Source of the DNA: Astropecten irregularis
Lineage: Eukaryota > Echinodermata > Asteroidea > Paxillosida > Astropectinidae
NCBI GenBank assembly: GCA_963971285.1
Contig: OZ020246.1
Location: 12,693,217 to 12,757,216 of the forward strand
Direction: 5' to 3'
DNA: 64,000 nucleotides
In this document: positions 1-64,000 of the stretch, piece after piece
How positions within the stretch are numbered: the stretch's first letter is position 1
Layout: each line of letters begins with the position of its first letter
Notes under the pieces: generated by a model
Seen by the model: only the letters and a program-made list of their open reading frames with translations
Told to the model about the DNA's origin: nothing
The model's database searches: none
Position numbers and translations under genes: made by a program

Positions 1-551
1 AAGATCAAAAATCCTGTGAAAGGATTTATAAATACTGTGGGCAATTGTGATTGTTTCCTTTAAAGGCATTGCATACGTTTGGTAATGACTCTGAAAATTT
101 ATGGCAATAAAAACTTACTTGGTGAGAAGTACAGCTGCTTTGGATAGTATAATGCATATTGAGAAACGTTCAATTCGAAGTACCGCGGTTATGGAAAAAT
201 ATGTCACTTTTTATCTCCAAAAATTATGAATCTGAGAAGCGTTATGGCCGTAACGCTTCTCAGCTATTGACTTACTGTTCTCTGGCGTGAAATAACCGCT
301 CTAGTTTGTCGCCAAAATCTCAAAAACGCTACCACCTTTTGAATTGAAACTTTCACAGGTTAGTTTTATGGTATATATATTCAATTATATTGGTTTGAAA
401 CAAACATTAGGCTCAAATTACCAAACGTATGCAATCCCTTTAAAATGTGGGCACCATATGGGACTGGGAATTTCATGGAAGACTGCTTTTGTATCTTTCT
501 TTACCATGTATCTGCATTTCTTTGACAAAACCAAAGTATGATATTACCTTT
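1..551 (+). mobile_element. MITE family 2 copy, interrupted by another MITE; left end outside window
   Basis: The right part (about 444-551) matches the right half of the element at 1,026-1,402: the same GTGGGCACC start, TTTCTTTGACAAAA stretch and ATATTACCTTT end. Bases 1-59 match that element just before the same point (AAATACTGTGG). The 60-443 insertion splits the copy; removing it rejoins the two halves at a TTAA. Non-autonomous element; no coding capacity seen. Confidence 0.7.
60..443. mobile_element. MITE family 1 (TTAA target, piggyBac-like signature)
   Basis: Terminal inverted repeats of about 22 bp lie just inside TTAA at both ends (60-63 and 440-443); the left begins AGGCATTGCATACG and the right is its reverse complement with one mismatch. 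A perfect 13-bp stem hairpin, CTGAGAAGCGTTA and its complement, sits in the middle at 232-263. TTAA target duplication is typical of piggyBac-type elements (established); assigning this family to that superfamily is inference. No transposase. Confidence 0.8.
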
Positions 552-1025
552 AGTACATTTAGGCTGATTTTAAGTCACAACCTAAACACCTTCCATTTAA
601 CATAAAACTGGGTTTAATGTCTGTTGGCCTCCAATACTAAGATAAATAATGGAATCGTGGGGCAATTTTTATTTAAAAACCTAAATATCAGTGTCTGTTG
701 CTCATGAAATGTGATGTCAATCCAAATCGAAGATGACATCATTATGACTTCATCAATAATTGATCCAAGCGAGAGACCTCACGCCCCCACCCCCCATGCA
801 CACACCCACACATTTCAATATAGTAGGAATCATTTTTTAGAGTGAAAGTTTCATTCAACATCACTGTTGACTCTATGAAAGTTTCCAAAGACAATTAATT
901 TGATTTGAAGACCCCAGCTTGTAATAGCTTGCATGGTTACATTGGAGAGTTCATTTTAATTGTTTAGGCCAAATTTTATCAATTTTCTACTTCCTCATCT
1001 AAGTATTTTTTTTAATTATTGATGC

Positions 1026-1402
1026 AAAGGTAGTATCATACTTCGGTAGCATATACCGAAACAGAAATCTGCAAGGTTTACTTATAACTTGCAGGGTATA
1101 AAGATGGTGTTGGTAGAAACGTAGTGTTATAATTGTTCTGCCTGAACTTGTATTTATCCAGAAAAGAGTAAAATCAGTGACTAAAATGATTTTTGATCTT
1201 TTGAAGATTAAAAGTGGAAAAAATTAAAAGCGGTACAAAAATGAAAAAAAAAAATACTGTGGCCGTTTTTCATTGTTTTTTTCAAAAGTGGGCACCGTAT
1301 GTGACTGAAACTTTCACAGATGACTGTTTTTGCATCTTTTTTGATATTTTTGCCCATAAATCTGCATTTCTTTGACAAAAACCTAAGTCGGATATTACCT
1401 TT
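1026..1402 (+). mobile_element. MITE family 2, full copy
   Basis: Imperfect terminal inverted repeats of about 22 bp: left begins AAAGGTAGTATCATACTT, right ends in the complementary GATATTACCTTT. Other copies: 1-551 (interrupted), 5,313-5,517 (reverse, short), 54,318-54,666. A right-end remnant lies in the MTF-1-like 3' UTR near 50,852-50,880. Confidence 0.7.
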
Positions 1403-1867
1403 AAGTATTCGTATAATTATTGATCCTATCGTTTGTTTATTTGTGTGTGATTTATTTGTTTTATAAGTTGAATTGGCAGCATATTAGAAATAATTGGCAC
1501 TGCTGATCCTATACTGCTATAATTATATTCTGAAGTAAAAACGACCTAAACGGATAGCGAACATCCGACGCATGAGGGCGCTATTGTTGTAAACACACAC
1601 GCATTCATATGAGATACCATGTGTACATCAGCCGGTTGCTGCACTGAACGATTTGAGGAGATTTTTGTCTGCTTTCCTGCCCGAGTCATAAGCAGAAGAG
1701 GCATTTTCCAGGTGAGTCTTGGTCTGAGGTTTACTAGAGATTATCTTAAATACACTTTTAGCTCAAAACGAAGTCTTTTTGTGGCTTTTTTTTTACAGCA
1801 AATTTTAAATGCAACTTCAACTTGTACAAGAATTGCACTGACGACCATCATTTGTGCACAACTCTAT

Positions 1868-2019
1868 AAGCCTCATCGCAAATACCGCCTGGTTGATTTT
1901 GGACAATGGTGGAAAGGCACCATGGGAAGGAAAAAGGGGCATATTTTGTACCTTTTCCCTTCCCACAGTGCCTTTCGACTATTGTCCAAAATCAACCAGG
2001 CGGTATTTGCGATAAGGCT
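1868..2019. mobile_element. 152-bp foldback MITE with empty site in the duplicate
   Basis: Almost the whole element is a hairpin: arms of about 55 bp (AAGCCTCATCGCAAATACCG and its near complement) around a short purine/pyrimidine-rich centre. The duplicate arm near 55,130 reads straight through the insertion point (CTCTATGGAACC), so the insertion and a TAT or TA target duplication can be read directly. No coding capacity. Confidence 0.85.
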
Positions 2020-2178
2020 TATGGAACCAGCAGAGGGCGTTTCGAGATAAATTGCTGCTGCTGCATTCAAAGTGTATCATTGTAGGTAAAAAAAAATGGC
2101 ATTACCTCAGTTTAGTACACTCAGGTTAGCTGATACTGAGACCCAGTTGTATTAAGGTAAGTTAGTTTACTGTAGAAG

Positions 2179-2643
2179 TAGCTGCAGTAACTGTAGCCTA
2201 ATATTACTCCTGATGTTGTTGTCGTATATAGGGCTACAGGAAGATATATATGGAAATCATCTGTTGAGAATTCCCCACCCCTAAAATGACTGTTATTCAG
2301 CGATCTGTGGCATAATGACTCACCCTGGTGTTCCTGATGTCGTGAAGAAGCATTCAGAAGAAACAAAATTCAATTCCCATTTCGGATTTCAACAAAACGA
2401 GCAATTTTCGCCCCAAATCTCAGTACATACAAAAATGACTTGGATTCTGAGTCAAATTTCCTACAGTGCTTTGCGAAATAATATAAGGAAATACATAAGA
2501 ATTTAACTCTACCCTAGTACCCTGTCCAGTCTACATTTCATTTACGTGCAATGGAGCGAACGGCACCAGTCTACTCCCTGATCTCCACGTGCAGAATTCT
2601 CCATCTCGAGAATACTGCAGCTACTGTAGAAGCTGGGTACCAG
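2179..2643. other. Unassigned intergenic DNA
   Basis: Unique-looking AT-rich sequence. I see no convincing gene, RNA gene or repeat. The short open frames here have no recognisable domain. Confidence 0.5.
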
Positions 2644-3170
2644 CTAGTTGCGATGATCGTAACCCTAGGTCTGACATGGGGACAGGGCCCGATGAACAGG
2701 GATAATAATAATGTACAGCGCTTTGATCTTCTTGGAAAGGCGCTTTATTATTACCTTAGGGTTACGACACTTTGTTGAAAAAAAACGATCGAAACACTTT
2801 TTGGCCAACTTGTGAAGTACAATTGTCCTTAATTTTCCACTTTCCAAAATCCTAAAACAAAATCTGACTACATGGATCTGATTGGTACTTATCAATGAGT
2901 CATATAAAACCACTTTGAATATCAAAAGATCATTTTCTGCAGAAAAAATGACCCAAAACTTACCGAAGGTGTCCAGATTCCCTCCGTTCACCCTCGGTCG
3001 GCCATTTTGAATAGTGCGCAGTGCCATCTCGACCAAAATACGTCACGCGAAATGTCGTTTTGGCTGTTCCACCTTTCAAACTCAAACTCACAGCCCTATG
3101 GAGGGTTTCCCCAGAATAACACGTGCGCTGTTTGTGATATACCGCGTACACGCATATCACATACAGTATG
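2644..3170 (-). repeat. Left arm of a 2.4-kb inverted-repeat structure
   Basis: Inverted relative to 4,585-5,035. The outer ends are near-complementary (CTAGTTGCGATGATCGTAAC here). The arms share a roughly 95-residue open frame, but most differences between the arms change amino acids, so I read the frame as accidental. This arm has about 75 bp extra after the shared CGTAACCCTAAGG. Probably the long terminal inverted repeat of a decayed DNA element (inference). Confidence 0.75.
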
Positions 3171-4584
3171 GAGGAGGGTTTATTTTAAGTCCGCATTGTT
3201 TGCCCATGTCAAGCTGCCGCTGACAATTCAAATCTTTCATCATGAACTGAAGGAAATTGCTAAGATTTTCAAACGATTTCCTTTACGAATGGTCCCACAA
3301 ACAGACAAATCAAGTCACAAACTCGGCGCCGACCCAATCCATGATCAAACAGAAATAAAATGTCATCCACCTTATCATCACAGATCGCGCAGTGGTCGGA
3401 ATTAACGGATGGACTGCAAAATATATCCGGTCATCAATTACACCCAAAATGATCATACCCAGTAGGACAGTGAGAACATATTCCTAAAAATATCACCGGA
3501 ATATTCCATCGAAAAAAAACACCATTTCTTACTGCAAATCTGTACCGAGCCGGCCGGCCGTGAGTCACCGTTTGAACGGTGGAACGAACCCGGCTGCGAT
3601 CCAAAAAGGTAGCCCTTCCGACCGAGCGCAACACTTCATTTCAAGCCCACGGCACGGGTATTCAGGGCTCGAATTTCGTGAAAAAAAGCTCTGGACAACA
3701 GGTCTAGTAATTGAAGCATTTTACTAGACCTTAAATTTTTTCACTAGACCTGTGGCATTCATGAATCATGTACATATAGGAAAACCGAAATTGTATGCAA
3801 TATTGTGTCAAAAATCATCAATTTAGGCACAATTTTAATTGTGCAAGGAAAACAAAATCACTAGACAGCAGGACTAGTGCAGTACACACTTTACTAGACC
3901 AACACTGAAATCACTAGACTCGGTCCAAGGTCTAGTGGATATTTCGAGCCCTGGTATTGTACTGATTGAGAGTTTCGCTGGTGCACGTACACAATGTACG
4001 TTTGCTTTGAAACTTTAGCTATTACGCACACGGATACCAGGCTGTCTGTCTCTGCGGTGTGGGCAATGTTTTTATGTCTTAATTTAATGCAATCTTCAGT
4101 CGGTTTCGGAAGGATTTTACGATATATTTTTTTAGATTAAGTATAATAAATTAAGAAAAGAGTGTTTCTACTTGGCCAATTGAACAAAATAACTGAGTGA
4201 AATTCAAGTAAGATTTATAATCTGATCAGCCTGCGATTTGCGGTACTTTGGAAGGACGGTCGATCAGAATATTTTTATATAGATCTCGTAACGATATAAC
4301 GCATACATATCGTGTATATACACTCCATTTCTTCCTCCATGAACCGTATTTTCACATGTGTTCGATGTCACTGTTGGATGTCGGAAAAAAAATCACGCCG
4401 TATACGTTTTTCTTCACCTGTCGTGAGCGGCGAAAAATAAACTTAATTCGGCAGTTTCGGCACACGTATAGGGTGTTTTGAGGGGGTCTGGTCAATTCTA
4501 TAACCTGTAATTTTTTAACCCAATACACCGAGCATGCTGTGTGCGGCGCGGCGGCCGTTCCTATGGAGTATGGACACGCTCACA
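3171..4584. other. Spacer between inverted-repeat arms
   Basis: Contains the MITE at 3,663-3,953. The rest (3,171-3,662 and 3,954-4,584) shows no gene, transposase motif or RNA gene; 3,550-3,560 has a short GGCCGGCCGG run. If the arms are the ends of a transposon, its transposase is gone. Confidence 0.5.
3663..3953. mobile_element. 291-bp MITE with CAGGGCTCGAA termini
   Basis: Terminal inverted repeat CAGGGCTCGAA at the left and TTCGAGCCCTG at the right. Flanked by direct GTATT (3,658-3,662 and 3,954-3,958), a likely target duplication of 5-6 bp. The interior has repeated subterminal CTAGACC / GGTCTAG motifs in both orientations, as expected of transposase-binding sites in hAT-like non-autonomous elements (inference; hAT usually leaves 8 bp). 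It sits inside the larger inverted repeat and so is younger than it. Confidence 0.8.
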
Positions 4585-5035
4585 CACTGTATCATGCGAT
4601 ATGCCGTGTATAACACTGTACAGCGCACGTGATACGAGCCCTCCATAGGCCTGTGAGTTTGAGTTTGAAAGGTGGAACAGCCAAAACGACATTTCGCGTG
4701 ACGTATTTTGGTCGAGATGGCACTGCGCACTATTCAAAATGGCCGACCGAGGGCGAACGGAGGGAATCTAGACACCTTCGGTAAGTTTTGGGTCATTTTT
4801 TCTGCAGAAAATGATCTTTCGATATTCAAAGTGGTTTTATATGACTCATTGATAAGTACCAATCAGATCCATGTAGTCGGATTTTGTGTTGGGATTTTGG
4901 CAAGTGGGAAATTAAGGACAATTGTATTTCACAAGTTGGCCAAAAAGTGTTTCAATCGGTTTTTCTTAACAAAGTGTCGTAACCCTAAGGTCCCAGTCCC
5001 CATGTCAGACCTAGGGTTACAATCATCGCAACTAG
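4585..5035 (+). repeat. Right arm of the 2.4-kb inverted-repeat structure
   Basis: Inverted partner of 2,644-3,170; ends ATCATCGCAACTAG. No clear target duplication flanks the pair. Confidence 0.75.
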
Positions 5036-5312
5036 GAGTCGACAGTGCATGTGTATACCCGTGTGCAGTGCAGTTATTGACGTTGCATGCGTGTTGAGTG
5101 CCATTTGTTGTGTCTCTGTCCTTATCTAATCTCTGCCTCGGAACTAAAAACACCTGGCAATATTAAGCTTGCTCACATAAAACAAGGATGCGGCTATCAG
5201 CAGTTTGCATGAGGTTTGTTAATCATGGTAACTCTCTTCTTACACTTTCTCTTACTCTTGTAGAACATTTGGTGATAGTGTAGGTTAGGCCACCTAAGCA
5301 GATAATGGCTTT

Positions 5313-5517
5313 AATGGTAATATCATAAAGTGGTTTTATCAAAGAAATTACAAATTATGGGCAAAAACATCAAGACAGATACTTAACAGTCTTTTGTGAA
5401 AATTTCAGTCCCTTACGGCATGTACGGTGCCCACTTCCTGAGAAAAATACAGCCACTCAATCTGTGAACATTTCTGTTTTGGTTTCTTACCAAAGTACAT
5501 GTATGATACTGCCTTTA
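5313..5517 (-). mobile_element. MITE family 2, short reverse copy
   Basis: The reverse complement matches the right half of family 2 (GGGCACCGTA, a GACTGAAA stretch, TTTTTGCCCATAA). Ends are GGTAATATCATAAAG and TATGATACTGCCTTT, so both termini remain on a shortened element. The flanks 5,036-5,312 and 5,518-5,833 show nothing recognisable. Confidence 0.6.
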
Positions 5518-5833
5518 AAAGCACTGCCAAATTTCCACAATTGTAACCTTAATATTCAAGAGGACTGTTGCCACCACCAAGGTATTTAGGTGACTAACTT
5601 TACAAAAGTGGTTTAAGCTACAATTAGTGACCTTAATTACACTATTAGTTTACCATACATTTTCTCCATTGACCACCTTCAATTTGTTCTGTATTTCGTT
5701 ATTCCAGATTGGTAGGCCTTGGGCCAAAAATCCACGAGCTCTTTTGAAGATGAAGACAGTGATAAAGTCCAGGAACTGCCTCACAAGAAAGATTTGATCG
5801 GTGAGTAGAACCCTTCATTACTCCATTTTCACA

Positions 5834-5980
5834 ATGGGAGACTTTGGAGAATCGGTCTTGAGTCAACAGCGCACGCGCAAACCATGCTTGCGCAATTGTG
5901 AGCATGCGCGTGTTGTATAACATTCTCGTGCGTGCACGTGCGAGTTTGACTTGAAGACCGGTTCTCCAAAAGTCTCCCAT
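5834..5980. mobile_element. Foldback element with GGGAGACTTT arms
   Basis: Arms of about 37 bp, starting ATGGGAGACTTTGGAGAA on the left and complementary on the right, surround a CG/CA-rich centre full of GCGCACG-type words. A similar ATGGGAGACTTTTG start recurs at 49,385, just upstream of a THAP fragment. No target duplication recognised. Confidence 0.7.
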
Positions 5981-6334
5981 TTTGACATAACCGGTCGTAG
6001 AGGCCTCCAAGGGCTCCAAAGTTGTTAACTGATATAACCACCAAGACAATTTCCAGCCCCTCAAATGAAAGTAACTTGAAGATTTGTGAATTAATTACTC
6101 AGCATGGTGTTAAATGGTGTCATGTATACATGTAGGATAATCGAGAAAAACTACAAATTTTGAGTCTAACTTCCGTACGTATGTGTCCGACTATCTACAT
6201 GTAGCGTGCTTTGTGAGATCCATATTATCACATGTCTTACATAATTCTGAAAGCCCTGTAGCAGTTTCCCTATATCCTCAAGACTCATTGAGCTAGAGCC
6301 TCACAACACACATCTTACAGAATAAGAAGACCTT
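5981..6334. other. Unassigned DNA left of the satellite
   Basis: AT-rich; nothing recognisable. The satellite begins gradually near 6,335 with a diverged monomer. Confidence 0.5.
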
Positions 6335-6822
6335 AAGAAAAATCATGTGGTTCCCCACAGCAGTTTTTTTCAATTTTTGCCCAAAAGTTACTTTTTTCAG
6401 AAATGCGCGCTATCTTCCTCATAGGTCGCTATGACTTCCAGGAACCATTTCGAACAAAAAAATGCCAATCAACTTGTCATGCAAGGATTTTTGTGTAATT
6501 TGAGGCCATTTTGTTCGTGACTGAAACTTCAAAAATTTTATGTGGTCCCCCACATGAGTTTTTTTAATTTTTGCCCCAAAAACTGACTTTTTTCAGAAAT
6601 GCGCGTTATCTTCCTCATAGTTAGCTATGACTACCAGGAACCATTTCGAACAAAAAAATGCCGATCAACTTGTCATGGAAGGATTTTTGTGTAATTTGAG
6701 GCCATTTTGTTCGTGACTGGAACTTCAACAATTTTATGTGGTCCCCCACATGAGTTTTTTTGATTTTTGCCCAAAAACTGACTTTTTTCAGAAATGCGTG
6801 CTATCTTCCTCATAGGTCGCTA

Positions 6823-9800
6823 TGATTACCAGGAACCATTTCATAAAAAAAAAAGCCAATCAACTTGTCATGCAAGGATTTTCGTGTAATTTGAGGCCAT
6901 TTTGTTCGTGACTGAAACTTCAACAATTTTATGTGGTCCCCCACATGAGTTTTTTCGATTTTTGCCGAAAAACTGACTTTTTTCAGAAATGCGCGCTATC
7001 TTCCTCATAGGTCGTTATGACTTCCGGGAACCATTTGGAACAACAAAAATGCCAATCAACTTGTCATGCAATGATTTTTGTGTAATTTGAGGCCATTTTG
7101 TTCGTGACTGAAACTTCAAAAATTGTATGTGGTCCCCCACATGAGTTTTTTCAATTTTTGCCCAAAAACTGACTTTTTTCAGAAATGCGCATTATCTTCC
7201 TCATAGTTAGCTATGACTACCAGGAACCATTTCGAACAAAAAAATGCCAATCAACTTGTCATGGAAGGATTTTTGTGTAATTTGAGGCCATTTTGTTCGT
7301 GACTGAAACTTCAACAATTTTATGTGGTCCCCCACATGAGTTTTTTTGATTTTTGCCCAAAAACTGTTTTTATTCAGAAATGCGCGTTATCTTCCTCATA
7401 GTTAGGTATGACTACCAGGAACCATTTCGAACAAAAAAATGCCAATCAACTTGTCATGCAAGGATTTTTGTGTAATTTGAAGCCATTTTGTTCGTGACTG
7501 AAACTTCAAAAATTGTATGTGGTCCCCCACATGAGTTTTTTCGATTTTTGCCCAAAAACTGACTTTTTTCAGAAATGCGCGCTATCTTCCTCATAGGTCG
7601 CTATGACTACCAGGAACTATTTCGAACAAGAAAAATGCCAATCAACTTGTCATGCAAGGATTATTGTGTGATTTGAGGCCATTTTGTTCGTGACTGAAAC
7701 TTCAAAAATTTTATGTGGTCCCCCACATGAGTTTTTTCGATTTTTGCCCAAAAACTGACTTTTTTCAGAAATGCGCGCTATCTTCCTCATAGGTCGCTAT
7801 GACTACCAGGAACCATTTCGAACGAGAAAAATGCCAATCAACTTGTCATGCAAGGATTTTTGTGCAATTTGAGGCCATTTTGTTCGTGACTGAAACTTCA
7901 AAAGTTTTATGTGGTCCCCCACATGAGTTTTTTTGATTTTTGCCCCAAAACTGACTTTTTTCAGAAATGCGCGCTATCTTCCTCATAGGTCGCTATGACT
8001 ACCAGGAACCATTTCGAACAAAAAAATGCGAATCAACTTGTCATGGAAGGATTTTTGTGTAATTTGAGGCCATTTTGTTCGTGACTGAAACTTCAAAAAT
8101 TTTATGTGGTCCCCCACATGAGTTTTTTTGATTTTTGCCCAAAAACTGACTTTTTTCAGAAATGCGCGCTATCTTCCTCATAGGTCGCTATGACTACCAG
8201 GAACCATTTCGAACAAGAAAAATGCCAATCAACTTGTCATGCAAGGATTTTTGTGCAATTTGAGGCCATTTTGTTCGTGACTGAAACTTCAAAAATTTTA
8301 TGTGGTCCCCCACATGAGTTTTTTTGATTTTTGCCCCAAAAACTGACTTTTTTCAGAAATGTGCGCTATCTTCCTCATAGGTCACTATGACTACCAGGAA
8401 CCATTTCGAACAAAAAAATGCCAATCAACTTGTCATGGAAGGATTTTTGTGTAATTTGAGGCCATTTTGTTCGTGACTGAAACTTCAAAAATTTTATGTG
8501 GTCCCCCACATGAGTTTTTTCGATTTTTGCCCCAAAACTGACTTTTTTCAGAAATGCGCGCTATCTTCCTCATAGGTCGCTATGACTACCAGGAACCATT
8601 TTGAACAAAAAAATGCCAATCAACTTGTCATGGAAGGATTTTTGTGTAATTTGAGGCCATTTTGTTCGTGACTGAAACTTCAAAAATTTTATGTGGTCCC
8701 CCACATGAGTTTTTTTGATTTTTGCCCGAAAAATGACTTTTTTCATAAATGCGCGCTATCTTCCTCATAGGTCGCTATGACTACCAGGAACCATTTCGAA
8801 CAAAAAAATGCCAATCAACTTGTCATGGAAGGATTTTTGTGTAATTTGAGGCCATTTTGTTCGTGACCGAAACTTCAAAAATTTTATGTGGTCCCCCACA
8901 TGAGTTTTTTCGATTTTTGCCCCAAAACTGACTTTTTTCAGAAATGCGTGCTATCTTACTCATAGGTTGCTATGACTACCAGGAGCCATTTCGAACAAAA
9001 AAATGCCAATCAACTTGTCATGGAAGGATGTTTGTGTAATTTGAGGCCATTTTGTTCGTGACTGAAAGTTCAAAAATTTTATGTGGTCCCCCACATGAGT
9101 TTTTTCGATTTTTGCCAAAAAAATGACTTTTTTCAGAAATGCGCGCTATCTTCCTCATAGGTCGCTATGACTACCAGGAACCATTTCGAACAAAAAAATG
9201 CCAATCAACTTGTCATGGAAGGATTTTTGTGTAATTTGAGGCCATTTTGTTTGTGACCGAAACTTCAAAAATTTTATGTGGTCCCCCACATGAGTTTTTT
9301 CGATTTTTGCCCCAAAACTGACTTTTTTCAGAAATGCGCGCTATCTTCCTCATAGGTCGCTATGACTACCAGGAACCATTTCGAACAAAAAAATGCCAAT
9401 CAACTTGTCATGGAAGGATTTTTGTGTAATTTGAGGCCATTTTGTTTGTGACTAAAACTTCAAAAATTTTATGTGGTCCCCCACATGAGTTTTTTCGATT
9501 TTTGCCCCAAAACTGACTTTTTTCAGAAATGCGCGCTATCTTCCTCATAGGTCGCTATGACTACTAGGAACCATTTCGAACAAAAAAATGCCAATCAACT
9601 TGTCATGGAAGGATTTTTGTGTAATTTGAGGCCATTTTGTTTGTGACTGAAACTTCAAAAATTGTATGTGGTCCCCCACATGAGTTTTTTCGATTTTTGC
9701 CCCAAAACTGACTTTTTTCAGAAATGCGTGCTATCTTCCTCATAGGTCGCTATGACTACCAGGAGCCATTTCGAACAAAAAAATGCCAATCAACTTGTCA

Positions 9801-11118
9801 TGGAAGGATTTTTGTGTAATTTGAGGCCATTTTGTTTGTGACTGAAACTTCAAAAATTTTATGTGGTCCCCCACATGAGTTTTTTTCGATTTTTGCCCCA
9901 AAACTGACTTTTTTCAGAAATGCGCGCTATCTTCCTCATAGGTCGCTATGACTACCAGGAACCATTTCGAACAAAAAAATGCCAATCAACTTGTCATGGA
10001 AGGATTTTTGTGTAATTTGAGGCCATTTTGTTTGTGACTAAAACTTCAAAAATTTTATGTGGTCCCCCACATGAGTTTTTTCGATTTTTGCCCCAAAACT
10101 GACTTTTTTCAGAAATGCGTGTATCTTCCTCATAGGTCGCTATGACTACTAGGAACCATTTCGAACAAAAAAATGCCAATCAACTTGTCATGGAAGGATT
10201 TTTGTGTAATTTGAGGCCATTTTGTTTGTGACTGAAACTTCAAAAATTTTATGTGGTCCCCCACATGAGTTTTTTCGATTTTTGCCCCAAAACTGACTTT
10301 TTTCAGAAATGCGTGCTATCTTCCTCATAGGTCGCTATGACTACCAGGAGCCATTTCGAACAAAAAAATGCCAATCAACTTGTCATGGAAGGATTTTTGT
10401 GTAATTTGAGGCCATTTTGTTTGTGACTGAAACTTCAAAAATTTTATGTGGTCCCCCACATGAGTTTTTTCGATTTTTGCCCAAAAACTGACTTTTTTCA
10501 GAAATGCGTGCTATCTTCCTCATAGGTCGCTATGACTACTAGGAACCATTTCGAACAAAAAAATGCCAATCAACTTGTCATGGAAGGATTTTTGTGTAAT
10601 TTGAGGCCATTTTGTTTGTGACTGAAACTTCAAAAATTTTATGTGGTCCCCCACATGAGTTTTTTCGATTTTTGCCCAAAAACTGACTTTTTTCAGAAAT
10701 GCGTGCTATCTTCCTCATAGGTCGCTATGACTACTAGGAACCATTTCGAACAAAAAAATGCCAATCAACTTGTCATGGAAGGATTTTTGTGTAATTTGAG
10801 GCCATTTTGTTTGTGACTGAAACTTCAAAAATTTTATGTGGTCCCCCACATGAGTTTTTTCGATTTTTGCCCCAAAACTGACTTTTTTCAGAAATGCGTG
10901 CTATCTTCCTTATAGGTCGCTATGACTACCAGGAGCCATTTCGAACAAAAAAATGCCAATCAACTTGTCATGGAAGGATTTTTGTGTAATTTGAGGCCAT
11001 TTTGTTCGTGACTGGAACTTCAACAATTTTATGTGGTCCCCCACATGAGTTTTTTTGATTTTTGCCCAAAAACTGACTTTTTTCAGAAATGCGTGCTATC
11101 TTCCTCATAGGTCGCTAT
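6823..11118. repeat. Satellite higher-order repeat, first block (22 monomers)
   Basis: Starts at a diagnostic variant monomer (GATTACCAGGAACCATTTCA followed by an A-run). The same variant recurs at 11,119, 4,296 bp later, i.e. 22 monomers. Other markers, such as TTCCGGGAACCATTTGG (about 7,020) and an ACTGTTTTTATTCAG variant (about 7,365), keep the same order in later blocks. Confidence 0.85.
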
Positions 11119-14100
11119 GATTACCAGGAACCATTTCATAAAAAAAAAAGCCAATCAACTTGTCATGCAAGGATTTTCGTGTAATTTGAGGCCATTTTGT
11201 TCGTGACTGAAACTTCAACAATTTTATGTGGTCCCCCACATGAGTTTTTTCGATTTTTGCCGAAAAACTGACTTTTTTCAGAAATGCGCGCTATCTTCCT
11301 CATAGGTCGTTATGACTTCCGGGAACCATTTGGAACAACAAAAATGCCAATCAACTTGTCATGCAATGATTTTTGTGTAATTTGAGGCCATTTTGTTCGT
11401 GACTGAAACTTCAAAAATTGTATGTGGTCCCCCACATGAGTTTTTTCAATTTTTGCCCAAAAACTGACTTTTTTCAGAAATGCGCATTATCTTCCTCATA
11501 GTTAGCTATGACTACCAGGAACCATTTCGAACAAAAAAATGCCAATCAACTTGTCATGGAAGGATTTTTGTGTAATTTGAGGCCATTTTGTTCGTGACTG
11601 AAACTTCAACAATTTTATGTGGTCCCCCACATGAGTTTTTTTGATTTTTGCCCAAAAACTGTTTTTATTCAGAAATGCGCGTTATCTTCCTCATAGTTAG
11701 GTATGACTACCAGGAACCATTTCGAACAAAAAAATGCCAATCAACTTGTCATGCAAGGATTTTTGTGTAATTTGAAGCCATTTTGTTCGTGACTGAAACT
11801 TCAAAAATTGTATGTGGTCCCCCACATGAGTTTTTTTGATTTTTGCCCAAAAACTGACTTTTTTCAGAAATGCGCGCTATCTTCCTCATAGGTCGCTATG
11901 ACTACCAGGAACTATTTCGAACAAGAAAAATGCCAATCAACTTGTCATGCAAGGATTATTGTGTGATTTGAGGCCATTTTGTTCGTGACTGAAACTTCAA
12001 AAATTTTATGTGGTCCCCCACATGAGTTTTTTCGATTTTTGCCCAAAAACTGACTTTTTTCAGAAATGCGCGCTATCTTCCTCATAGGTCGCTATGACTA
12101 CCAGGAACCATTTCGAACGAGAAAAATGCCAATCAACTTGTCATGCAAGGATTTTTGTGCAATTTGAGGCCATTTTGTTCGTGACTGAAACTTCAAAAGT
12201 TTTATGTGGTCCCCCACATGAGTTTTTTTGATTTTTGCCCCAAAACTGACTTTTTTCAGAAATGCGCGCTATCTTCCTCATAGGTCGCTATGACTACCAG
12301 GAACCATTTCGAACAAAAAAATGCGAATCAACTTGTCATGGAAGGATTTTTGTGTAATTTGAGGCCATTTTGTTCGTGACTGAAACTTCAAAAATTTTAT
12401 GTGGTCCCCCACATGAGTTTTTTTGATTTTTGCCCAAAAACTGACTTTTTTCAGAAATGCGCGCTATCTTCCTCATAGGTCGCTATGACTACCAGGAACC
12501 ATTTCGAACAAGAAAAATGCCAATCAACTTGTCATGCAAGGATTTTTGTGCAATTTGAGGCCATTTTGTTCGTGACTGAAACTTCAAAAATTTTATGTGG
12601 TCCCCCACATGAGTTTTTTTGATTTTTGCCCCAAAAACTGACTTTTTTCAGAAATGTGCGCTATCTTCCTCATAGGTCACTATGACTACCAGGAACCATT
12701 TCGAACAAAAAAATGCCAATCAACTTGTCATGGAAGGATTTTTGTGTAATTTGAGGCCATTTTGTTCGTGACTGAAACTTCAAAAATTTTATGTGGTCCC
12801 CCACATGAGTTTTTTCGATTTTTGCCCCAAAACTGACTTTTTTCAGAAATGCGCGCTATCTTCCTCATAGGTCGCTATGACTACCAGGAACCATTTTGAA
12901 CAAAAAAATGCCAATCAACTTGTCATGGAAGGATTTTTGTGTAATTTGAGGCCATTTTGTTCGTGACTGAAACTTCAAAAATTTTATGTGGTCCCCCACA
13001 TGAGTTTTTTTGATTTTTGCCCGAAAAATGACTTTTTTCATAAATGCGCGCTATCTTCCTCATAGGTCGCTATGACTACCAGGAACCATTTCGAACAAAA
13101 AAATGCCAATCAACTTGTCATGGAAGGATTTTTGTGTAATTTGAGGCCATTTTGTTCGTGACCGAAACTTCAAAAATTTTATGTGGTCCCCCACATGAGT
13201 TTTTTCGATTTTTGCCCCAAAACTGACTTTTTTCAGAAATGCGTGCTATCTTACTCATAGGTTGCTATGACTACCAGGAGCCATTTCGAACAAAAAAATG
13301 CCAATCAACTTGTCATGGAAGGATGTTTGTGTAATTTGAGGCCATTTTGTTCGTGACTGAAAGTTCAAAAATTTTATGTGGTCCCCCACATGAGTTTTTT
13401 CGATTTTTGCCAAAAAAATGACTTTTTTCAGAAATGCGCGCTATCTTCCTCATAGGTCGCTATGACTACCAGGAACCATTTCGAACAAAAAAATGCCAAT
13501 CAACTTGTCATGGAAGGATTTTTGTGTAATTTGAGGCCATTTTGTTTGTGACCGAAACTTCAAAAATTTTATGTGGTCCCCCACATGAGTTTTTTCGATT
13601 TTTGCCCCAAAACTGACTTTTTTCAGAAATGCGCGCTATCTTCCTCATAGGTCGCTATGACTACCAGGAACCATTTCGAACAAGAAAAATGCCAATCAAC
13701 TTGTCATGCAAGGATTTTTGTGCAATTTGAGGCCATTTTGTTCGTGACTGAAACTTCAAAAATTTTATGTGGTCCCCCACATGAGTTTTTTTGATTTTTG
13801 CCCCAAAAACTGACTTTTTTCAGAAATGTGCGCTATCTTCCTCATAGGTCACTATGACTACCAGGAACCATTTCGAACAAAAAAATGCCAATCAACTTGT
13901 CATGGAAGGATTTTTGTGTAATTTGAGGCCATTTTGTTCGTGACTGAAACTTCAAAAATTTTATGTGGTCCCCCACATGAGTTTTTTCGATTTTTGCCCC
14001 AAAACTGACTTTTTTCAGAAATGCGCGCTATCTTCCTCATAGGTCGCTATGACTACCAGGAACCATTTTGAACAAAAAAATGCCAATCAACTTGTCATGG

Positions 14101-17100
14101 AAGGATTTTTGTGTAATTTGAGGCCATTTTGTTCGTGACTGAAACTTCAAAAATTTTATGTGGTCCCCCACATGAGTTTTTTTGATTTTTGCCCGAAAAA
14201 TGACTTTTTTCATAAATGCGCGCTATCTTCCTCATAGGTCGCTATGACTACCAGGAACCATTTCGAACAAAAAAATGCCAATCAACTTGTCATGGAAGGA
14301 TTTTTGTGTAATTTGAGGCCATTTTGTTCGTGACCGAAACTTCAAAAATTTTATGTGGTCCCCCACATGAGTTTTTTCGATTTTTGCCCCAAAACTGACT
14401 TTTTTCAGAAATGCGTGCTATCTTACTCATAGGTTGCTATGACTACCAGGAGCCATTTCGAACAAAAAAATGCCAATCAACTTGTCATGGAAGGATTTTT
14501 GTGTAATTTGAGGCCATTTTGTTCGTGACTGAAAGTTCAAAAATTTTATGTGGTCCCCCACATGAGTTTTTTCGATTTTTGCCCCAAAACTGACTTTTTT
14601 CAGAAATGCGCGCTATCTTCCTCATAGGTCGCTATGACTACCAGGAACCATTTTGAACAAAAAAATGCCAATCAACTTGTCATGGAAGGATTTTTGTGTA
14701 ATTTGAGGCCATTTTGTTCGTGACTGAAACTTCAAAAATTTTATGTGGTCCCCCACATGAGTTTTTTTGATTTTTGCCCGAAAAATGACTTTTTTCATAA
14801 ATGCGCGCTATCTTCCTCATAGGTCGCTATGACTACCAGGAACCATTTCGAACAAAAAAATGCCAATCAACTTGTCATGGAAGGATTTTTGTGTAATTTG
14901 AGGCCATTTTGTTCGTGACCGAAACTTCAAAAATTTTATGTGGTCCCCCACATGAGTTTTTTCGATTTTTGCCCCAAAACTGACTTTTTTCAGAAATGCG
15001 TGCTATCTTACTCATAGGTTGCTATGACTACCAGGAGCCATTTCGAACAAAAAAATGCCAATCAACTTGTCATGGAAGGATGTTTGTGTAATTTGAGGCC
15101 ATTTTGTTCGTGACTGAAAGTTCAAAAATTTTATGTGGTCCCCCACATGAGTTTTTTCGATTTTTGCCAAAAAAATGACTTTTTTCAGAAATGCGCGCTA
15201 TCTTCCTCATAGGTCGCTATGACTACCAGGAACCATTTCGAACAAAAAAATGCCAATCAACTTGTCATGGAAGGATTTTTGTGTAATTTGAGGCCATTTT
15301 GTTTGTGACCGAAACTTCAAAAATTTTATGTGGTCCCCCACATGAGTTTTTTCGATTTTTGCCCCAAAACTGACTTTTTTCAGAAATGCGCGCTATCTTC
15401 CTCATAGGTCGCTATGACTACCAGGAACCATTTCGAACAAAAAAATGCCAATCAACTTGTCATGGAAGGATTTTTGTGTAATTTGAGGCCATTTTGTTTG
15501 TGACTAAAACTTCAAAAATTTTATGTGGTCCCCCACATGAGTTTTTTCGATTTTTGCCCCAAAACTGACTTTTTTCAGAAATGCGCGCTATCTTCCTCAT
15601 AGGTCGCTATGACTACTAGGAACCATTTCGAACAAAAAAATGCCAATCAACTTGTCATGGAAGGATTTTTGTGTAATTTGAGGCCATTTTGTTTGTGACT
15701 GAAACTTCAAAAATTGTATGTGGTCCCCCACATGAGTTTTTTCGATTTTTGCCCCAAAACTGACTTTTTTCAGAAATGCGTGCTATCTTCCTCATAGGTC
15801 GCTATGACTACCAGGAGCCATTTCGAACAAAAAAATGCCAATCAACTTGTCATGGAAGGATTTTTGTGTAATTTGAGGCCATTTTGTTTGTGACTGAAAC
15901 TTCAAAAATTTTATGTGGTCCCCCACATGAGTTTTTTTCGATTTTTGCCCCAAAACTGACTTTTTTCAGAAATGCGCGCTATCTTCCTCATAGGTCGCTA
16001 TGACTACCAGGAACCATTTCGAACAAAAAAATGCCAATCAACTTGTCATGGAAGGATTTTTGTGTAATTTGAGGCCATTTTGTTTGTGACTAAAACTTCA
16101 AAAATTTTATGTGGTCCCCCACATGAGTTTTTTCGATTTTTGCCCCAAAACTGACTTTTTTCAGAAATGCGTGTATCTTCCTCATAGGTCGCTATGACTA
16201 CTAGGAACCATTTCGAACAAAAAAATGCCAATCAACTTGTCATGGAAGGATTTTTGTGTAATTTGAGGCCATTTTGTTTGTGACTGAAACTTCAAAAATT
16301 TTATGTGGTCCCCCACATGAGTTTTTTCGATTTTTGCCCCAAAACTGACTTTTTTCAGAAATGCGTGCTATCTTCCTCATAGGTCGCTATGACTACCAGG
16401 AGCCATTTCGAACAAAAAAATGCCAATCAACTTGTCATGGAAGGATTTTTGTGTAATTTGAGGCCATTTTGTTTGTGACTGAAACTTCAAAAATTTTATG
16501 TGGTCCCCCACATGAGTTTTTTCGATTTTTGCCCAAAAACTGACTTTTTTCAGAAATGCGTGCTATCTTCCTCATAGGTCGCTATGACTACTAGGAACCA
16601 TTTCGAACAAAAAAATGCCAATCAACTTGTCATGGAAGGATTTTTGTGTAATTTGAGGCCATTTTGTTTGTGACTGAAACTTCAAAAATTTTATGTGGTC
16701 CCCCACATGAGTTTTTTCGATTTTTGCCCAAAAACTGACTTTTTTCAGAAATGCGTGCTATCTTCCTCATAGGTCGCTATGACTACTAGGAACCATTTCG
16801 AACAAAAAAATGCCAATCAACTTGTCATGGAAGGATTTTTGTGTAATTTGAGGCCATTTTGTTTGTGACTGAAACTTCAAAAATTTTATGTGGTCCCCCA
16901 CATGAGTTTTTTCGATTTTTGCCCCAAAACTGACTTTTTTCAGAAATGCGTGCTATCTTCCTTATAGGTCGCTATGACTACCAGGAGCCATTTCGAACAA
17001 AAAAATGCCAATCAACTTGTCATGGAAGGATTTTTGTGTAATTTGAGGCCATTTTGTTCGTGACTGGAACTTCAACAATTTTATGTGGTCCCCCACATGA

Positions 17101-17170
17101 GTTTTTTTGATTTTTGCCCAAAAACTGACTTTTTTCAGAAATGCGTGCTATCTTCCTCATAGGTCGCTAT
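11119..17170. repeat. Satellite higher-order repeat, second block (31 monomers)
   Basis: The same HOR enlarged by local duplications: the marker CCATTTTGAAC occurs at 12,891, 14,063 and 14,648, spacings of 1,172 bp (6 monomers) and 585 bp (3 monomers). 22+6+3=31, matching the 6,052-bp block length. Confidence 0.85.
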
Positions 17171-20100
17171 GATTACCAGGAACCATTTCATAAAAAAAAA
17201 AGCCAATCAACTTGTCATGCAAGGATTTTCGTGTAATTTGAGGCCATTTTGTTCGTGACTGAAACTTCAACAATTTTATGTGGTCCCCCACATGAGTTTT
17301 TTCGATTTTTGCCGAAAAACTGACTTTTTTCAGAAATGCGCGCTATCTTCCTCATAGGTCGTTATGACTTCCGGGAACCATTTGGAACAACAAAAATGCC
17401 AATCAACTTGTCATGCAATGATTTTTGTGTAATTTGAGGCCATTTTGTTCGTGACTGAAACTTCAAAAATTGTATGTGGTCCCCCACATGAGTTTTTTCA
17501 ATTTTTGCCCAAAAACTGACTTTTTTCAGAAATGCGCATTATCTTCCTCATAGTTAGCTATGACTACCAGGAACCATTTCGAACAAAAAAATGCCAATCA
17601 ACTTGTCATGGAAGGATTTTTGTGTAATTTGAGGCCATTTTGTTCGTGACTGAAACTTCAACAATTTTATGTGGTCCCCCACATGAGTTTTTTTGATTTT
17701 TGCCCAAAAACTGTTTTTATTCAGAAATGCGCGTTATCTTCCTCATAGTTAGGTATGACTACCAGGAACCATTTCGAACAAAAAAATGCCAATCAACTTG
17801 TCATGCAAGGATTTTTGTGTAATTTGAAGCCATTTTGTTCGTGACTGAAACTTCAAAAATTGTATGTGGTCCCCCACATGAGTTTTTTTGATTTTTGCCC
17901 AAAAACTGACTTTTTTCAGAAATGCGCGCTATCTTCCTCATAGGTCGCTATGACTACCAGGAACTATTTCGAACAAGAAAAATGCCAATCAACTTGTCAT
18001 GCAAGGATTATTGTGTGATTTGAGGCCATTTTGTTCGTGACTGAAACTTCAAAAATTTTATGTGGTCCCCCACATGAGTTTTTTCGATTTTTGCCCAAAA
18101 ACTGACTTTTTTCAGAAATGCGCGCTATCTTCCTCATAGGTCGCTATGACTACCAGGAACCATTTCGAACGAGAAAAATGCCAATCAACTTGTCATGCAA
18201 GGATTTTTGTGCAATTTGAGGCCATTTTGTTCGTGACTGAAACTTCAAAAGTTTTATGTGGTCCCCCACATGAGTTTTTTTGATTTTTGCCCCAAAACTG
18301 ACTTTTTTCAGAAATGCGCGCTATCTTCCTCATAGGTCGCTATGACTACCAGGAACCATTTCGAACAAAAAAATGCGAATCAACTTGTCATGGAAGGATT
18401 TTTGTGTAATTTGAGGCCATTTTGTTCGTGACTGAAACTTCAAAAATTTTATGTGGTCCCCCACATGAGTTTTTTTGATTTTTGCCCAAAAACTGACTTT
18501 TTTCAGAAATGCGCGCTATCTTCCTCATAGGTCGCTATGACTACCAGGAACCATTTCGAACAAGAAAAATGCCAATCAACTTGTCATGCAAGGATTTTTG
18601 TGCAATTTGAGGCCATTTTGTTCGTGACTGAAACTTCAAAAATTTTATGTGGTCCCCCACATGAGTTTTTTTGATTTTTGCCCCAAAAACTGACTTTTTT
18701 CAGAAATGTGCGCTATCTTCCTCATAGGTCACTATGACTACCAGGAACCATTTCGAACAAAAAAATGCCAATCAACTTGTCATGGAAGGATTTTTGTGTA
18801 ATTTGAGGCCATTTTGTTCGTGACTGAAACTTCAAAAATTTTATGTGGTCCCCCACATGAGTTTTTTCGATTTTTGCCCCAAAACTGACTTTTTTCAGAA
18901 ATGCGCGCTATCTTCCTCATAGGTCGCTATGACTACCAGGAACCATTTTGAACAAAAAAATGCCAATCAACTTGTCATGGAAGGATTTTTGTGTAATTTG
19001 AGGCCATTTTGTTCGTGACTGAAACTTCAAAAATTTTATGTGGTCCCCCACATGAGTTTTTTTGATTTTTGCCCGAAAAATGACTTTTTTCATAAATGCG
19101 CGCTATCTTCCTCATAGGTCGCTATGACTACCAGGAACCATTTCGAACAAAAAAATGCCAATCAACTTGTCATGGAAGGATTTTTGTGTAATTTGAGGCC
19201 ATTTTGTTCGTGACCGAAACTTCAAAAATTTTATGTGGTCCCCCACATGAGTTTTTTCGATTTTTGCCCCAAAACTGACTTTTTTCAGAAATGCGTGCTA
19301 TCTTACTCATAGGTTGCTATGACTACCAGGAGCCATTTCGAACAAAAAAATGCCAATCAACTTGTCATGGAAGGATGTTTGTGTAATTTGAGGCCATTTT
19401 GTTCGTGACTGAAAGTTCAAAAATTTTATGTGGTCCCCCACATGAGTTTTTTCGATTTTTGCCAAAAAAATGACTTTTTTCAGAAATGCGCGCTATCTTC
19501 CTCATAGGTCGCTATGACTACCAGGAACCATTTCGAACAAAAAAATGCCAATCAACTTGTCATGGAAGGATTTTTGTGTAATTTGAGGCCATTTTGTTTG
19601 TGACCGAAACTTCAAAAATTTTATGTGGTCCCCCACATGAGTTTTTTCGATTTTTGCCCCAAAACTGACTTTTTTCAGAAATGCGCGCTATCTTCCTCAT
19701 AGGTCGCTATGACTACCAGGAACCATTTCGAACAAGAAAAATGCCAATCAACTTGTCATGCAAGGATTTTTGTGCAATTTGAGGCCATTTTGTTCGTGAC
19801 TGAAACTTCAAAAATTTTATGTGGTCCCCCACATGAGTTTTTTTGATTTTTGCCCCAAAAACTGACTTTTTTCAGAAATGTGCGCTATCTTCCTCATAGG
19901 TCACTATGACTACCAGGAACCATTTCGAACAAAAAAATGCCAATCAACTTGTCATGGAAGGATTTTTGTGTAATTTGAGGCCATTTTGTTCGTGACTGAA
20001 ACTTCAAAAATTTTATGTGGTCCCCCACATGAGTTTTTTCGATTTTTGCCCCAAAACTGACTTTTTTCAGAAATGCGCGCTATCTTCCTCATAGGTCGCT

Positions 20101-22831
20101 ATGACTACCAGGAACCATTTTGAACAAAAAAATGCCAATCAACTTGTCATGGAAGGATTTTTGTGTAATTTGAGGCCATTTTGTTCGTGACTGAAACTTC
20201 AAAAATTTTATGTGGTCCCCCACATGAGTTTTTTTGATTTTTGCCCGAAAAATGACTTTTTTCATAAATGCGCGCTATCTTCCTCATAGGTCGCTATGAC
20301 TACCAGGAACCATTTCGAACAAAAAAATGCCAATCAACTTGTCATGGAAGGATTTTTGTGTAATTTGAGGCCATTTTGTTCGTGACCGAAACTTCAAAAA
20401 TTTTATGTGGTCCCCCACATGAGTTTTTTCGATTTTTGCCCCAAAACTGACTTTTTTCAGAAATGCGTGCTATCTTACTCATAGGTTGCTATGACTACCA
20501 GGAGCCATTTCGAACAAAAAAATGCCAATCAACTTGTCATGGAAGGATTTTTGTGTAATTTGAGGCCATTTTGTTCGTGACTGAAAGTTCAAAAATTTTA
20601 TGTGGTCCCCCACATGAGTTTTTTCGATTTTTGCCAAAAAAATGACTTTTTTCAGAAATGCGCGCTATCTTCCTCATAGGTCGCTATGACTACCAGGAAC
20701 CATTTCGAACAAAAAAATGCCAATCAACTTGTCATGGAAGGATTTTTGTGTAATTTGAGGCCATTTTGTTTGTGACCGAAACTTCAAAAATTTTATGTGG
20801 TCCCCCACATGAGTTTTTTCGATTTTTGCCCCAAAACTGACTTTTTTCAGAAATGCGCGCTATCTTCCTCATAGGTCGCTATGACTACCAGGAACCATTT
20901 CGAACAAAAAAATGCCAATCAACTTGTCATGGAAGGATTTTTGTGTAATTTGAGGCCATTTTGTTTGTGACTAAAACTTCAAAAATTTTATGTGGTCCCC
21001 CACATGAGTTTTTTCGATTTTTGCCCCAAAACTGACTTTTTTCAGAAATGCGCGCTATCTTCCTCATAGGTCGCTATGACTACTAGGAACCATTTCGAAC
21101 AAAAAAATGCCAATCAACTTGTCATGGAAGGATTTTTGTGTAATTTGAGGCCATTTTGTTTGTGACTGAAACTTCAAAAATTGTATGTGGTCCCCCACAT
21201 GAGTTTTTTCGATTTTTGCCCCAAAACTGACTTTTTTCAGAAATGCGTGCTATCTTCCTCATAGGTCGCTATGACTACCAGGAGCCATTTCGAACAAAAA
21301 AATGCCAATCAACTTGTCATGGAAGGATTTTTGTGTAATTTGAGGCCATTTTGTTTGTGACTGAAACTTCAAAAATTTTATGTGGTCCCCCACATGAGTT
21401 TTTTTCGATTTTTGCCCCAAAACTGACTTTTTTCAGAAATGCGCGCTATCTTCCTCATAGGTCGCTATGACTACCAGGAACCATTTCGAACAAAAAAATG
21501 CCAATCAACTTGTCATGGAAGGATTTTTGTGTAATTTGAGGCCATTTTGTTTGTGACTAAAACTTCAAAAATTTTATGTGGTCCCCCACATGAGTTTTTT
21601 CGATTTTTGCCCCAAAACTGACTTTTTTCAGAAATGCGTGTATCTTCCTCATAGGTCGCTATGACTACTAGGAACCATTTCGAACAAAAAAATGCCAATC
21701 AACTTGTCATGGAAGGATTTTTGTGTAATTTGAGGCCATTTTGTTTGTGACTGAAACTTCAAAAATTTTATGTGGTCCCCCACATGAGTTTTTTCGATTT
21801 TTGCCCCAAAACTGACTTTTTTCAGAAATGCGTGCTATCTTCCTCATAGGTCGCTATGACTACCAGGAGCCATTTCGAACAAAAAAATGCCAATCAACTT
21901 GTCATGGAAGGATTTTTGTGTAATTTGAGGCCATTTTGTTTGTGACTGAAACTTCAAAAATTTTATGTGGTCCCCAACATGAGTTTTTTCGATTTTTGCC
22001 CAAAAACTGACTTTTTTCAGAAATGCGTGCTATCTTCCTCATAGGTCGCTATGACTACTAGGAACCATTTCGAACAAAAAAATGCCAATCAACTTGTCAT
22101 GGAAGGATTTTTGTGTAATTTGAGGCCATTTTGTTTGTGACTGAAACTTCAAAAATTTTATGTGGTCCCCCACATGAGTTTTTTCGATTTTTGCCCAAAA
22201 ACTGACTTTTTTCAGAAATGCGTGCTATCTTCCTCATAGGTCGCTATGACTACTAGGAACCATTTCGAACAAAAAAATGCCAATCAACTTGTCATGGAAG
22301 GATTTTTGTGTAATTTGAGGCCATTTTGTTTGTGACTAAAACTTCAAAAATTTTATGTGGTCCCCCACATGAGTTTTTTCGATTTTTGCCCCAAAACTGA
22401 CTTTTTTCAGAAATGCGCGCTATCTTCCTCATAGGTCGCTATGACTACTAGGAACCATTTCGAACAAAAAAATGCCAATCAACTTGTCATGGAAGGATTT
22501 TTGTGTAATTTGAGGCCATTTTGTTTGTGACTGAAACTTCAAAAATTTTATGTGGTCCCCCACATGAGTTTTTTCGATTTTTGCCCCAAAACTGACTTTT
22601 TTCAGAAATGCGTGCTATCTTCCTTATAGGTCGCTATGACTACCAGGAGCCATTTCGAACAAAAAAATGCCAATCAACTTGTCATGGAAGGATTTTTGTG
22701 TAATTTGAGGCCATTTTGTTCGTGACTGGAACTTCAACAATTTTATGTGGTCCCCCACATGAGTTTTTTTGATTTTTGCCCAAAAACTGACTTTTTTCAG
22801 AAATGCGTGCTATCTTCCTCATAGGTCGCTA
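17171..22831. repeat. Satellite higher-order repeat, third block (29 monomers)
   Basis: Marker CCATTTTGAAC at 18,943 and 20,115: the same 6-monomer duplication (1,172 bp) as in the second block. The first marker lies exactly 4,295 bp after the last one in that block. Confidence 0.85.
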
Positions 22832-25800
22832 TGATTACCAGGAACCATTTCATAAAAAAAAAAGCCAATCAACTTGTCATGCAAGGATTTTCGTGTAATT
22901 TGAGGCCATTTTGTTCGTGACTGAAACTTCAACAATTTTATGTGGTCCCCCACATGAGTTTTTTCGATTTTTGCCGAAAAACTGACTTTTTTCAGAAATG
23001 CGCGCTATCTTCCTCATAGGTCGTTATGACTTCCGGGAACCATTTGGAACAACAAAAATGCCAATCAACTTGTCATGCAATGATTTTTGTGTAATTTGAG
23101 GCCATTTTGTTCGTGACTGAAACTTCAAAAATTGTATGTGGTCCCCCACATGAGTTTTTTCAATTTTTGCCCAAAAACTGACTTTTTTCAGAAATGCGCA
23201 TTATCTTCCTCATAGTTAGCTATGACTACCAGGAACCATTTCGAACAAAAAAATGCCAATCAACTTGTCATGGAAGGATTTTTGTGTAATTTGAGGCCAT
23301 TTTGTTCGTGACTGAAACTTCAACAATTTTATGTGGTCCCCCACATGAGTTTTTTTGATTTTTGCCCAAAAACTGTTTTTATTCAGAAATGCGCGTTATC
23401 TTCCTCATAGTTAGGTATGACTACCAGGAACCATTTCGAACAAAAAAATGCCAATCAACTTGTCATGCAAGGATTTTTGTGTAATTTGAAGCCATTTTGT
23501 TCGTGACTGAAACTTCAAAAATTGTATGTGGTCCCCCACATGAGTTTTTTCGATTTTTGCCCAAAAACTGACTTTTTTCAGAAATGCGCGCTATCTTCCT
23601 CATAGGTCGCTATGACTACCAGGAACTATTTCGAACAAGAAAAATGCCAATCAACTTGTCATGCAAGGATTATTGTGTGATTTGAGGCCATTTTGTTCGT
23701 GACTGAAACTTCAAAAGTTTTATGTGGTCCCCCACATGAGTTTTTTTGATTTTTGCCCCAAAACTGACTTTTTTCAGAAATGCGCGCTATCTTCCTCATA
23801 GGTCGCTATGACTACCAGGAACCATTTCGAACAAAAAAATGCGAATCAACTTGTCATGGAAGGATTTTTGTGTAATTTGAGGCCATTTTGTTCGTGACTG
23901 AAACTTCAAAAATTTTATGTGGTCCCCCACATGAGTTTTTTTGATTTTTGCCCAAAAACTGACTTTTTTCAGAAATGCGCGCTATCTTCCTCATAGGTCG
24001 CTATGACTACCAGGAACCATTTCGAACAAGAAAAATGCCAATCAACTTGTCATGCAAGGATTTTTGTGCAATTTGAGGCCATTTTGTTCGTGACTGAAAC
24101 TTCAAAAATTTTATGTGGTCCCCCACATGAGTTTTTTTGATTTTTGCCCCAAAAACTGACTTTTTTCAGAAATGTGCGCTATCTTCCTCATAGGTCACTA
24201 TGACTACCAGGAACCATTTCGAACAAAAAAATGCCAATCAACTTGTCATGGAAGGATTTTTGTGTAATTTGAGGCCATTTTGTTCGTGACTGAAACTTCA
24301 AAAATTTTATGTGGTCCCCCACATGAGTTTTTTTGATTTTTGCCCGAAAAATGACTTTTTTCAGAAATGCGCGCTATCTTCCTCATAGGTCGCTATGACT
24401 ACCAGGAACCATTTCGAACAAAAAAATGCCAATCAACTTGTCATGGAAGGATTTTTGTGTAATTTGAGGCCATTTTGTTCGTGACCGAAACTTCAAAAAT
24501 TTTATGTGGTCCCCCACATGAGTTTTTTCGATTTTTGCCCCAAAACTGACTTTTTTCAGAAATGCGTGCTATCTTACTCATAGGTTGCTATGACTACCAG
24601 GAGCCATTTCGAACAAAAAAATGCCAATCAACTTGTCATGGAAGGATTTTTGTGTAATTTGAGGCCATTTTGTTCGTGACTGAAAGTTCAAAAATTTTAT
24701 GTGGTCCCCCACATGAGTTTTTTTGATTTTTGCCAAAAAAATGACTTTTTTCAGAAATGCGCGCTATCTTCCTCATAGGTCGCTATGACTACCAGGAACC
24801 ATTTCGAACAAAAAAATGCCAATCAACTTGTCATGGAAGGATTTTTGTGTAATTTGAGGCCATTTTGTTTGTGACCGAAACTTCAAAAATTTTATGTGGT
24901 CCCCCACATGAGTTTTTTCGATTTTTGCCCCAAAACTGACTTTTTTCAGAAATGCGCGCTATCTTCCTCATAGGTCGCTATGACTACCAGGAACCATTTC
25001 GAACAAAAAAATGCCAATCAACTTGTCATGGAAGGATTTTTGTGTAATTTGAGGCCATTTTGTTTGTGACTAAAACTTCAAAAATTGTATGTGGTCCCCC
25101 ACATGAGTTTTTTCGATTTTTGCCCCAAAACTGACTTTTTTCAGAAATGCGTGCTATCTTCCTCATAGGTCGCTATGACTACCAGGAGCCATTTCGAACA
25201 AAAAAATGCCAATCAACTTGTCATGGAAGGATTTTTGTGTAATTTGAGGCCATTTTGTTTGTGACTAAAACTTCAAAAATTTTATGTGGTCCCCCACATG
25301 AGTTTTTTCGATTTTTGCCCCAAAACTGACTTTTTTCAGAAATGCGTGTATCTTCCTCATAGGTCGCTATGACTACTAGGAACCATTTCGAACAAAAAAA
25401 TGCCAATCAACTTGTCATGGAAGGATTTTTGTGTAATTTGAGGCCATTTTGTTTGTGACTGAAACTTCAAAAATTTTATGTGGTCCCCCACATGAGTTTT
25501 TTCGATTTTTGCCCCAAAACTGACTTTTTTCAGAAATGCGTGCTATCTTCCTCATAGGTCGCTATGACTACCAGGAGCCATTTCGAACAAAAAAATGCCA
25601 ATCAACTTGTCATGGAAGGATTTTTGTGTAATTTGAGGCCATTTTGTTTGTGACTGAAACTTCAAAAATTTTATGTGGTCCCCCACATGAGTTTTTTCGA
25701 TTTTTGCCCAAAAACTGACTTTTTTCAGAAATGCGTGCTATCTTCCTCATAGGTCGCTATGACTACTAGGAACCATTTCGAACAAAAAAATGCCAATCAA

Positions 25801-28800
25801 CTTGTCATGGAAGGATTTTTGTGTAATTTGAGGCCATTTTGTTTGTGACTGAAACTTCAAAAATTTTATGTGGTCCCCCACATGAGTTTTTTCGATTTTT
25901 GCCCAAAAACTGACTTTTTTCAGAAATGCGTGCTATCTTCCTCATAGGTCGCTATGACTACTAGGAACCATTTCGAACAAAAAAATGCCAATCAACTTGT
26001 CATGGAAGGATTTTTGTGTAATTTGAGGCCATTTTGTTTGTGACTAAAACTTCAAAAATTTTATGTGGTCCCCCACATGAGTTTTTTCGATTTTTGCCCC
26101 AAAACTGACTTTTTTCAGAAATGCGCGCTATCTTCCTCATAGGTCGCTATGACTACTAGGAACCATTTCGAACAAAAAAATGCCAATCAACTTGTCATGG
26201 AAGGATTTTTGTGTAATTTGAGGCCATTTTGTTTGTGACTGAAACTTCAAAAATTTTATGTGGTCCCCCACATGAGTTTTTTCGATTTTTGCCCCAAAAC
26301 TGACTTTTTTCAGAAATGCGTGCTATCTTCCTCATAGGTCGCTATGACTACCAGGAGCCATTTCGAACAAAAAAATGCCAATCAACTTGTCATGGAAGGA
26401 TTTTTGTGTAATTTGAGGCCATTTTGTTTGTGACTGAAACTTCAAAAATTTTATGTGGTCCCCCACATGAGTTTTTTTTCGATTTTTGCCCCAAAACTGA
26501 CTTTTTTCAGAAATGCGCGCTATCTTCCTCATAGGTCGCTATGACTACCAGGAACCATTTCGAACAAAAAAATGCCAATCAACTTGTCATGGAAGGATTT
26601 TTGTGTAATTTGAGGCCATTTTGTTTGTGACTAAAACTTCAAAAATTTTATGTGGTCCCCCACATGAGTTTTTTCGATTTTTGCCCCAAAACTGACTTTT
26701 TTCAGAAATGCGTGTATCTTCCTCATAGGTCGCTATGACTACTAGGAACCATTTCGAACAAAAAAATGCCAATCAACTTGTCATGGAAGGATTTTTGTGT
26801 AATTTGAGGCCATTTTGTTTGTGACTGAAACTTCAAAAATTTTATGTGGTCCCCCACATGAGTTTTTTCGATTTTTGCCCCAAAACTGACTTTTTTCAGA
26901 AATGCGTGCTATCTTCCTCATAGGTCGCTATGACTACCAGGAGCCATTTCGAACAAAAAAATGCCAATCAACTTGTCATGGAAGGATTTTTGTGTAATTT
27001 GAGGCCATTTTGTTTGTGACTGAAACTTCAAAAATTTTATGTGGTCCCCCACATGAGTTTTTTCGATTTTTGCCCAAAAACTGACTTTTTTCAGAAATGC
27101 GTGCTATCTTCCTCATAGGTCGCTATGACTACTAGGAACCATTTCGAACAAAAAAATGCCAATCAACTTGTCATGGAAGGATTTTTGTGTAATTTGAGGC
27201 CATTTTGTTTGTGACTGAAACTTCAAAAATTTTATGTGGTCCCCCACATGAGTTTTTTCGATTTTTGCCCAAAAACTGACTTTTTTCAGAAATGCGTGCT
27301 ATCTTCCTCATAGGTCGCTATGACTACTAGGAACCATTTCGAACAAAAAAATGCCAATCAACTTGTCATGGAAGGATTTTTGTGTAATTTGAGGCCATTT
27401 TGTTTGTGACTGAAACTTCAAAAATTTTATGTGGTCCCCCACATGAGTTTTTTCGATTTTTGCCCAAAAACTGACTTTTTTCAGAAATGCGCGCTATCTT
27501 CCTCATAGGTCGCTATGACTACCAGGAACCATTTCGAACAAAAAAATGCCAATCAACTTGTCATGGAAGGATTTTTGTGTAATTTGAGGCCATTTTGTTT
27601 GTGACTGAAACTTCAAAAATTTTATGTGGTCCCCCACATGAGTTTTTTCGATTTTTGCCCAAAAACTGACTTTTTTCAGAAATGCGTGCTATCTTCCTCA
27701 TAGGTCGCTATGACTACCAGGAGCCATTTCGAACAAAAAAATGCCAATCAACTTGTCATGGAAGGATTTTTGTGTAATTTGAGGCCATTTTGTTTGTGAC
27801 TGAAACTTCAAAAATTTTATGTGGTCCCCCACATGAGTTTTTTCGATTTTTGCCCAAAAACTGACTTTTTTCAGAAATGCGTGCTATCTTCCTCATAGGT
27901 CGCTATGACTACCAGGAGCCATTTCGAACAAAAAAATGCCAATCAACTTTTCATGGAAGGATTTTTGTGTAATTTGAGGCCATTTTGTTCGTGACCGAAA
28001 CTTCAAAAATTTTATGTGGTCCCCCACATGAGTTTTTTCGATTTTTGCCCAAAAAATGACTTTTTTCAGAAATACGTGCTATCTTACTCATAGGTTGCTA
28101 TGACTACCAGGAGCCATTTCGAACAAAAAAATGCCAATCAACTTGTCATGGAAGGATTTTTGTGTAATTTGAGGCCATTTTGTTTGTGACCGAAACTTCA
28201 AAAATTTTATGTGGTCCCCCACATGAGTTTTTTCGATTTTTGCCCCAAAACTGACTTTTTTCAGAAATGCGCGCTATCTTCCTCATAGGTCGCTATGACT
28301 ACCAGGAACCATTTCGAACAAAAAAATGCCAATCAACTTGTCATGGAAGGATTTTTGTGTAATTTGAGGCCATTTTGTTTGTGACTAAAACTTCAAAAAT
28401 TTTATGTGGTCCCCCACATGAGTTTTTTCGATTTTTGCCCCAAAACTGACTTTTTTCAGAAATGCGCGCTATCTTCCTCATAGGTCGCTATGACTACTAG
28501 GAACCATTTCGAACAAAAAAATGCCAATCAACTTGTCATGGAAGGATTTTTGTGTAATTTGAGGCCATTTTGTTTGTGACTGAAACTTCAAAAATTTTAT
28601 GTGGTCCCCCACATGAGTTTTTTTCGATTTTTGCCCCAAAACTGACTTTTTTCAGAAATGCGCGCTATCTTCCTCATAGGTCGCTATGACTACCAGGAAC
28701 CATTTCGAACAAAAAAATGCCAATCAACTTGTCATGGAAGGATTTTTGTGTAATTTGAGGCCATTTTGTTTGTGACTAAAACTTCAAAAATTTTATGTGG

Positions 28801-31800
28801 TCCCCCACATGAGTTTTTTCGATTTTTGCCCCAAAACTGACTTTTTTCAGAAATGCGTGTATCTTCCTCATAGGTCGCTATGACTACTAGGAACCATTTC
28901 GAACAAAAAAATGCCAATCAACTTGTCATGGAAGGATTTTTGTGTAATTTGAGGCCATTTTGTTTGTGACTGAAACTTCAAAAATTTTATGTGGTCCCCC
29001 ACATGAGTTTTTTCGATTTTTGCCCCAAAACTGACTTTTTTCAGAAATGCGTGCTATCTTCCTCATAGGTCGCTATGACTACCAGGAGCCATTTCGAACA
29101 AAAAAATGCCAATCAACTTGTCATGGAAGGATTTTTGTGTAATTTGAGGCCATTTTGTTTGTGACTGAAACTTCAAAAATTTTATGTGGTCCCCCACATG
29201 AGTTTTTTCGATTTTTGCCCAAAAACTGACTTTTTTCAGAAATGCGTGCTATCTTCCTCATAGGTCGCTATGACTACTAGGAACCATTTCGAACAAAAAA
29301 ATGCCAATCAACTTGTCATGGAAGGATTTTTGTGTAATTTGAGGCCATTTTGTTTGTGACTGAAACTTCAAAAATTTTATGTGGTCCCCCACATGAGTTT
29401 TTTCGATTTTTGCCCAAAAACTGACTTTTTTCAGAAATGCGTGCTATCTTCCTCATAGGTCGCTATGACTACTAGGAACCATTTCGAACAAAAAAATGCC
29501 AATCAACTTGTCATGGAAGGATTTTTGTGTAATTTGAGGCCATTTTGTTTGTGACTGAAACTTCAAAAATTTTATGTGGTCCCCCACATGAGTTTTTTCG
29601 ATTTTTGCCCAAAAACTGACTTTTTTCAGAAATGCGCGCTATCTTCCTCATAGGTCGCTATGACTACTAGGAACCATTTCGAACAAAAAAATGCCAATCA
29701 ACTTGTCATGGAAGGATTTTTGTGTAATTTGAGGCCATTTTGTTTGTGACTGAAACTTCAAAAATTCTATGTGGTCCCCCACATGAGTTTTTTCGATTTT
29801 TGCCCAAAAACTGACTTTTTTCAGAAATGCGTGCTTTCTTCCTCATAGGTCGCTATGACTACCAGGAGCCATTTCGAACAAAAAAATGCCAATCAACTTG
29901 TCATGGAAGGATTTTTGTGTAATTTGAGGACATTTTGTTTGTTACTGAAATTTCAAAAATTTTATGTGGTCCCCCACATGAGTTTTTTCGATTTTTGCCC
30001 AAAAAATGACTTTTTTCAGAAATGCGCGCTATCTTCCTCATAGGTCGCTATGACTACCAGGAACCATTTCGAACAAAAAAATGCCAATCAACTTGTCATG
30101 GAAGGATTTTTGTGTAATTTGAGGCCATTTTGTTTGTGACCGAAACTTCAAAAATTTTATGTGGTCCCCCACATGAGTTTTTTCGATTTTTGCCCCAAAA
30201 CTGACTTTTTTCAGAAATGCGCGCTATCTTCCTCATAGGTCGCTATGACTACCAGGAACCATTTCGAACAAAAAAATGCCAATCAACTTGTCATGGAAGG
30301 ATTTTTGTGTAATTTGAGGCCATTTTGTTTGTGACTTAAACTTCAAAAATTTTATGTGGTCCCCCACATGAGTTTTTTCGATTTTTGCCCCAAAACTGAC
30401 TTTTTTCAGAAATGCGCGCTATCTTCCTCATAGGTCGCTATGACTACTAGGAACCATTTCGAACAAAAAAATGCCAATCAACTTGTCATGGAAGGATTTT
30501 TGTGTAATTTGAGGCCATTTTGTTTGTGACTGAAACTTCAAAAATTTTATGTGGTCCCCCACATGAGTTTTTTTCGATTTTTGCCCCAAAACTGACTTTT
30601 TTCAGAAATGCGCGCTATCTTCCTCATAGGTCGCTATGACTACTAGGAACCATTTCGAACAAAAAAATGCCAATCAACTTGTCATGGAAGGATTTTTGTG
30701 TAATTTGAGGCCATTTTGTTTGTGACTGAAACTTCAAAAATTTTATGTGGTCCCCCACATGAGTTTTTTCGATTTTTGCCCAAAAACTGACTTTTTTCAG
30801 AAATGCGTGCTATCTTCCTCATAGGTCGCTATGACTACCAGGAGCCATTTCGAACAAAAAAATGCCAATCAACTTGTCATGGAAGGATTTTTGTGTAATT
30901 TGAGGACATTTTGTTTGTTACTGAAATTTCAAAAATTTTATGTGGTCCCCCACATGAGTTTTTTTGATTTTTGCCCAAAAACTGACTTTTTTCAGAAATG
31001 CGCGCTATCTTCCTCATAGGTCGCTATGAGTACCAGGAACCATTTCGAACAAGAAAAAAGCCAATCAACTTGTCATGCAAGGATTTTTGTGCAATTTGAG
31101 GCCATTTTGTTCGTGACTGAAACTTCAAAAATTTTATGTGGTCCCCCACATGAGTTTTTTTGATTTTTGCCCCAAAAACTGACTTTTTTCAGAAATGTGC
31201 GCTATCTTCCTCATAGGTCACTATGACTACCAGGAACCATTTCGAACAAAAAAATGCCAATCAACTTGTCATGGAAGGATTTTTGTGTAATTTGAGGCCA
31301 TTTTGTTCGTGACTGAAACTTCAAAAATTTTATGTGGTCCCCCACATGAGTTTTTTCGATTTTTGTCCCAAAACTGACTTTTTTCAGAAATGCGTGCTAT
31401 CTTACTCATAGGTTGCTATGACTACCAGGAGCCATTTCGAACAAAAAAATGCCAATCAACTTGTCATGGAAGGATTTTTGTGTAATTTGAGGCCATTTTG
31501 TTCGTGACTGAAAGTTCAAAAATTTTATGTGGTCCCCCACATGAGTTTTTTCGATTTTTGCCCAAAAAATGACTTTTTTCAGAAATGCGCGCTATCTTCC
31601 TCATAGGTCGCTATGACTACTAGGAACCATTTCGAACAAAAAAATGCCAATCAACTTGTCATGGAAGGATTTTTGTGTAATTTGAGGCCATTTTGTTTGT
31701 TACTGAAATTTCAAAAATTTTATGTGGTCCCCCACATGAGTTTTTTTGATTTTTGCCCAAAAACTGACTTTTTTCAGAAATGCGCGCTATCTTCCTCATA

Positions 31801-34800
31801 GGTCGCTATGACTACCGGGAACCATTTCGAACAACAAAAATGCCAATCAACTTGTCATGCAAGGATTTTTGTGCAATTTGAGGCCATTTTGTTCGTGACT
31901 GAAACTTCAAAAATTTTATGTGGTCCCCCACATGAGTTTTTTTTATTTTTGCCCGAAAAATGACTTTTTTCATAAATGCGCGCTATCTTCCTCATAGGTC
32001 GCTATGACTACCAGGAACCATTTCGAACAAAAAAATGCCAATCAACTTGTCATGGAAGGATTTTTGTGTAATTTGAGGCCATTTTGTTCGTGACCGAAAC
32101 TTCAAAAATTTTATGTGGTCCCCCACATGAGTTTTTTCGATTTTTGCCCCAAAACTGACTTTTTTCAGAAATGCGTGCTATCTTACTCATAGGTTGCTAT
32201 GACTACCAGGAGCCATTTCGAACAAAAAAATGCCAATCAACTTGTCATGGAAGGATTTTTGTGTAATTTGAGGCCATTTTGTTCGTGACTGAAAGTTCAA
32301 AAATTTTATGTGGTCCCCCACATGAGTTTTTTCGATTTTTGCCCAAAAACTGACTTTTTTCAGAAATGCGTGCTATCTTCCTCATAGGTCGCTATGACTA
32401 CTAGGAACCATTTCGAACAAAAAAATGCCAATCAACTTGTCATGGAAGGATTTTTGTGTAATTTGAGGCCATTTTGTTTGTGACTGAAACTTCAAAAATT
32501 TTATGTGGTCCCCCACATGAGTTTTTTCGATTTTTGCCCAAAAACTGACTTTTTTCAGAAATGCGTGCTATCTTCCTCATAGGTCGCTATGACTACTAGG
32601 AACCATTTCGAACAAAAAAATGCCAATCAACTTGTCATGGAAGGATTTTTGTGTAATTTGAGGCCATTTTGTTTGTGACTGAAACTTCAAAAATTTTATG
32701 TGGTCCCCCACATGAGTTTTTTCGATTTTTGCCCAAAAACTGACTTTTTTCAGAAATGCGCGCTATCTTCCTCATAGGTCGCTATGACTACTAGGAACCA
32801 TTTCGAACAAAAAAATGCCAATCAACTTGTCATGGAAGGATTTTTGTGTAATTTGAGGCCATTTTGTTTGTGACTGAAACTTCAAAAATTTTATGTGGTC
32901 CCCCACATGAGTTTTTTCGATTTTTGCCCAAAAACTGACTTTTTTCAGAAATGCGTGCTATCTTCCTCATAGGTCGCTATGACTACCAGGAGCCATTTCG
33001 AACAAAAAAATGCCAATCAACTTGTCATGGAAGGATTTTTGTGTAATTTGAGGACATTTTGTTTGTTACTGAAATTTCAAAAATTTTATGTGGTCCCCCA
33101 CATGAGTTTTTTCGATTTTTGCCCAAAAAATGACTTTTTTCAGAAATGCGCGCTATCTTCCTCATAGGTCGCTATGACTACCAGGAACCATTTCGAACAA
33201 AAAAATGCCAATCAACTTGTCATGGAAGGATTTTTGTGTAATTTGAGGCCATTTTGTTTGTGACCGAAACTTCAAAAATTTTATGTGGTCCCCCACATGA
33301 GTTTTTTCGATTTTTGCCCCAAAACTGACTTTTTTCAGAAATGCGCGCTATCTTCCTCATAGGTCGCTATGACTACCAGGAACCATTTCGAACAAAAAAA
33401 TGCCAATCAACTTGTCATGGAAGGATTTTTGTGTAATTTGAGGCCATTTTGTTTGTGACTTAAACTTCAAAAATTTTATGTGGTCCCCCACATGAGTTTT
33501 TTCGATTTTTGCCCCAAAACTGACTTTTTTCAGAATTGCGCGCTATCTTCCTCATAGGTCGCTATGACTACTAGGAACCATTTCGAACAAAAAAATGCCA
33601 ATCAACTTGTCATGGAAGGATTTTTGTGTAATTTGAGGCCATTTTGTTTGTGACTGAAACTTCAAAAATTTTATGTGGTCCCCCACATGAGTTTTTTTCG
33701 ATTTTTGCCCCAAAACTGACTTTTTTCAGAAATGCGCGCTATCTTCCTCATAGGTCGCTATGACTACCAGGAACCATTTCGAACAAAAAAATGCCAATCA
33801 ACTTGTCATGGAAGGATTTTTGTGTAATTTGAGGCCATTTTGTTTGTGACTAAAACTTCAAAAATTTTATGTGGTCCCCCACATGAGTTTTTTCGATTTT
33901 TGCCCCAAAACTGACTTTTTTCAGAAATGCGTGTATCTTCCTCATAGGTCGCTATGACTACTAGGAACCATTTCGAACAAAAAAATGCCAATCAACTTGT
34001 CATGGAAGGATTTTTGTGTAATTTGAGGCCATTTTGTTTGTGACTGAAACTTCAAAAATTTTATGTGGTCCCCCACATGAGTTTTTTCGATTTTTGCCCC
34101 AAAACTGACTTTTTTCAGAAATGCGTGCTATCTTCCTCATAGGTCGCTATGACTACCAGGAGCCATTTCGAACAAAAAAATGCCAATCAACTTGTCATGG
34201 AAGGATTTTTGTGTAATTTGAGGCCATTTTGTTTGTGACTGAAACTTCAAAAATTTTATGTGGTCCCCCACATGAGTTTTTTCGATTTTTGCCCCAAAAC
34301 TGACTTTTTTCAGAAATGCGTGCTATCTTCCTCATAGGTCGCTATGACTACTAGGAACCATTTCGAACAAAAAAATGCCAATCAACTTGTCATGGAAGGA
34401 TTTTTGTGTAATTTGAGGCCATTTTGTTTGTGACTGAAACTTCAAAAATTTTATGTGGTCCCCCACATGAGTTTTTTCGATTTTTGCCCCAAAACTGACT
34501 TTTTTCAGAAATGCGTGCTATCTTCCTCATAGGTCGCTATGACTACTAGGAACCATTTCGAACAAAAAAATGCCAATCAACTTGTCATGGAAGGATTTTT
34601 GTGTAATTTGAGGCCATTTTGTTTGTGACTGAAACTTCAAAAATTTTATGTGGTCCCCCACATGAGTTTTTTCGATTTTTGCCCAAAAACTGACTTTTTT
34701 CAGAAATGCGCGCTATCTTCCTCATAGGTCGCTATGACTACTAGGAACCATTTCGAACAAAAAAATGCCAATCAACTTGTCATGGAAGGATTTTTGTGTA

Positions 34801-37800
34801 ATTTGAGGCCATTTTGTTTGTGACTGAAACTTCAAAAATGTTATGTGGTCCCCCACATGAGTTTTTTCGATTTTTGCCCAAAAACTGACTTTTTTCAGAA
34901 ATGCGTGCTATCTTCCTCATAGGTCGCTATGACTACCAGGAGCCATTTCGAACAAAAAAATGCCAATCAACTTGTCATGGAAGGATTTTTGTGTAATTTG
35001 AGGACATTTTGTTTGTTACTGAAATTTCAAAAATTTTATGTGGTCCCCCACATGAGTTTTTTTGATTTTTGCCCAAAAACTGACTTTTTTCAGAAATGCG
35101 CGCTATCTTCCTCATAGGTCGCTATGAGTACCAGGAACCATTTCGAACAAGAAAAATGCCAATCAACTTGTCATGCAAGGATTTTTGTGCAATTTGAGGC
35201 CATTTTGTTTGTGACTAAAACTTCAAAAATTTTATGTGGTCCCCCACATGAGTTTTTTCGATTTTTGCCCCAAAACTGACTTTTTTCAGAAATGCGTGTA
35301 TCTTCCTCATAGGTCGCTATGACTACTAGGAACCATTTCGAACAAAAAAATGCCAATCAACTTGTCATGGAAGGATTTTTGTGTAATTTGAGGCCATTTT
35401 GTTTGTGACTGAAACTTCAAAAATTTTATGTGGTCCCCCACATGAGTTTTTTCGATTTTTGCCCCAAAACTGACTTTTTTCAGAAATGCGTGCTATCTTC
35501 CTCATAGGTCGCTATGACTACCAGGAGCCATTTCGAACAAAAAAATGCCAATCAACTTGTCATGGAAGGATTTTTGTGTAATTTGAGGCCATTTTGTTTG
35601 TGACTGAAACTTCAAAAATTTTATGTGGTCCCCCACATGAGTTTTTTCGATTTTTGCCCAAAAACTGACTTTTTTCAGAAATGCGTGCTATCTTCCTCAT
35701 AGGTCGCTATGACTACTAGGAACCATTTCGAACAAAAAAATGCCAATCAACTTGTCATGGAAGGATTTTTGTGTAATTTGAGGCCATTTTGTTTGTGACT
35801 GAAACTTCAAAAATTTTATGTGGTCCCCCACATGAGTTTTTTCGATTTTTGCCCCAAAACTGACTTTTTTCAGAAATGCGTGCTATCTTCCTCATAGGTC
35901 GCTATGACTACTAGGAACCATTTCGAACAAAAAAATGCCAATCAACTTGTCATGGAAGGATTTTTGTGTAATTTGAGGCCATTTTGTTTGTGACTGAAAC
36001 TTCAAAAATTTTATGTGGTCCCCCACATGAGTTTTTTCGATTTTTGCCCAAAAACTGACTTTTTTCAGAAATGCGCGCTATCTTCCTCATAGGTCGCTAT
36101 GACTACTAGGAACCATTTCGAACAAAAAAATGCCAATCAACTTGTCATGGAAGGATTTTTGTGTAATTTGAGGCCATTTTGTTTGTGACTGAAACTTCAA
36201 AAATTTTATGTGGTCCCCCACATGAGTTTTTTCGATTTTTGCCCAAAAACTGACTTTTTTCAGAAATGCGTGCTATCTTCCTCATAGGTCGCTATGACTA
36301 CCAGGAGCCATTTCGAACAAAAAAATGCCAATCAACTTGTCATGGAAGGATTTTTGTGTAATTTGAGGACATTTTGTTTGTTACTGAAATTTCAAAAATT
36401 TTATGTGGTCCCCCACATGAGTTTTTTTGATTTTTGCCCAAAAACTGACTTTTTTCAGAAATGCGCGCTATCTTCCTCATAGGTCGCTATGAGTACCAGG
36501 AACCATTTCGAACAAGAAAAATGCCAATCAACTTGTCATGCAAGGATTTTTGTGCAATTTGAGGCCATTTTGTTCGTGACTGAAACTTCAAAAATTTTAT
36601 GTGGTCCCCCACATGAGTTTTTTTGATTTTTGCCCCAAAAACTGACTTTTTTCAGAAATGTGCGCTATCTTCCTCATAGGTCACTATGACTACCAGGAAC
36701 CATTTCGAACAAAAAAATGCCAATCAACTTGTCATGGAAGGATTTTTGTGTAATTTGAGGCCATTTTGTTCGTGACTGAAACTTCAAAAATTTTATGTGG
36801 TCCCCCACATGAGTTTTTTCGATTTTTGTCCCAAAACTGACTTTTTTCAGAAATGCGTGCTATCTTACTCATAGGTTGCTATGACTACCAGGAGCCATTT
36901 CGAACAAAAAAATGCCAATCAACTTGTCATGGAAGGATTTTTGTGTAATTTGAGGCCATTTTGTTCGTGACTGAAAGTTCAAAAATTTTATGTGGTCCCC
37001 CACATGAGTTTTTTCGATTTTTGCCCAAAAAATGACTTTTTTCAGAAATGCGCGCTATCTTCCTCATAGGTCGCTATGACTACTAGGAACCATTTCGAAC
37101 AAAAAAATGCCAATCAACTTGTCATGGAAGGATTTTTGTGTAATTTGAGGCCATTTTGTTTGTGACTGAAACTTCAAAAATTTTATGTGGTCCCCCACAT
37201 GAGTTTTTTTGATTTTTGCCCAAAAACTAACTTTTTTCAGAAATGCGTGCTATCTTCCTCATAGGTCGCTATGACTACCAGGAGCCATTTCGAACAAAAA
37301 AATGCCAATCAACTTGTCATGGAAGGATTTTTGTGTAATTTGAGGACATTTTGTTTGTTACTGAAATTTCAAAAATTTTATGTGGTCCCCCACATGAGTT
37401 TTTTTGATTTTTGCCCAAAAACTGACTTTTTTCAGAAATGCGCGCTATCTTCCTCATAGGTCGCTATGACTACCGGGAACCATTTCGAACAACAAAAATG
37501 CCAATCAACTTGTCATGCAAGGATTTTTGTGCAATTTGAGGCCATTTTGTTCGTGACTGAAACTTCAAAAATTTTATGTGGTCCCCCACATGAGTTTTTT
37601 TGATTTTTGCCCGAAAAATGACTTTTTTCATAAATGCGCGCTATCTTCCTCATAGGTCGCTATGACTACCAGGAACCATTTCGAACAAAAAAATGCCAAT
37701 CAACTTGTCATGGAAGGATTTTTGTGTAATTTGAGGCCATTTTGTTCGTGACCGAAACTTCAAAAATTTTATGTGGTCCCCCACATGAGTTTTTTCGATT

Positions 37801-40287
37801 TTTGCCCCAAAACTGACTTTTTTCAGAAATGCGTGCTATCTTACTCATAGGTTGCTATGACTACCAGGAGCCATTTCGAACAAAAAAATGCCAATCAACT
37901 TGTCATGGAAGGATTTTTGTGTAATTTGAGGCCATTTTGTTCGTGACTGAAAGTTCAAAAATTTTATGTGGTCCCCCACATGAGTTTTTTCGATTTTTGC
38001 CCAAAAAATGACTTTTTTCAGAAATGCGCGCTATCTTCCTCATAGGTCGCTATGACTACCAGGAACCATTTCGAACAAAAAAATGCCAATCAACTTGTCA
38101 TGGAAGGATTTTTGTGTAATTTGAGGCCATTTTGTTTGTGACCGAAACTTCAAAAATTTTATGTGGTCCCCCACATGAGTTTTTTTCGATTTTTGCCCCA
38201 AAACTGACTTTTTTCAGAAATGCGCGCTATCTTCCTCATAGGTCGCTATGACTACCAGGAACCATTTCGAACAAAAAAATGCCAATCAACTTGTCATGGA
38301 AGGATTTTTGTGTAATTTGAGGCCATTTTGTTTGTGACTAAAACTTCAAAAATTTTATGTGGTCCCCCACATGAGTTTTTTCGATTTTTGCCCCAAAACT
38401 GACTTTTTTCAGAAATGCGCGCTATCTTCCTCATAGGTCGCTATGACTACCAGGAACCATTTCGAACAGAAAAATGCCAATCAACTTGTCATGGAAGGAT
38501 TTTTGTGTAATTTGAGGCCATTTTGTTTGTGACTGAAACTTCAAAAATTTTATGTGGTCCCCCACATGAGTTTTTTTCGATTTTTGCCCCAAAACTGACT
38601 TTTTTCAGAAATGCGTGTATCTTCCTCACAGGTCGCTATGACTACTAGGAACCATTTCGAACAAAAAAATGCCAATCAACTTGTCATGGAAGGATTTTTG
38701 TGTAATTTGAGGCCATTTTGTTTGTGACTGAAACTTCAAAAATTTTATGTGGTCCCCCACATGAGTTTTTTCGATTTTTGCCCAAAAACTGACTTTTTTC
38801 AGAAATGCGTGCTATCTTCCTCATAGGTCGCTATGACTACCAGGAGCCATTTCGAACAAAAAAATGCCAATCAACTTGTCATGGAAGGATTTTTGTGTAA
38901 TTTGAGGCCATTTTGTTTGTGACTGAAACTTCAAAAATTTTATGTGGTCCCCCACATGAGTTTTTTTGATTTTTGCCCAAAAACTGACTTTTTTCAGAAA
39001 TGCGTGCTATCTTCCTCATAGGTCGCTATGACTACTAGGAACCATTTCGAACAAAAAAATGCCAATCAACTTGTCATGGAAGGATTTTTGTGTAATTTGA
39101 GGCCATTTTGTTTGTGACTGAAACTTCAAAAATTTTATGTGGTCCCCCACATGAGTTTTTTCGATTTTTGCCCAAAAACTGACTTTTTTCAGAAATGCGC
39201 GCTATCTTCCTCATAGGTCGCTATGATTACCAGGAACCATTTCAAAAAAAAAAAAGCCAATCAACTTGTCATGCAAGGATTTTCGTGTAATTTGAGGCCA
39301 TTTTGTTCGTGACTGAAACTTCAACAATTTTATGTGGTCCCCCACATGAGTTTTTTCGATTTTTGCCGAAAAACTGACTTTTTTCAGAAATGCGCGCTAT
39401 CTTCCTCATAGGTCGTTATGACTTCCGGGAACCATTTGGAACAACAAAAATGCCAATCAACTTGTCATGCAATGATTTTTTTGTAATTTGAGGCCATTTT
39501 GTTCGTGACTGAAACTTCAAAAATTGTATGTGGTCCCCCACATGAGTTTTTTCAATTTTTGCCCAAAAACTGACTTTTTTCAGAAATGCGCGTTATCTTC
39601 CTCATAGTTAGCTATGACTACCAGGAACCATTTCGAACAAAAAAATGCCAATCAACTTGTCATGGAAGGATTTTTGTGTAATGTGAGGCCATTTTGTTCG
39701 TGACTGAAACTTCAACAATTTTATGTGGTCCCCCACATGAGTTTTTTTGATTTTTGCCCAAAAACTGTTTTTATTCAGAAATGCGCGTTATCTTCCTCAT
39801 AGTTAGGTATGACTACCAGGAACCATTTCGAACAAAAAAATGCCAATCAACTTGTCATGCAAGGATTTTTGTGTAATTTGAAGCCATTTTGTTCGTGACT
39901 GAAACTTCAAAAATTGTATGTGGTCCCCCACATGAGTTTTTTCGATTTTTGCCCAAAAACTGACTTTTTTCAGAAATGCGCGCTATCTTCCTCATAGGTC
40001 GCTATGACTACCAGGAACTATTTCGAACAAGAAAAATGCCAATCAACTTGTCATGCAAGGATTATTGTGTGATTTGAGGCCATTTTGTTCGTGACTGAAA
40101 CTTCAAAAATTTTATGTGGTCCCCCACATGAGTTTTTTCGATTTTTGCCCAAAAACTGACTTTTTTCAGAAATGCGCGCTATCTTCCTCATAGGTCGCTA
40201 TGACTACCAGGAACCATTTCGAGCAAGAAAAATGCCAATCAACTTGTCAATGGAAGGATTTTGGTGTAATTCTAGGCCATTTTGTTT
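22832..40287. repeat. Satellite right half: shorter-range duplications and partial HOR at the end
   Basis: Begins in the HOR register but then shows mainly 5-, 7- and 11-monomer spacings (a 194-bp variant monomer at 25,221, 26,587 and 28,732, again at 33,806 and 35,171). From 39,226 the original HOR register returns, with the same marker order as 6,823-7,850, and the array then stops inside a monomer at 40,287. Confidence 0.75.
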
Positions 40288-40775
40288 AAATCTGACATCG
40301 GACTTGCTTGAAATATATCAAAATTTCGCAATATCATCACGGGTCAAAAAGTGAATGTTTTCACCAGGTCCGGACCTGATAGCCAGCGGTCATAAGTTTG
40401 CCTATCTGAAACCAAAATCTGAATTGGGTCGACCTAAAGTCGCTCCTGATCTATTGAGTTCAATGGCAATGCTGGGACGCCTTTCTGAAACGGGGGTTAT
40501 AAATTGAGTGGCAATACCTGACTCATCATGATCACTAGAGGGAGACTCAGAGGGAGATTCAGATGCCGACTTTACATGGGGTGTACACAATATTATAAGG
40601 GAGAATGTGCACGTTTCTATGGCCACCACGGGTCAACGACCTAACACATTAAGCCGTGCCGTAGAAAAACGCAATAATATTTTTCAATTTTGTTTTCATA
40701 TATGAGCTCAGTGTCATAAACTCTACATTTTGAGCCTAATTGGACAACCAATTTTGAAAGTTTACCCCCCCCTTA

Positions 40776-41271
40776 TAGGATGCACCACACTAAATAGCTC
40801 AAAAATCAATGCGCCGAGCTGATTATCATAATGTGTGTACCCTCAAATGTTTTTTAAATATGCAATTTGGGGGGTCGTGCAATTAATATATTGTGTAATT
40901 TTGACTGGTTATGACAACCTGGGGGTTCAGTGCTTCAGCCTGTTGTGGAGACTTGAGATATTTTGGTTTAAAATCCGGTCCTACATTGTCTTGAACGTGG
41001 AGGGTTTCTTCATGAAAACTCGTAGCAAGTCGGGTTACGGAAGAAGGACATTACGGGGGTGTTTTTTTCTTGGGGCAATTAGCAAAAAATCCAATCGGTT
41101 ACCCATCCAAAAATTGAAAAGAATTGGGTAGATGAGAGTTCACACTATCATTTACACTATTGCACCAACAACTGAGAAACTTCTGGATGGGGTTTTTTTA
41201 ACTGTGAAGTTGAGGGATTTTACACTAAGGTCAATGGGAGTTTATTTTATAGTGTGGTGCACCCCTATGGC
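40776..41271. mobile_element. About 496-bp MITE with TGCACCACACTA termini
   Basis: Left end ATAGGATGCACCACACTA, right end TAGTGTGGTGCACCCCTAT. A second copy, truncated on the right, lies at 52,399-52,795. The element sits between a module fragment and the first complete HMBS-exon unit. No coding capacity; the open frames inside have no domain. Confidence 0.75.
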
Positions 41272-41692
41272 AACCAAGTGAGTGTCTGTCTCCCTCTACT
41301 GATCATCGTGAGTCAGGTATTGCCACTCAAGTGAGTGTCTGTCTCCCTCTAGTAATCATCGTGAGTCAGGTATTGCCACTCGAGTGAGTGTCTGTATGCC
41401 TCTAGTGATCATTCATCTCATTTATTTATGTGCACTTTGTAGACTCCCCACTCTTGAAAATAGAAGACCTGTTAACATGGTTAATTATTGTTTTTTCTTA
41501 TATAAGCATTTTCATGATCATTTCACCAACATAGATGCAAACCCTTACTGTTTATATGCTCCTGTGCGGCGGACAAGGCATGCCGTAGCTGTGCTATACC
41601 ATCTGACCCATCCAGTCCTTTTATGGGCCTTCTGCATTGAGAATCTACAATCCATTTTGTTTCATTCATTTTTGTCTTTTTTATTTGACAAG

Positions 41693-41876
41693 TTACAATG
41701 GAGAAAAACGTTGACACGATTCAGGTTCAGCTACCTTCAAATATCAGGATTACCAGCCTGTTCACCTATGATCTGGAGAGGGCGCTAGTTGCTGACAAGC
41801 TTGATATGATCATCCATTCGTTAAAGGATTTGCCATCTGTGTTACATGAGGGAACGTCAATCTGAACCATCTGCAG
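41693..41876 (+). pseudogene. HMBS: HMBS (porphobilinogen deaminase) exon, pseudo-copy 1
   Basis: HMBS joins four porphobilinogens into hydroxymethylbilane in haem synthesis. The exon is preceded by a pyrimidine-rich tract and AG and followed by GTAAGG. It reads SLFTYDLERAL, then LDMIIHSLKDLPSVL, matching the HMBS/HemC core that carries the catalytic aspartate (HSLKDLP; E. coli Asp84). After EGTSI comes TGA (41,863-41,865), and the same frame resumes TIC, the residues expected there in the family, so the TGA replaces a sense codon of a real exon. No other HMBS exons are nearby. The acceptor here has one extra A. A dead, amplified exon is the best reading; the exon identity is strong. Confidence 0.85.
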
Positions 41877-41932
41877 GTAAGGATGTTTCCATATCAACAT
41901 CTGCATGTATGATTTACAGCGGTTGCTAATGG

Positions 41933-42486
41933 GGTTGCCATAGACAGTGTCTGTCTCCCTCTAGTGATCATGATGAGTCAGGTATTGCCACTCAAGTGAG
42001 TGTCTGTCTCCTTCTAGTAATCATCGTGAGTCAGGTATTGCCCACTGATCTATACAAAAGATGTAATCTGACATCGGACTTGCTTGAAATATATATAAAA
42101 TTTCGCATTATCATCACGGGTCATAAAAGTGGATGTTTTCACCAGGTCCGGACATGATAGCCAGCGGGCAGTTTTCAACACTGGTAGCCAGGGGTCCTGT
42201 GTGCGAGTCCCGAAACGGCATAATGTTTTTTTCCGACACCAAAAAATCTAATCTGACATCAGATTGGTTGCTATGTCCGTTTGTTTGTAGGCCTACTTGT
42301 TCTCCGGTGTCATAAGTTTGCCTATCTGAAACCAAAATCTGAATTGGGTCGACCTAAAGCCGCTCCTGATCTATTGAGTTCAATGGCAATGCTGGGACGC
42401 CTGTCTGAAACGGGGGTTATAAATTGAGTGGCAATACCTGACTCATCATGATCACTAGAGGGAGACAGACATTGTCTATGGCAACC
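41933..42486. mobile_element. Foldback-like module with 60-bp inverted ends (copy 1 of 7)
   Basis: Left end GGTTGCCATAGACA, right end TGTCTATGGCAACC; the arms extend about 60 bp and contain one unit of the 53-bp minisatellite in opposite orientations. The interior has TCTGACATCGGACTTGCTTG, CACCAGGTCCGGAC and a tRNA-like stretch (TAGCCAGCGG, then GTGCGAGTCCCG, about 42,157-42,220) resembling decayed A and B boxes. Other copies: 43,529-44,081; 56,840-57,396; 58,846-59,637; 60,345-60,896; 61,703-62,494; 63,202-63,753. Calling it mobile is inference from the ends; all copies here lie in the tandem units. Confidence 0.6.
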
Positions 42487-43040
42487 AAGTGAGTGTCTGT
42501 CTGCCTCTAGTGATCATCATGAGTCAAGTATTGCCACTCAAGTGCGTGTCTGTCTTCTTCTAGTATTAATCATCAAGAGTCAGGTATTGCCAGTCGAGTG
42601 AGTGTCTGTCTCCTTCTAGTAATCATCGTGAGTCAAGTATTGCCACTCGAGTGAGTGTCTGTCTCCTTCTAGTAATCATCGTGAGTCAAGTATTGCCACT
42701 CGAGTGAGTGTCTGTCTGCCTCTAGTGATCATCATGAGTCAAGTATTGCCACTCGAGTGAGTGTCTGTCTCCTTCTAGTAATCATCGTGAGTCAAGTATT
42801 GCCACTCGAGTGAGTGTCTGTCTGCCTCTAGTGATCATCATGAGTCAAGTATTGCCACTCGAGTGAGTGTCTGTCTCCTTCCAGTAATCATCGTGAGTCA
42901 GGTATTGCCACTCGAGTGAGTGTCTGTCTGCCTCTAGTGATCATCATGAGTCAAGTATTGCCACTCAAGTGAGTGTCTGTCTCCTTCTAGTAATCATCGT
43001 GAGTCACGTATTGCCACTCGAGTGAGTGTCTGTCTGCCTC
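42487..43040 (+). repeat. 53-bp minisatellite, about 10 units
   Basis: Unit: CACTCAAGTGAGTGTCTGTC, then TCCTTCTAGTAATCATCGTG, then AGTCAGGTATTGC (53 bp). Each unit contains TGAGTCA. Shorter runs of the same unit: 41,272-41,408; 44,082-44,262; 59,638-59,818; 60,897-61,180; 62,495-62,672. Confidence 0.95.
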
Positions 43041-43288
43041 TAGTGATCATTCATCTCATTTATTTATGTGCACTTTGTAGACTCCCCACTCTTGAAAATA
43101 AAAGACGTGTTAACATGGTTAATTATTGTATTTTCTTATATAAGCATTTTCATGATCATTTCACCAACATAGATGCAAACCCTTACTGTGCTTTACCATC
43201 TGACCCATCCAGTCCTTTTATGGGCCTTCTGCATTGAGAATCTACAATCCATTTTGTTTCATTCATTTTTGTCTTTTTTATTTGACAG

Positions 43289-43472
43289 TTACAATGGAGA
43301 AAAACGTTGACACGATTCAGGTTCAGCTACCTTCAAATATCAGGATAACCAGCCTGTTCACCTATGATCTGGAGAGGGCGCTAGTTGCTGACAAGCTTGA
43401 TATGATCATCCATTCTTTAAAGGATTTGCCATCTGTGTTACATGAGGGAACGTCAATCTGAACCATCTGCAG
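43289..43472 (+). pseudogene. HMBS: HMBS exon, pseudo-copy 2
   Basis: 184 bp with TTGACAG acceptor and GTAAGG donor intact. Same frame as copy 1 (YDLE form) and same TGA, at 43,459-43,461. The upstream intron part lacks the stretch encoding the TGCTCCTGTGCGG segment found in other copies. Confidence 0.85.
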
Positions 43473-43528
43473 GTAAGGATGTTTCCATATCAACATCTGC
43501 ATGTATGATTTACAGCGGTTGCTAATGG

Positions 43529-44081
43529 GGTTGCCATAGACAGTGTCTGTCTCCCTCTAGTGGTCATGATGAGTCAGGTATTGCCACTCAAGTGAGTGTC
43601 TGTCTCCTTCTAGTAATCATCGTGAGTCAGGTATTGCCCACTGATCTATACAAAAGATCTAATCTGACATCGGGCTTGCTTGAAATATATATAAAATTTC
43701 GCATTATCATCACGGGTCAAAAAGTGGATGTTTTCACCAGGTCTGGACCTGATAGCCAGCGGGCAGTTTTCAACACTGGTAGCCAGGGGTCCTGGGTGCG
43801 AGACCTGAAACGGCATTATGTTTTTTTCCGACACCAAAAAATCTAATCTGACATCAGATTGGTTGCTATGTCCGTTTGTTTGTAGGCCTACTTGTTCTCC
43901 AGTGTCATAAGTTTGCCTATCTGAAACCAAAATCTGAATTGGGTCGACCTAAAGTCGCTCCTGATCTATTGAGTTCAATGGCAATGCTGGGACGCCTGTC
44001 TGAAACGGGGGTTATAAATTGAGTGGCAATACCTGACTCATCATGATCACTAGAGGGAGACAGACATTGTCTATGGCAACC
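43529..44081. mobile_element. Foldback-like module, copy 2
   Basis: Same ends and interior order as 41,933-42,486. Confidence 0.6.
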
Positions 44082-44511
44082 AAGTGAGTGTCTGTCTGCC
44101 TCTAGTGATCATCATGAGTCAAGTATTGCCACTCAAGTGAGTGTCTGTCTCCTTCTAGTAATCATCGTGAGTCAGGTATTGCCACTCAAGTGAATGTCTG
44201 TCTCCTTCTAGTAATCATCATGAGTCAGGTATTGCCACTCAAGTGAGTGTCTGTCTTTCTCTAGTGATCATTCATCTCATTTATTTACGGCACTTTATAG
44301 ACTCCCCACTCTTGAAAATAGAAGACGTGTTAACATGGTTAATTATTGTATTTTCTTATATAAGCATTTTCATGATCATTTCACCAACATACATGTAGAT
44401 GCAAACCCTTACTGTTTATATGCTCCTGTGCGGCGGACAAAAATAAATTGAGTGGCAATACCTGACTCATCATGATCACTAGAGGGAGACAGACATTGTC
44501 TATGGCAACCA

Positions 44512-45012
44512 AGTGAGTGTCTGTCTGCCTCTAGTGATCATCATGAGTCAAGTATTGCCACTCAAGTGAGTGTCTGTCTCCTTCTAGTGATCATCGTGAG
44601 TCAGGTATTGCCACTCAAGTGAGTGTCTGTCTCCTTCTAGTAATCATCGTGAGTCAGGTATTGCCACTCAAGTGAGTGTCTGTCTCCTTCTAGTAATCAT
44701 CGTGAGTCAGGTATTGCCACTCAAGTGAATGTCTGACTTTCTCTAGTAATCATCGTGAGTCAAGTATTGCCACTCAAGTGAGTGTCTGTCTCCTTCTAGT
44801 AATCATCGTGAGTCAGGTATTGCCACTCAAGTGAATGTCTGACTTTCTCTAGTAATCATCGTGAGTCAGGTATTGCCACTCAAGTGAGTGTCTGTCTCCT
44901 TCTAGTAATCATCGTGAGTCAGGTATTGCCACTCAAGTGAGTGTCTGTCTCCTTCTAGTAATCATCGTGAGTCAGGTATTGCCACTCAAGTGAATGTCTG
45001 ACTTTCTCTAGT
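44512..45012 (+). repeat. 53-bp minisatellite, about 9 units
   Basis: Same unit as 42,487-43,040, with alternating CTCCTTCTAG and CTTTCTCTAG variants; leads into the third exon unit. Confidence 0.95.
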
Positions 45013-45298
45013 GATCATTCATCTCATTTATTTATGTGCACTTTATAGACTCCCCACTCTTGAAAATAGAAGACCTGTTAACATGGTTAATTATTGTATT
45101 TTCTTATATAAGCATTTTCATAATCATTTCACCAACATAGATGCAAACCCTTACTGTTTATATGCTCCTGTGCGGCGGACAAGGCATGCCGTAGCTGTGC
45201 TATACCATCTGACCCATCCAGTCCTTTTATGGGCCTTCTGCATTGAGAATCTACAATCCATTTTGTTTCATTCATTTTTTTCTTTCTTTATTTGACAG

Positions 45299-45482
45299 TT
45301 TCAATGGAGAAAAACGTTGACACGATTCAGGTTCAGCTACCTTCAAATATCAGGATAACCAGCCTGTTCACCTATGAACTGGAGAGGGCGCTAGTTGCTG
45401 ACAAGCTTGATATGATCATCCATTCGTTAAAGGATTTGCCATCTGTGTTACATGAGGGAACGTCAATCTGAACCATCTGCAG
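45299..45482 (+). pseudogene. HMBS: HMBS exon, pseudo-copy 3
   Basis: 184 bp, acceptor and donor dinucleotides intact, YELE form, same TGA. Only 8 bp of donor-side sequence remain before a rearrangement joins it to the GACCTGATAGCCAGCGGG part of the module. Confidence 0.85.
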
Positions 45483-45884
45483 GTAAGGATGACCTGATAG
45501 CCAGCGGGCAGTTTTTAGCCAGGGGTCCCGGGTGCGAGACCTGAAATGTCATAATTTGTTTTTCCCGACACCAAAAAATCTAATCTGACATCGGACTTGC
45601 TTGAAATATATACAAATTTGGCATTATCATCACGGGTCAAAAAGTTGGAGTTTTCACCAGGTCTGGACCTGATAGCCAACGGGCTGTTTTCACCAGGTCA
45701 TGTATATTTTTATAATTTGCTGGAAGTTATCAGGCTCATAGCTTTTATTGTTGCACTTGGTGCTAAGCCAATTGATCATCACAATAATGAATATCAGTAG
45801 AACTTTGTTTTGACATGTAATGTAGTCCGTTCAGTCCTTACACGTACAACTCCATTGCTTTTTTTTAATACAAACCAGCAACGC

Positions 45885-46215
45885 GCACATGTGGGGGCAT
45901 AGGTGGCAAGTGCGTTTGGCACTCGCCTCTCACCAATGTGGCCCGGTTTCGATCCCGGCTTGGGTCATACCGTCATATGTGAGTAGAGTTGTGCATTGGT
46001 TCTCTCCTATGCTACGAGGGCTTTTCTCCGCGTTCTCCGGTTTTCCTCCCTCCACAAAAATCAAACACTTTCGATCTGAGGCTGTGATCTGTGATCATAT
46101 ATGGGTTGATATGGCTGGCAGCCAATGGCGCCCATGAAAGCCTGCTACTCCATCACGTTGTAGCCGCTTCCTTCGCAATTCAGCACCCCAGCTGCCAGTA
46201 AGGATGATTAGCCCT
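45885..46215 (+). mobile_element. tRNA-derived SINE
   Basis: The head (about 45,888-45,962) has an A-box-like GGTGGCAAGTGCG and a good B box, GGTTTCGATCCC, at tRNA-like spacing. The body contains TTCTCCGCGTTCTCCGG and TTTTCCTCCCTCC, which resembles the conserved central domain shared by many animal SINEs (Nin-DC/Meta-SINE type; from memory). A degraded tail runs to about 46,215. It is just upstream of the first MTF-1-like exon. Confidence 0.8.
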
Positions 46216-46326
46216 CCCAAAATCATCATTATGTAACACTAAACAGTCAGGGCTATCGTTTTTAGATTGAAATGCCTGTACGATCACTTTACAGTTATTA
46301 TTGGTTCATTTCTATTGATTTTACAG

Positions 46327-46442
46327 GAGAGAAGCCATATTTTTGCCAAGAGGATGGATGTGATCGATCATTTAACACACAGTACAGTCTCAAGAGCCAT
46401 AAGAAAGGACATGATAAACAGTCATCAACAGCAACATTGCAG
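46327..46442 (+). CDS. MTF1: MTF-1-like exon a: sixth zinc finger
   Basis: Acceptor TGATTTTACAG, donor CAG/GTATGG. Begins with the last two bases of a Gly codon (the G of a TGEKP linker) and ends in phase 0 after [11 protein letters not shown]. The TGEKP linker implies that further fingers were encoded upstream. Confidence 0.85.
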
Positions 46443-49400
46443 GTATGGTCTTACAATTCATTATGTAGTTATGTACGGTACATGTGATTACACGAGCGCA
46501 CAGTTTTGAATGGCGCCCTCTATTGATTAAATAAAACAAGAAACTGCGGTAGTGTCAGTAGGCCTATATCACTTTGTACATGAACACCGCCAATCATCTT
46601 TTATTGAAATCTGGGAAGCTGGAAAGCTAATCATGAGCAAAAGACCAGTGGGGAAATCCGGGAGATGTTGTCCATGCCAAATATTCTTCTATTAACTCCA
46701 TGTTCCTTTCAGGAATGAATCGCGCACCACACACCAAGCCTGAGTTGTATTGTATTTAGATCGATAAACACCACTGCAATTTCTTGTTTTAATCAATAGA
46801 GGGCGCCATTCAAAACTGTGTGCTTGGATTACTGTTTAGGCTAGAAACTTGGGTAAACATTTCCAAATCATGAAACTTGGTGGAATCAATTTACACTGCG
46901 GAAGACGGACATTGTTCCTGGTTACCACCCTTGACATAGTTTGTAAGTAGTGCAAAAGTGAAATGCTGCTTTAAAATAAGAATGTAGGTTTGCGGTGACA
47001 CCATGTAATCTCTTCTGTGAGAGTGTGTGGTTCTGAGGGGAACCGTTGGTATTATCTCAACATTCCAAACAGTGTGCTCTGTTTGTCCTCAGGACATTGA
47101 CTGGTTGTGTGACTTTGATGATACTGAATATATAAAGCTCCAAGGATGCATTGGAGCAGAAACGGCTGGATTGGGTGGAATCCTACTGAATGAATGGTGA
47201 CTCAGTGTGGGCATTGGAGCATGACAGTAGAGAACTAGGATCATCAAAGTCTAGCAACCAGTCATTCTCCTGAGGACGAACAGAGCACACACTGGTTGGA
47301 ACGTCAAGATAATACCACCATGCATAGCTTCAAGTCTTACTCAGCTTTAAAATATTCACAACTTAAGGTCGTCTTACAGACAAACCCATCTTTATCATGA
47401 TTCCTCACCTATTTCCTGTATAATGTAATGAATTGACATCCATGTTCATGTTTGGTTTGGATAGAGGGATGATTACAGCAGTGAAAGTATCGTAACTTCA
47501 TCTTCAGCTAGTTTGACCTGCACATCAAGCGCAACCTGTACTTGCTCATGTGAATCCAAGAAAACACCCTCATCAACAGAGGTATGCATCTAAGTGTGTA
47601 AATAGTGAATAAAATAGACATGTATGTAGGTGGTGCTTGAATCCTTAACATGCATAATTGTCACTTTATTACATCTTAGTTTAATAGTTGTTAGTTTGTT
47701 ACTACAAAAGTGTATAGTTTTTATAATAGGGGCCACTCAAAATGTTCAATGTTTTGGAATTTCTACTTTTCTTTTTTTAATAATAGGTCGGTGGGTCAAG
47801 GAAATAAATTGAACTAAACTGTTAATCGAAATTTACTTTTTAAATCAAAATCCAGTATTTTCTTTTATTCTGAATAATTGCTTGAAATGCATGTACATGT
47901 ACTGCAGTACACGTGCCATGGCCACACAAGCATTCCAAAAATTCAATATTTGTCAATTTTGTTTCCAAATCAGAGTCATAACTGTGTGTTCTGGGACTAA
48001 AACTTTGCATTGGTTACATCATACCAACTAATGAAGACATTTTCAGGGCACCTGTGCACATTCCAGCAATTACCTCGACATAACGTTGATTAGAGATTTT
48101 TGCATGTATTCAATAATCAAAATGCATGTAGGCTACAATGTACTAGATGAAAAATCAATTATTAAAAAAAAAATAAAAATTTGGAAACAAAGTCAAAATT
48201 TAAAAACATTGAACATTTTGAGTGGCTCCTTAGCTAGTATTAAAGTGCTACCAAAATTGTAACCATTGTTTTGATAGACTAACATGGCTACCCACAATAT
48301 ATTTTTTCCAGAACATTTAAATGAACATTTTAAGATCTTTGCAATGCTTTATCCATGAACCAGGTACCTATTGCAGATGGAATCATGAATGCAACAAGTC
48401 AACATGTCATCAAAGGAGACGATGAATTTGTTCAAGTTGGGGAAGTGGTAGCACCTTCTCAATCAATAATAAGCCAACAAACAACTTCATGTAAGTATGG
48501 ATTGATGTGCATTTGCCTTCAATAACCAACTGATCTACTCAGCCCTATGTCATACCGAGCGGCACAGCACTTTTTAAGTGTCTGTACCTCTTGAATGCGT
48601 GTGTCATTTGCCTGTGTTTTGGGAAGCTTCGTGATCGTAGGTTCAATGGCTTGAATGAAGTCTTCCACCTGGATCTTTTTGGGTGCTCCGGCAAAGTTCA
48701 TATCCATTTCCAGTTCTTCAGTCTGTCTCCTGATGAGGACTAGAGCAGGCTAGTCGAAACGTTGAGACCTTACGAGAAGTGCGAACGAAAATAGAAGTGC
48801 GAAAGTACGAACGATTCTTACATAGCGTTTCCGCAAACCGATCCCCATACTAATTGTCACCATGCAAAGCCTCAAATCTTTCTTGGCACAGCATTGTTCA
48901 ATACATAAACCTGCTTTTTATGATCCTTATGCAGCTGTCAATTGTAAGACGCACTATTAGACCCCTGGGAAAGGGGCGTCATTTACCACACATTCCTGAC
49001 GCAGGGTAAATTGTCATTGACGCATTTGGTCCGTAACAACATTGACGAATGGGTGCGTCAATGTCAGTCATAGACTTATGTGTAAATTGTGCTGCACACA
49101 CAGGGTTGTCTTTGCCAATGGTTTATCCATCACTAGGACAGTAATGGTTCGTCACAATTAAGAAATGGTGCATCACATAACTGACTAAGGGTTCCGTCAT
49201 GGTAGACGAATATCTGTCATTATTAGGACGCTGAGGTCCGTCATGTTATTTGAAAGCGCGGTGCACATTGAACAAGTGACGCACCATTCCCGGGGGTCAT
49301 ATAGTGCGTCTTACAATTGACAGCTACATTACTTTTCACTGACTTGGTTAGCAGCAAATTTCTACGCTAGCAGAGCAAGCAACAATGGGAGACTTTTGAC

Positions 49401-50833
49401 TACCGGTAACCATTGTTAATCTCAAGAGGGTGCGCTTCATCAGTCTTGGGAAAGTGTGTTGATTTTGTTGTCATTGCTTTTGTGCACGAATATTCGTCAT
49501 AAACACAACCGGCGTAAAATAAGTGCATGGAAATGCCTGTTACATACTGTGCAGTGTCCGGTTGTGGTGGCAGGGGAGGACATGATTTCCCCAAGAACAA
49601 GCAAATGCAGAATCTGTGGAGATTGGCAATCAAATGATTAACTCATTAGTTTGATCAATGAGCTTAAGACTTCAGTTTTCACTGATGAAACAATAATTTG
49701 TCTGCATTATTTGTTGTTCTATTTTAGCTGCCCAGAGCCAAAAGCACAACACGGTGGTCAGTGTGTCATCATCCATAGCATCACCGCAGGATCAGCTGGT
49801 CAAAACCTGATCATTACCATCAATCAAGATTCTACTATGCCTACTCAAGTAGTGATAGCACCACACCAGCTACCTCATCAGACATCAAACACTACACAAG
49901 GAACCCCTGGATATCCACTATGTACTATCTCAAATCATCCACCAGCTGAGTCATGCTTGCATCATACACAACCAGTCAAACCACATGTTGACTTAATATC
50001 AAATGGCTCCAATGTAGAGAAAACAATACATGGTACTGTGGCACAAGAAAGCAATGTCAATGTTTCTGCATGTATCCCTGTTGCTCCTCCAGTAGGTCTT
50101 ACCATCTCTCAACCATGTACTCCAGCTATGCCACCTGTTGGATCAACTATTGTCCCTGTACCAGTTGTACTTACTATTGCTCCACCTGATCACACTGTCC
50201 TGCAGTTTTATAGTTCTGGTGTTCATGCACAGACTCAGATTCAAGTTATCACGGATGAACGCAAGGTCATTGTCTGTTTGTCAGCCAGGAAGCAGTTTCC
50301 CATCCACTGTAACCAGTAGACAAGATGTTTTTAAGGCAGAGCAGAGTGCTGAAAATGTTGTCATCAATACGCGTAGTGTGGATGAAAGTTGTCTTACTTC
50401 ACCAAACCGGGATGATGATAAGTCGGCTCTTATGCTAAGCAAACAGTCTAATGAGCAGTGTGTGTCTGCTAATAATCCCGCGATTCAAGCTCCTGAAAGT
50501 CCATCATCTTGGAGCTCTAAATACCCTGAAACTAGTTCAATCAAACATTCATGCTCATGCGATAACCAATTGAAGAATCAACAAAAGCAACGTTCAGATG
50601 ATATGATTGAAAGTTGGTTAAATGATAAGAATAGCAGCATGTCTCAGTTTACAACTCCCATGGAGTCACCAAGCATTCCCTTCAGTACCAAGGAAGGCGA
50701 CAAACAACCCTGTCCACTGTGTAACTGTGTATGTCCATGTGATTGTAAAAAGGCTGAACCGTCTAGAAGTGAATTTCAAGATAGCATGTCTGTTATTTCA
50801 TCATTTAGTTTGGGTGGTTTCTCTGATTTTTGA
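46327..50833 (+). CDS. MTF1: MTF-1-like metal-regulatory transcription factor, C-terminal half (4 exons)
   Basis: MTF-1 is the zinc-sensing nuclear factor that binds metal-response elements and drives metallothionein genes. Exons: 46,327-46,442, 47,465-47,581, 48,364-48,490, 49,728-50,833, all with GT-AG borders and compatible phases (1,466 coding nt, about 488 codons). The first exon encodes one C2H2 finger (C-x4-C-x12-H-x3-H) with [15 protein letters not shown], very close to the last (sixth) MTF-1 finger. The rest is Ser/Thr/Pro/Gln-rich, like the MTF-1 activation region, and the terminal exon has a Cys cluster ([13 protein letters not shown]) where MTF-1 has its metal-response CQCQCAC cluster. 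Fingers 1-5 and the start codon are not in the window. Two frameshifts in the last exon offset each other. It may be a live gene with a huge upstream intron or a truncated copy. Confidence 0.8.
46488..46829. mobile_element. MITE in MTF-1-like intron 1 (CAGTTTTGAATGGCGCC ends)
   Basis: Inverted arms of about 55 bp: CAGTTTTGAATGGCGCCC and CTCTATTGATTAAA on the left, complementary on the right. About 340 bp, no coding capacity. It starts 45 bp after the exon donor. Confidence 0.8.
47048..47317. mobile_element. Foldback element in MTF-1-like intron 1
   Basis: Arms of about 75 bp with indels: GGTATTATCTCAACATTCC, GTGTGCTCTGTTTGTCCTCA and GACTTTGATGA on the left, complementary order on the right. 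Short unique centre. No target duplication seen. Confidence 0.75.
47465..47581 (+). CDS. MTF1: MTF-1-like exon b: Ser/Thr/Cys-rich
   Basis: 117 bp, 39 codons, phase 0 at both ends; acceptor TTTGGATAG, donor GAG/GTATGC. Begins [10 protein letters not shown] and contains CTCSC. Phase agreement with both neighbours and an uninterrupted frame support it; there is no recognisable domain. Confidence 0.75.
47729..48230. mobile_element. 502-bp MITE in MTF-1-like intron 2
   Basis: Termini AGGGGCCACTCAAAATGTTC and, on the right, the complementary GAACATTTTGAGTGGCTCCT; arms of about 30 bp (…TGTTCAATGTTTT). AT-rich interior without an open frame of note. Confidence 0.8.
48364..48490 (+). CDS. MTF1: MTF-1-like exon c
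   Basis: 127 bp; acceptor GAACCAG, strong donor GTAAGTAT. Reads [18 protein letters not shown], then [11 protein letters not shown], and ends with one base of the next codon. Acidic and hydrophobic mix, plausible activation-domain sequence; no defined fold. Confidence 0.75.
48500..48900. other. Intron 3, left part: possible retroelement remnant
   Basis: The minus strand (48,519-48,707) has a 62-residue frame with [20 protein letters not shown], followed on the plus strand by CTCCTGATGAGGACTAGAGC and GTCGAAACGTTGAGA, words often seen at ends of animal retroelements (recalled, not verified). No reverse-transcriptase motif is visible. Confidence 0.3.
48933..49325. mobile_element. 393-bp MITE in MTF-1-like intron 3
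   Basis: Termini AGCTGTCAATTGTAAGACGC and its complement, extending about 40 bp through CACTATTAGACCCC. The interior is studded with GACGCA / TGCGTC and CCGTCAT words in both orientations, suggesting subterminal binding sites. No transposase. Confidence 0.85.
49533..49637 (+). pseudogene. THAP-domain N-terminal fragment (34 codons)
   Basis: A short frame from ATG reads [13 protein letters not shown], then [10 protein letters not shown] and LWRLAIK, then TGA. THAP zinc-binding domains start with an M-P-x-x-C-x-x-x-x-C layout, then a conserved Phe-Pro, then W-x-x-A-I-K/R; all are here in order. The second half, with the later zinc ligands and HF, is missing, so it cannot fold as a complete THAP domain. 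It lies in the last intron of the MTF-1-like gene on the same strand. Possible origins are a THAP gene first exon or a P-element-like transposase. No GT donor is evident at the break. Confidence 0.6.
49728..50833 (+). CDS. MTF1: MTF-1-like terminal exon: activation region and Cys cluster, with two frameshifts
   Basis: Acceptor TTCTATTTTAG. The phase inherited from exon c gives [15 protein letters not shown] and then a stop just after an A-run (49,802-49,805). A second frame carries [17 protein letters not shown] onward and is open to 50,321. The first frame takes over again near the T-run at 50,277-50,279 and continues through the Cys cluster (50,711-50,746) to the stop at 50,831-50,833. One extra A and one fewer T would give one continuous frame. 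Composition is rich in S, T, P, Q and V, like the MTF-1 activation region. Assembly indels or early decay are both possible. Confidence 0.75.
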
Positions 50834-50897
50834 TTGAGACATAAATGGGGAAAAACCAAAGTATGATACTATACCTTTAAGTTTAAACAGTATTATG

Positions 50898-50903
50898 AAT
50901 AAA
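50898..50903 (+). terminator. Polyadenylation signal AATAAA
   Basis: Canonical AATAAA 65 bp after the MTF-1-like stop codon. A remnant of a MITE family 2 right end (ACCAAAGTATGATACTATAC) lies between, at about 50,852-50,880. Confidence 0.6.
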
Positions 50904-51534
50904 GAATTTGTAAGTATGTGTATTAATTTGTGACCAGTTACATCCAGCAACGTTTGCTGATTGTTTCTCCCGAGTTACAATGTGATTATAATCACCATAA
51001 ATACTTTATGGATTGGTTTGTATGAGAGGTATGTGATGTCAGTTTTGGAATCAAGTGGACTCAAGAGGTTTGACATGAATTGTTGTAATATACTTGTATT
51101 AAAAAAAACAATAATTGTGATGTACAGAAAGAGCAATATAATTCCATTTAATGATTGTAAATGTATTTAATTTTAACGTGTTTAATTTTAATGAAATAAG
51201 CAATGAAATTAGTGAGTTGCTGCTATTGTGTATTACATGTATAGCTAGTTTCCAATTGATCAAACTTCCATTAATTTTTGGAGAACTGACACACTGTGAA
51301 GTATAATGCAGTCTTGGTTTTATATGTTTCCACTTGTAGAAACCTGCCGTATATTTTATATTTTGTGATGATCTGATTTGATTTGTGGACATTGTTGATG
51401 ACATTGTGACATCATCAATGGCATCTTTGAATTAGACCATAGGTTGTAGCTAGGTGTGATTGCTATAAGGTTTATGAAATCATATTGGTTAGTGACATAG
51501 ATTGCATGTAATCATATTGATAAGATGCCTAATA
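50904..51534. other. Downstream flank of the MTF-1-like gene
   Basis: AT-rich, no gene or repeat recognised; could include a longer 3' UTR. Confidence 0.5.
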
Positions 51535-51799
51535 GCACTCCGCACTAATGACGTCACACAAGTGATTTGGCCAGTGCGCGCGCATGTACAAAATCCCCGG
51601 ATGTCAGACAAATATTGACTCACATGTGCAGTGTACACCATGCATGCACGCGCACACAAACCACACGTTTGCATGGTTGCAATGTTTGTCTGAGATCCGG
51701 TGTGACGTCACTGCATTAAGCGTCTTTTTGGCAAATTTCGGCGCTATATAAGTGTCTTTTTATTATTGACCTACTATTTTTAGTGCAAGTGCGGAGTGC
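51535..51799. mobile_element. 265-bp MITE with GCACTCCGCAC ends and CRE palindromes
   Basis: Termini GCACTCCGCACTA and its complement, flanked by direct TAATA (51,530-51,534 and 51,800-51,804). Two perfect TGACGTCA palindromes, at 51,549-51,556 and 51,703-51,710, the binding consensus of CREB/ATF factors. GC- and CA-rich interior. The TAATA duplication includes TAA, the target of Harbinger-type elements (inference). Confidence 0.8.
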
Positions 51800-51804
51800 T
51801 AATA

Positions 51805-52398
51805 TTGTTTCAATGAACTATGATGGTACAATGTATTAGCAAAACATTAGGCAGGTTATGCCTGTGACTTCCTGCACTGGGAAAATTCTGCCATCTTGTA
51901 CATGTAATGAAAGATCAATTTTGAATTACACAATGTTGTGTTCAAAAGCACGTGCATATATGTACAGTCACATACATTTCATACACTCCTTTCATGATTG
52001 GCCTATAAACAATGAAAGATGCATTGAAAATTTATGGATTTTAAGTGACTGTTACCCCATAGACTGATATTTGTTTTACAGATTCTGTCAAAATATTACT
52101 CAAATATTGCTACAGGTATTGAAGAGATGAAATAATATTTGTATTGTGTTTAAAGTCAATTTTCCTTTTAAGCTTACATTTGGAATTATTGATGCTATGT
52201 GCGATTTAAAGAAAATATAGTTCACTTGTACGAAATGAACACCTTTTCGTGCTTTCCATCTGTTATGTTCTTAATAAAAATTAACAGCCCACACAATAGG
52301 GTGGAGGGGGGGTGGAGCTGGGCAACAAACCAGAGCATAAATAGCCAAGATTATCATTCATTTATGCCTGTGCCGTGTATGAAATATTATGTACCCGA
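51805..52398. other. Unassigned intergenic DNA
   Basis: AT-rich sequence with no convincing gene or repeat. Confidence 0.5.
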
Positions 52399-52795
52399 CT
52401 CAATGCACCACACTAAATACATGTAGCTGAAAAATCAATGGGCCGTTAAGCTGAATATCATATTCTGTGTAACCTCAAATGTTTTTTAAAATATGCAATT
52501 TGGGGGTCGTGCAACTAATATATTGTGTAATTACGACTGGTTATCACAACCTGGGGGTTCAGTGCTTCAACCTGTTGTGGAGACTTGAAAAATGTTGGCT
52601 TAAAATCTAGCGCTACATTGTTATGAACATGGAGGGTTCATGAAAACTGGTTACTCGGTTACAGAAAAAGCACATTTTGGGGGATGTTTTTTTTTCTCGG
52701 GCTAATTAGCAAAAATTATAATTAGCTAACAAACAAAAATTTGAAAAGAATTGGGTAGATGAGGGTTCAAACTACCATTTACAGTATTGCACCAA
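52399..52795 (+). mobile_element. Truncated copy of the TGCACCACACTA MITE
   Basis: Matches 40,776-41,170 in the same orientation (CAACCTGGGGGTTCAGTGCT, GAAAAGAATTGGGTAGATGA) but lacks the right terminus. Confidence 0.85.
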
Positions 52796-53446
52796 AAACC
52801 AAACCCAAGACGAATGGGGAACAATATGCGATACTGACTGGAATGAACCAGACGCCAAGGTATGTGAAATGTTACATAATCAATCATTATTCGTGAAACA
52901 ATGTTTCTGTGTGAAAACACATGAAAGTTCTATTTATTCAAATGTCTCTGTGAACTAAAATCCCCTGAAATACTATCATCGTGGAGGGAACTGCAGCTGA
53001 ATACCTCAAGATCTGAAAGTTACAGGTGCACCCAATTAGTAAATAGTCCCAAAATACGTCCGTTAAGCACTCAAAATATTTTTAAAAAGAGAGTTGTGAG
53101 AGCTATGAAAATGAGGGATTGACGAAATATGGCACTGGACCTCTTGCCTTCCATTTGTGACCATTTGTGATGCAATTTTGGGTGAGAAAATGGGTCTATT
53201 TCAGCCGCTTTGCAGAGGAAAATGCCTTCTTTGACCTTGATTTAGGGGTGGTCAGCTGAGAATGAGTATATCTCAAAAATGCAATGGTCAACCCGCCATA
53301 AAATGAAAAGAAAATGAAAGGTGACATGTTAATCATCATTTTTCTGTGCAACTTGAACAGCTGTGAAAATGATGTATTATTTTTAAATGATTTTATATAA
53401 GTATAAGGATTTATCACTGTTGTCTAAGGGAGTTTATTTGCTTTAG
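52796..53446. other. Unassigned intergenic DNA
   Basis: No gene, RNA or repeat recognised. Confidence 0.5.
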
Positions 53447-53805
53447 AGATGGTATCGATTCTGGCGACGGTATCGATTCTATCGGCGGTATCGATTCTAT
53501 CGGCGGTATCGATTCTATCGGCGGTATCGATTCTTTTGGCGGTATCGATTCTTTCGGCGGTATCGATTCTATCGGCGGTATCGATTCTATCGGCGGTATC
53601 GATTCTTTCGGCGGTATCGATTCTTTCGGCGGTATCGATTCTTTCGGCGGTATCGATTCTTTTGGCGGTATCGATTCTTTCGGCGGTATCGATTCTTTCG
53701 GCGGTATCGATTCTTTTGGCGGTATCGATTCTTTTGGCGGTATCGATTCTAGCTATGGTATCGATTTTAGCTATGGTATCGATTTTTAGCTATGGTATCG
53801 ATTTT
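53447..53805 (+). repeat. 18-bp minisatellite, 20 units, each with ATCGAT
   Basis: Unit GGTATCGATTCTWTCGGC. Since 18 is a multiple of three, one frame stays open for 130 codons as a hexapeptide VSILSA/VSILLA repeat. The last units change to TAGCTAT, where a one-base indel ends the regularity. No upstream gene context, and I do not call it a gene. Confidence 0.95.
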
Positions 53806-54317
53806 AGCATTGTACATTGCACATTGATTCTTGATTCTTGAGGCTACATGGGACTACATCAATGCAGGGGGCATATTTGGTGCCGTGTACATGATGTAAG
53901 CCAGTGAATGAGGTAAACAAAAAACCTCTAATTAATGATCATTTTAATGGATTAAAAGAGAAATTAATAATTGAAAGTCACATGTAAAATACTATACAAA
54001 CGTTTGTGCCTATATCGAAGATGACATCATTATGACTTCATCAATAATTGATCCAAGCGAGAGACCTCACGCCCCCACCCCCCATGCACACACCCACACA
54101 TTTCAATATAGTAGGAATCATTTTTTAGAATGAAAGTTTCATTCAACATCACTGTTGATTTTTATGAAAGTTTCCAAAGACATTTAATTTGATTTGAAGA
54201 CCCCAGCTTGTAATAGCTAGCTTGCATGGTTTCATTGGAGAGTTCATTTTAATTGTTTAGGCCAAATTTTATCAATTTTCTTCTTCCCCATCTAAGTATT
54301 TTTTTAATTATTGATGC

Positions 54318-54666
54318 AAAGGTAGTATCATACTTTGGTAGCATATACCGAAACCGAAATCTGCAAGGTTTACTTATAACTTGCAGGGTATAAAGATGGT
54401 GTTGGTAGAAACGTAGTGTTATAATTTTTCTGCCTGAACTTGTATTTATCCAGTAAAATCAGTGACTAAAATGATTTTTGATCTTTTGAAGATCAAAATT
54501 AAAAGTGGAAAAAAAAATACTGTGGCCGTTTTTCATTGTTTTTTTCAAAAGTGGGCACCGTATGTGACTGAAACTTTCACAGATGACTGTTCTTGCATCT
54601 TTTTTTTATATTTTTGCCCATAAATCTGCATTTCTTTGACAAAAACCAAAGTCTGATATTACCTTT
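54318..54666 (+). mobile_element. MITE family 2 copy within arm B
   Basis: Terminal repeats AAAGGTAGTATCATACTTTG and, at the right, CAGACTTTGG-type complement ending ATATTACCTTT. Orthologous in position to 1,026-1,402, so it predates the duplication. Confidence 0.75.
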
Positions 54667-55097
54667 AAGTATTCGTATAATTATTGATCCTATCGTTTGT
54701 TTATTTGTGTGTGATTTATTTGTTTTATTTGTTTTATAAGTTGAATTGGCAGCATATTAGAAATAATTGGCACTGCTGATCCTATACTGCTATAATTATA
54801 TTCTGAAGTAAAAACGACCTAAACGGATAGCGAACATCCGACGCATGAGGGCGCTATTGTTGTAAACACACACGCATTCATATGAGATACCATGTGTACA
54901 TCAGCTGCTGCATTGAACGATTTGAGGAGATTTTTGTCTGCTTTCCTGCCCGAGTCCTAAGCAGAAGAGGCATTTTCCAGGTGAGTCTTGGTCTGAGGTT
55001 TACTAGAGATTATCTTAAATACACTTTTAGCTCAAAACGAAGTCTTTTTGTGGCTTTTTTTTACAGCAAATTTTAAATGCAACTTCAACTTGTACAC

Positions 55098-55470
55098 GAA
55101 TTGCACTGACGACCATCATTTGTGCACAACTCTATGGAACCAGCAGAGGGCGTTTTGAGATAAATTGCTGCTGCTGCATTCAAAGTGTATCATTGTAGGT
55201 AAAAAAAATGGCGGAAAGAATTCCACTGACGGCCATGACGGAAACAGGGTTATTTCCTCCAAGAGTTAACTTATTTGATGCAAGTCATGATGAACTTCAA
55301 TCTCTGGATTGAAAACTGGTGTAGCTTATCTAAAAAGTGAGATTTTCAGGTTTTTTGGACCTACAATTATACACTTCGAATGCAGCGGTTGCCATTTTTA
55401 TCAAAACGCCCTCTGTTGGTCCCATATGTTTGTGCACAAGTGATGGCCGTCAGTGGAATTCTTTCCAAAA
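55098..55470. repeat. Inverted duplication inside arm B
   Basis: 55,098-55,200 (GAATTGCACTGACGACCATC, CAGCAGAGGGCGTTTTGA) reappears inverted at about 55,367-55,470. A second inverted pair joins about 55,290-55,345 to 55,585-55,640 (AAAAGTGAG / CTCACTTTTT). Likely a foldback-forming rearrangement. Confidence 0.7.
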
Positions 55471-55552
55471 TGGCATTACCTCAGTTTAGTACACTCAGGT
55501 TAGCTGGTACCGAGACCCAGTTGTATTTAGGTAAGTTAGTTTACTGTAGAAG

Positions 55553-55972
55553 CTGAGTGTACTTAACTGAGGTAACCCCCAAAAAATCTCGTAAAACTCA
55601 CTTTTTAGATATGCTACACCAGTGTTACACAGCTGAGATTGAAGTTTATCATAAATTGTATTCAGTATACTGCTGTGCATTTTCGGAGCTTTTGAAAACA
55701 GGAAAACGCTTTGAAAAAATTAGCGGTTGCCCGAGCTCCGATTTATAAAAATGAATGACAGCGCTGTATTGCGCACGTGTTGATAATGTGCACGATCAAT
55801 GGATGCATAGCGCTGTATGTAGGAGTGTGTATAACATGCTACAACAATCGTTGCGTCAAGGTATACATGAGTTTCTGGGCTCGATCTACGTGCGTGTTTG
55901 GGAATCTTGCGATGATATGGTGCCGGCAACCTTACAGAATATTCAGTCATAATGTCACTTGCTACATTCACA
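55553..55972. other. Unassigned DNA right of arm B
   Basis: Starts with the second arm of an inverted pair (to about 55,640); the rest holds short overlapping open frames without recognisable domains. Confidence 0.45.
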
Positions 55973-56187
55973 ATGGTATGGTGTTCCATTTGTGCCGTCA
56001 ACTGGTCGCATTTGTTTTTTGGGGGTTTTTTGGCGTCGCATTTACAATACAATACAAATTGATACAAGTAATAAACTGAGCACTGGAAACTGCTCATCGG
56101 CAAAAAAAAAATGCGACGCCAAAAAACAAATGTGACGGCAAAAAAATGCGACGCGTTGACGGCACAAATGGAACACCATACCAGAGT
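55973..56187. mobile_element. Foldback with TGGTATGGTGTTCC arms
   Basis: Arms TGGTATGGTGTTCCATTTGT and GCCGTCAAC on the left, complementary on the right (GTTGACGGCACAAATGG). Nested inner arms repeat GCGTCGCATTT / AAATGCGACGC. The right side has GCGACGCC- and GTGACGGC-type words beside A-runs. Confidence 0.75.
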
Positions 56188-56618
56188 GAATGTTGGAAGT
56201 CCCAGAATGACGTCATCATGTTTACAAACTCACTCCTCGCACTTTTCGGATTTCGGGCAAATTGAGGGGAGAATGAAAACTCCTCTAAAGACTAGTGTAT
56301 CCAGTGGAATACTTGTTAAAAATGAACTTCTGTGTATTCCTGAGTCCATATCCTGCCTGAAAAAAACAAAAACACAAAATACCATTCCGACCTTTTGAGT
56401 TTGGCTTTAATTATTGTATTTTCTTATATAATCATTTTCATAATCATTTCACCAACATAGATGCAAACCCTTACTGTTTATATGCTCCTGTGCGGCGGAC
56501 AAGGCATGCCGTAACTGTGCTATACCATCTGACCCATCCAGTCCTTTAATGGGCCTTCTGCATTGAGAATCTACAATCCATTTTGTTTCATTCATTTTCC
56601 TCTTTCTTTATTTGACAG

Positions 56619-56783
56619 TTACAATGGACAAAAACGGTTCAGCTACCTTCAAATATCAGGATAACCAGCCTGTTCACCTATGAACTGGAGAGGGCACTAG
56701 TTGCTGACAAGCTTGATCATCCATTCGTTAAAGGATTTGCCATCTGTGTTACATGAGGGAACGTCAATCTGAACCATCTGCAG
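56619..56783 (+). pseudogene. HMBS: HMBS exon, pseudo-copy 4 (two deletions)
   Basis: 165 bp instead of 184: 14 bp are missing after ATGGACAAAAACG and 5 bp within GCTTGATCATCC. Both shift the frame, so this copy is the most decayed. Acceptor TTGACAG and donor GTAAGT are intact and the shared TGA site is present. Confidence 0.85.
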
Positions 56784-56839
56784 GTAAGTATGTTTCCATA
56801 TCAACATCTGCATGTATGATTTACAGCGGTTGCTAATGG

Positions 56840-57396
56840 GGTTGCCATAGACAGTGTCTGTCTCCCTCTAATGATCATGATGAGTCAGGTATTGCCACTC
56901 AAGTGAGTGTCTGTCTCCTTCTAGTAATCATCGTGAGTCAGGTATTGCCCACTGATCTATACAAAAGATCTAATCTGACATCGGACTACATGTAGCTTGA
57001 AATATATCAAAATTTCGCATTATCATCACGGGTCAAAAAGTGGATGTTTTCACCAGGTCCGGACCTGATAGCCAGGGGGCAGTTTTCAACACTGGTCGCC
57101 AGGGGTCCTGGGTGCGAGACCCGAAACGGCATAATGTTTTTTTCCGACACCAAAAAATTTTATCTGACATCAGATTGGTTGCTATGTCCGTTTGTTTGTA
57201 GGCCTACTTGTTCTCCAGTGTCATAAGTTTACCTATCTGAAACCAAAATCTGAATTGGGTCGACCTAAAGTCGCTCCTGATCTATTGAGGTCAATGGCAA
57301 TGCTGGGACGCCTGTCTGAAACGGGGTTATAAATTGAGTGGCAATACCTGACTCATCATGATCACTTGAGGGAGACAGACATTGTCTATGGCAACC
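56840..57396. mobile_element. Foldback-like module, copy 3
   Basis: Same ends as 41,933-42,486; tRNA-like stretch with GGGTGCGAGACCCG near 57,110. Confidence 0.6.
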
Positions 57397-58318
57397 AAGT
57401 GAGTGTCTGTCTCCCTCTAGTGATCATCATGAGTCAAGTATTGCCACTCAAGTGAGTGTCTGTCTCCTTCTAGTAATCATCGTGAGTCAGGTATTGCCAC
57501 TCAAGTGAGTGTCTGTCTCCTTCTAGTAATCATCGTGAGTCAGGTATTGCCACTCAAGTGAGTGTCTGTCTCCTTCTAGTAATCATCGTGAGTCAGGTAT
57601 TGCCACTCAAGTGAGTGTCTGTCTCCTTCTAGTAATCATCGTGAGTCAGGCATTGCCACTCAAGTGAGTGTCTGTCTCCTTCTAGTAATCATCGTGAGTC
57701 AGGTATTGCCACTCAAGTGAATGTCTGTCTCCTTCTAGTAATCATCGTGAGTCAGGTATTGCCACTCAAGTGAGTGTCTGTCTCCTTCTAGTAATCATCG
57801 TGAGTCAGGTATTGCCACTCAAGTGAGTGTCTGTCTCCTTCTAGTAATCATCGTGAGTCAGGCATTGCCACTCAAGTGAGTGTCTGTCTCCTTCTAGTAA
57901 TCATTGTGAGTCAGGTATTGCCACTCAAGTGAGTGTCTGTCTCCTTCTAGTAATCATCGTGAGTCAGGTATTGCCACTCAAGTGAGTGTCTGTCTCCTTC
58001 TAGTAATCATCGTGAGTCAGGCATTGCCACTCAAGTGAGTGTCTGTCTGCCTCTAGTGATCATCATGAGTCAGGTATTGCCACTCAAGTGAGTGTCTGTC
58101 TCCTTCTAGTAATCATCGTGAGTCAGGTATTGCCACTCAAGTGAGTGTCTGTCTCCTTCTAGTAATCATCGTGAGTCAGGCATTGCCACTCAAGTGAGTG
58201 TCTGTCTCCTTCTAGTAATCATTGTGAGTCAGGTATTGCCACTCAAGTGAGTGTCTGTCTCCTTCTAGTAATCATCGTGAGTCAGGTATTGCCACTCAAG
58301 TGAAAGTCTGTCTTTCTC
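57397..58318 (+). repeat. 53-bp minisatellite, about 17 units (longest run)
   Basis: Very uniform units, each with TGAGTCA. GGCATTGCC variants recur every few units (57,649; 57,861; 58,020; 58,179), pointing to a local higher-order repeat of 3-4 units. Confidence 0.95.
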
Positions 58319-58605
58319 TAGTGATCATTCATCTCATTTTATGTGCACTTTATAGACTCCCCACTCTTGAAAATAGAAGACGTGTTAACATGGTTAATTA
58401 TTGTATCTTCTTATATTAGCATTTTCATAATCATTTCACCATAAAAGATGGAAACCCTTACTGTTTATATGCTCCTGTGCGGCGGACAAGGCATGCCGTA
58501 GCTGTGCTATACCATCTGACCCATCCAGTCCTTTTATGGGCCTTCTGCATTGAGAATCTACAATCCATTTTGTTTCATTCATTTTTGTCTTTCTTTATTT
58601 GACAG

Positions 58606-58789
58606 TTACAATGGACAAAAACGTTGACACGATTCAGGTTCAGCTACCTTCGTATATCAGGATAATCAGCCTGTTCACCTATGAACTGGAGAGGGCGCTA
58701 GTTGCTGACAAGCTTGATATGATCATCCATTCTTTAAAGGATTTGCCATCTGTGTTACATGAGGGAACGTCAATCTGAACCATCTGCAG
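58606..58789 (+). pseudogene. HMBS: HMBS exon, pseudo-copy 5
   Basis: 184 bp, MDKN start and SYIRIISLFTYELERAL variant, intact splice dinucleotides, same TGA. Twin of copy 7. Confidence 0.85.
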
Positions 58790-58845
58790 GTAAGGATGTT
58801 TCCATATCAACAGCTGCATGTATGATTTACAGCGGTTGCTAATGG

Positions 58846-59637
58846 GGTTGCCGTAGACAGTGTCTGTCTCCCTCTAGTGATCATGATGAGTCAGGTATTG
58901 CCACTCAAGTGAGTGTCTGTCTCCTTCTAGTAATCATCGTGAGTCAGGTATTGCCCACTGATCTATACAAAAAATCTAATCTGACATCGGACTCGCTTGA
59001 AATATATCAAAATTTGGCATTATCATCACGGGTCAAAAAGTGGATGTTTTCACCAGGTCCGGACCTGATAGCCATCGGCCATTTTTCACCAGGTCCAGAC
59101 CTGATAGCCAGGGGTCGCGGGTGCAAGACCCGAAACTTCATAATGTTTTTTCCAGACATTAAAAAATCTAATCTGACATCGGACTTGCTTGAAATATATC
59201 AAAATTTGGCATTATCATCACGGGTCAAAAAGTGGATGTTTTCACCAGGTCCGGACCTGATAGCCATCGGCCATTTTTCACCAGGTCCGGACCTGATAGC
59301 CAGGGGTCCCAGGTGCGAGACCCGAAACTTCATAATTTTTTCCAGACATTAAAAAATCTAATCTGACATCGTACTTGCTTGAAATATATCCAAATTTGGC
59401 ATTATCATCACGGGTCAAAAAGTGGATGTTTTCACCAGGTCCGGACCTGATAGCCATCGGCCATTTTTCACCAGGTCCTGACCTGATAGCCAGGGGTCCC
59501 GGGTCCTAAAGTCGCTCCTGATCTATTGAGTTTAATGGCAATGCTGGGACGCCTGTCTGAAACGGGGTTATAAATTGAGTGGCAATACCTGACTCATCAT
59601 GATCACTAGAGGGAGACAGACATTGTCTATGGCAACC
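58846..59637. mobile_element. Foldback-like module, copy 4, with three 190-bp subrepeats
   Basis: Subrepeats start near 58,975, 59,167 and 59,357 (TCTAATCTGACATCG). Each has paired CACCAGGTCCGGACCTGATA words; the first two carry a decayed B-box-like GGTGC(A/G)AGACCCG. The repeated frame (KKWMFSPGPDLIA) is a by-product. Confidence 0.65.
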
Positions 59638-60104
59638 AAGTGAATGTCTGTCTGCCTCTAGTGATCATCATGAGTCAAGTATTGCCACTCAAGTGAGTGT
59701 CTGTCTCCTTCTAGTAATCATCGTGAGTCAGGTATTGCCACTCAAGTGAGTGTCTGTCTCCTTCTAGTCTTCATCGTGAGTCAGGTATTGCCACTCAAGT
59801 GAATGTCTGACTTTCCCTAGTGATTATTCATCTCATTTATTTATGTGCACTTTATAGACTCCCCACTCTTGAAAATAGAAGACGTGTTAACATGGTTAAT
59901 TATTGTATTTTCTTATATAAGCATTTTCATAATAATTTCACCAACATAGATGCAAACCCTTACTGTTTATATGCTCCTGTGCGGCGAACAAGGCATGCCG
60001 TAGCTGTGCTATACCATCTGACCCATCCAGTCCTTTGATGGGCCTTCTGCATTGAGAATCTACAAATTTTGTTTCATTCATTTTCCTCTTTCTTTATTTG
60101 ACAG

Positions 60105-60288
60105 TTACAATGGAGAAAAACGTTGACACAATTCAGGTTCAGCTACCTTCAAATATCAGGATAACCAGCCTGTTCACCTATGAACTGGAGAGGGCACTAG
60201 TTGCTGACAAGCTTGATATGATCATCCATTCTTTAAAGGATTTGCCATCTGTGTTACATGAGGGAACGTCAATCTGAACCATCTGCAG
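60105..60288 (+). pseudogene. HMBS: HMBS exon, pseudo-copy 6
   Basis: 184 bp, MEKN start, YELE form, intact splice dinucleotides, same TGA. Twin of copy 8. Confidence 0.85.
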
Positions 60289-60344
60289 GTAAGGATGTTT
60301 CCATATCAACAGCTGCATGTATGATTTACAGCGGTTGCTAATGG

Positions 60345-60896
60345 GGTTGCCGTAGACAGTGTCTGTCTCCCTCTAGTGATCATGATGAGTCAGGTATTGC
60401 GACTCAAGTGAGTGTCTTTCTCCTTCTAGAAATCATCGTGAGTCAGGTATTGCCCACTGATCTATACAAAAGATCTAATCTGTCATCGGACTTGCTTGAA
60501 ATATATCAAAATTTGGCATTATCATCACGGGTCAAAAAGTGGATGTTTTCACCAGGTCCGGACCTGATAGCCAGCGGGCAGTTTTCAACACTGGTAGCTA
60601 GGGGTCCTGGGTGCGAGACCCGAAACAACATAATGTTTTTTTCCGACACCAAAAAATATAATCTGACATCAGATTGGTTGCTATTTCCGTTTGTTTGTAG
60701 GCCTATTTGTTCTCCATTGTCATAAGTTTACCTATCTGAAACCAAAATCTGAATTGGGTCGACCTAAAGTCGCTCCTGATCTATTGAGTTCAATGGCAAT
60801 GCTGGGACGCCTGTCTGAAACGGGGGTTATAAATTGAGTGTCAATACCTGACTCATCATGATCACTAGAGGGAGACAGACATTGTCTATGGCAACC
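60345..60896. mobile_element. Foldback-like module, copy 5
   Basis: Same ends as copy 1; single subrepeat. Confidence 0.6.
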
Positions 60897-61462
60897 AAGT
60901 GAGTGTCTGTCTGCCTCTAGTGATCATCATGAGTCAAGTATTGCCACTCAAGTGAGTGTCTGTCTCCTTCTAGTAATCATCGTGAGTAGGTATTGCCACT
61001 CAAGTGAGTGTCTGTCTCCTAGTAATCATCATGAGTCAAGTATTGCCACTCAAGTGAGTGTCTGTCTCCTTCTAGTAATCATCGTGAGTCAGGTATTGCC
61101 ACTCGAGTGAGTGTCTGTCTCCTTCTAGTAATCATCGTGAGTCAGGTATTGCCACTCAAGTATAAGTCTGTCTTTCTCTAGTGATCATTCATCTCATTTT
61201 ATGTGCACTTTATAGACTCCCCACTCTTGAAAATAGAAGACGTGTTAACATGGTTAATTATTGTATTTTCTTATATCATTTTCATAATCATTTCACCATA
61301 AAAGATGGAAACCCTTACTGTTTATATGCTCCTGTGCGGCGGACAAGGCTTGCCGTAGCTGTGCTATACCATCTGACCCATCCAGTCCTTTTATGGGCCT
61401 TCTGCATTGAGAATCTACAATCCATTTTGTTTCATTCATTTTTGTCTTTCTTTATTTGACAG

Positions 61463-61646
61463 TTACAATGGACAAAAACGTTGACACGATTCAGGTTCAG
61501 CTACCTTCGTATATCAGGATAATCAGCCTGTTCACCTATGAACTGGAGAGGGCGCTAGTTGCTGACAAGCTTGATATGATCATCCATTCTTTAAAGGATT
61601 TGCCATCTGTGTTACATGAGGGAACGTCAATCTGAACCATCTGCAG
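61463..61646 (+). pseudogene. HMBS: HMBS exon, pseudo-copy 7
   Basis: Same variant set as copy 5, exactly 2,857 bp away; same TGA. Confidence 0.85.
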
Positions 61647-61702
61647 GTAAGGATGTTTCCATATCAACAGCTGCATGTATGATTTACAGCGGTTGCTAAT
61701 GG

Positions 61703-62494
61703 GGTTGCCGTAGACAGTGTCTGTCTCCCTCTAGTGATCATGATGAGTCAGGTATTGCCACTCAAGTGAGTGTCTGTCTCCTTCTAGTAATCATCGTGAG
61801 TCAGGTATTGCCCACTGATCTATACAAAAAATCTAATCTGACATCGGACTCGCTTGAAATTTATCAAAATTTGGCATTATCATCACGGGTCAAAAAGTGG
61901 ATGTTTTCACCAGGTCCGGACCTGATAGCCATCGGCCATTTTTCACCAGGTCCAGACCTGATAGCCAGGGGTCGCGGGTGCGAGACCCAAAACTTCATTA
62001 TGTTTTTTCCAGACATTAAAAAATCTAATCTGACATCGGACTTGCTTGAAATATATCAAAATTTGGCATTATCATCACGGGTCAAAAAGTGGATGTTTTC
62101 ACCAGGTCCGGACCTGATAGCTATCGGCCATTTTTCACCAGGTCTGAGCCTGATAACCAGGGGTCCCAGGTGCGAGACCCGAAACTTCATAATTTTTTCC
62201 AGACATTAAAAAATCTAATCTGACATCGTACTTCCTTGAAATATATCCAAATTTGGCATTATCATCACGGGTCAAAAAGTGGATTTTTTCACCAGGTCCG
62301 GACCTGACAGCCATCGGCCATTTTTCACCAGGTCCTGACCTGATAGCCAGGGGTCCTGGGTCCTAAAGTCGCTCCTGATCTATTGAGTTTAATGGCAATG
62401 CTGGGACGCCTGTCTGAAACGGGGTTATAAATTGAGTGGCAATACCTGACTCATCATGATCACTAGAGGGAGACAGACATTGTCTATGGCAACC
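61703..62494. mobile_element. Foldback-like module, copy 6, three subrepeats
   Basis: Twin of copy 4 at 2,857 bp with a few substitutions, e.g. GGTCTGAGCCTGATAACC in the second subrepeat. Confidence 0.65.
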
Positions 62495-62961
62495 AAGTGA
62501 GTGTCTGTCTGCCTCTAGTGATCATCATGAGTCAAGTATTGCCACTCAAGTGAGTGTCTGTCTCCTTCTAGTAATCATCGTGAGTCAGGTATTGCCACTC
62601 AAGTGAGTGTCTGTCTCCTTCTAGTATTCATCGTGAGTCAGGTATTGCCACTCAAGTGAATGTCTGACTTTCTCTAGTGATTATTCATCTCATTTATTTA
62701 TGTGCACTTTATAGACTCCCCACTCTTGAAAATAGAAGACGTGTTAACATGGTTAATTATTGTATTTTCTTATATAAGCATTTTCATAATAATTTCACCA
62801 ACATAGATGCAAACCCTTACTGTTTATATGCTCCTGTGCGGCGAACAAGGCATGCCGTAGCTGTGCTATACCATCTGACCCATCCAGTCCTTTGATGGGC
62901 CTTCTGCATTGAGAATCTACAAATTTTGTTTCATTCATTTTCCTCTTTCTTTATTTGACAG

Positions 62962-63145
62962 TTACAATGGAGAAAAACGTTGACACAATTCAGGTTCAGC
63001 TACCTTCAAATATCAGGATAAACAGCCTGTTCACCTATGAACTGGAGAGGGCACTAGTTGCTGACAAGCTTGATATGATCATCCATTCTTTAAAGGATTT
63101 GCCATCTGTGTTACATGAGGGAACGTCAATCTGAACCATCTGCAG
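62962..63145 (+). pseudogene. HMBS: HMBS exon, pseudo-copy 8
   Basis: Twin of copy 6 at 2,857 bp, with one Thr-to-Asn change before SLFT; same TGA. Confidence 0.85.
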
Positions 63146-63201
63146 GTAAGGATGTTTCCATATCAACAGCTGCATGTATGATTTACAGCGGTTGCTAATG
63201 G

Positions 63202-63753
63202 GGTTGCCATAGACAGTGTCTGTCTCCCTCTAGTGATCATGATGAGTCAGGTATTGCCACTCAAGTGAGTGTCTTTCTCCTTCTAGAAATCATCGTGAGT
63301 CAGGTATTGCCCACTGATCTATACAAAAGATCTAATCTGTCATCGGACTTGCTTGAAATATATCAAAATTTGGCATTATCATCACAGGTCAAAAAGTGGA
63401 TGTTTTCACCAGGTCCGGACCTGATAGCCAGCGGGCAGTTTTCAACACTGGTAGCTAGGGGTCCTGGGTGCGAGACCCGAAACAACATAATGTTTTTTTC
63501 CGACACCAAAAAATATAATCTGACATCAGATTGGTTGCTATGTCCGTTTGTTTGTAGGCCTATTTGTTCTCCATTGTCATAAGTTTACCTATCTGAAACC
63601 AAAATCTGAATTGGGTCGACCTAAAGTCGCTCCTGATCTATTGAGTTCAATGGCAATGCTGGGACGCCTGTCTGAAACGGGGGTTTTAAATTGAGTGGCA
63701 ATACCTGACTCATCATGATCACTAGAGGGAGACAGACATTGTCTATGGCAACC
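63202..63753. mobile_element. Foldback-like module, copy 7
   Basis: Twin of copy 5. Confidence 0.6.
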
Positions 63754-64000
63754 AAGTGAGTGTCTGTCTGCCTCTAGTGATCATCATGAGTCAAGTATTG
63801 CCACTCAAGTGAGTGTCTGTCTCCTTCTAGTAATCATCGTGAGTTAGGTATTGCCACTCAAGTGAGTGTCTGTCTCCTAGTAATCATCATGAGTCAAGTA
63901 TTGCCACTCAAGTGAGTGTCTGTCTCCTTCTAGTAATCATCGTGAGTCAGGTATTGCCACTCGAGTGAGTGTCTGTCTCCTTCTAGTAATCATCGTGAGT
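63754..64000 (+). repeat. 53-bp minisatellite, runs off the window
   Basis: At least 4 units, same unit and orientation as the other runs. Confidence 0.9.

Follow-up and report, generated by a model that had tools for sequence, protein, structure and literature searches.

Copies of an HMBS exon in Astropecten irregularis as probable fossils of a gene segment turned satellite DNA

We find that a 64,000-nucleotide stretch of Astropecten irregularis DNA (the window) holds eight copies of one exon of the HMBS gene. The mitochondrial genetic code, too, points to an echinoderm. We read these copies, and their many relatives elsewhere in the genome, as relics of a piece of HMBS that was duplicated and has turned into compound satellite DNA, and put the probability of this reading, in which the exons of the arrays would give no HMBS product, at roughly three in four. 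It draws on the homology of the copies to HMBS, their linkage to a minisatellite, the history of one stop codon, the structure of the arrays and variation that looks neutral.

Exon copies and the repeated unit

All eight copies lie on the + strand, in the two clusters described by an earlier note on this DNA: 41693..41876, 43289..43472, 45299..45482, 56619..56783, 58606..58789, 60105..60288, 61463..61646 and 62962..63145 (copies 1 to 8). The observation that their length is mostly kept stands for seven of them, at 184 nt each, but copy 4 has only 165 nt, with 19 nt missing and the frame broken upstream. Every copy (8/8) has AG on its 5' side and GT on its 3' side, a TGA directly after EGTSI and TIC in the frame past it, just as had been noticed from the letters; the acceptor of copy 1 reads GACAAG in place of GACAG. 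Read through the TGA, the exon matches Pfam PF01379 (E 4e-10), and its top Protein Data Bank matches are porphobilinogen deaminases (E 7e-9) in an alignment that spans the TGA. The protein search thus bears out the assignment to HMBS, and a chance resemblance is excluded.

What is repeated is more than the exon: the unit measures about 1.1-2 kb. The earlier description of an internal exon as payload can thus be refined, since flanks, minisatellite and spacer belong to the unit too. Its order is minisatellite, 5' flank, exon, short minisatellite, spacer and inverted minisatellite piece, and the complete units in the window are bracketed by inverted minisatellite pieces. Around copy 2, the 53-bp minisatellite array (unit 2, 42477..43050, +) leads into the 5' flank (43041..43288, +), whose final 54 bp correspond to HMBS intron sequence upstream of the acceptor, and the exon is followed by a 63-bp 3' flank (43473..43535, +) with homology to the HMBS intron past the donor; the same 3' flank follows six further window copies and is absent after copy 3. 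Next comes the spacer (43629..44010, +), and an inverted minisatellite piece (44019..44066, -) closes this unit. Other 53-bp minisatellite arrays lie at 41266-41412, 44072-44271, 44501-45018, 57387-58328, 59628-59812, 60887-61188, 62485-62684 and 63744-64000; other spacer segments at 40289-40495, 42033-42415, 45491-45695, 56940-57326, 58946-59567, 60445-60825, 61803-62424 and 63302-63682; and other inverted pieces at 40504-40546, 42424-42471, 44448-44495, 57334-57381, 59575-59622, 60834-60881, 62432-62479 and 63691-63738. Unit spacing is regular within runs (about 1.1-2 kb), and from 58606 to 64000 (+) the units form a dimeric higher-order stretch of pairs (1499+1358 = 2857 bp).

A second repeat adjoins the first cluster: a 34-kb array of 195-bp repeats (6345..40287, +; TRF period 195, 95-96% matches) ends directly at the truncated first exon-unit spacer. 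The two repeats are not companions everywhere, since contig C10 carries its exon copies at 0.6-2.4 Mb and, well away from them, the 195-bp satellite at 10.8-13.2 Mb. At 46327-46440 the window also has a C2H2 zinc-finger exon, read in the direction of the HMBS-exon copies, that may belong to MTF1; Protein Data Bank and Pfam searches with it gave no match. The window has no Rfam RNA, and a Pfam scan of six window stretches returned as its sole match a sub-threshold PF21275 (1613-2047; E 0.0053, 17 bits vs a cut-off of 27).

The parent gene and the history of the stop codon

An apparently intact HMBS gene, of which nine exon pieces were recognised by eye, lies on C25 and has TCA (Ser) in the amplified exon. 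Because of this TCA, we rule out that the TGA is a genuine alternative stop of HMBS, an outcome that the earlier note had named as fatal to its account. Gene and copies have intron flanks in common on both sides, 54 bp upstream and 62 bp downstream, and because these flanks are homologous to HMBS introns a processed (retro)pseudogene is ruled out as well. An HMBS intron also holds the 53-bp minisatellite, in 19.5 copies.

Joined into one protein query, four other HMBS exons give just 7 matches and are thus not amplified. Of these matches, C25 accounts for four; the others are a single exon on C1, a fragment of 25 aa on C9 and a hit on a contig that looks bacterial. The lone second HMBS exon, at C1:828640, is 75% identical and has intron flanks. 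None of three other HMBS exons used as probes finds a match at eight loci, each in the surroundings of an exon or minisatellite copy, and we see no intermediate with the two intervening HMBS exons still between exon and minisatellite.

The stop codon itself has several states. Besides the gene, TCA is found at six exact places (C1, C18 and four on C10), and TAA at two exact places at the end of C9. We built a tree of 75 copies (70 full-flank copies out of 97 distinct ones plus five added by hand, mostly chosen by exon similarity), rooted on the C25 gene, in which 65 copies have TGA, 7 including the gene TCA, 2 TAA and 1 GGA. Among its 55 unique sequences, the 7 TCA tips split from the 48 others with 97% ultrafast bootstrap support, a value taken from the unrooted tree. 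All stop-bearing copies fall in one clade; therefore, the nonsense change is older than the large amplification, and it is for this amplification that the earlier proposal of a change before multiplication holds. Two of the TCA copies, at C10:599 kb and C10:821 kb, carry frameshifts. Reading by eye, we also noticed a short inserted element common to the C1, C18 and C10 copies.

Genome-wide distribution and sequence variation

Across the genome, 418 places match a pattern over the exon end with up to 3 mismatches, and the reversed-pattern control gives 0. The earlier count of at least eight is accurate for the window and a large underestimate for the genome. Exon copies are carried by C9, C12, C15, C19, C10, C1 and C18, with isolated ones on C15 (13.89, 14.05 and 15.80 Mb), C12 (6.10 and 6.33 Mb) and C19; the genome searches cover the first ~100 places, with the best candidates scored, and per-chromosome totals are lower bounds. 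The 53-bp minisatellite has 2720 places with up to 2 mismatches and, among the matches listed, is seen only on contigs bearing the exon. Exact minisatellite matches, taken in contig order, number none on C2-C8 and six on C1 (at 0.93 and 1.23 Mb) among those listed, and the HMBS-type version has 110 places, found on C25, C10 and C9 only among the matches listed. On first look the spacer gives 886 candidates vs 427 for the exon (the best 40 spacer candidates scored are all on C9 or C12); since spacer candidates outnumber those of the exon, part of the unit may exist without it.

Copies within the arrays resemble each other as members of a homogenised satellite do. Exon divergence is 1.3% within C12 and 2.2% within the interior of C9, and the C9 interior differs by 7.7% from the C9 end but by just 2.3% from C12. 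One exon variant has 184 exact places; those listed are all on C12, in zones of opposite orientation, and in general each array zone keeps to one orientation, which changes from zone to zone. This chromosome-specific variant (among the matches listed), the 2857-bp dimer and the within-chromosome likeness are signs of homogenisation, and the many-copy head-to-tail arrays, with a parent gene identifiable in the same genome, are what is expected of a satellite derived from a gene fragment. Some zones lie mid-contig, which hints at a heterochromatic or pericentromeric site, and some at contig ends, as does the array at C9 0-40 kb.

How does this distribution compare with capture of the exon and its flanks by a mobile element, as the earlier note had suggested? 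Such an element, Helitron-like or with terminal inverted repeats and a minisatellite core, would have multiplied the exon first and left tandem arrays later. The inverted minisatellite pieces that surround the exon might derive from the ends of a transposon, three places each on C15 and C12 have one larger composite in common (at least 95% over the 561 bp searched, the C15 copies aligning to or near the ends of the sequence compared), C1:932.8 kb has the minisatellite without the exon, and the insertion common to the C1, C18 and C10 copies indicates that mobile DNA was active there. However, the six window stretches scanned contain no transposase-like domain (a non-autonomous copy need not carry one), and the expected dispersal over most chromosomes is not seen: C2-C8 have no exact minisatellite among the matches listed, and the best composite matches are on C15, C12 and, at one place, C17 only, among the best 40 scored of 430 candidates. 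Furthermore, HMBS itself contains the minisatellite, and capture is therefore not required to explain why it is linked to the exon. With the exon travelling together with intron flank and HMBS-intron minisatellite, on few contigs among the matches listed, the suggestion of capture is not supported and we consider it unlikely.

Sequence variation bears on a different question: whether the arrays are or were expressed, as an alternatively spliced or regulatory exon that supplies a TGA 'poison exon' or small RNAs. Splice sites are well kept, with AG and GT in 49/49 and 23/23 copies of two samples and the donor CAG|GTAAG in 48/49, and the window copies run in the same sense as the zinc-finger exon. 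In the 49 copies, which were selected largely by exon similarity, the exon has fewer variable sites than the flanks (28/184 vs 59/186, p 2e-4; with a minor count of at least 2, 19/184 vs 35/186, p 0.027). Yet coding changes in these copies (synonymous 9, nonsynonymous 21, stop 1; expected fractions 0.26/0.71/0.03) look neutral, and the difference is gone in a census of two C9 stretches (23 complete copies of 27 seen, the first stretch with three gaps of <700 bp), where sites with a minor count of at least 2 number 14/184 in the exon vs 16/186 in the flanks (p 0.85). The census value for all variable sites (18/184 vs 57/186, p 6e-7) arises because window copy 3, which has no 3' flank, is misaligned there; without this copy the count is 17/184 vs 28/186 (p 0.11), with diversities of 2.45% (exon), 3.83% (5' flank) and 2.17% (3' flank). 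We therefore claim no constraint on the exon. Intact splice sites are what recent homogenisation should leave behind and are no evidence of use, and orientation that is uniform within zones and varies between them is what tandem growth gives, which leaves expression very improbable. The lone exon on C1 might point to an ancient tandem duplication within another, functional HMBS-like gene, an origin that we regard as barely credible given the unmatched exon probes, the frameshifts in the two C10 copies and the TGA in the arrays.

Origin of the arrays and known systems

In the satellite reading that we prefer, a piece of HMBS (intron, one internal exon, intron) would have been duplicated as DNA onto a different chromosome, intronic flanks included, and the exon would have become joined to the minisatellite still present in another HMBS intron, with loss of the two intervening exons. 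Copies with TCA would persist from this stage on C10, C1 and C18. One descendant would then have gained the TGA (TAA now stands there in two related copies and GGA in one), and the TGA-bearing unit would have expanded into head-to-tail arrays through unequal exchange or some comparable mechanism. Larger segmental copying may have carried the unit among satellite-rich, possibly pericentromeric zones of C9, C12, C15 and C19, where it is now mixed with a 195-bp satellite and has a chromosome-specific variant and higher-order periods. Any 'function' of the unit would be that of satellite DNA. More tentatively, and with doubt prevailing, this one genome may preserve the record of a satellite's birth, from working gene, founder intron minisatellite and ancestral-codon copies through a basal contig-end array to later multi-chromosome arrays that possibly serve as pericentromeric DNA.

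None of the papers listed in literature searches deals, by its title or abstract opening, with an HMBS-derived or exon-derived satellite, and we compare the arrays with better-known systems. An unprocessed HMBS pseudogene would likewise retain intron sequence from copying at the DNA level and carry a nonsense change, but the arrays are no single relic: they have hundreds of copies and a higher-order organisation. Helitron and Pack-MULE elements capture gene fragments, and here too the moved and multiplied sequence is an exon between stretches of intron, copied as DNA; unlike those cases, there is no transposase in the six window stretches and no genome-wide dispersal among the matches listed, and the donor gene itself contains the linked minisatellite. 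The human D4Z4/DUX4 macrosatellite has kilobase head-to-tail units that keep an intronless full open reading frame. The HMBS arrays resemble it in their kilobase units with gene-derived sequence, head-to-tail arrangement and chromosome-specific variants, and differ in holding a broken internal exon with intron flanks. In Drosophila, an intron-bearing copy of a housekeeping gene gave rise to Stellate and Suppressor of Stellate, hundreds of tandem repeats near heterochromatin. Here, similarly, the copy of a conserved housekeeping gene, introns included, became a many-copy tandem repeat; while Stellate repeats a whole gene copy with a known germline effect, the HMBS arrays repeat one internal exon plus minisatellite, with a stop and no known effect. 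To our knowledge, the parent of most satellites is not traceable. This genome appears to combine the parent gene, the minisatellite of its intron, intermediates and the final arrays, and one nonsense codon shows which events came first. Whether a satellite starts in the unstable intron of a gene or in a transposon thus becomes directly testable across related species.

The exon copies and the unit that carries them

The window holds eight copies of a 184-nt internal HMBS exon, all on the + strand and in two clusters (copies 1-3, 41693-45482; copies 4-8, 56619-63145), exactly where the earlier note had placed them. When its TGA is read through, the translated exon matches Pfam family PF01379 (E 4e-10) and, among solved structures, porphobilinogen deaminases (E 7e-9) in an alignment spanning the stop, so that the protein search does lead to porphobilinogen deaminase/HMBS. 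The splice dinucleotides AG and GT, the TGA and the TIC beyond it are kept in 8/8 copies, as had been claimed. Copy 4 is the one in which the length is not kept: it is 19 nt short, with a frameshift.

The exon is indeed repeated, but it is only one part of what is amplified. A full unit opens with a 53-bp minisatellite array, followed by a 5' flank of ~250-290 bp, the exon, a 3' flank of 63 bp and ~2 further copies of the minisatellite; next comes a spacer, ~380 or 620 bp long, and a single minisatellite piece in inverted orientation closes the unit. Copies 3 and 4 lie in incomplete units. Units are spaced 1.36 to 2.0 kb apart within the clusters, and cluster 2 has a 2857-bp dimer period. The leftmost unit is truncated and begins at 40289, directly abutting a 195-bp satellite whose array extends over 34 kb (6345-40287, 95-96% matches).

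Between the two clusters lies a C2H2 zinc-finger exon (46327-46440, + strand), which we take to resemble MTF1; the exon arrays may sit within introns of a host gene. At 53451-53808 an 18-bp sequence (GGTATCGATTCTTTCGGC) is repeated in tandem ~17 times with 96% matches, and a related array of 3.8 copies comes next.

Distribution across the assembly

The amplification is much larger than eight copies. Searching the 475.7-Mb assembly (168 contigs) with a 31-nt pattern of exon end plus donor at <=3 mismatches gives 418 places (207 forward, 211 reverse), and the reversed pattern gives 0 places in the whole assembly. Among the places listed, matches fall on contigs C9, C12, C15, C19, C10, C1 and C18: those on C9 at 0-40 kb (minus) and 11.89-12.76 Mb (plus), and those on C12 at 3.93-4.14 Mb (plus), from ~4.16 to 6.0 Mb (minus) and, a few, at 6.1-6.3 Mb (plus). 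One exon variant occurs exactly at 184 places, on C12 for all those listed.

One motif of the 195-bp repeat is matched exactly at 601 places, with none on C1-C8 among the matches listed in contig order. Places listed are C9 11.86-12.79 of 28.8 Mb, C10 10.8-13.2 of 28.1 Mb, C12 4.16, 6.1, 6.3 and 20.9 of 22.7 Mb, C14 4.93 Mb and C15 10.27 of 21.7 Mb, and these mid-contig runs hint that the 195-bp zones may be pericentromeric. At C10 13.19-13.22 Mb (sampled at 13200000-13202600) there is a repeat of period ~1716 bp with only weak 195-like pieces (74-80%), in which the exon probe finds no match.

By eye, the 3' intron flank of the exon copies on C1 (stretch L062), C18 (L063) and C10 (L064) contains a short insertion with inverted termini (TGTGTCCCAATTCTCTGGCTGC...; at ~5058-5190 in L062), likely a MITE, of which no counterpart was noticed in the C25 gene or in array units.

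The parent gene and the history of the stop codon

One HMBS gene lies on C25, where nine exon pieces, recognised by eye, are open from first Met to final stop. The TGA is not a genuine stop of this gene, as the earlier note had considered it might be: the C25 exon has TCA (Ser). A joint protein query with four other HMBS exons gives 7 matches, four of them on C25 and the rest on C139 (a bacterial-looking contig), as a lone exon at C1:828640 (75%) and as a 25-aa piece on C9; among the exons tested, then, only the exon of the arrays is amplified, the first two and the last HMBS exons having been covered solely by Pfam profile search. The lone C1 exon (828640-828828, L072 1501-1689) has intron flanks, 75% protein identity and 80% DNA identity over 295 bp, and is in our reading a further remnant left by HMBS duplication.

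Rooted on the C25 gene, a tree of 75 copies with 55 unique sequences among them supports the proposal that nonsense came first and amplification later. It separates 45 TGA, 2 TAA and 1 GGA tips from 7 TCA tips at 97% ultrafast bootstrap; C9-end copies (0-40 kb) branch earliest, and the C9-interior (11.89-12.76 Mb), C12, C15 and C19 copies are nested. Exact searches for TCA and TAA versions find eight places, with TCA on C1, C18 and, four times, C10, and TAA twice in the C9-end array. Two TCA copies are already frameshifted, so some copies broke without the TGA. The GGA copy (C12:3934186), which reads through, is a chance stop loss within the array. Across 49 array copies, gathered mostly by exon similarity, 9 synonymous, 21 nonsynonymous and 1 stop variant fit the neutral expectation. 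Given the stop, the frameshifts and this neutral variation, the arrays are predicted to yield no HMBS product.

Genes like hemC (417 aa) and cox1 (552 aa) run through single stop-free frames on C139 and C131, which are probably bacterial contigs. On the mitochondrial contig C168, COX1 reads AAA where Asn is conserved, AGA where Ser is and ATA where Ile is, in keeping with the echinoderm mitochondrial code; the tRNA order ahead of cox1 resembles the sea-star inversion. A cox1 stretch with 7 TGA at C25:9951047-9952018 is probably a nuclear copy of mitochondrial DNA.

Origin and spread of the unit

Downstream of the exon in the C25 gene, at ~1.2 kb and past two further exons, another intron holds 19.5 copies of a 53-bp tandem repeat, ~77-89% like the array minisatellite among the aligned pieces listed. 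A degenerate 35-place pattern of the minisatellite matches 2720 places; exact matches, among those listed by contig, are six on C1, 0 on C2-C8 and the rest on C9, and for the HMBS-type version the count is 110, with the listed places on C25, C10 and C9. Going by these contig lists, the minisatellite keeps company with the exon; the one departure noted is at C1:932.8 kb, where a minisatellite array has no exon. The simplest reading is that exon and minisatellite both derive from the HMBS gene; alternatively, the minisatellite may be a mobile repeat that inserted into HMBS.

Unequal exchange and conversion leave copies in tandem order and homogenised, with a chromosome-specific variant and higher-order periods, as here; the arrays would have grown and homogenised in this way. 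Around the C15 copies there is a larger composite, with a single 195-like segment and a 21-bp repeat, that, among the best 40 of 430 candidates, which were scored, occurs again on C12 and once on C17. Because, among those scored, it recurs there and not across the genome, transfer among C9, C12, C15 and C19 would have been by segmental copying. All three isolated C15 copies (L069, L076, L077) have a 21-bp minisatellite (GGCAATGACCAGAGGCACCAA) ~1 kb past the unit.

That a mobile element took up the exon, as the earlier note had suggested, is not supported and is the less likely reading; the composite, confined to C15, C12 and C17 among the candidates scored, argues against it. A retrocopy origin is countered by DNA homology between gene and unit in both intron flanks, over 54 bp on the upstream and 62 bp on the downstream side. 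Against a satellite reading stand the minisatellite pieces in inverted orientation, which may be remains of old transposon ends, the absence, among copies examined, of an intermediate retaining both lost HMBS exons, the larger number of first-look candidates for the spacer than for the exon (886 vs 427) and, on C10, a separation of ~8 Mb or more between exon copies and 195-bp repeats. On sequence grounds we nevertheless conclude that the unit is a gene-derived compound satellite, of a known kind in an unusually traceable form.
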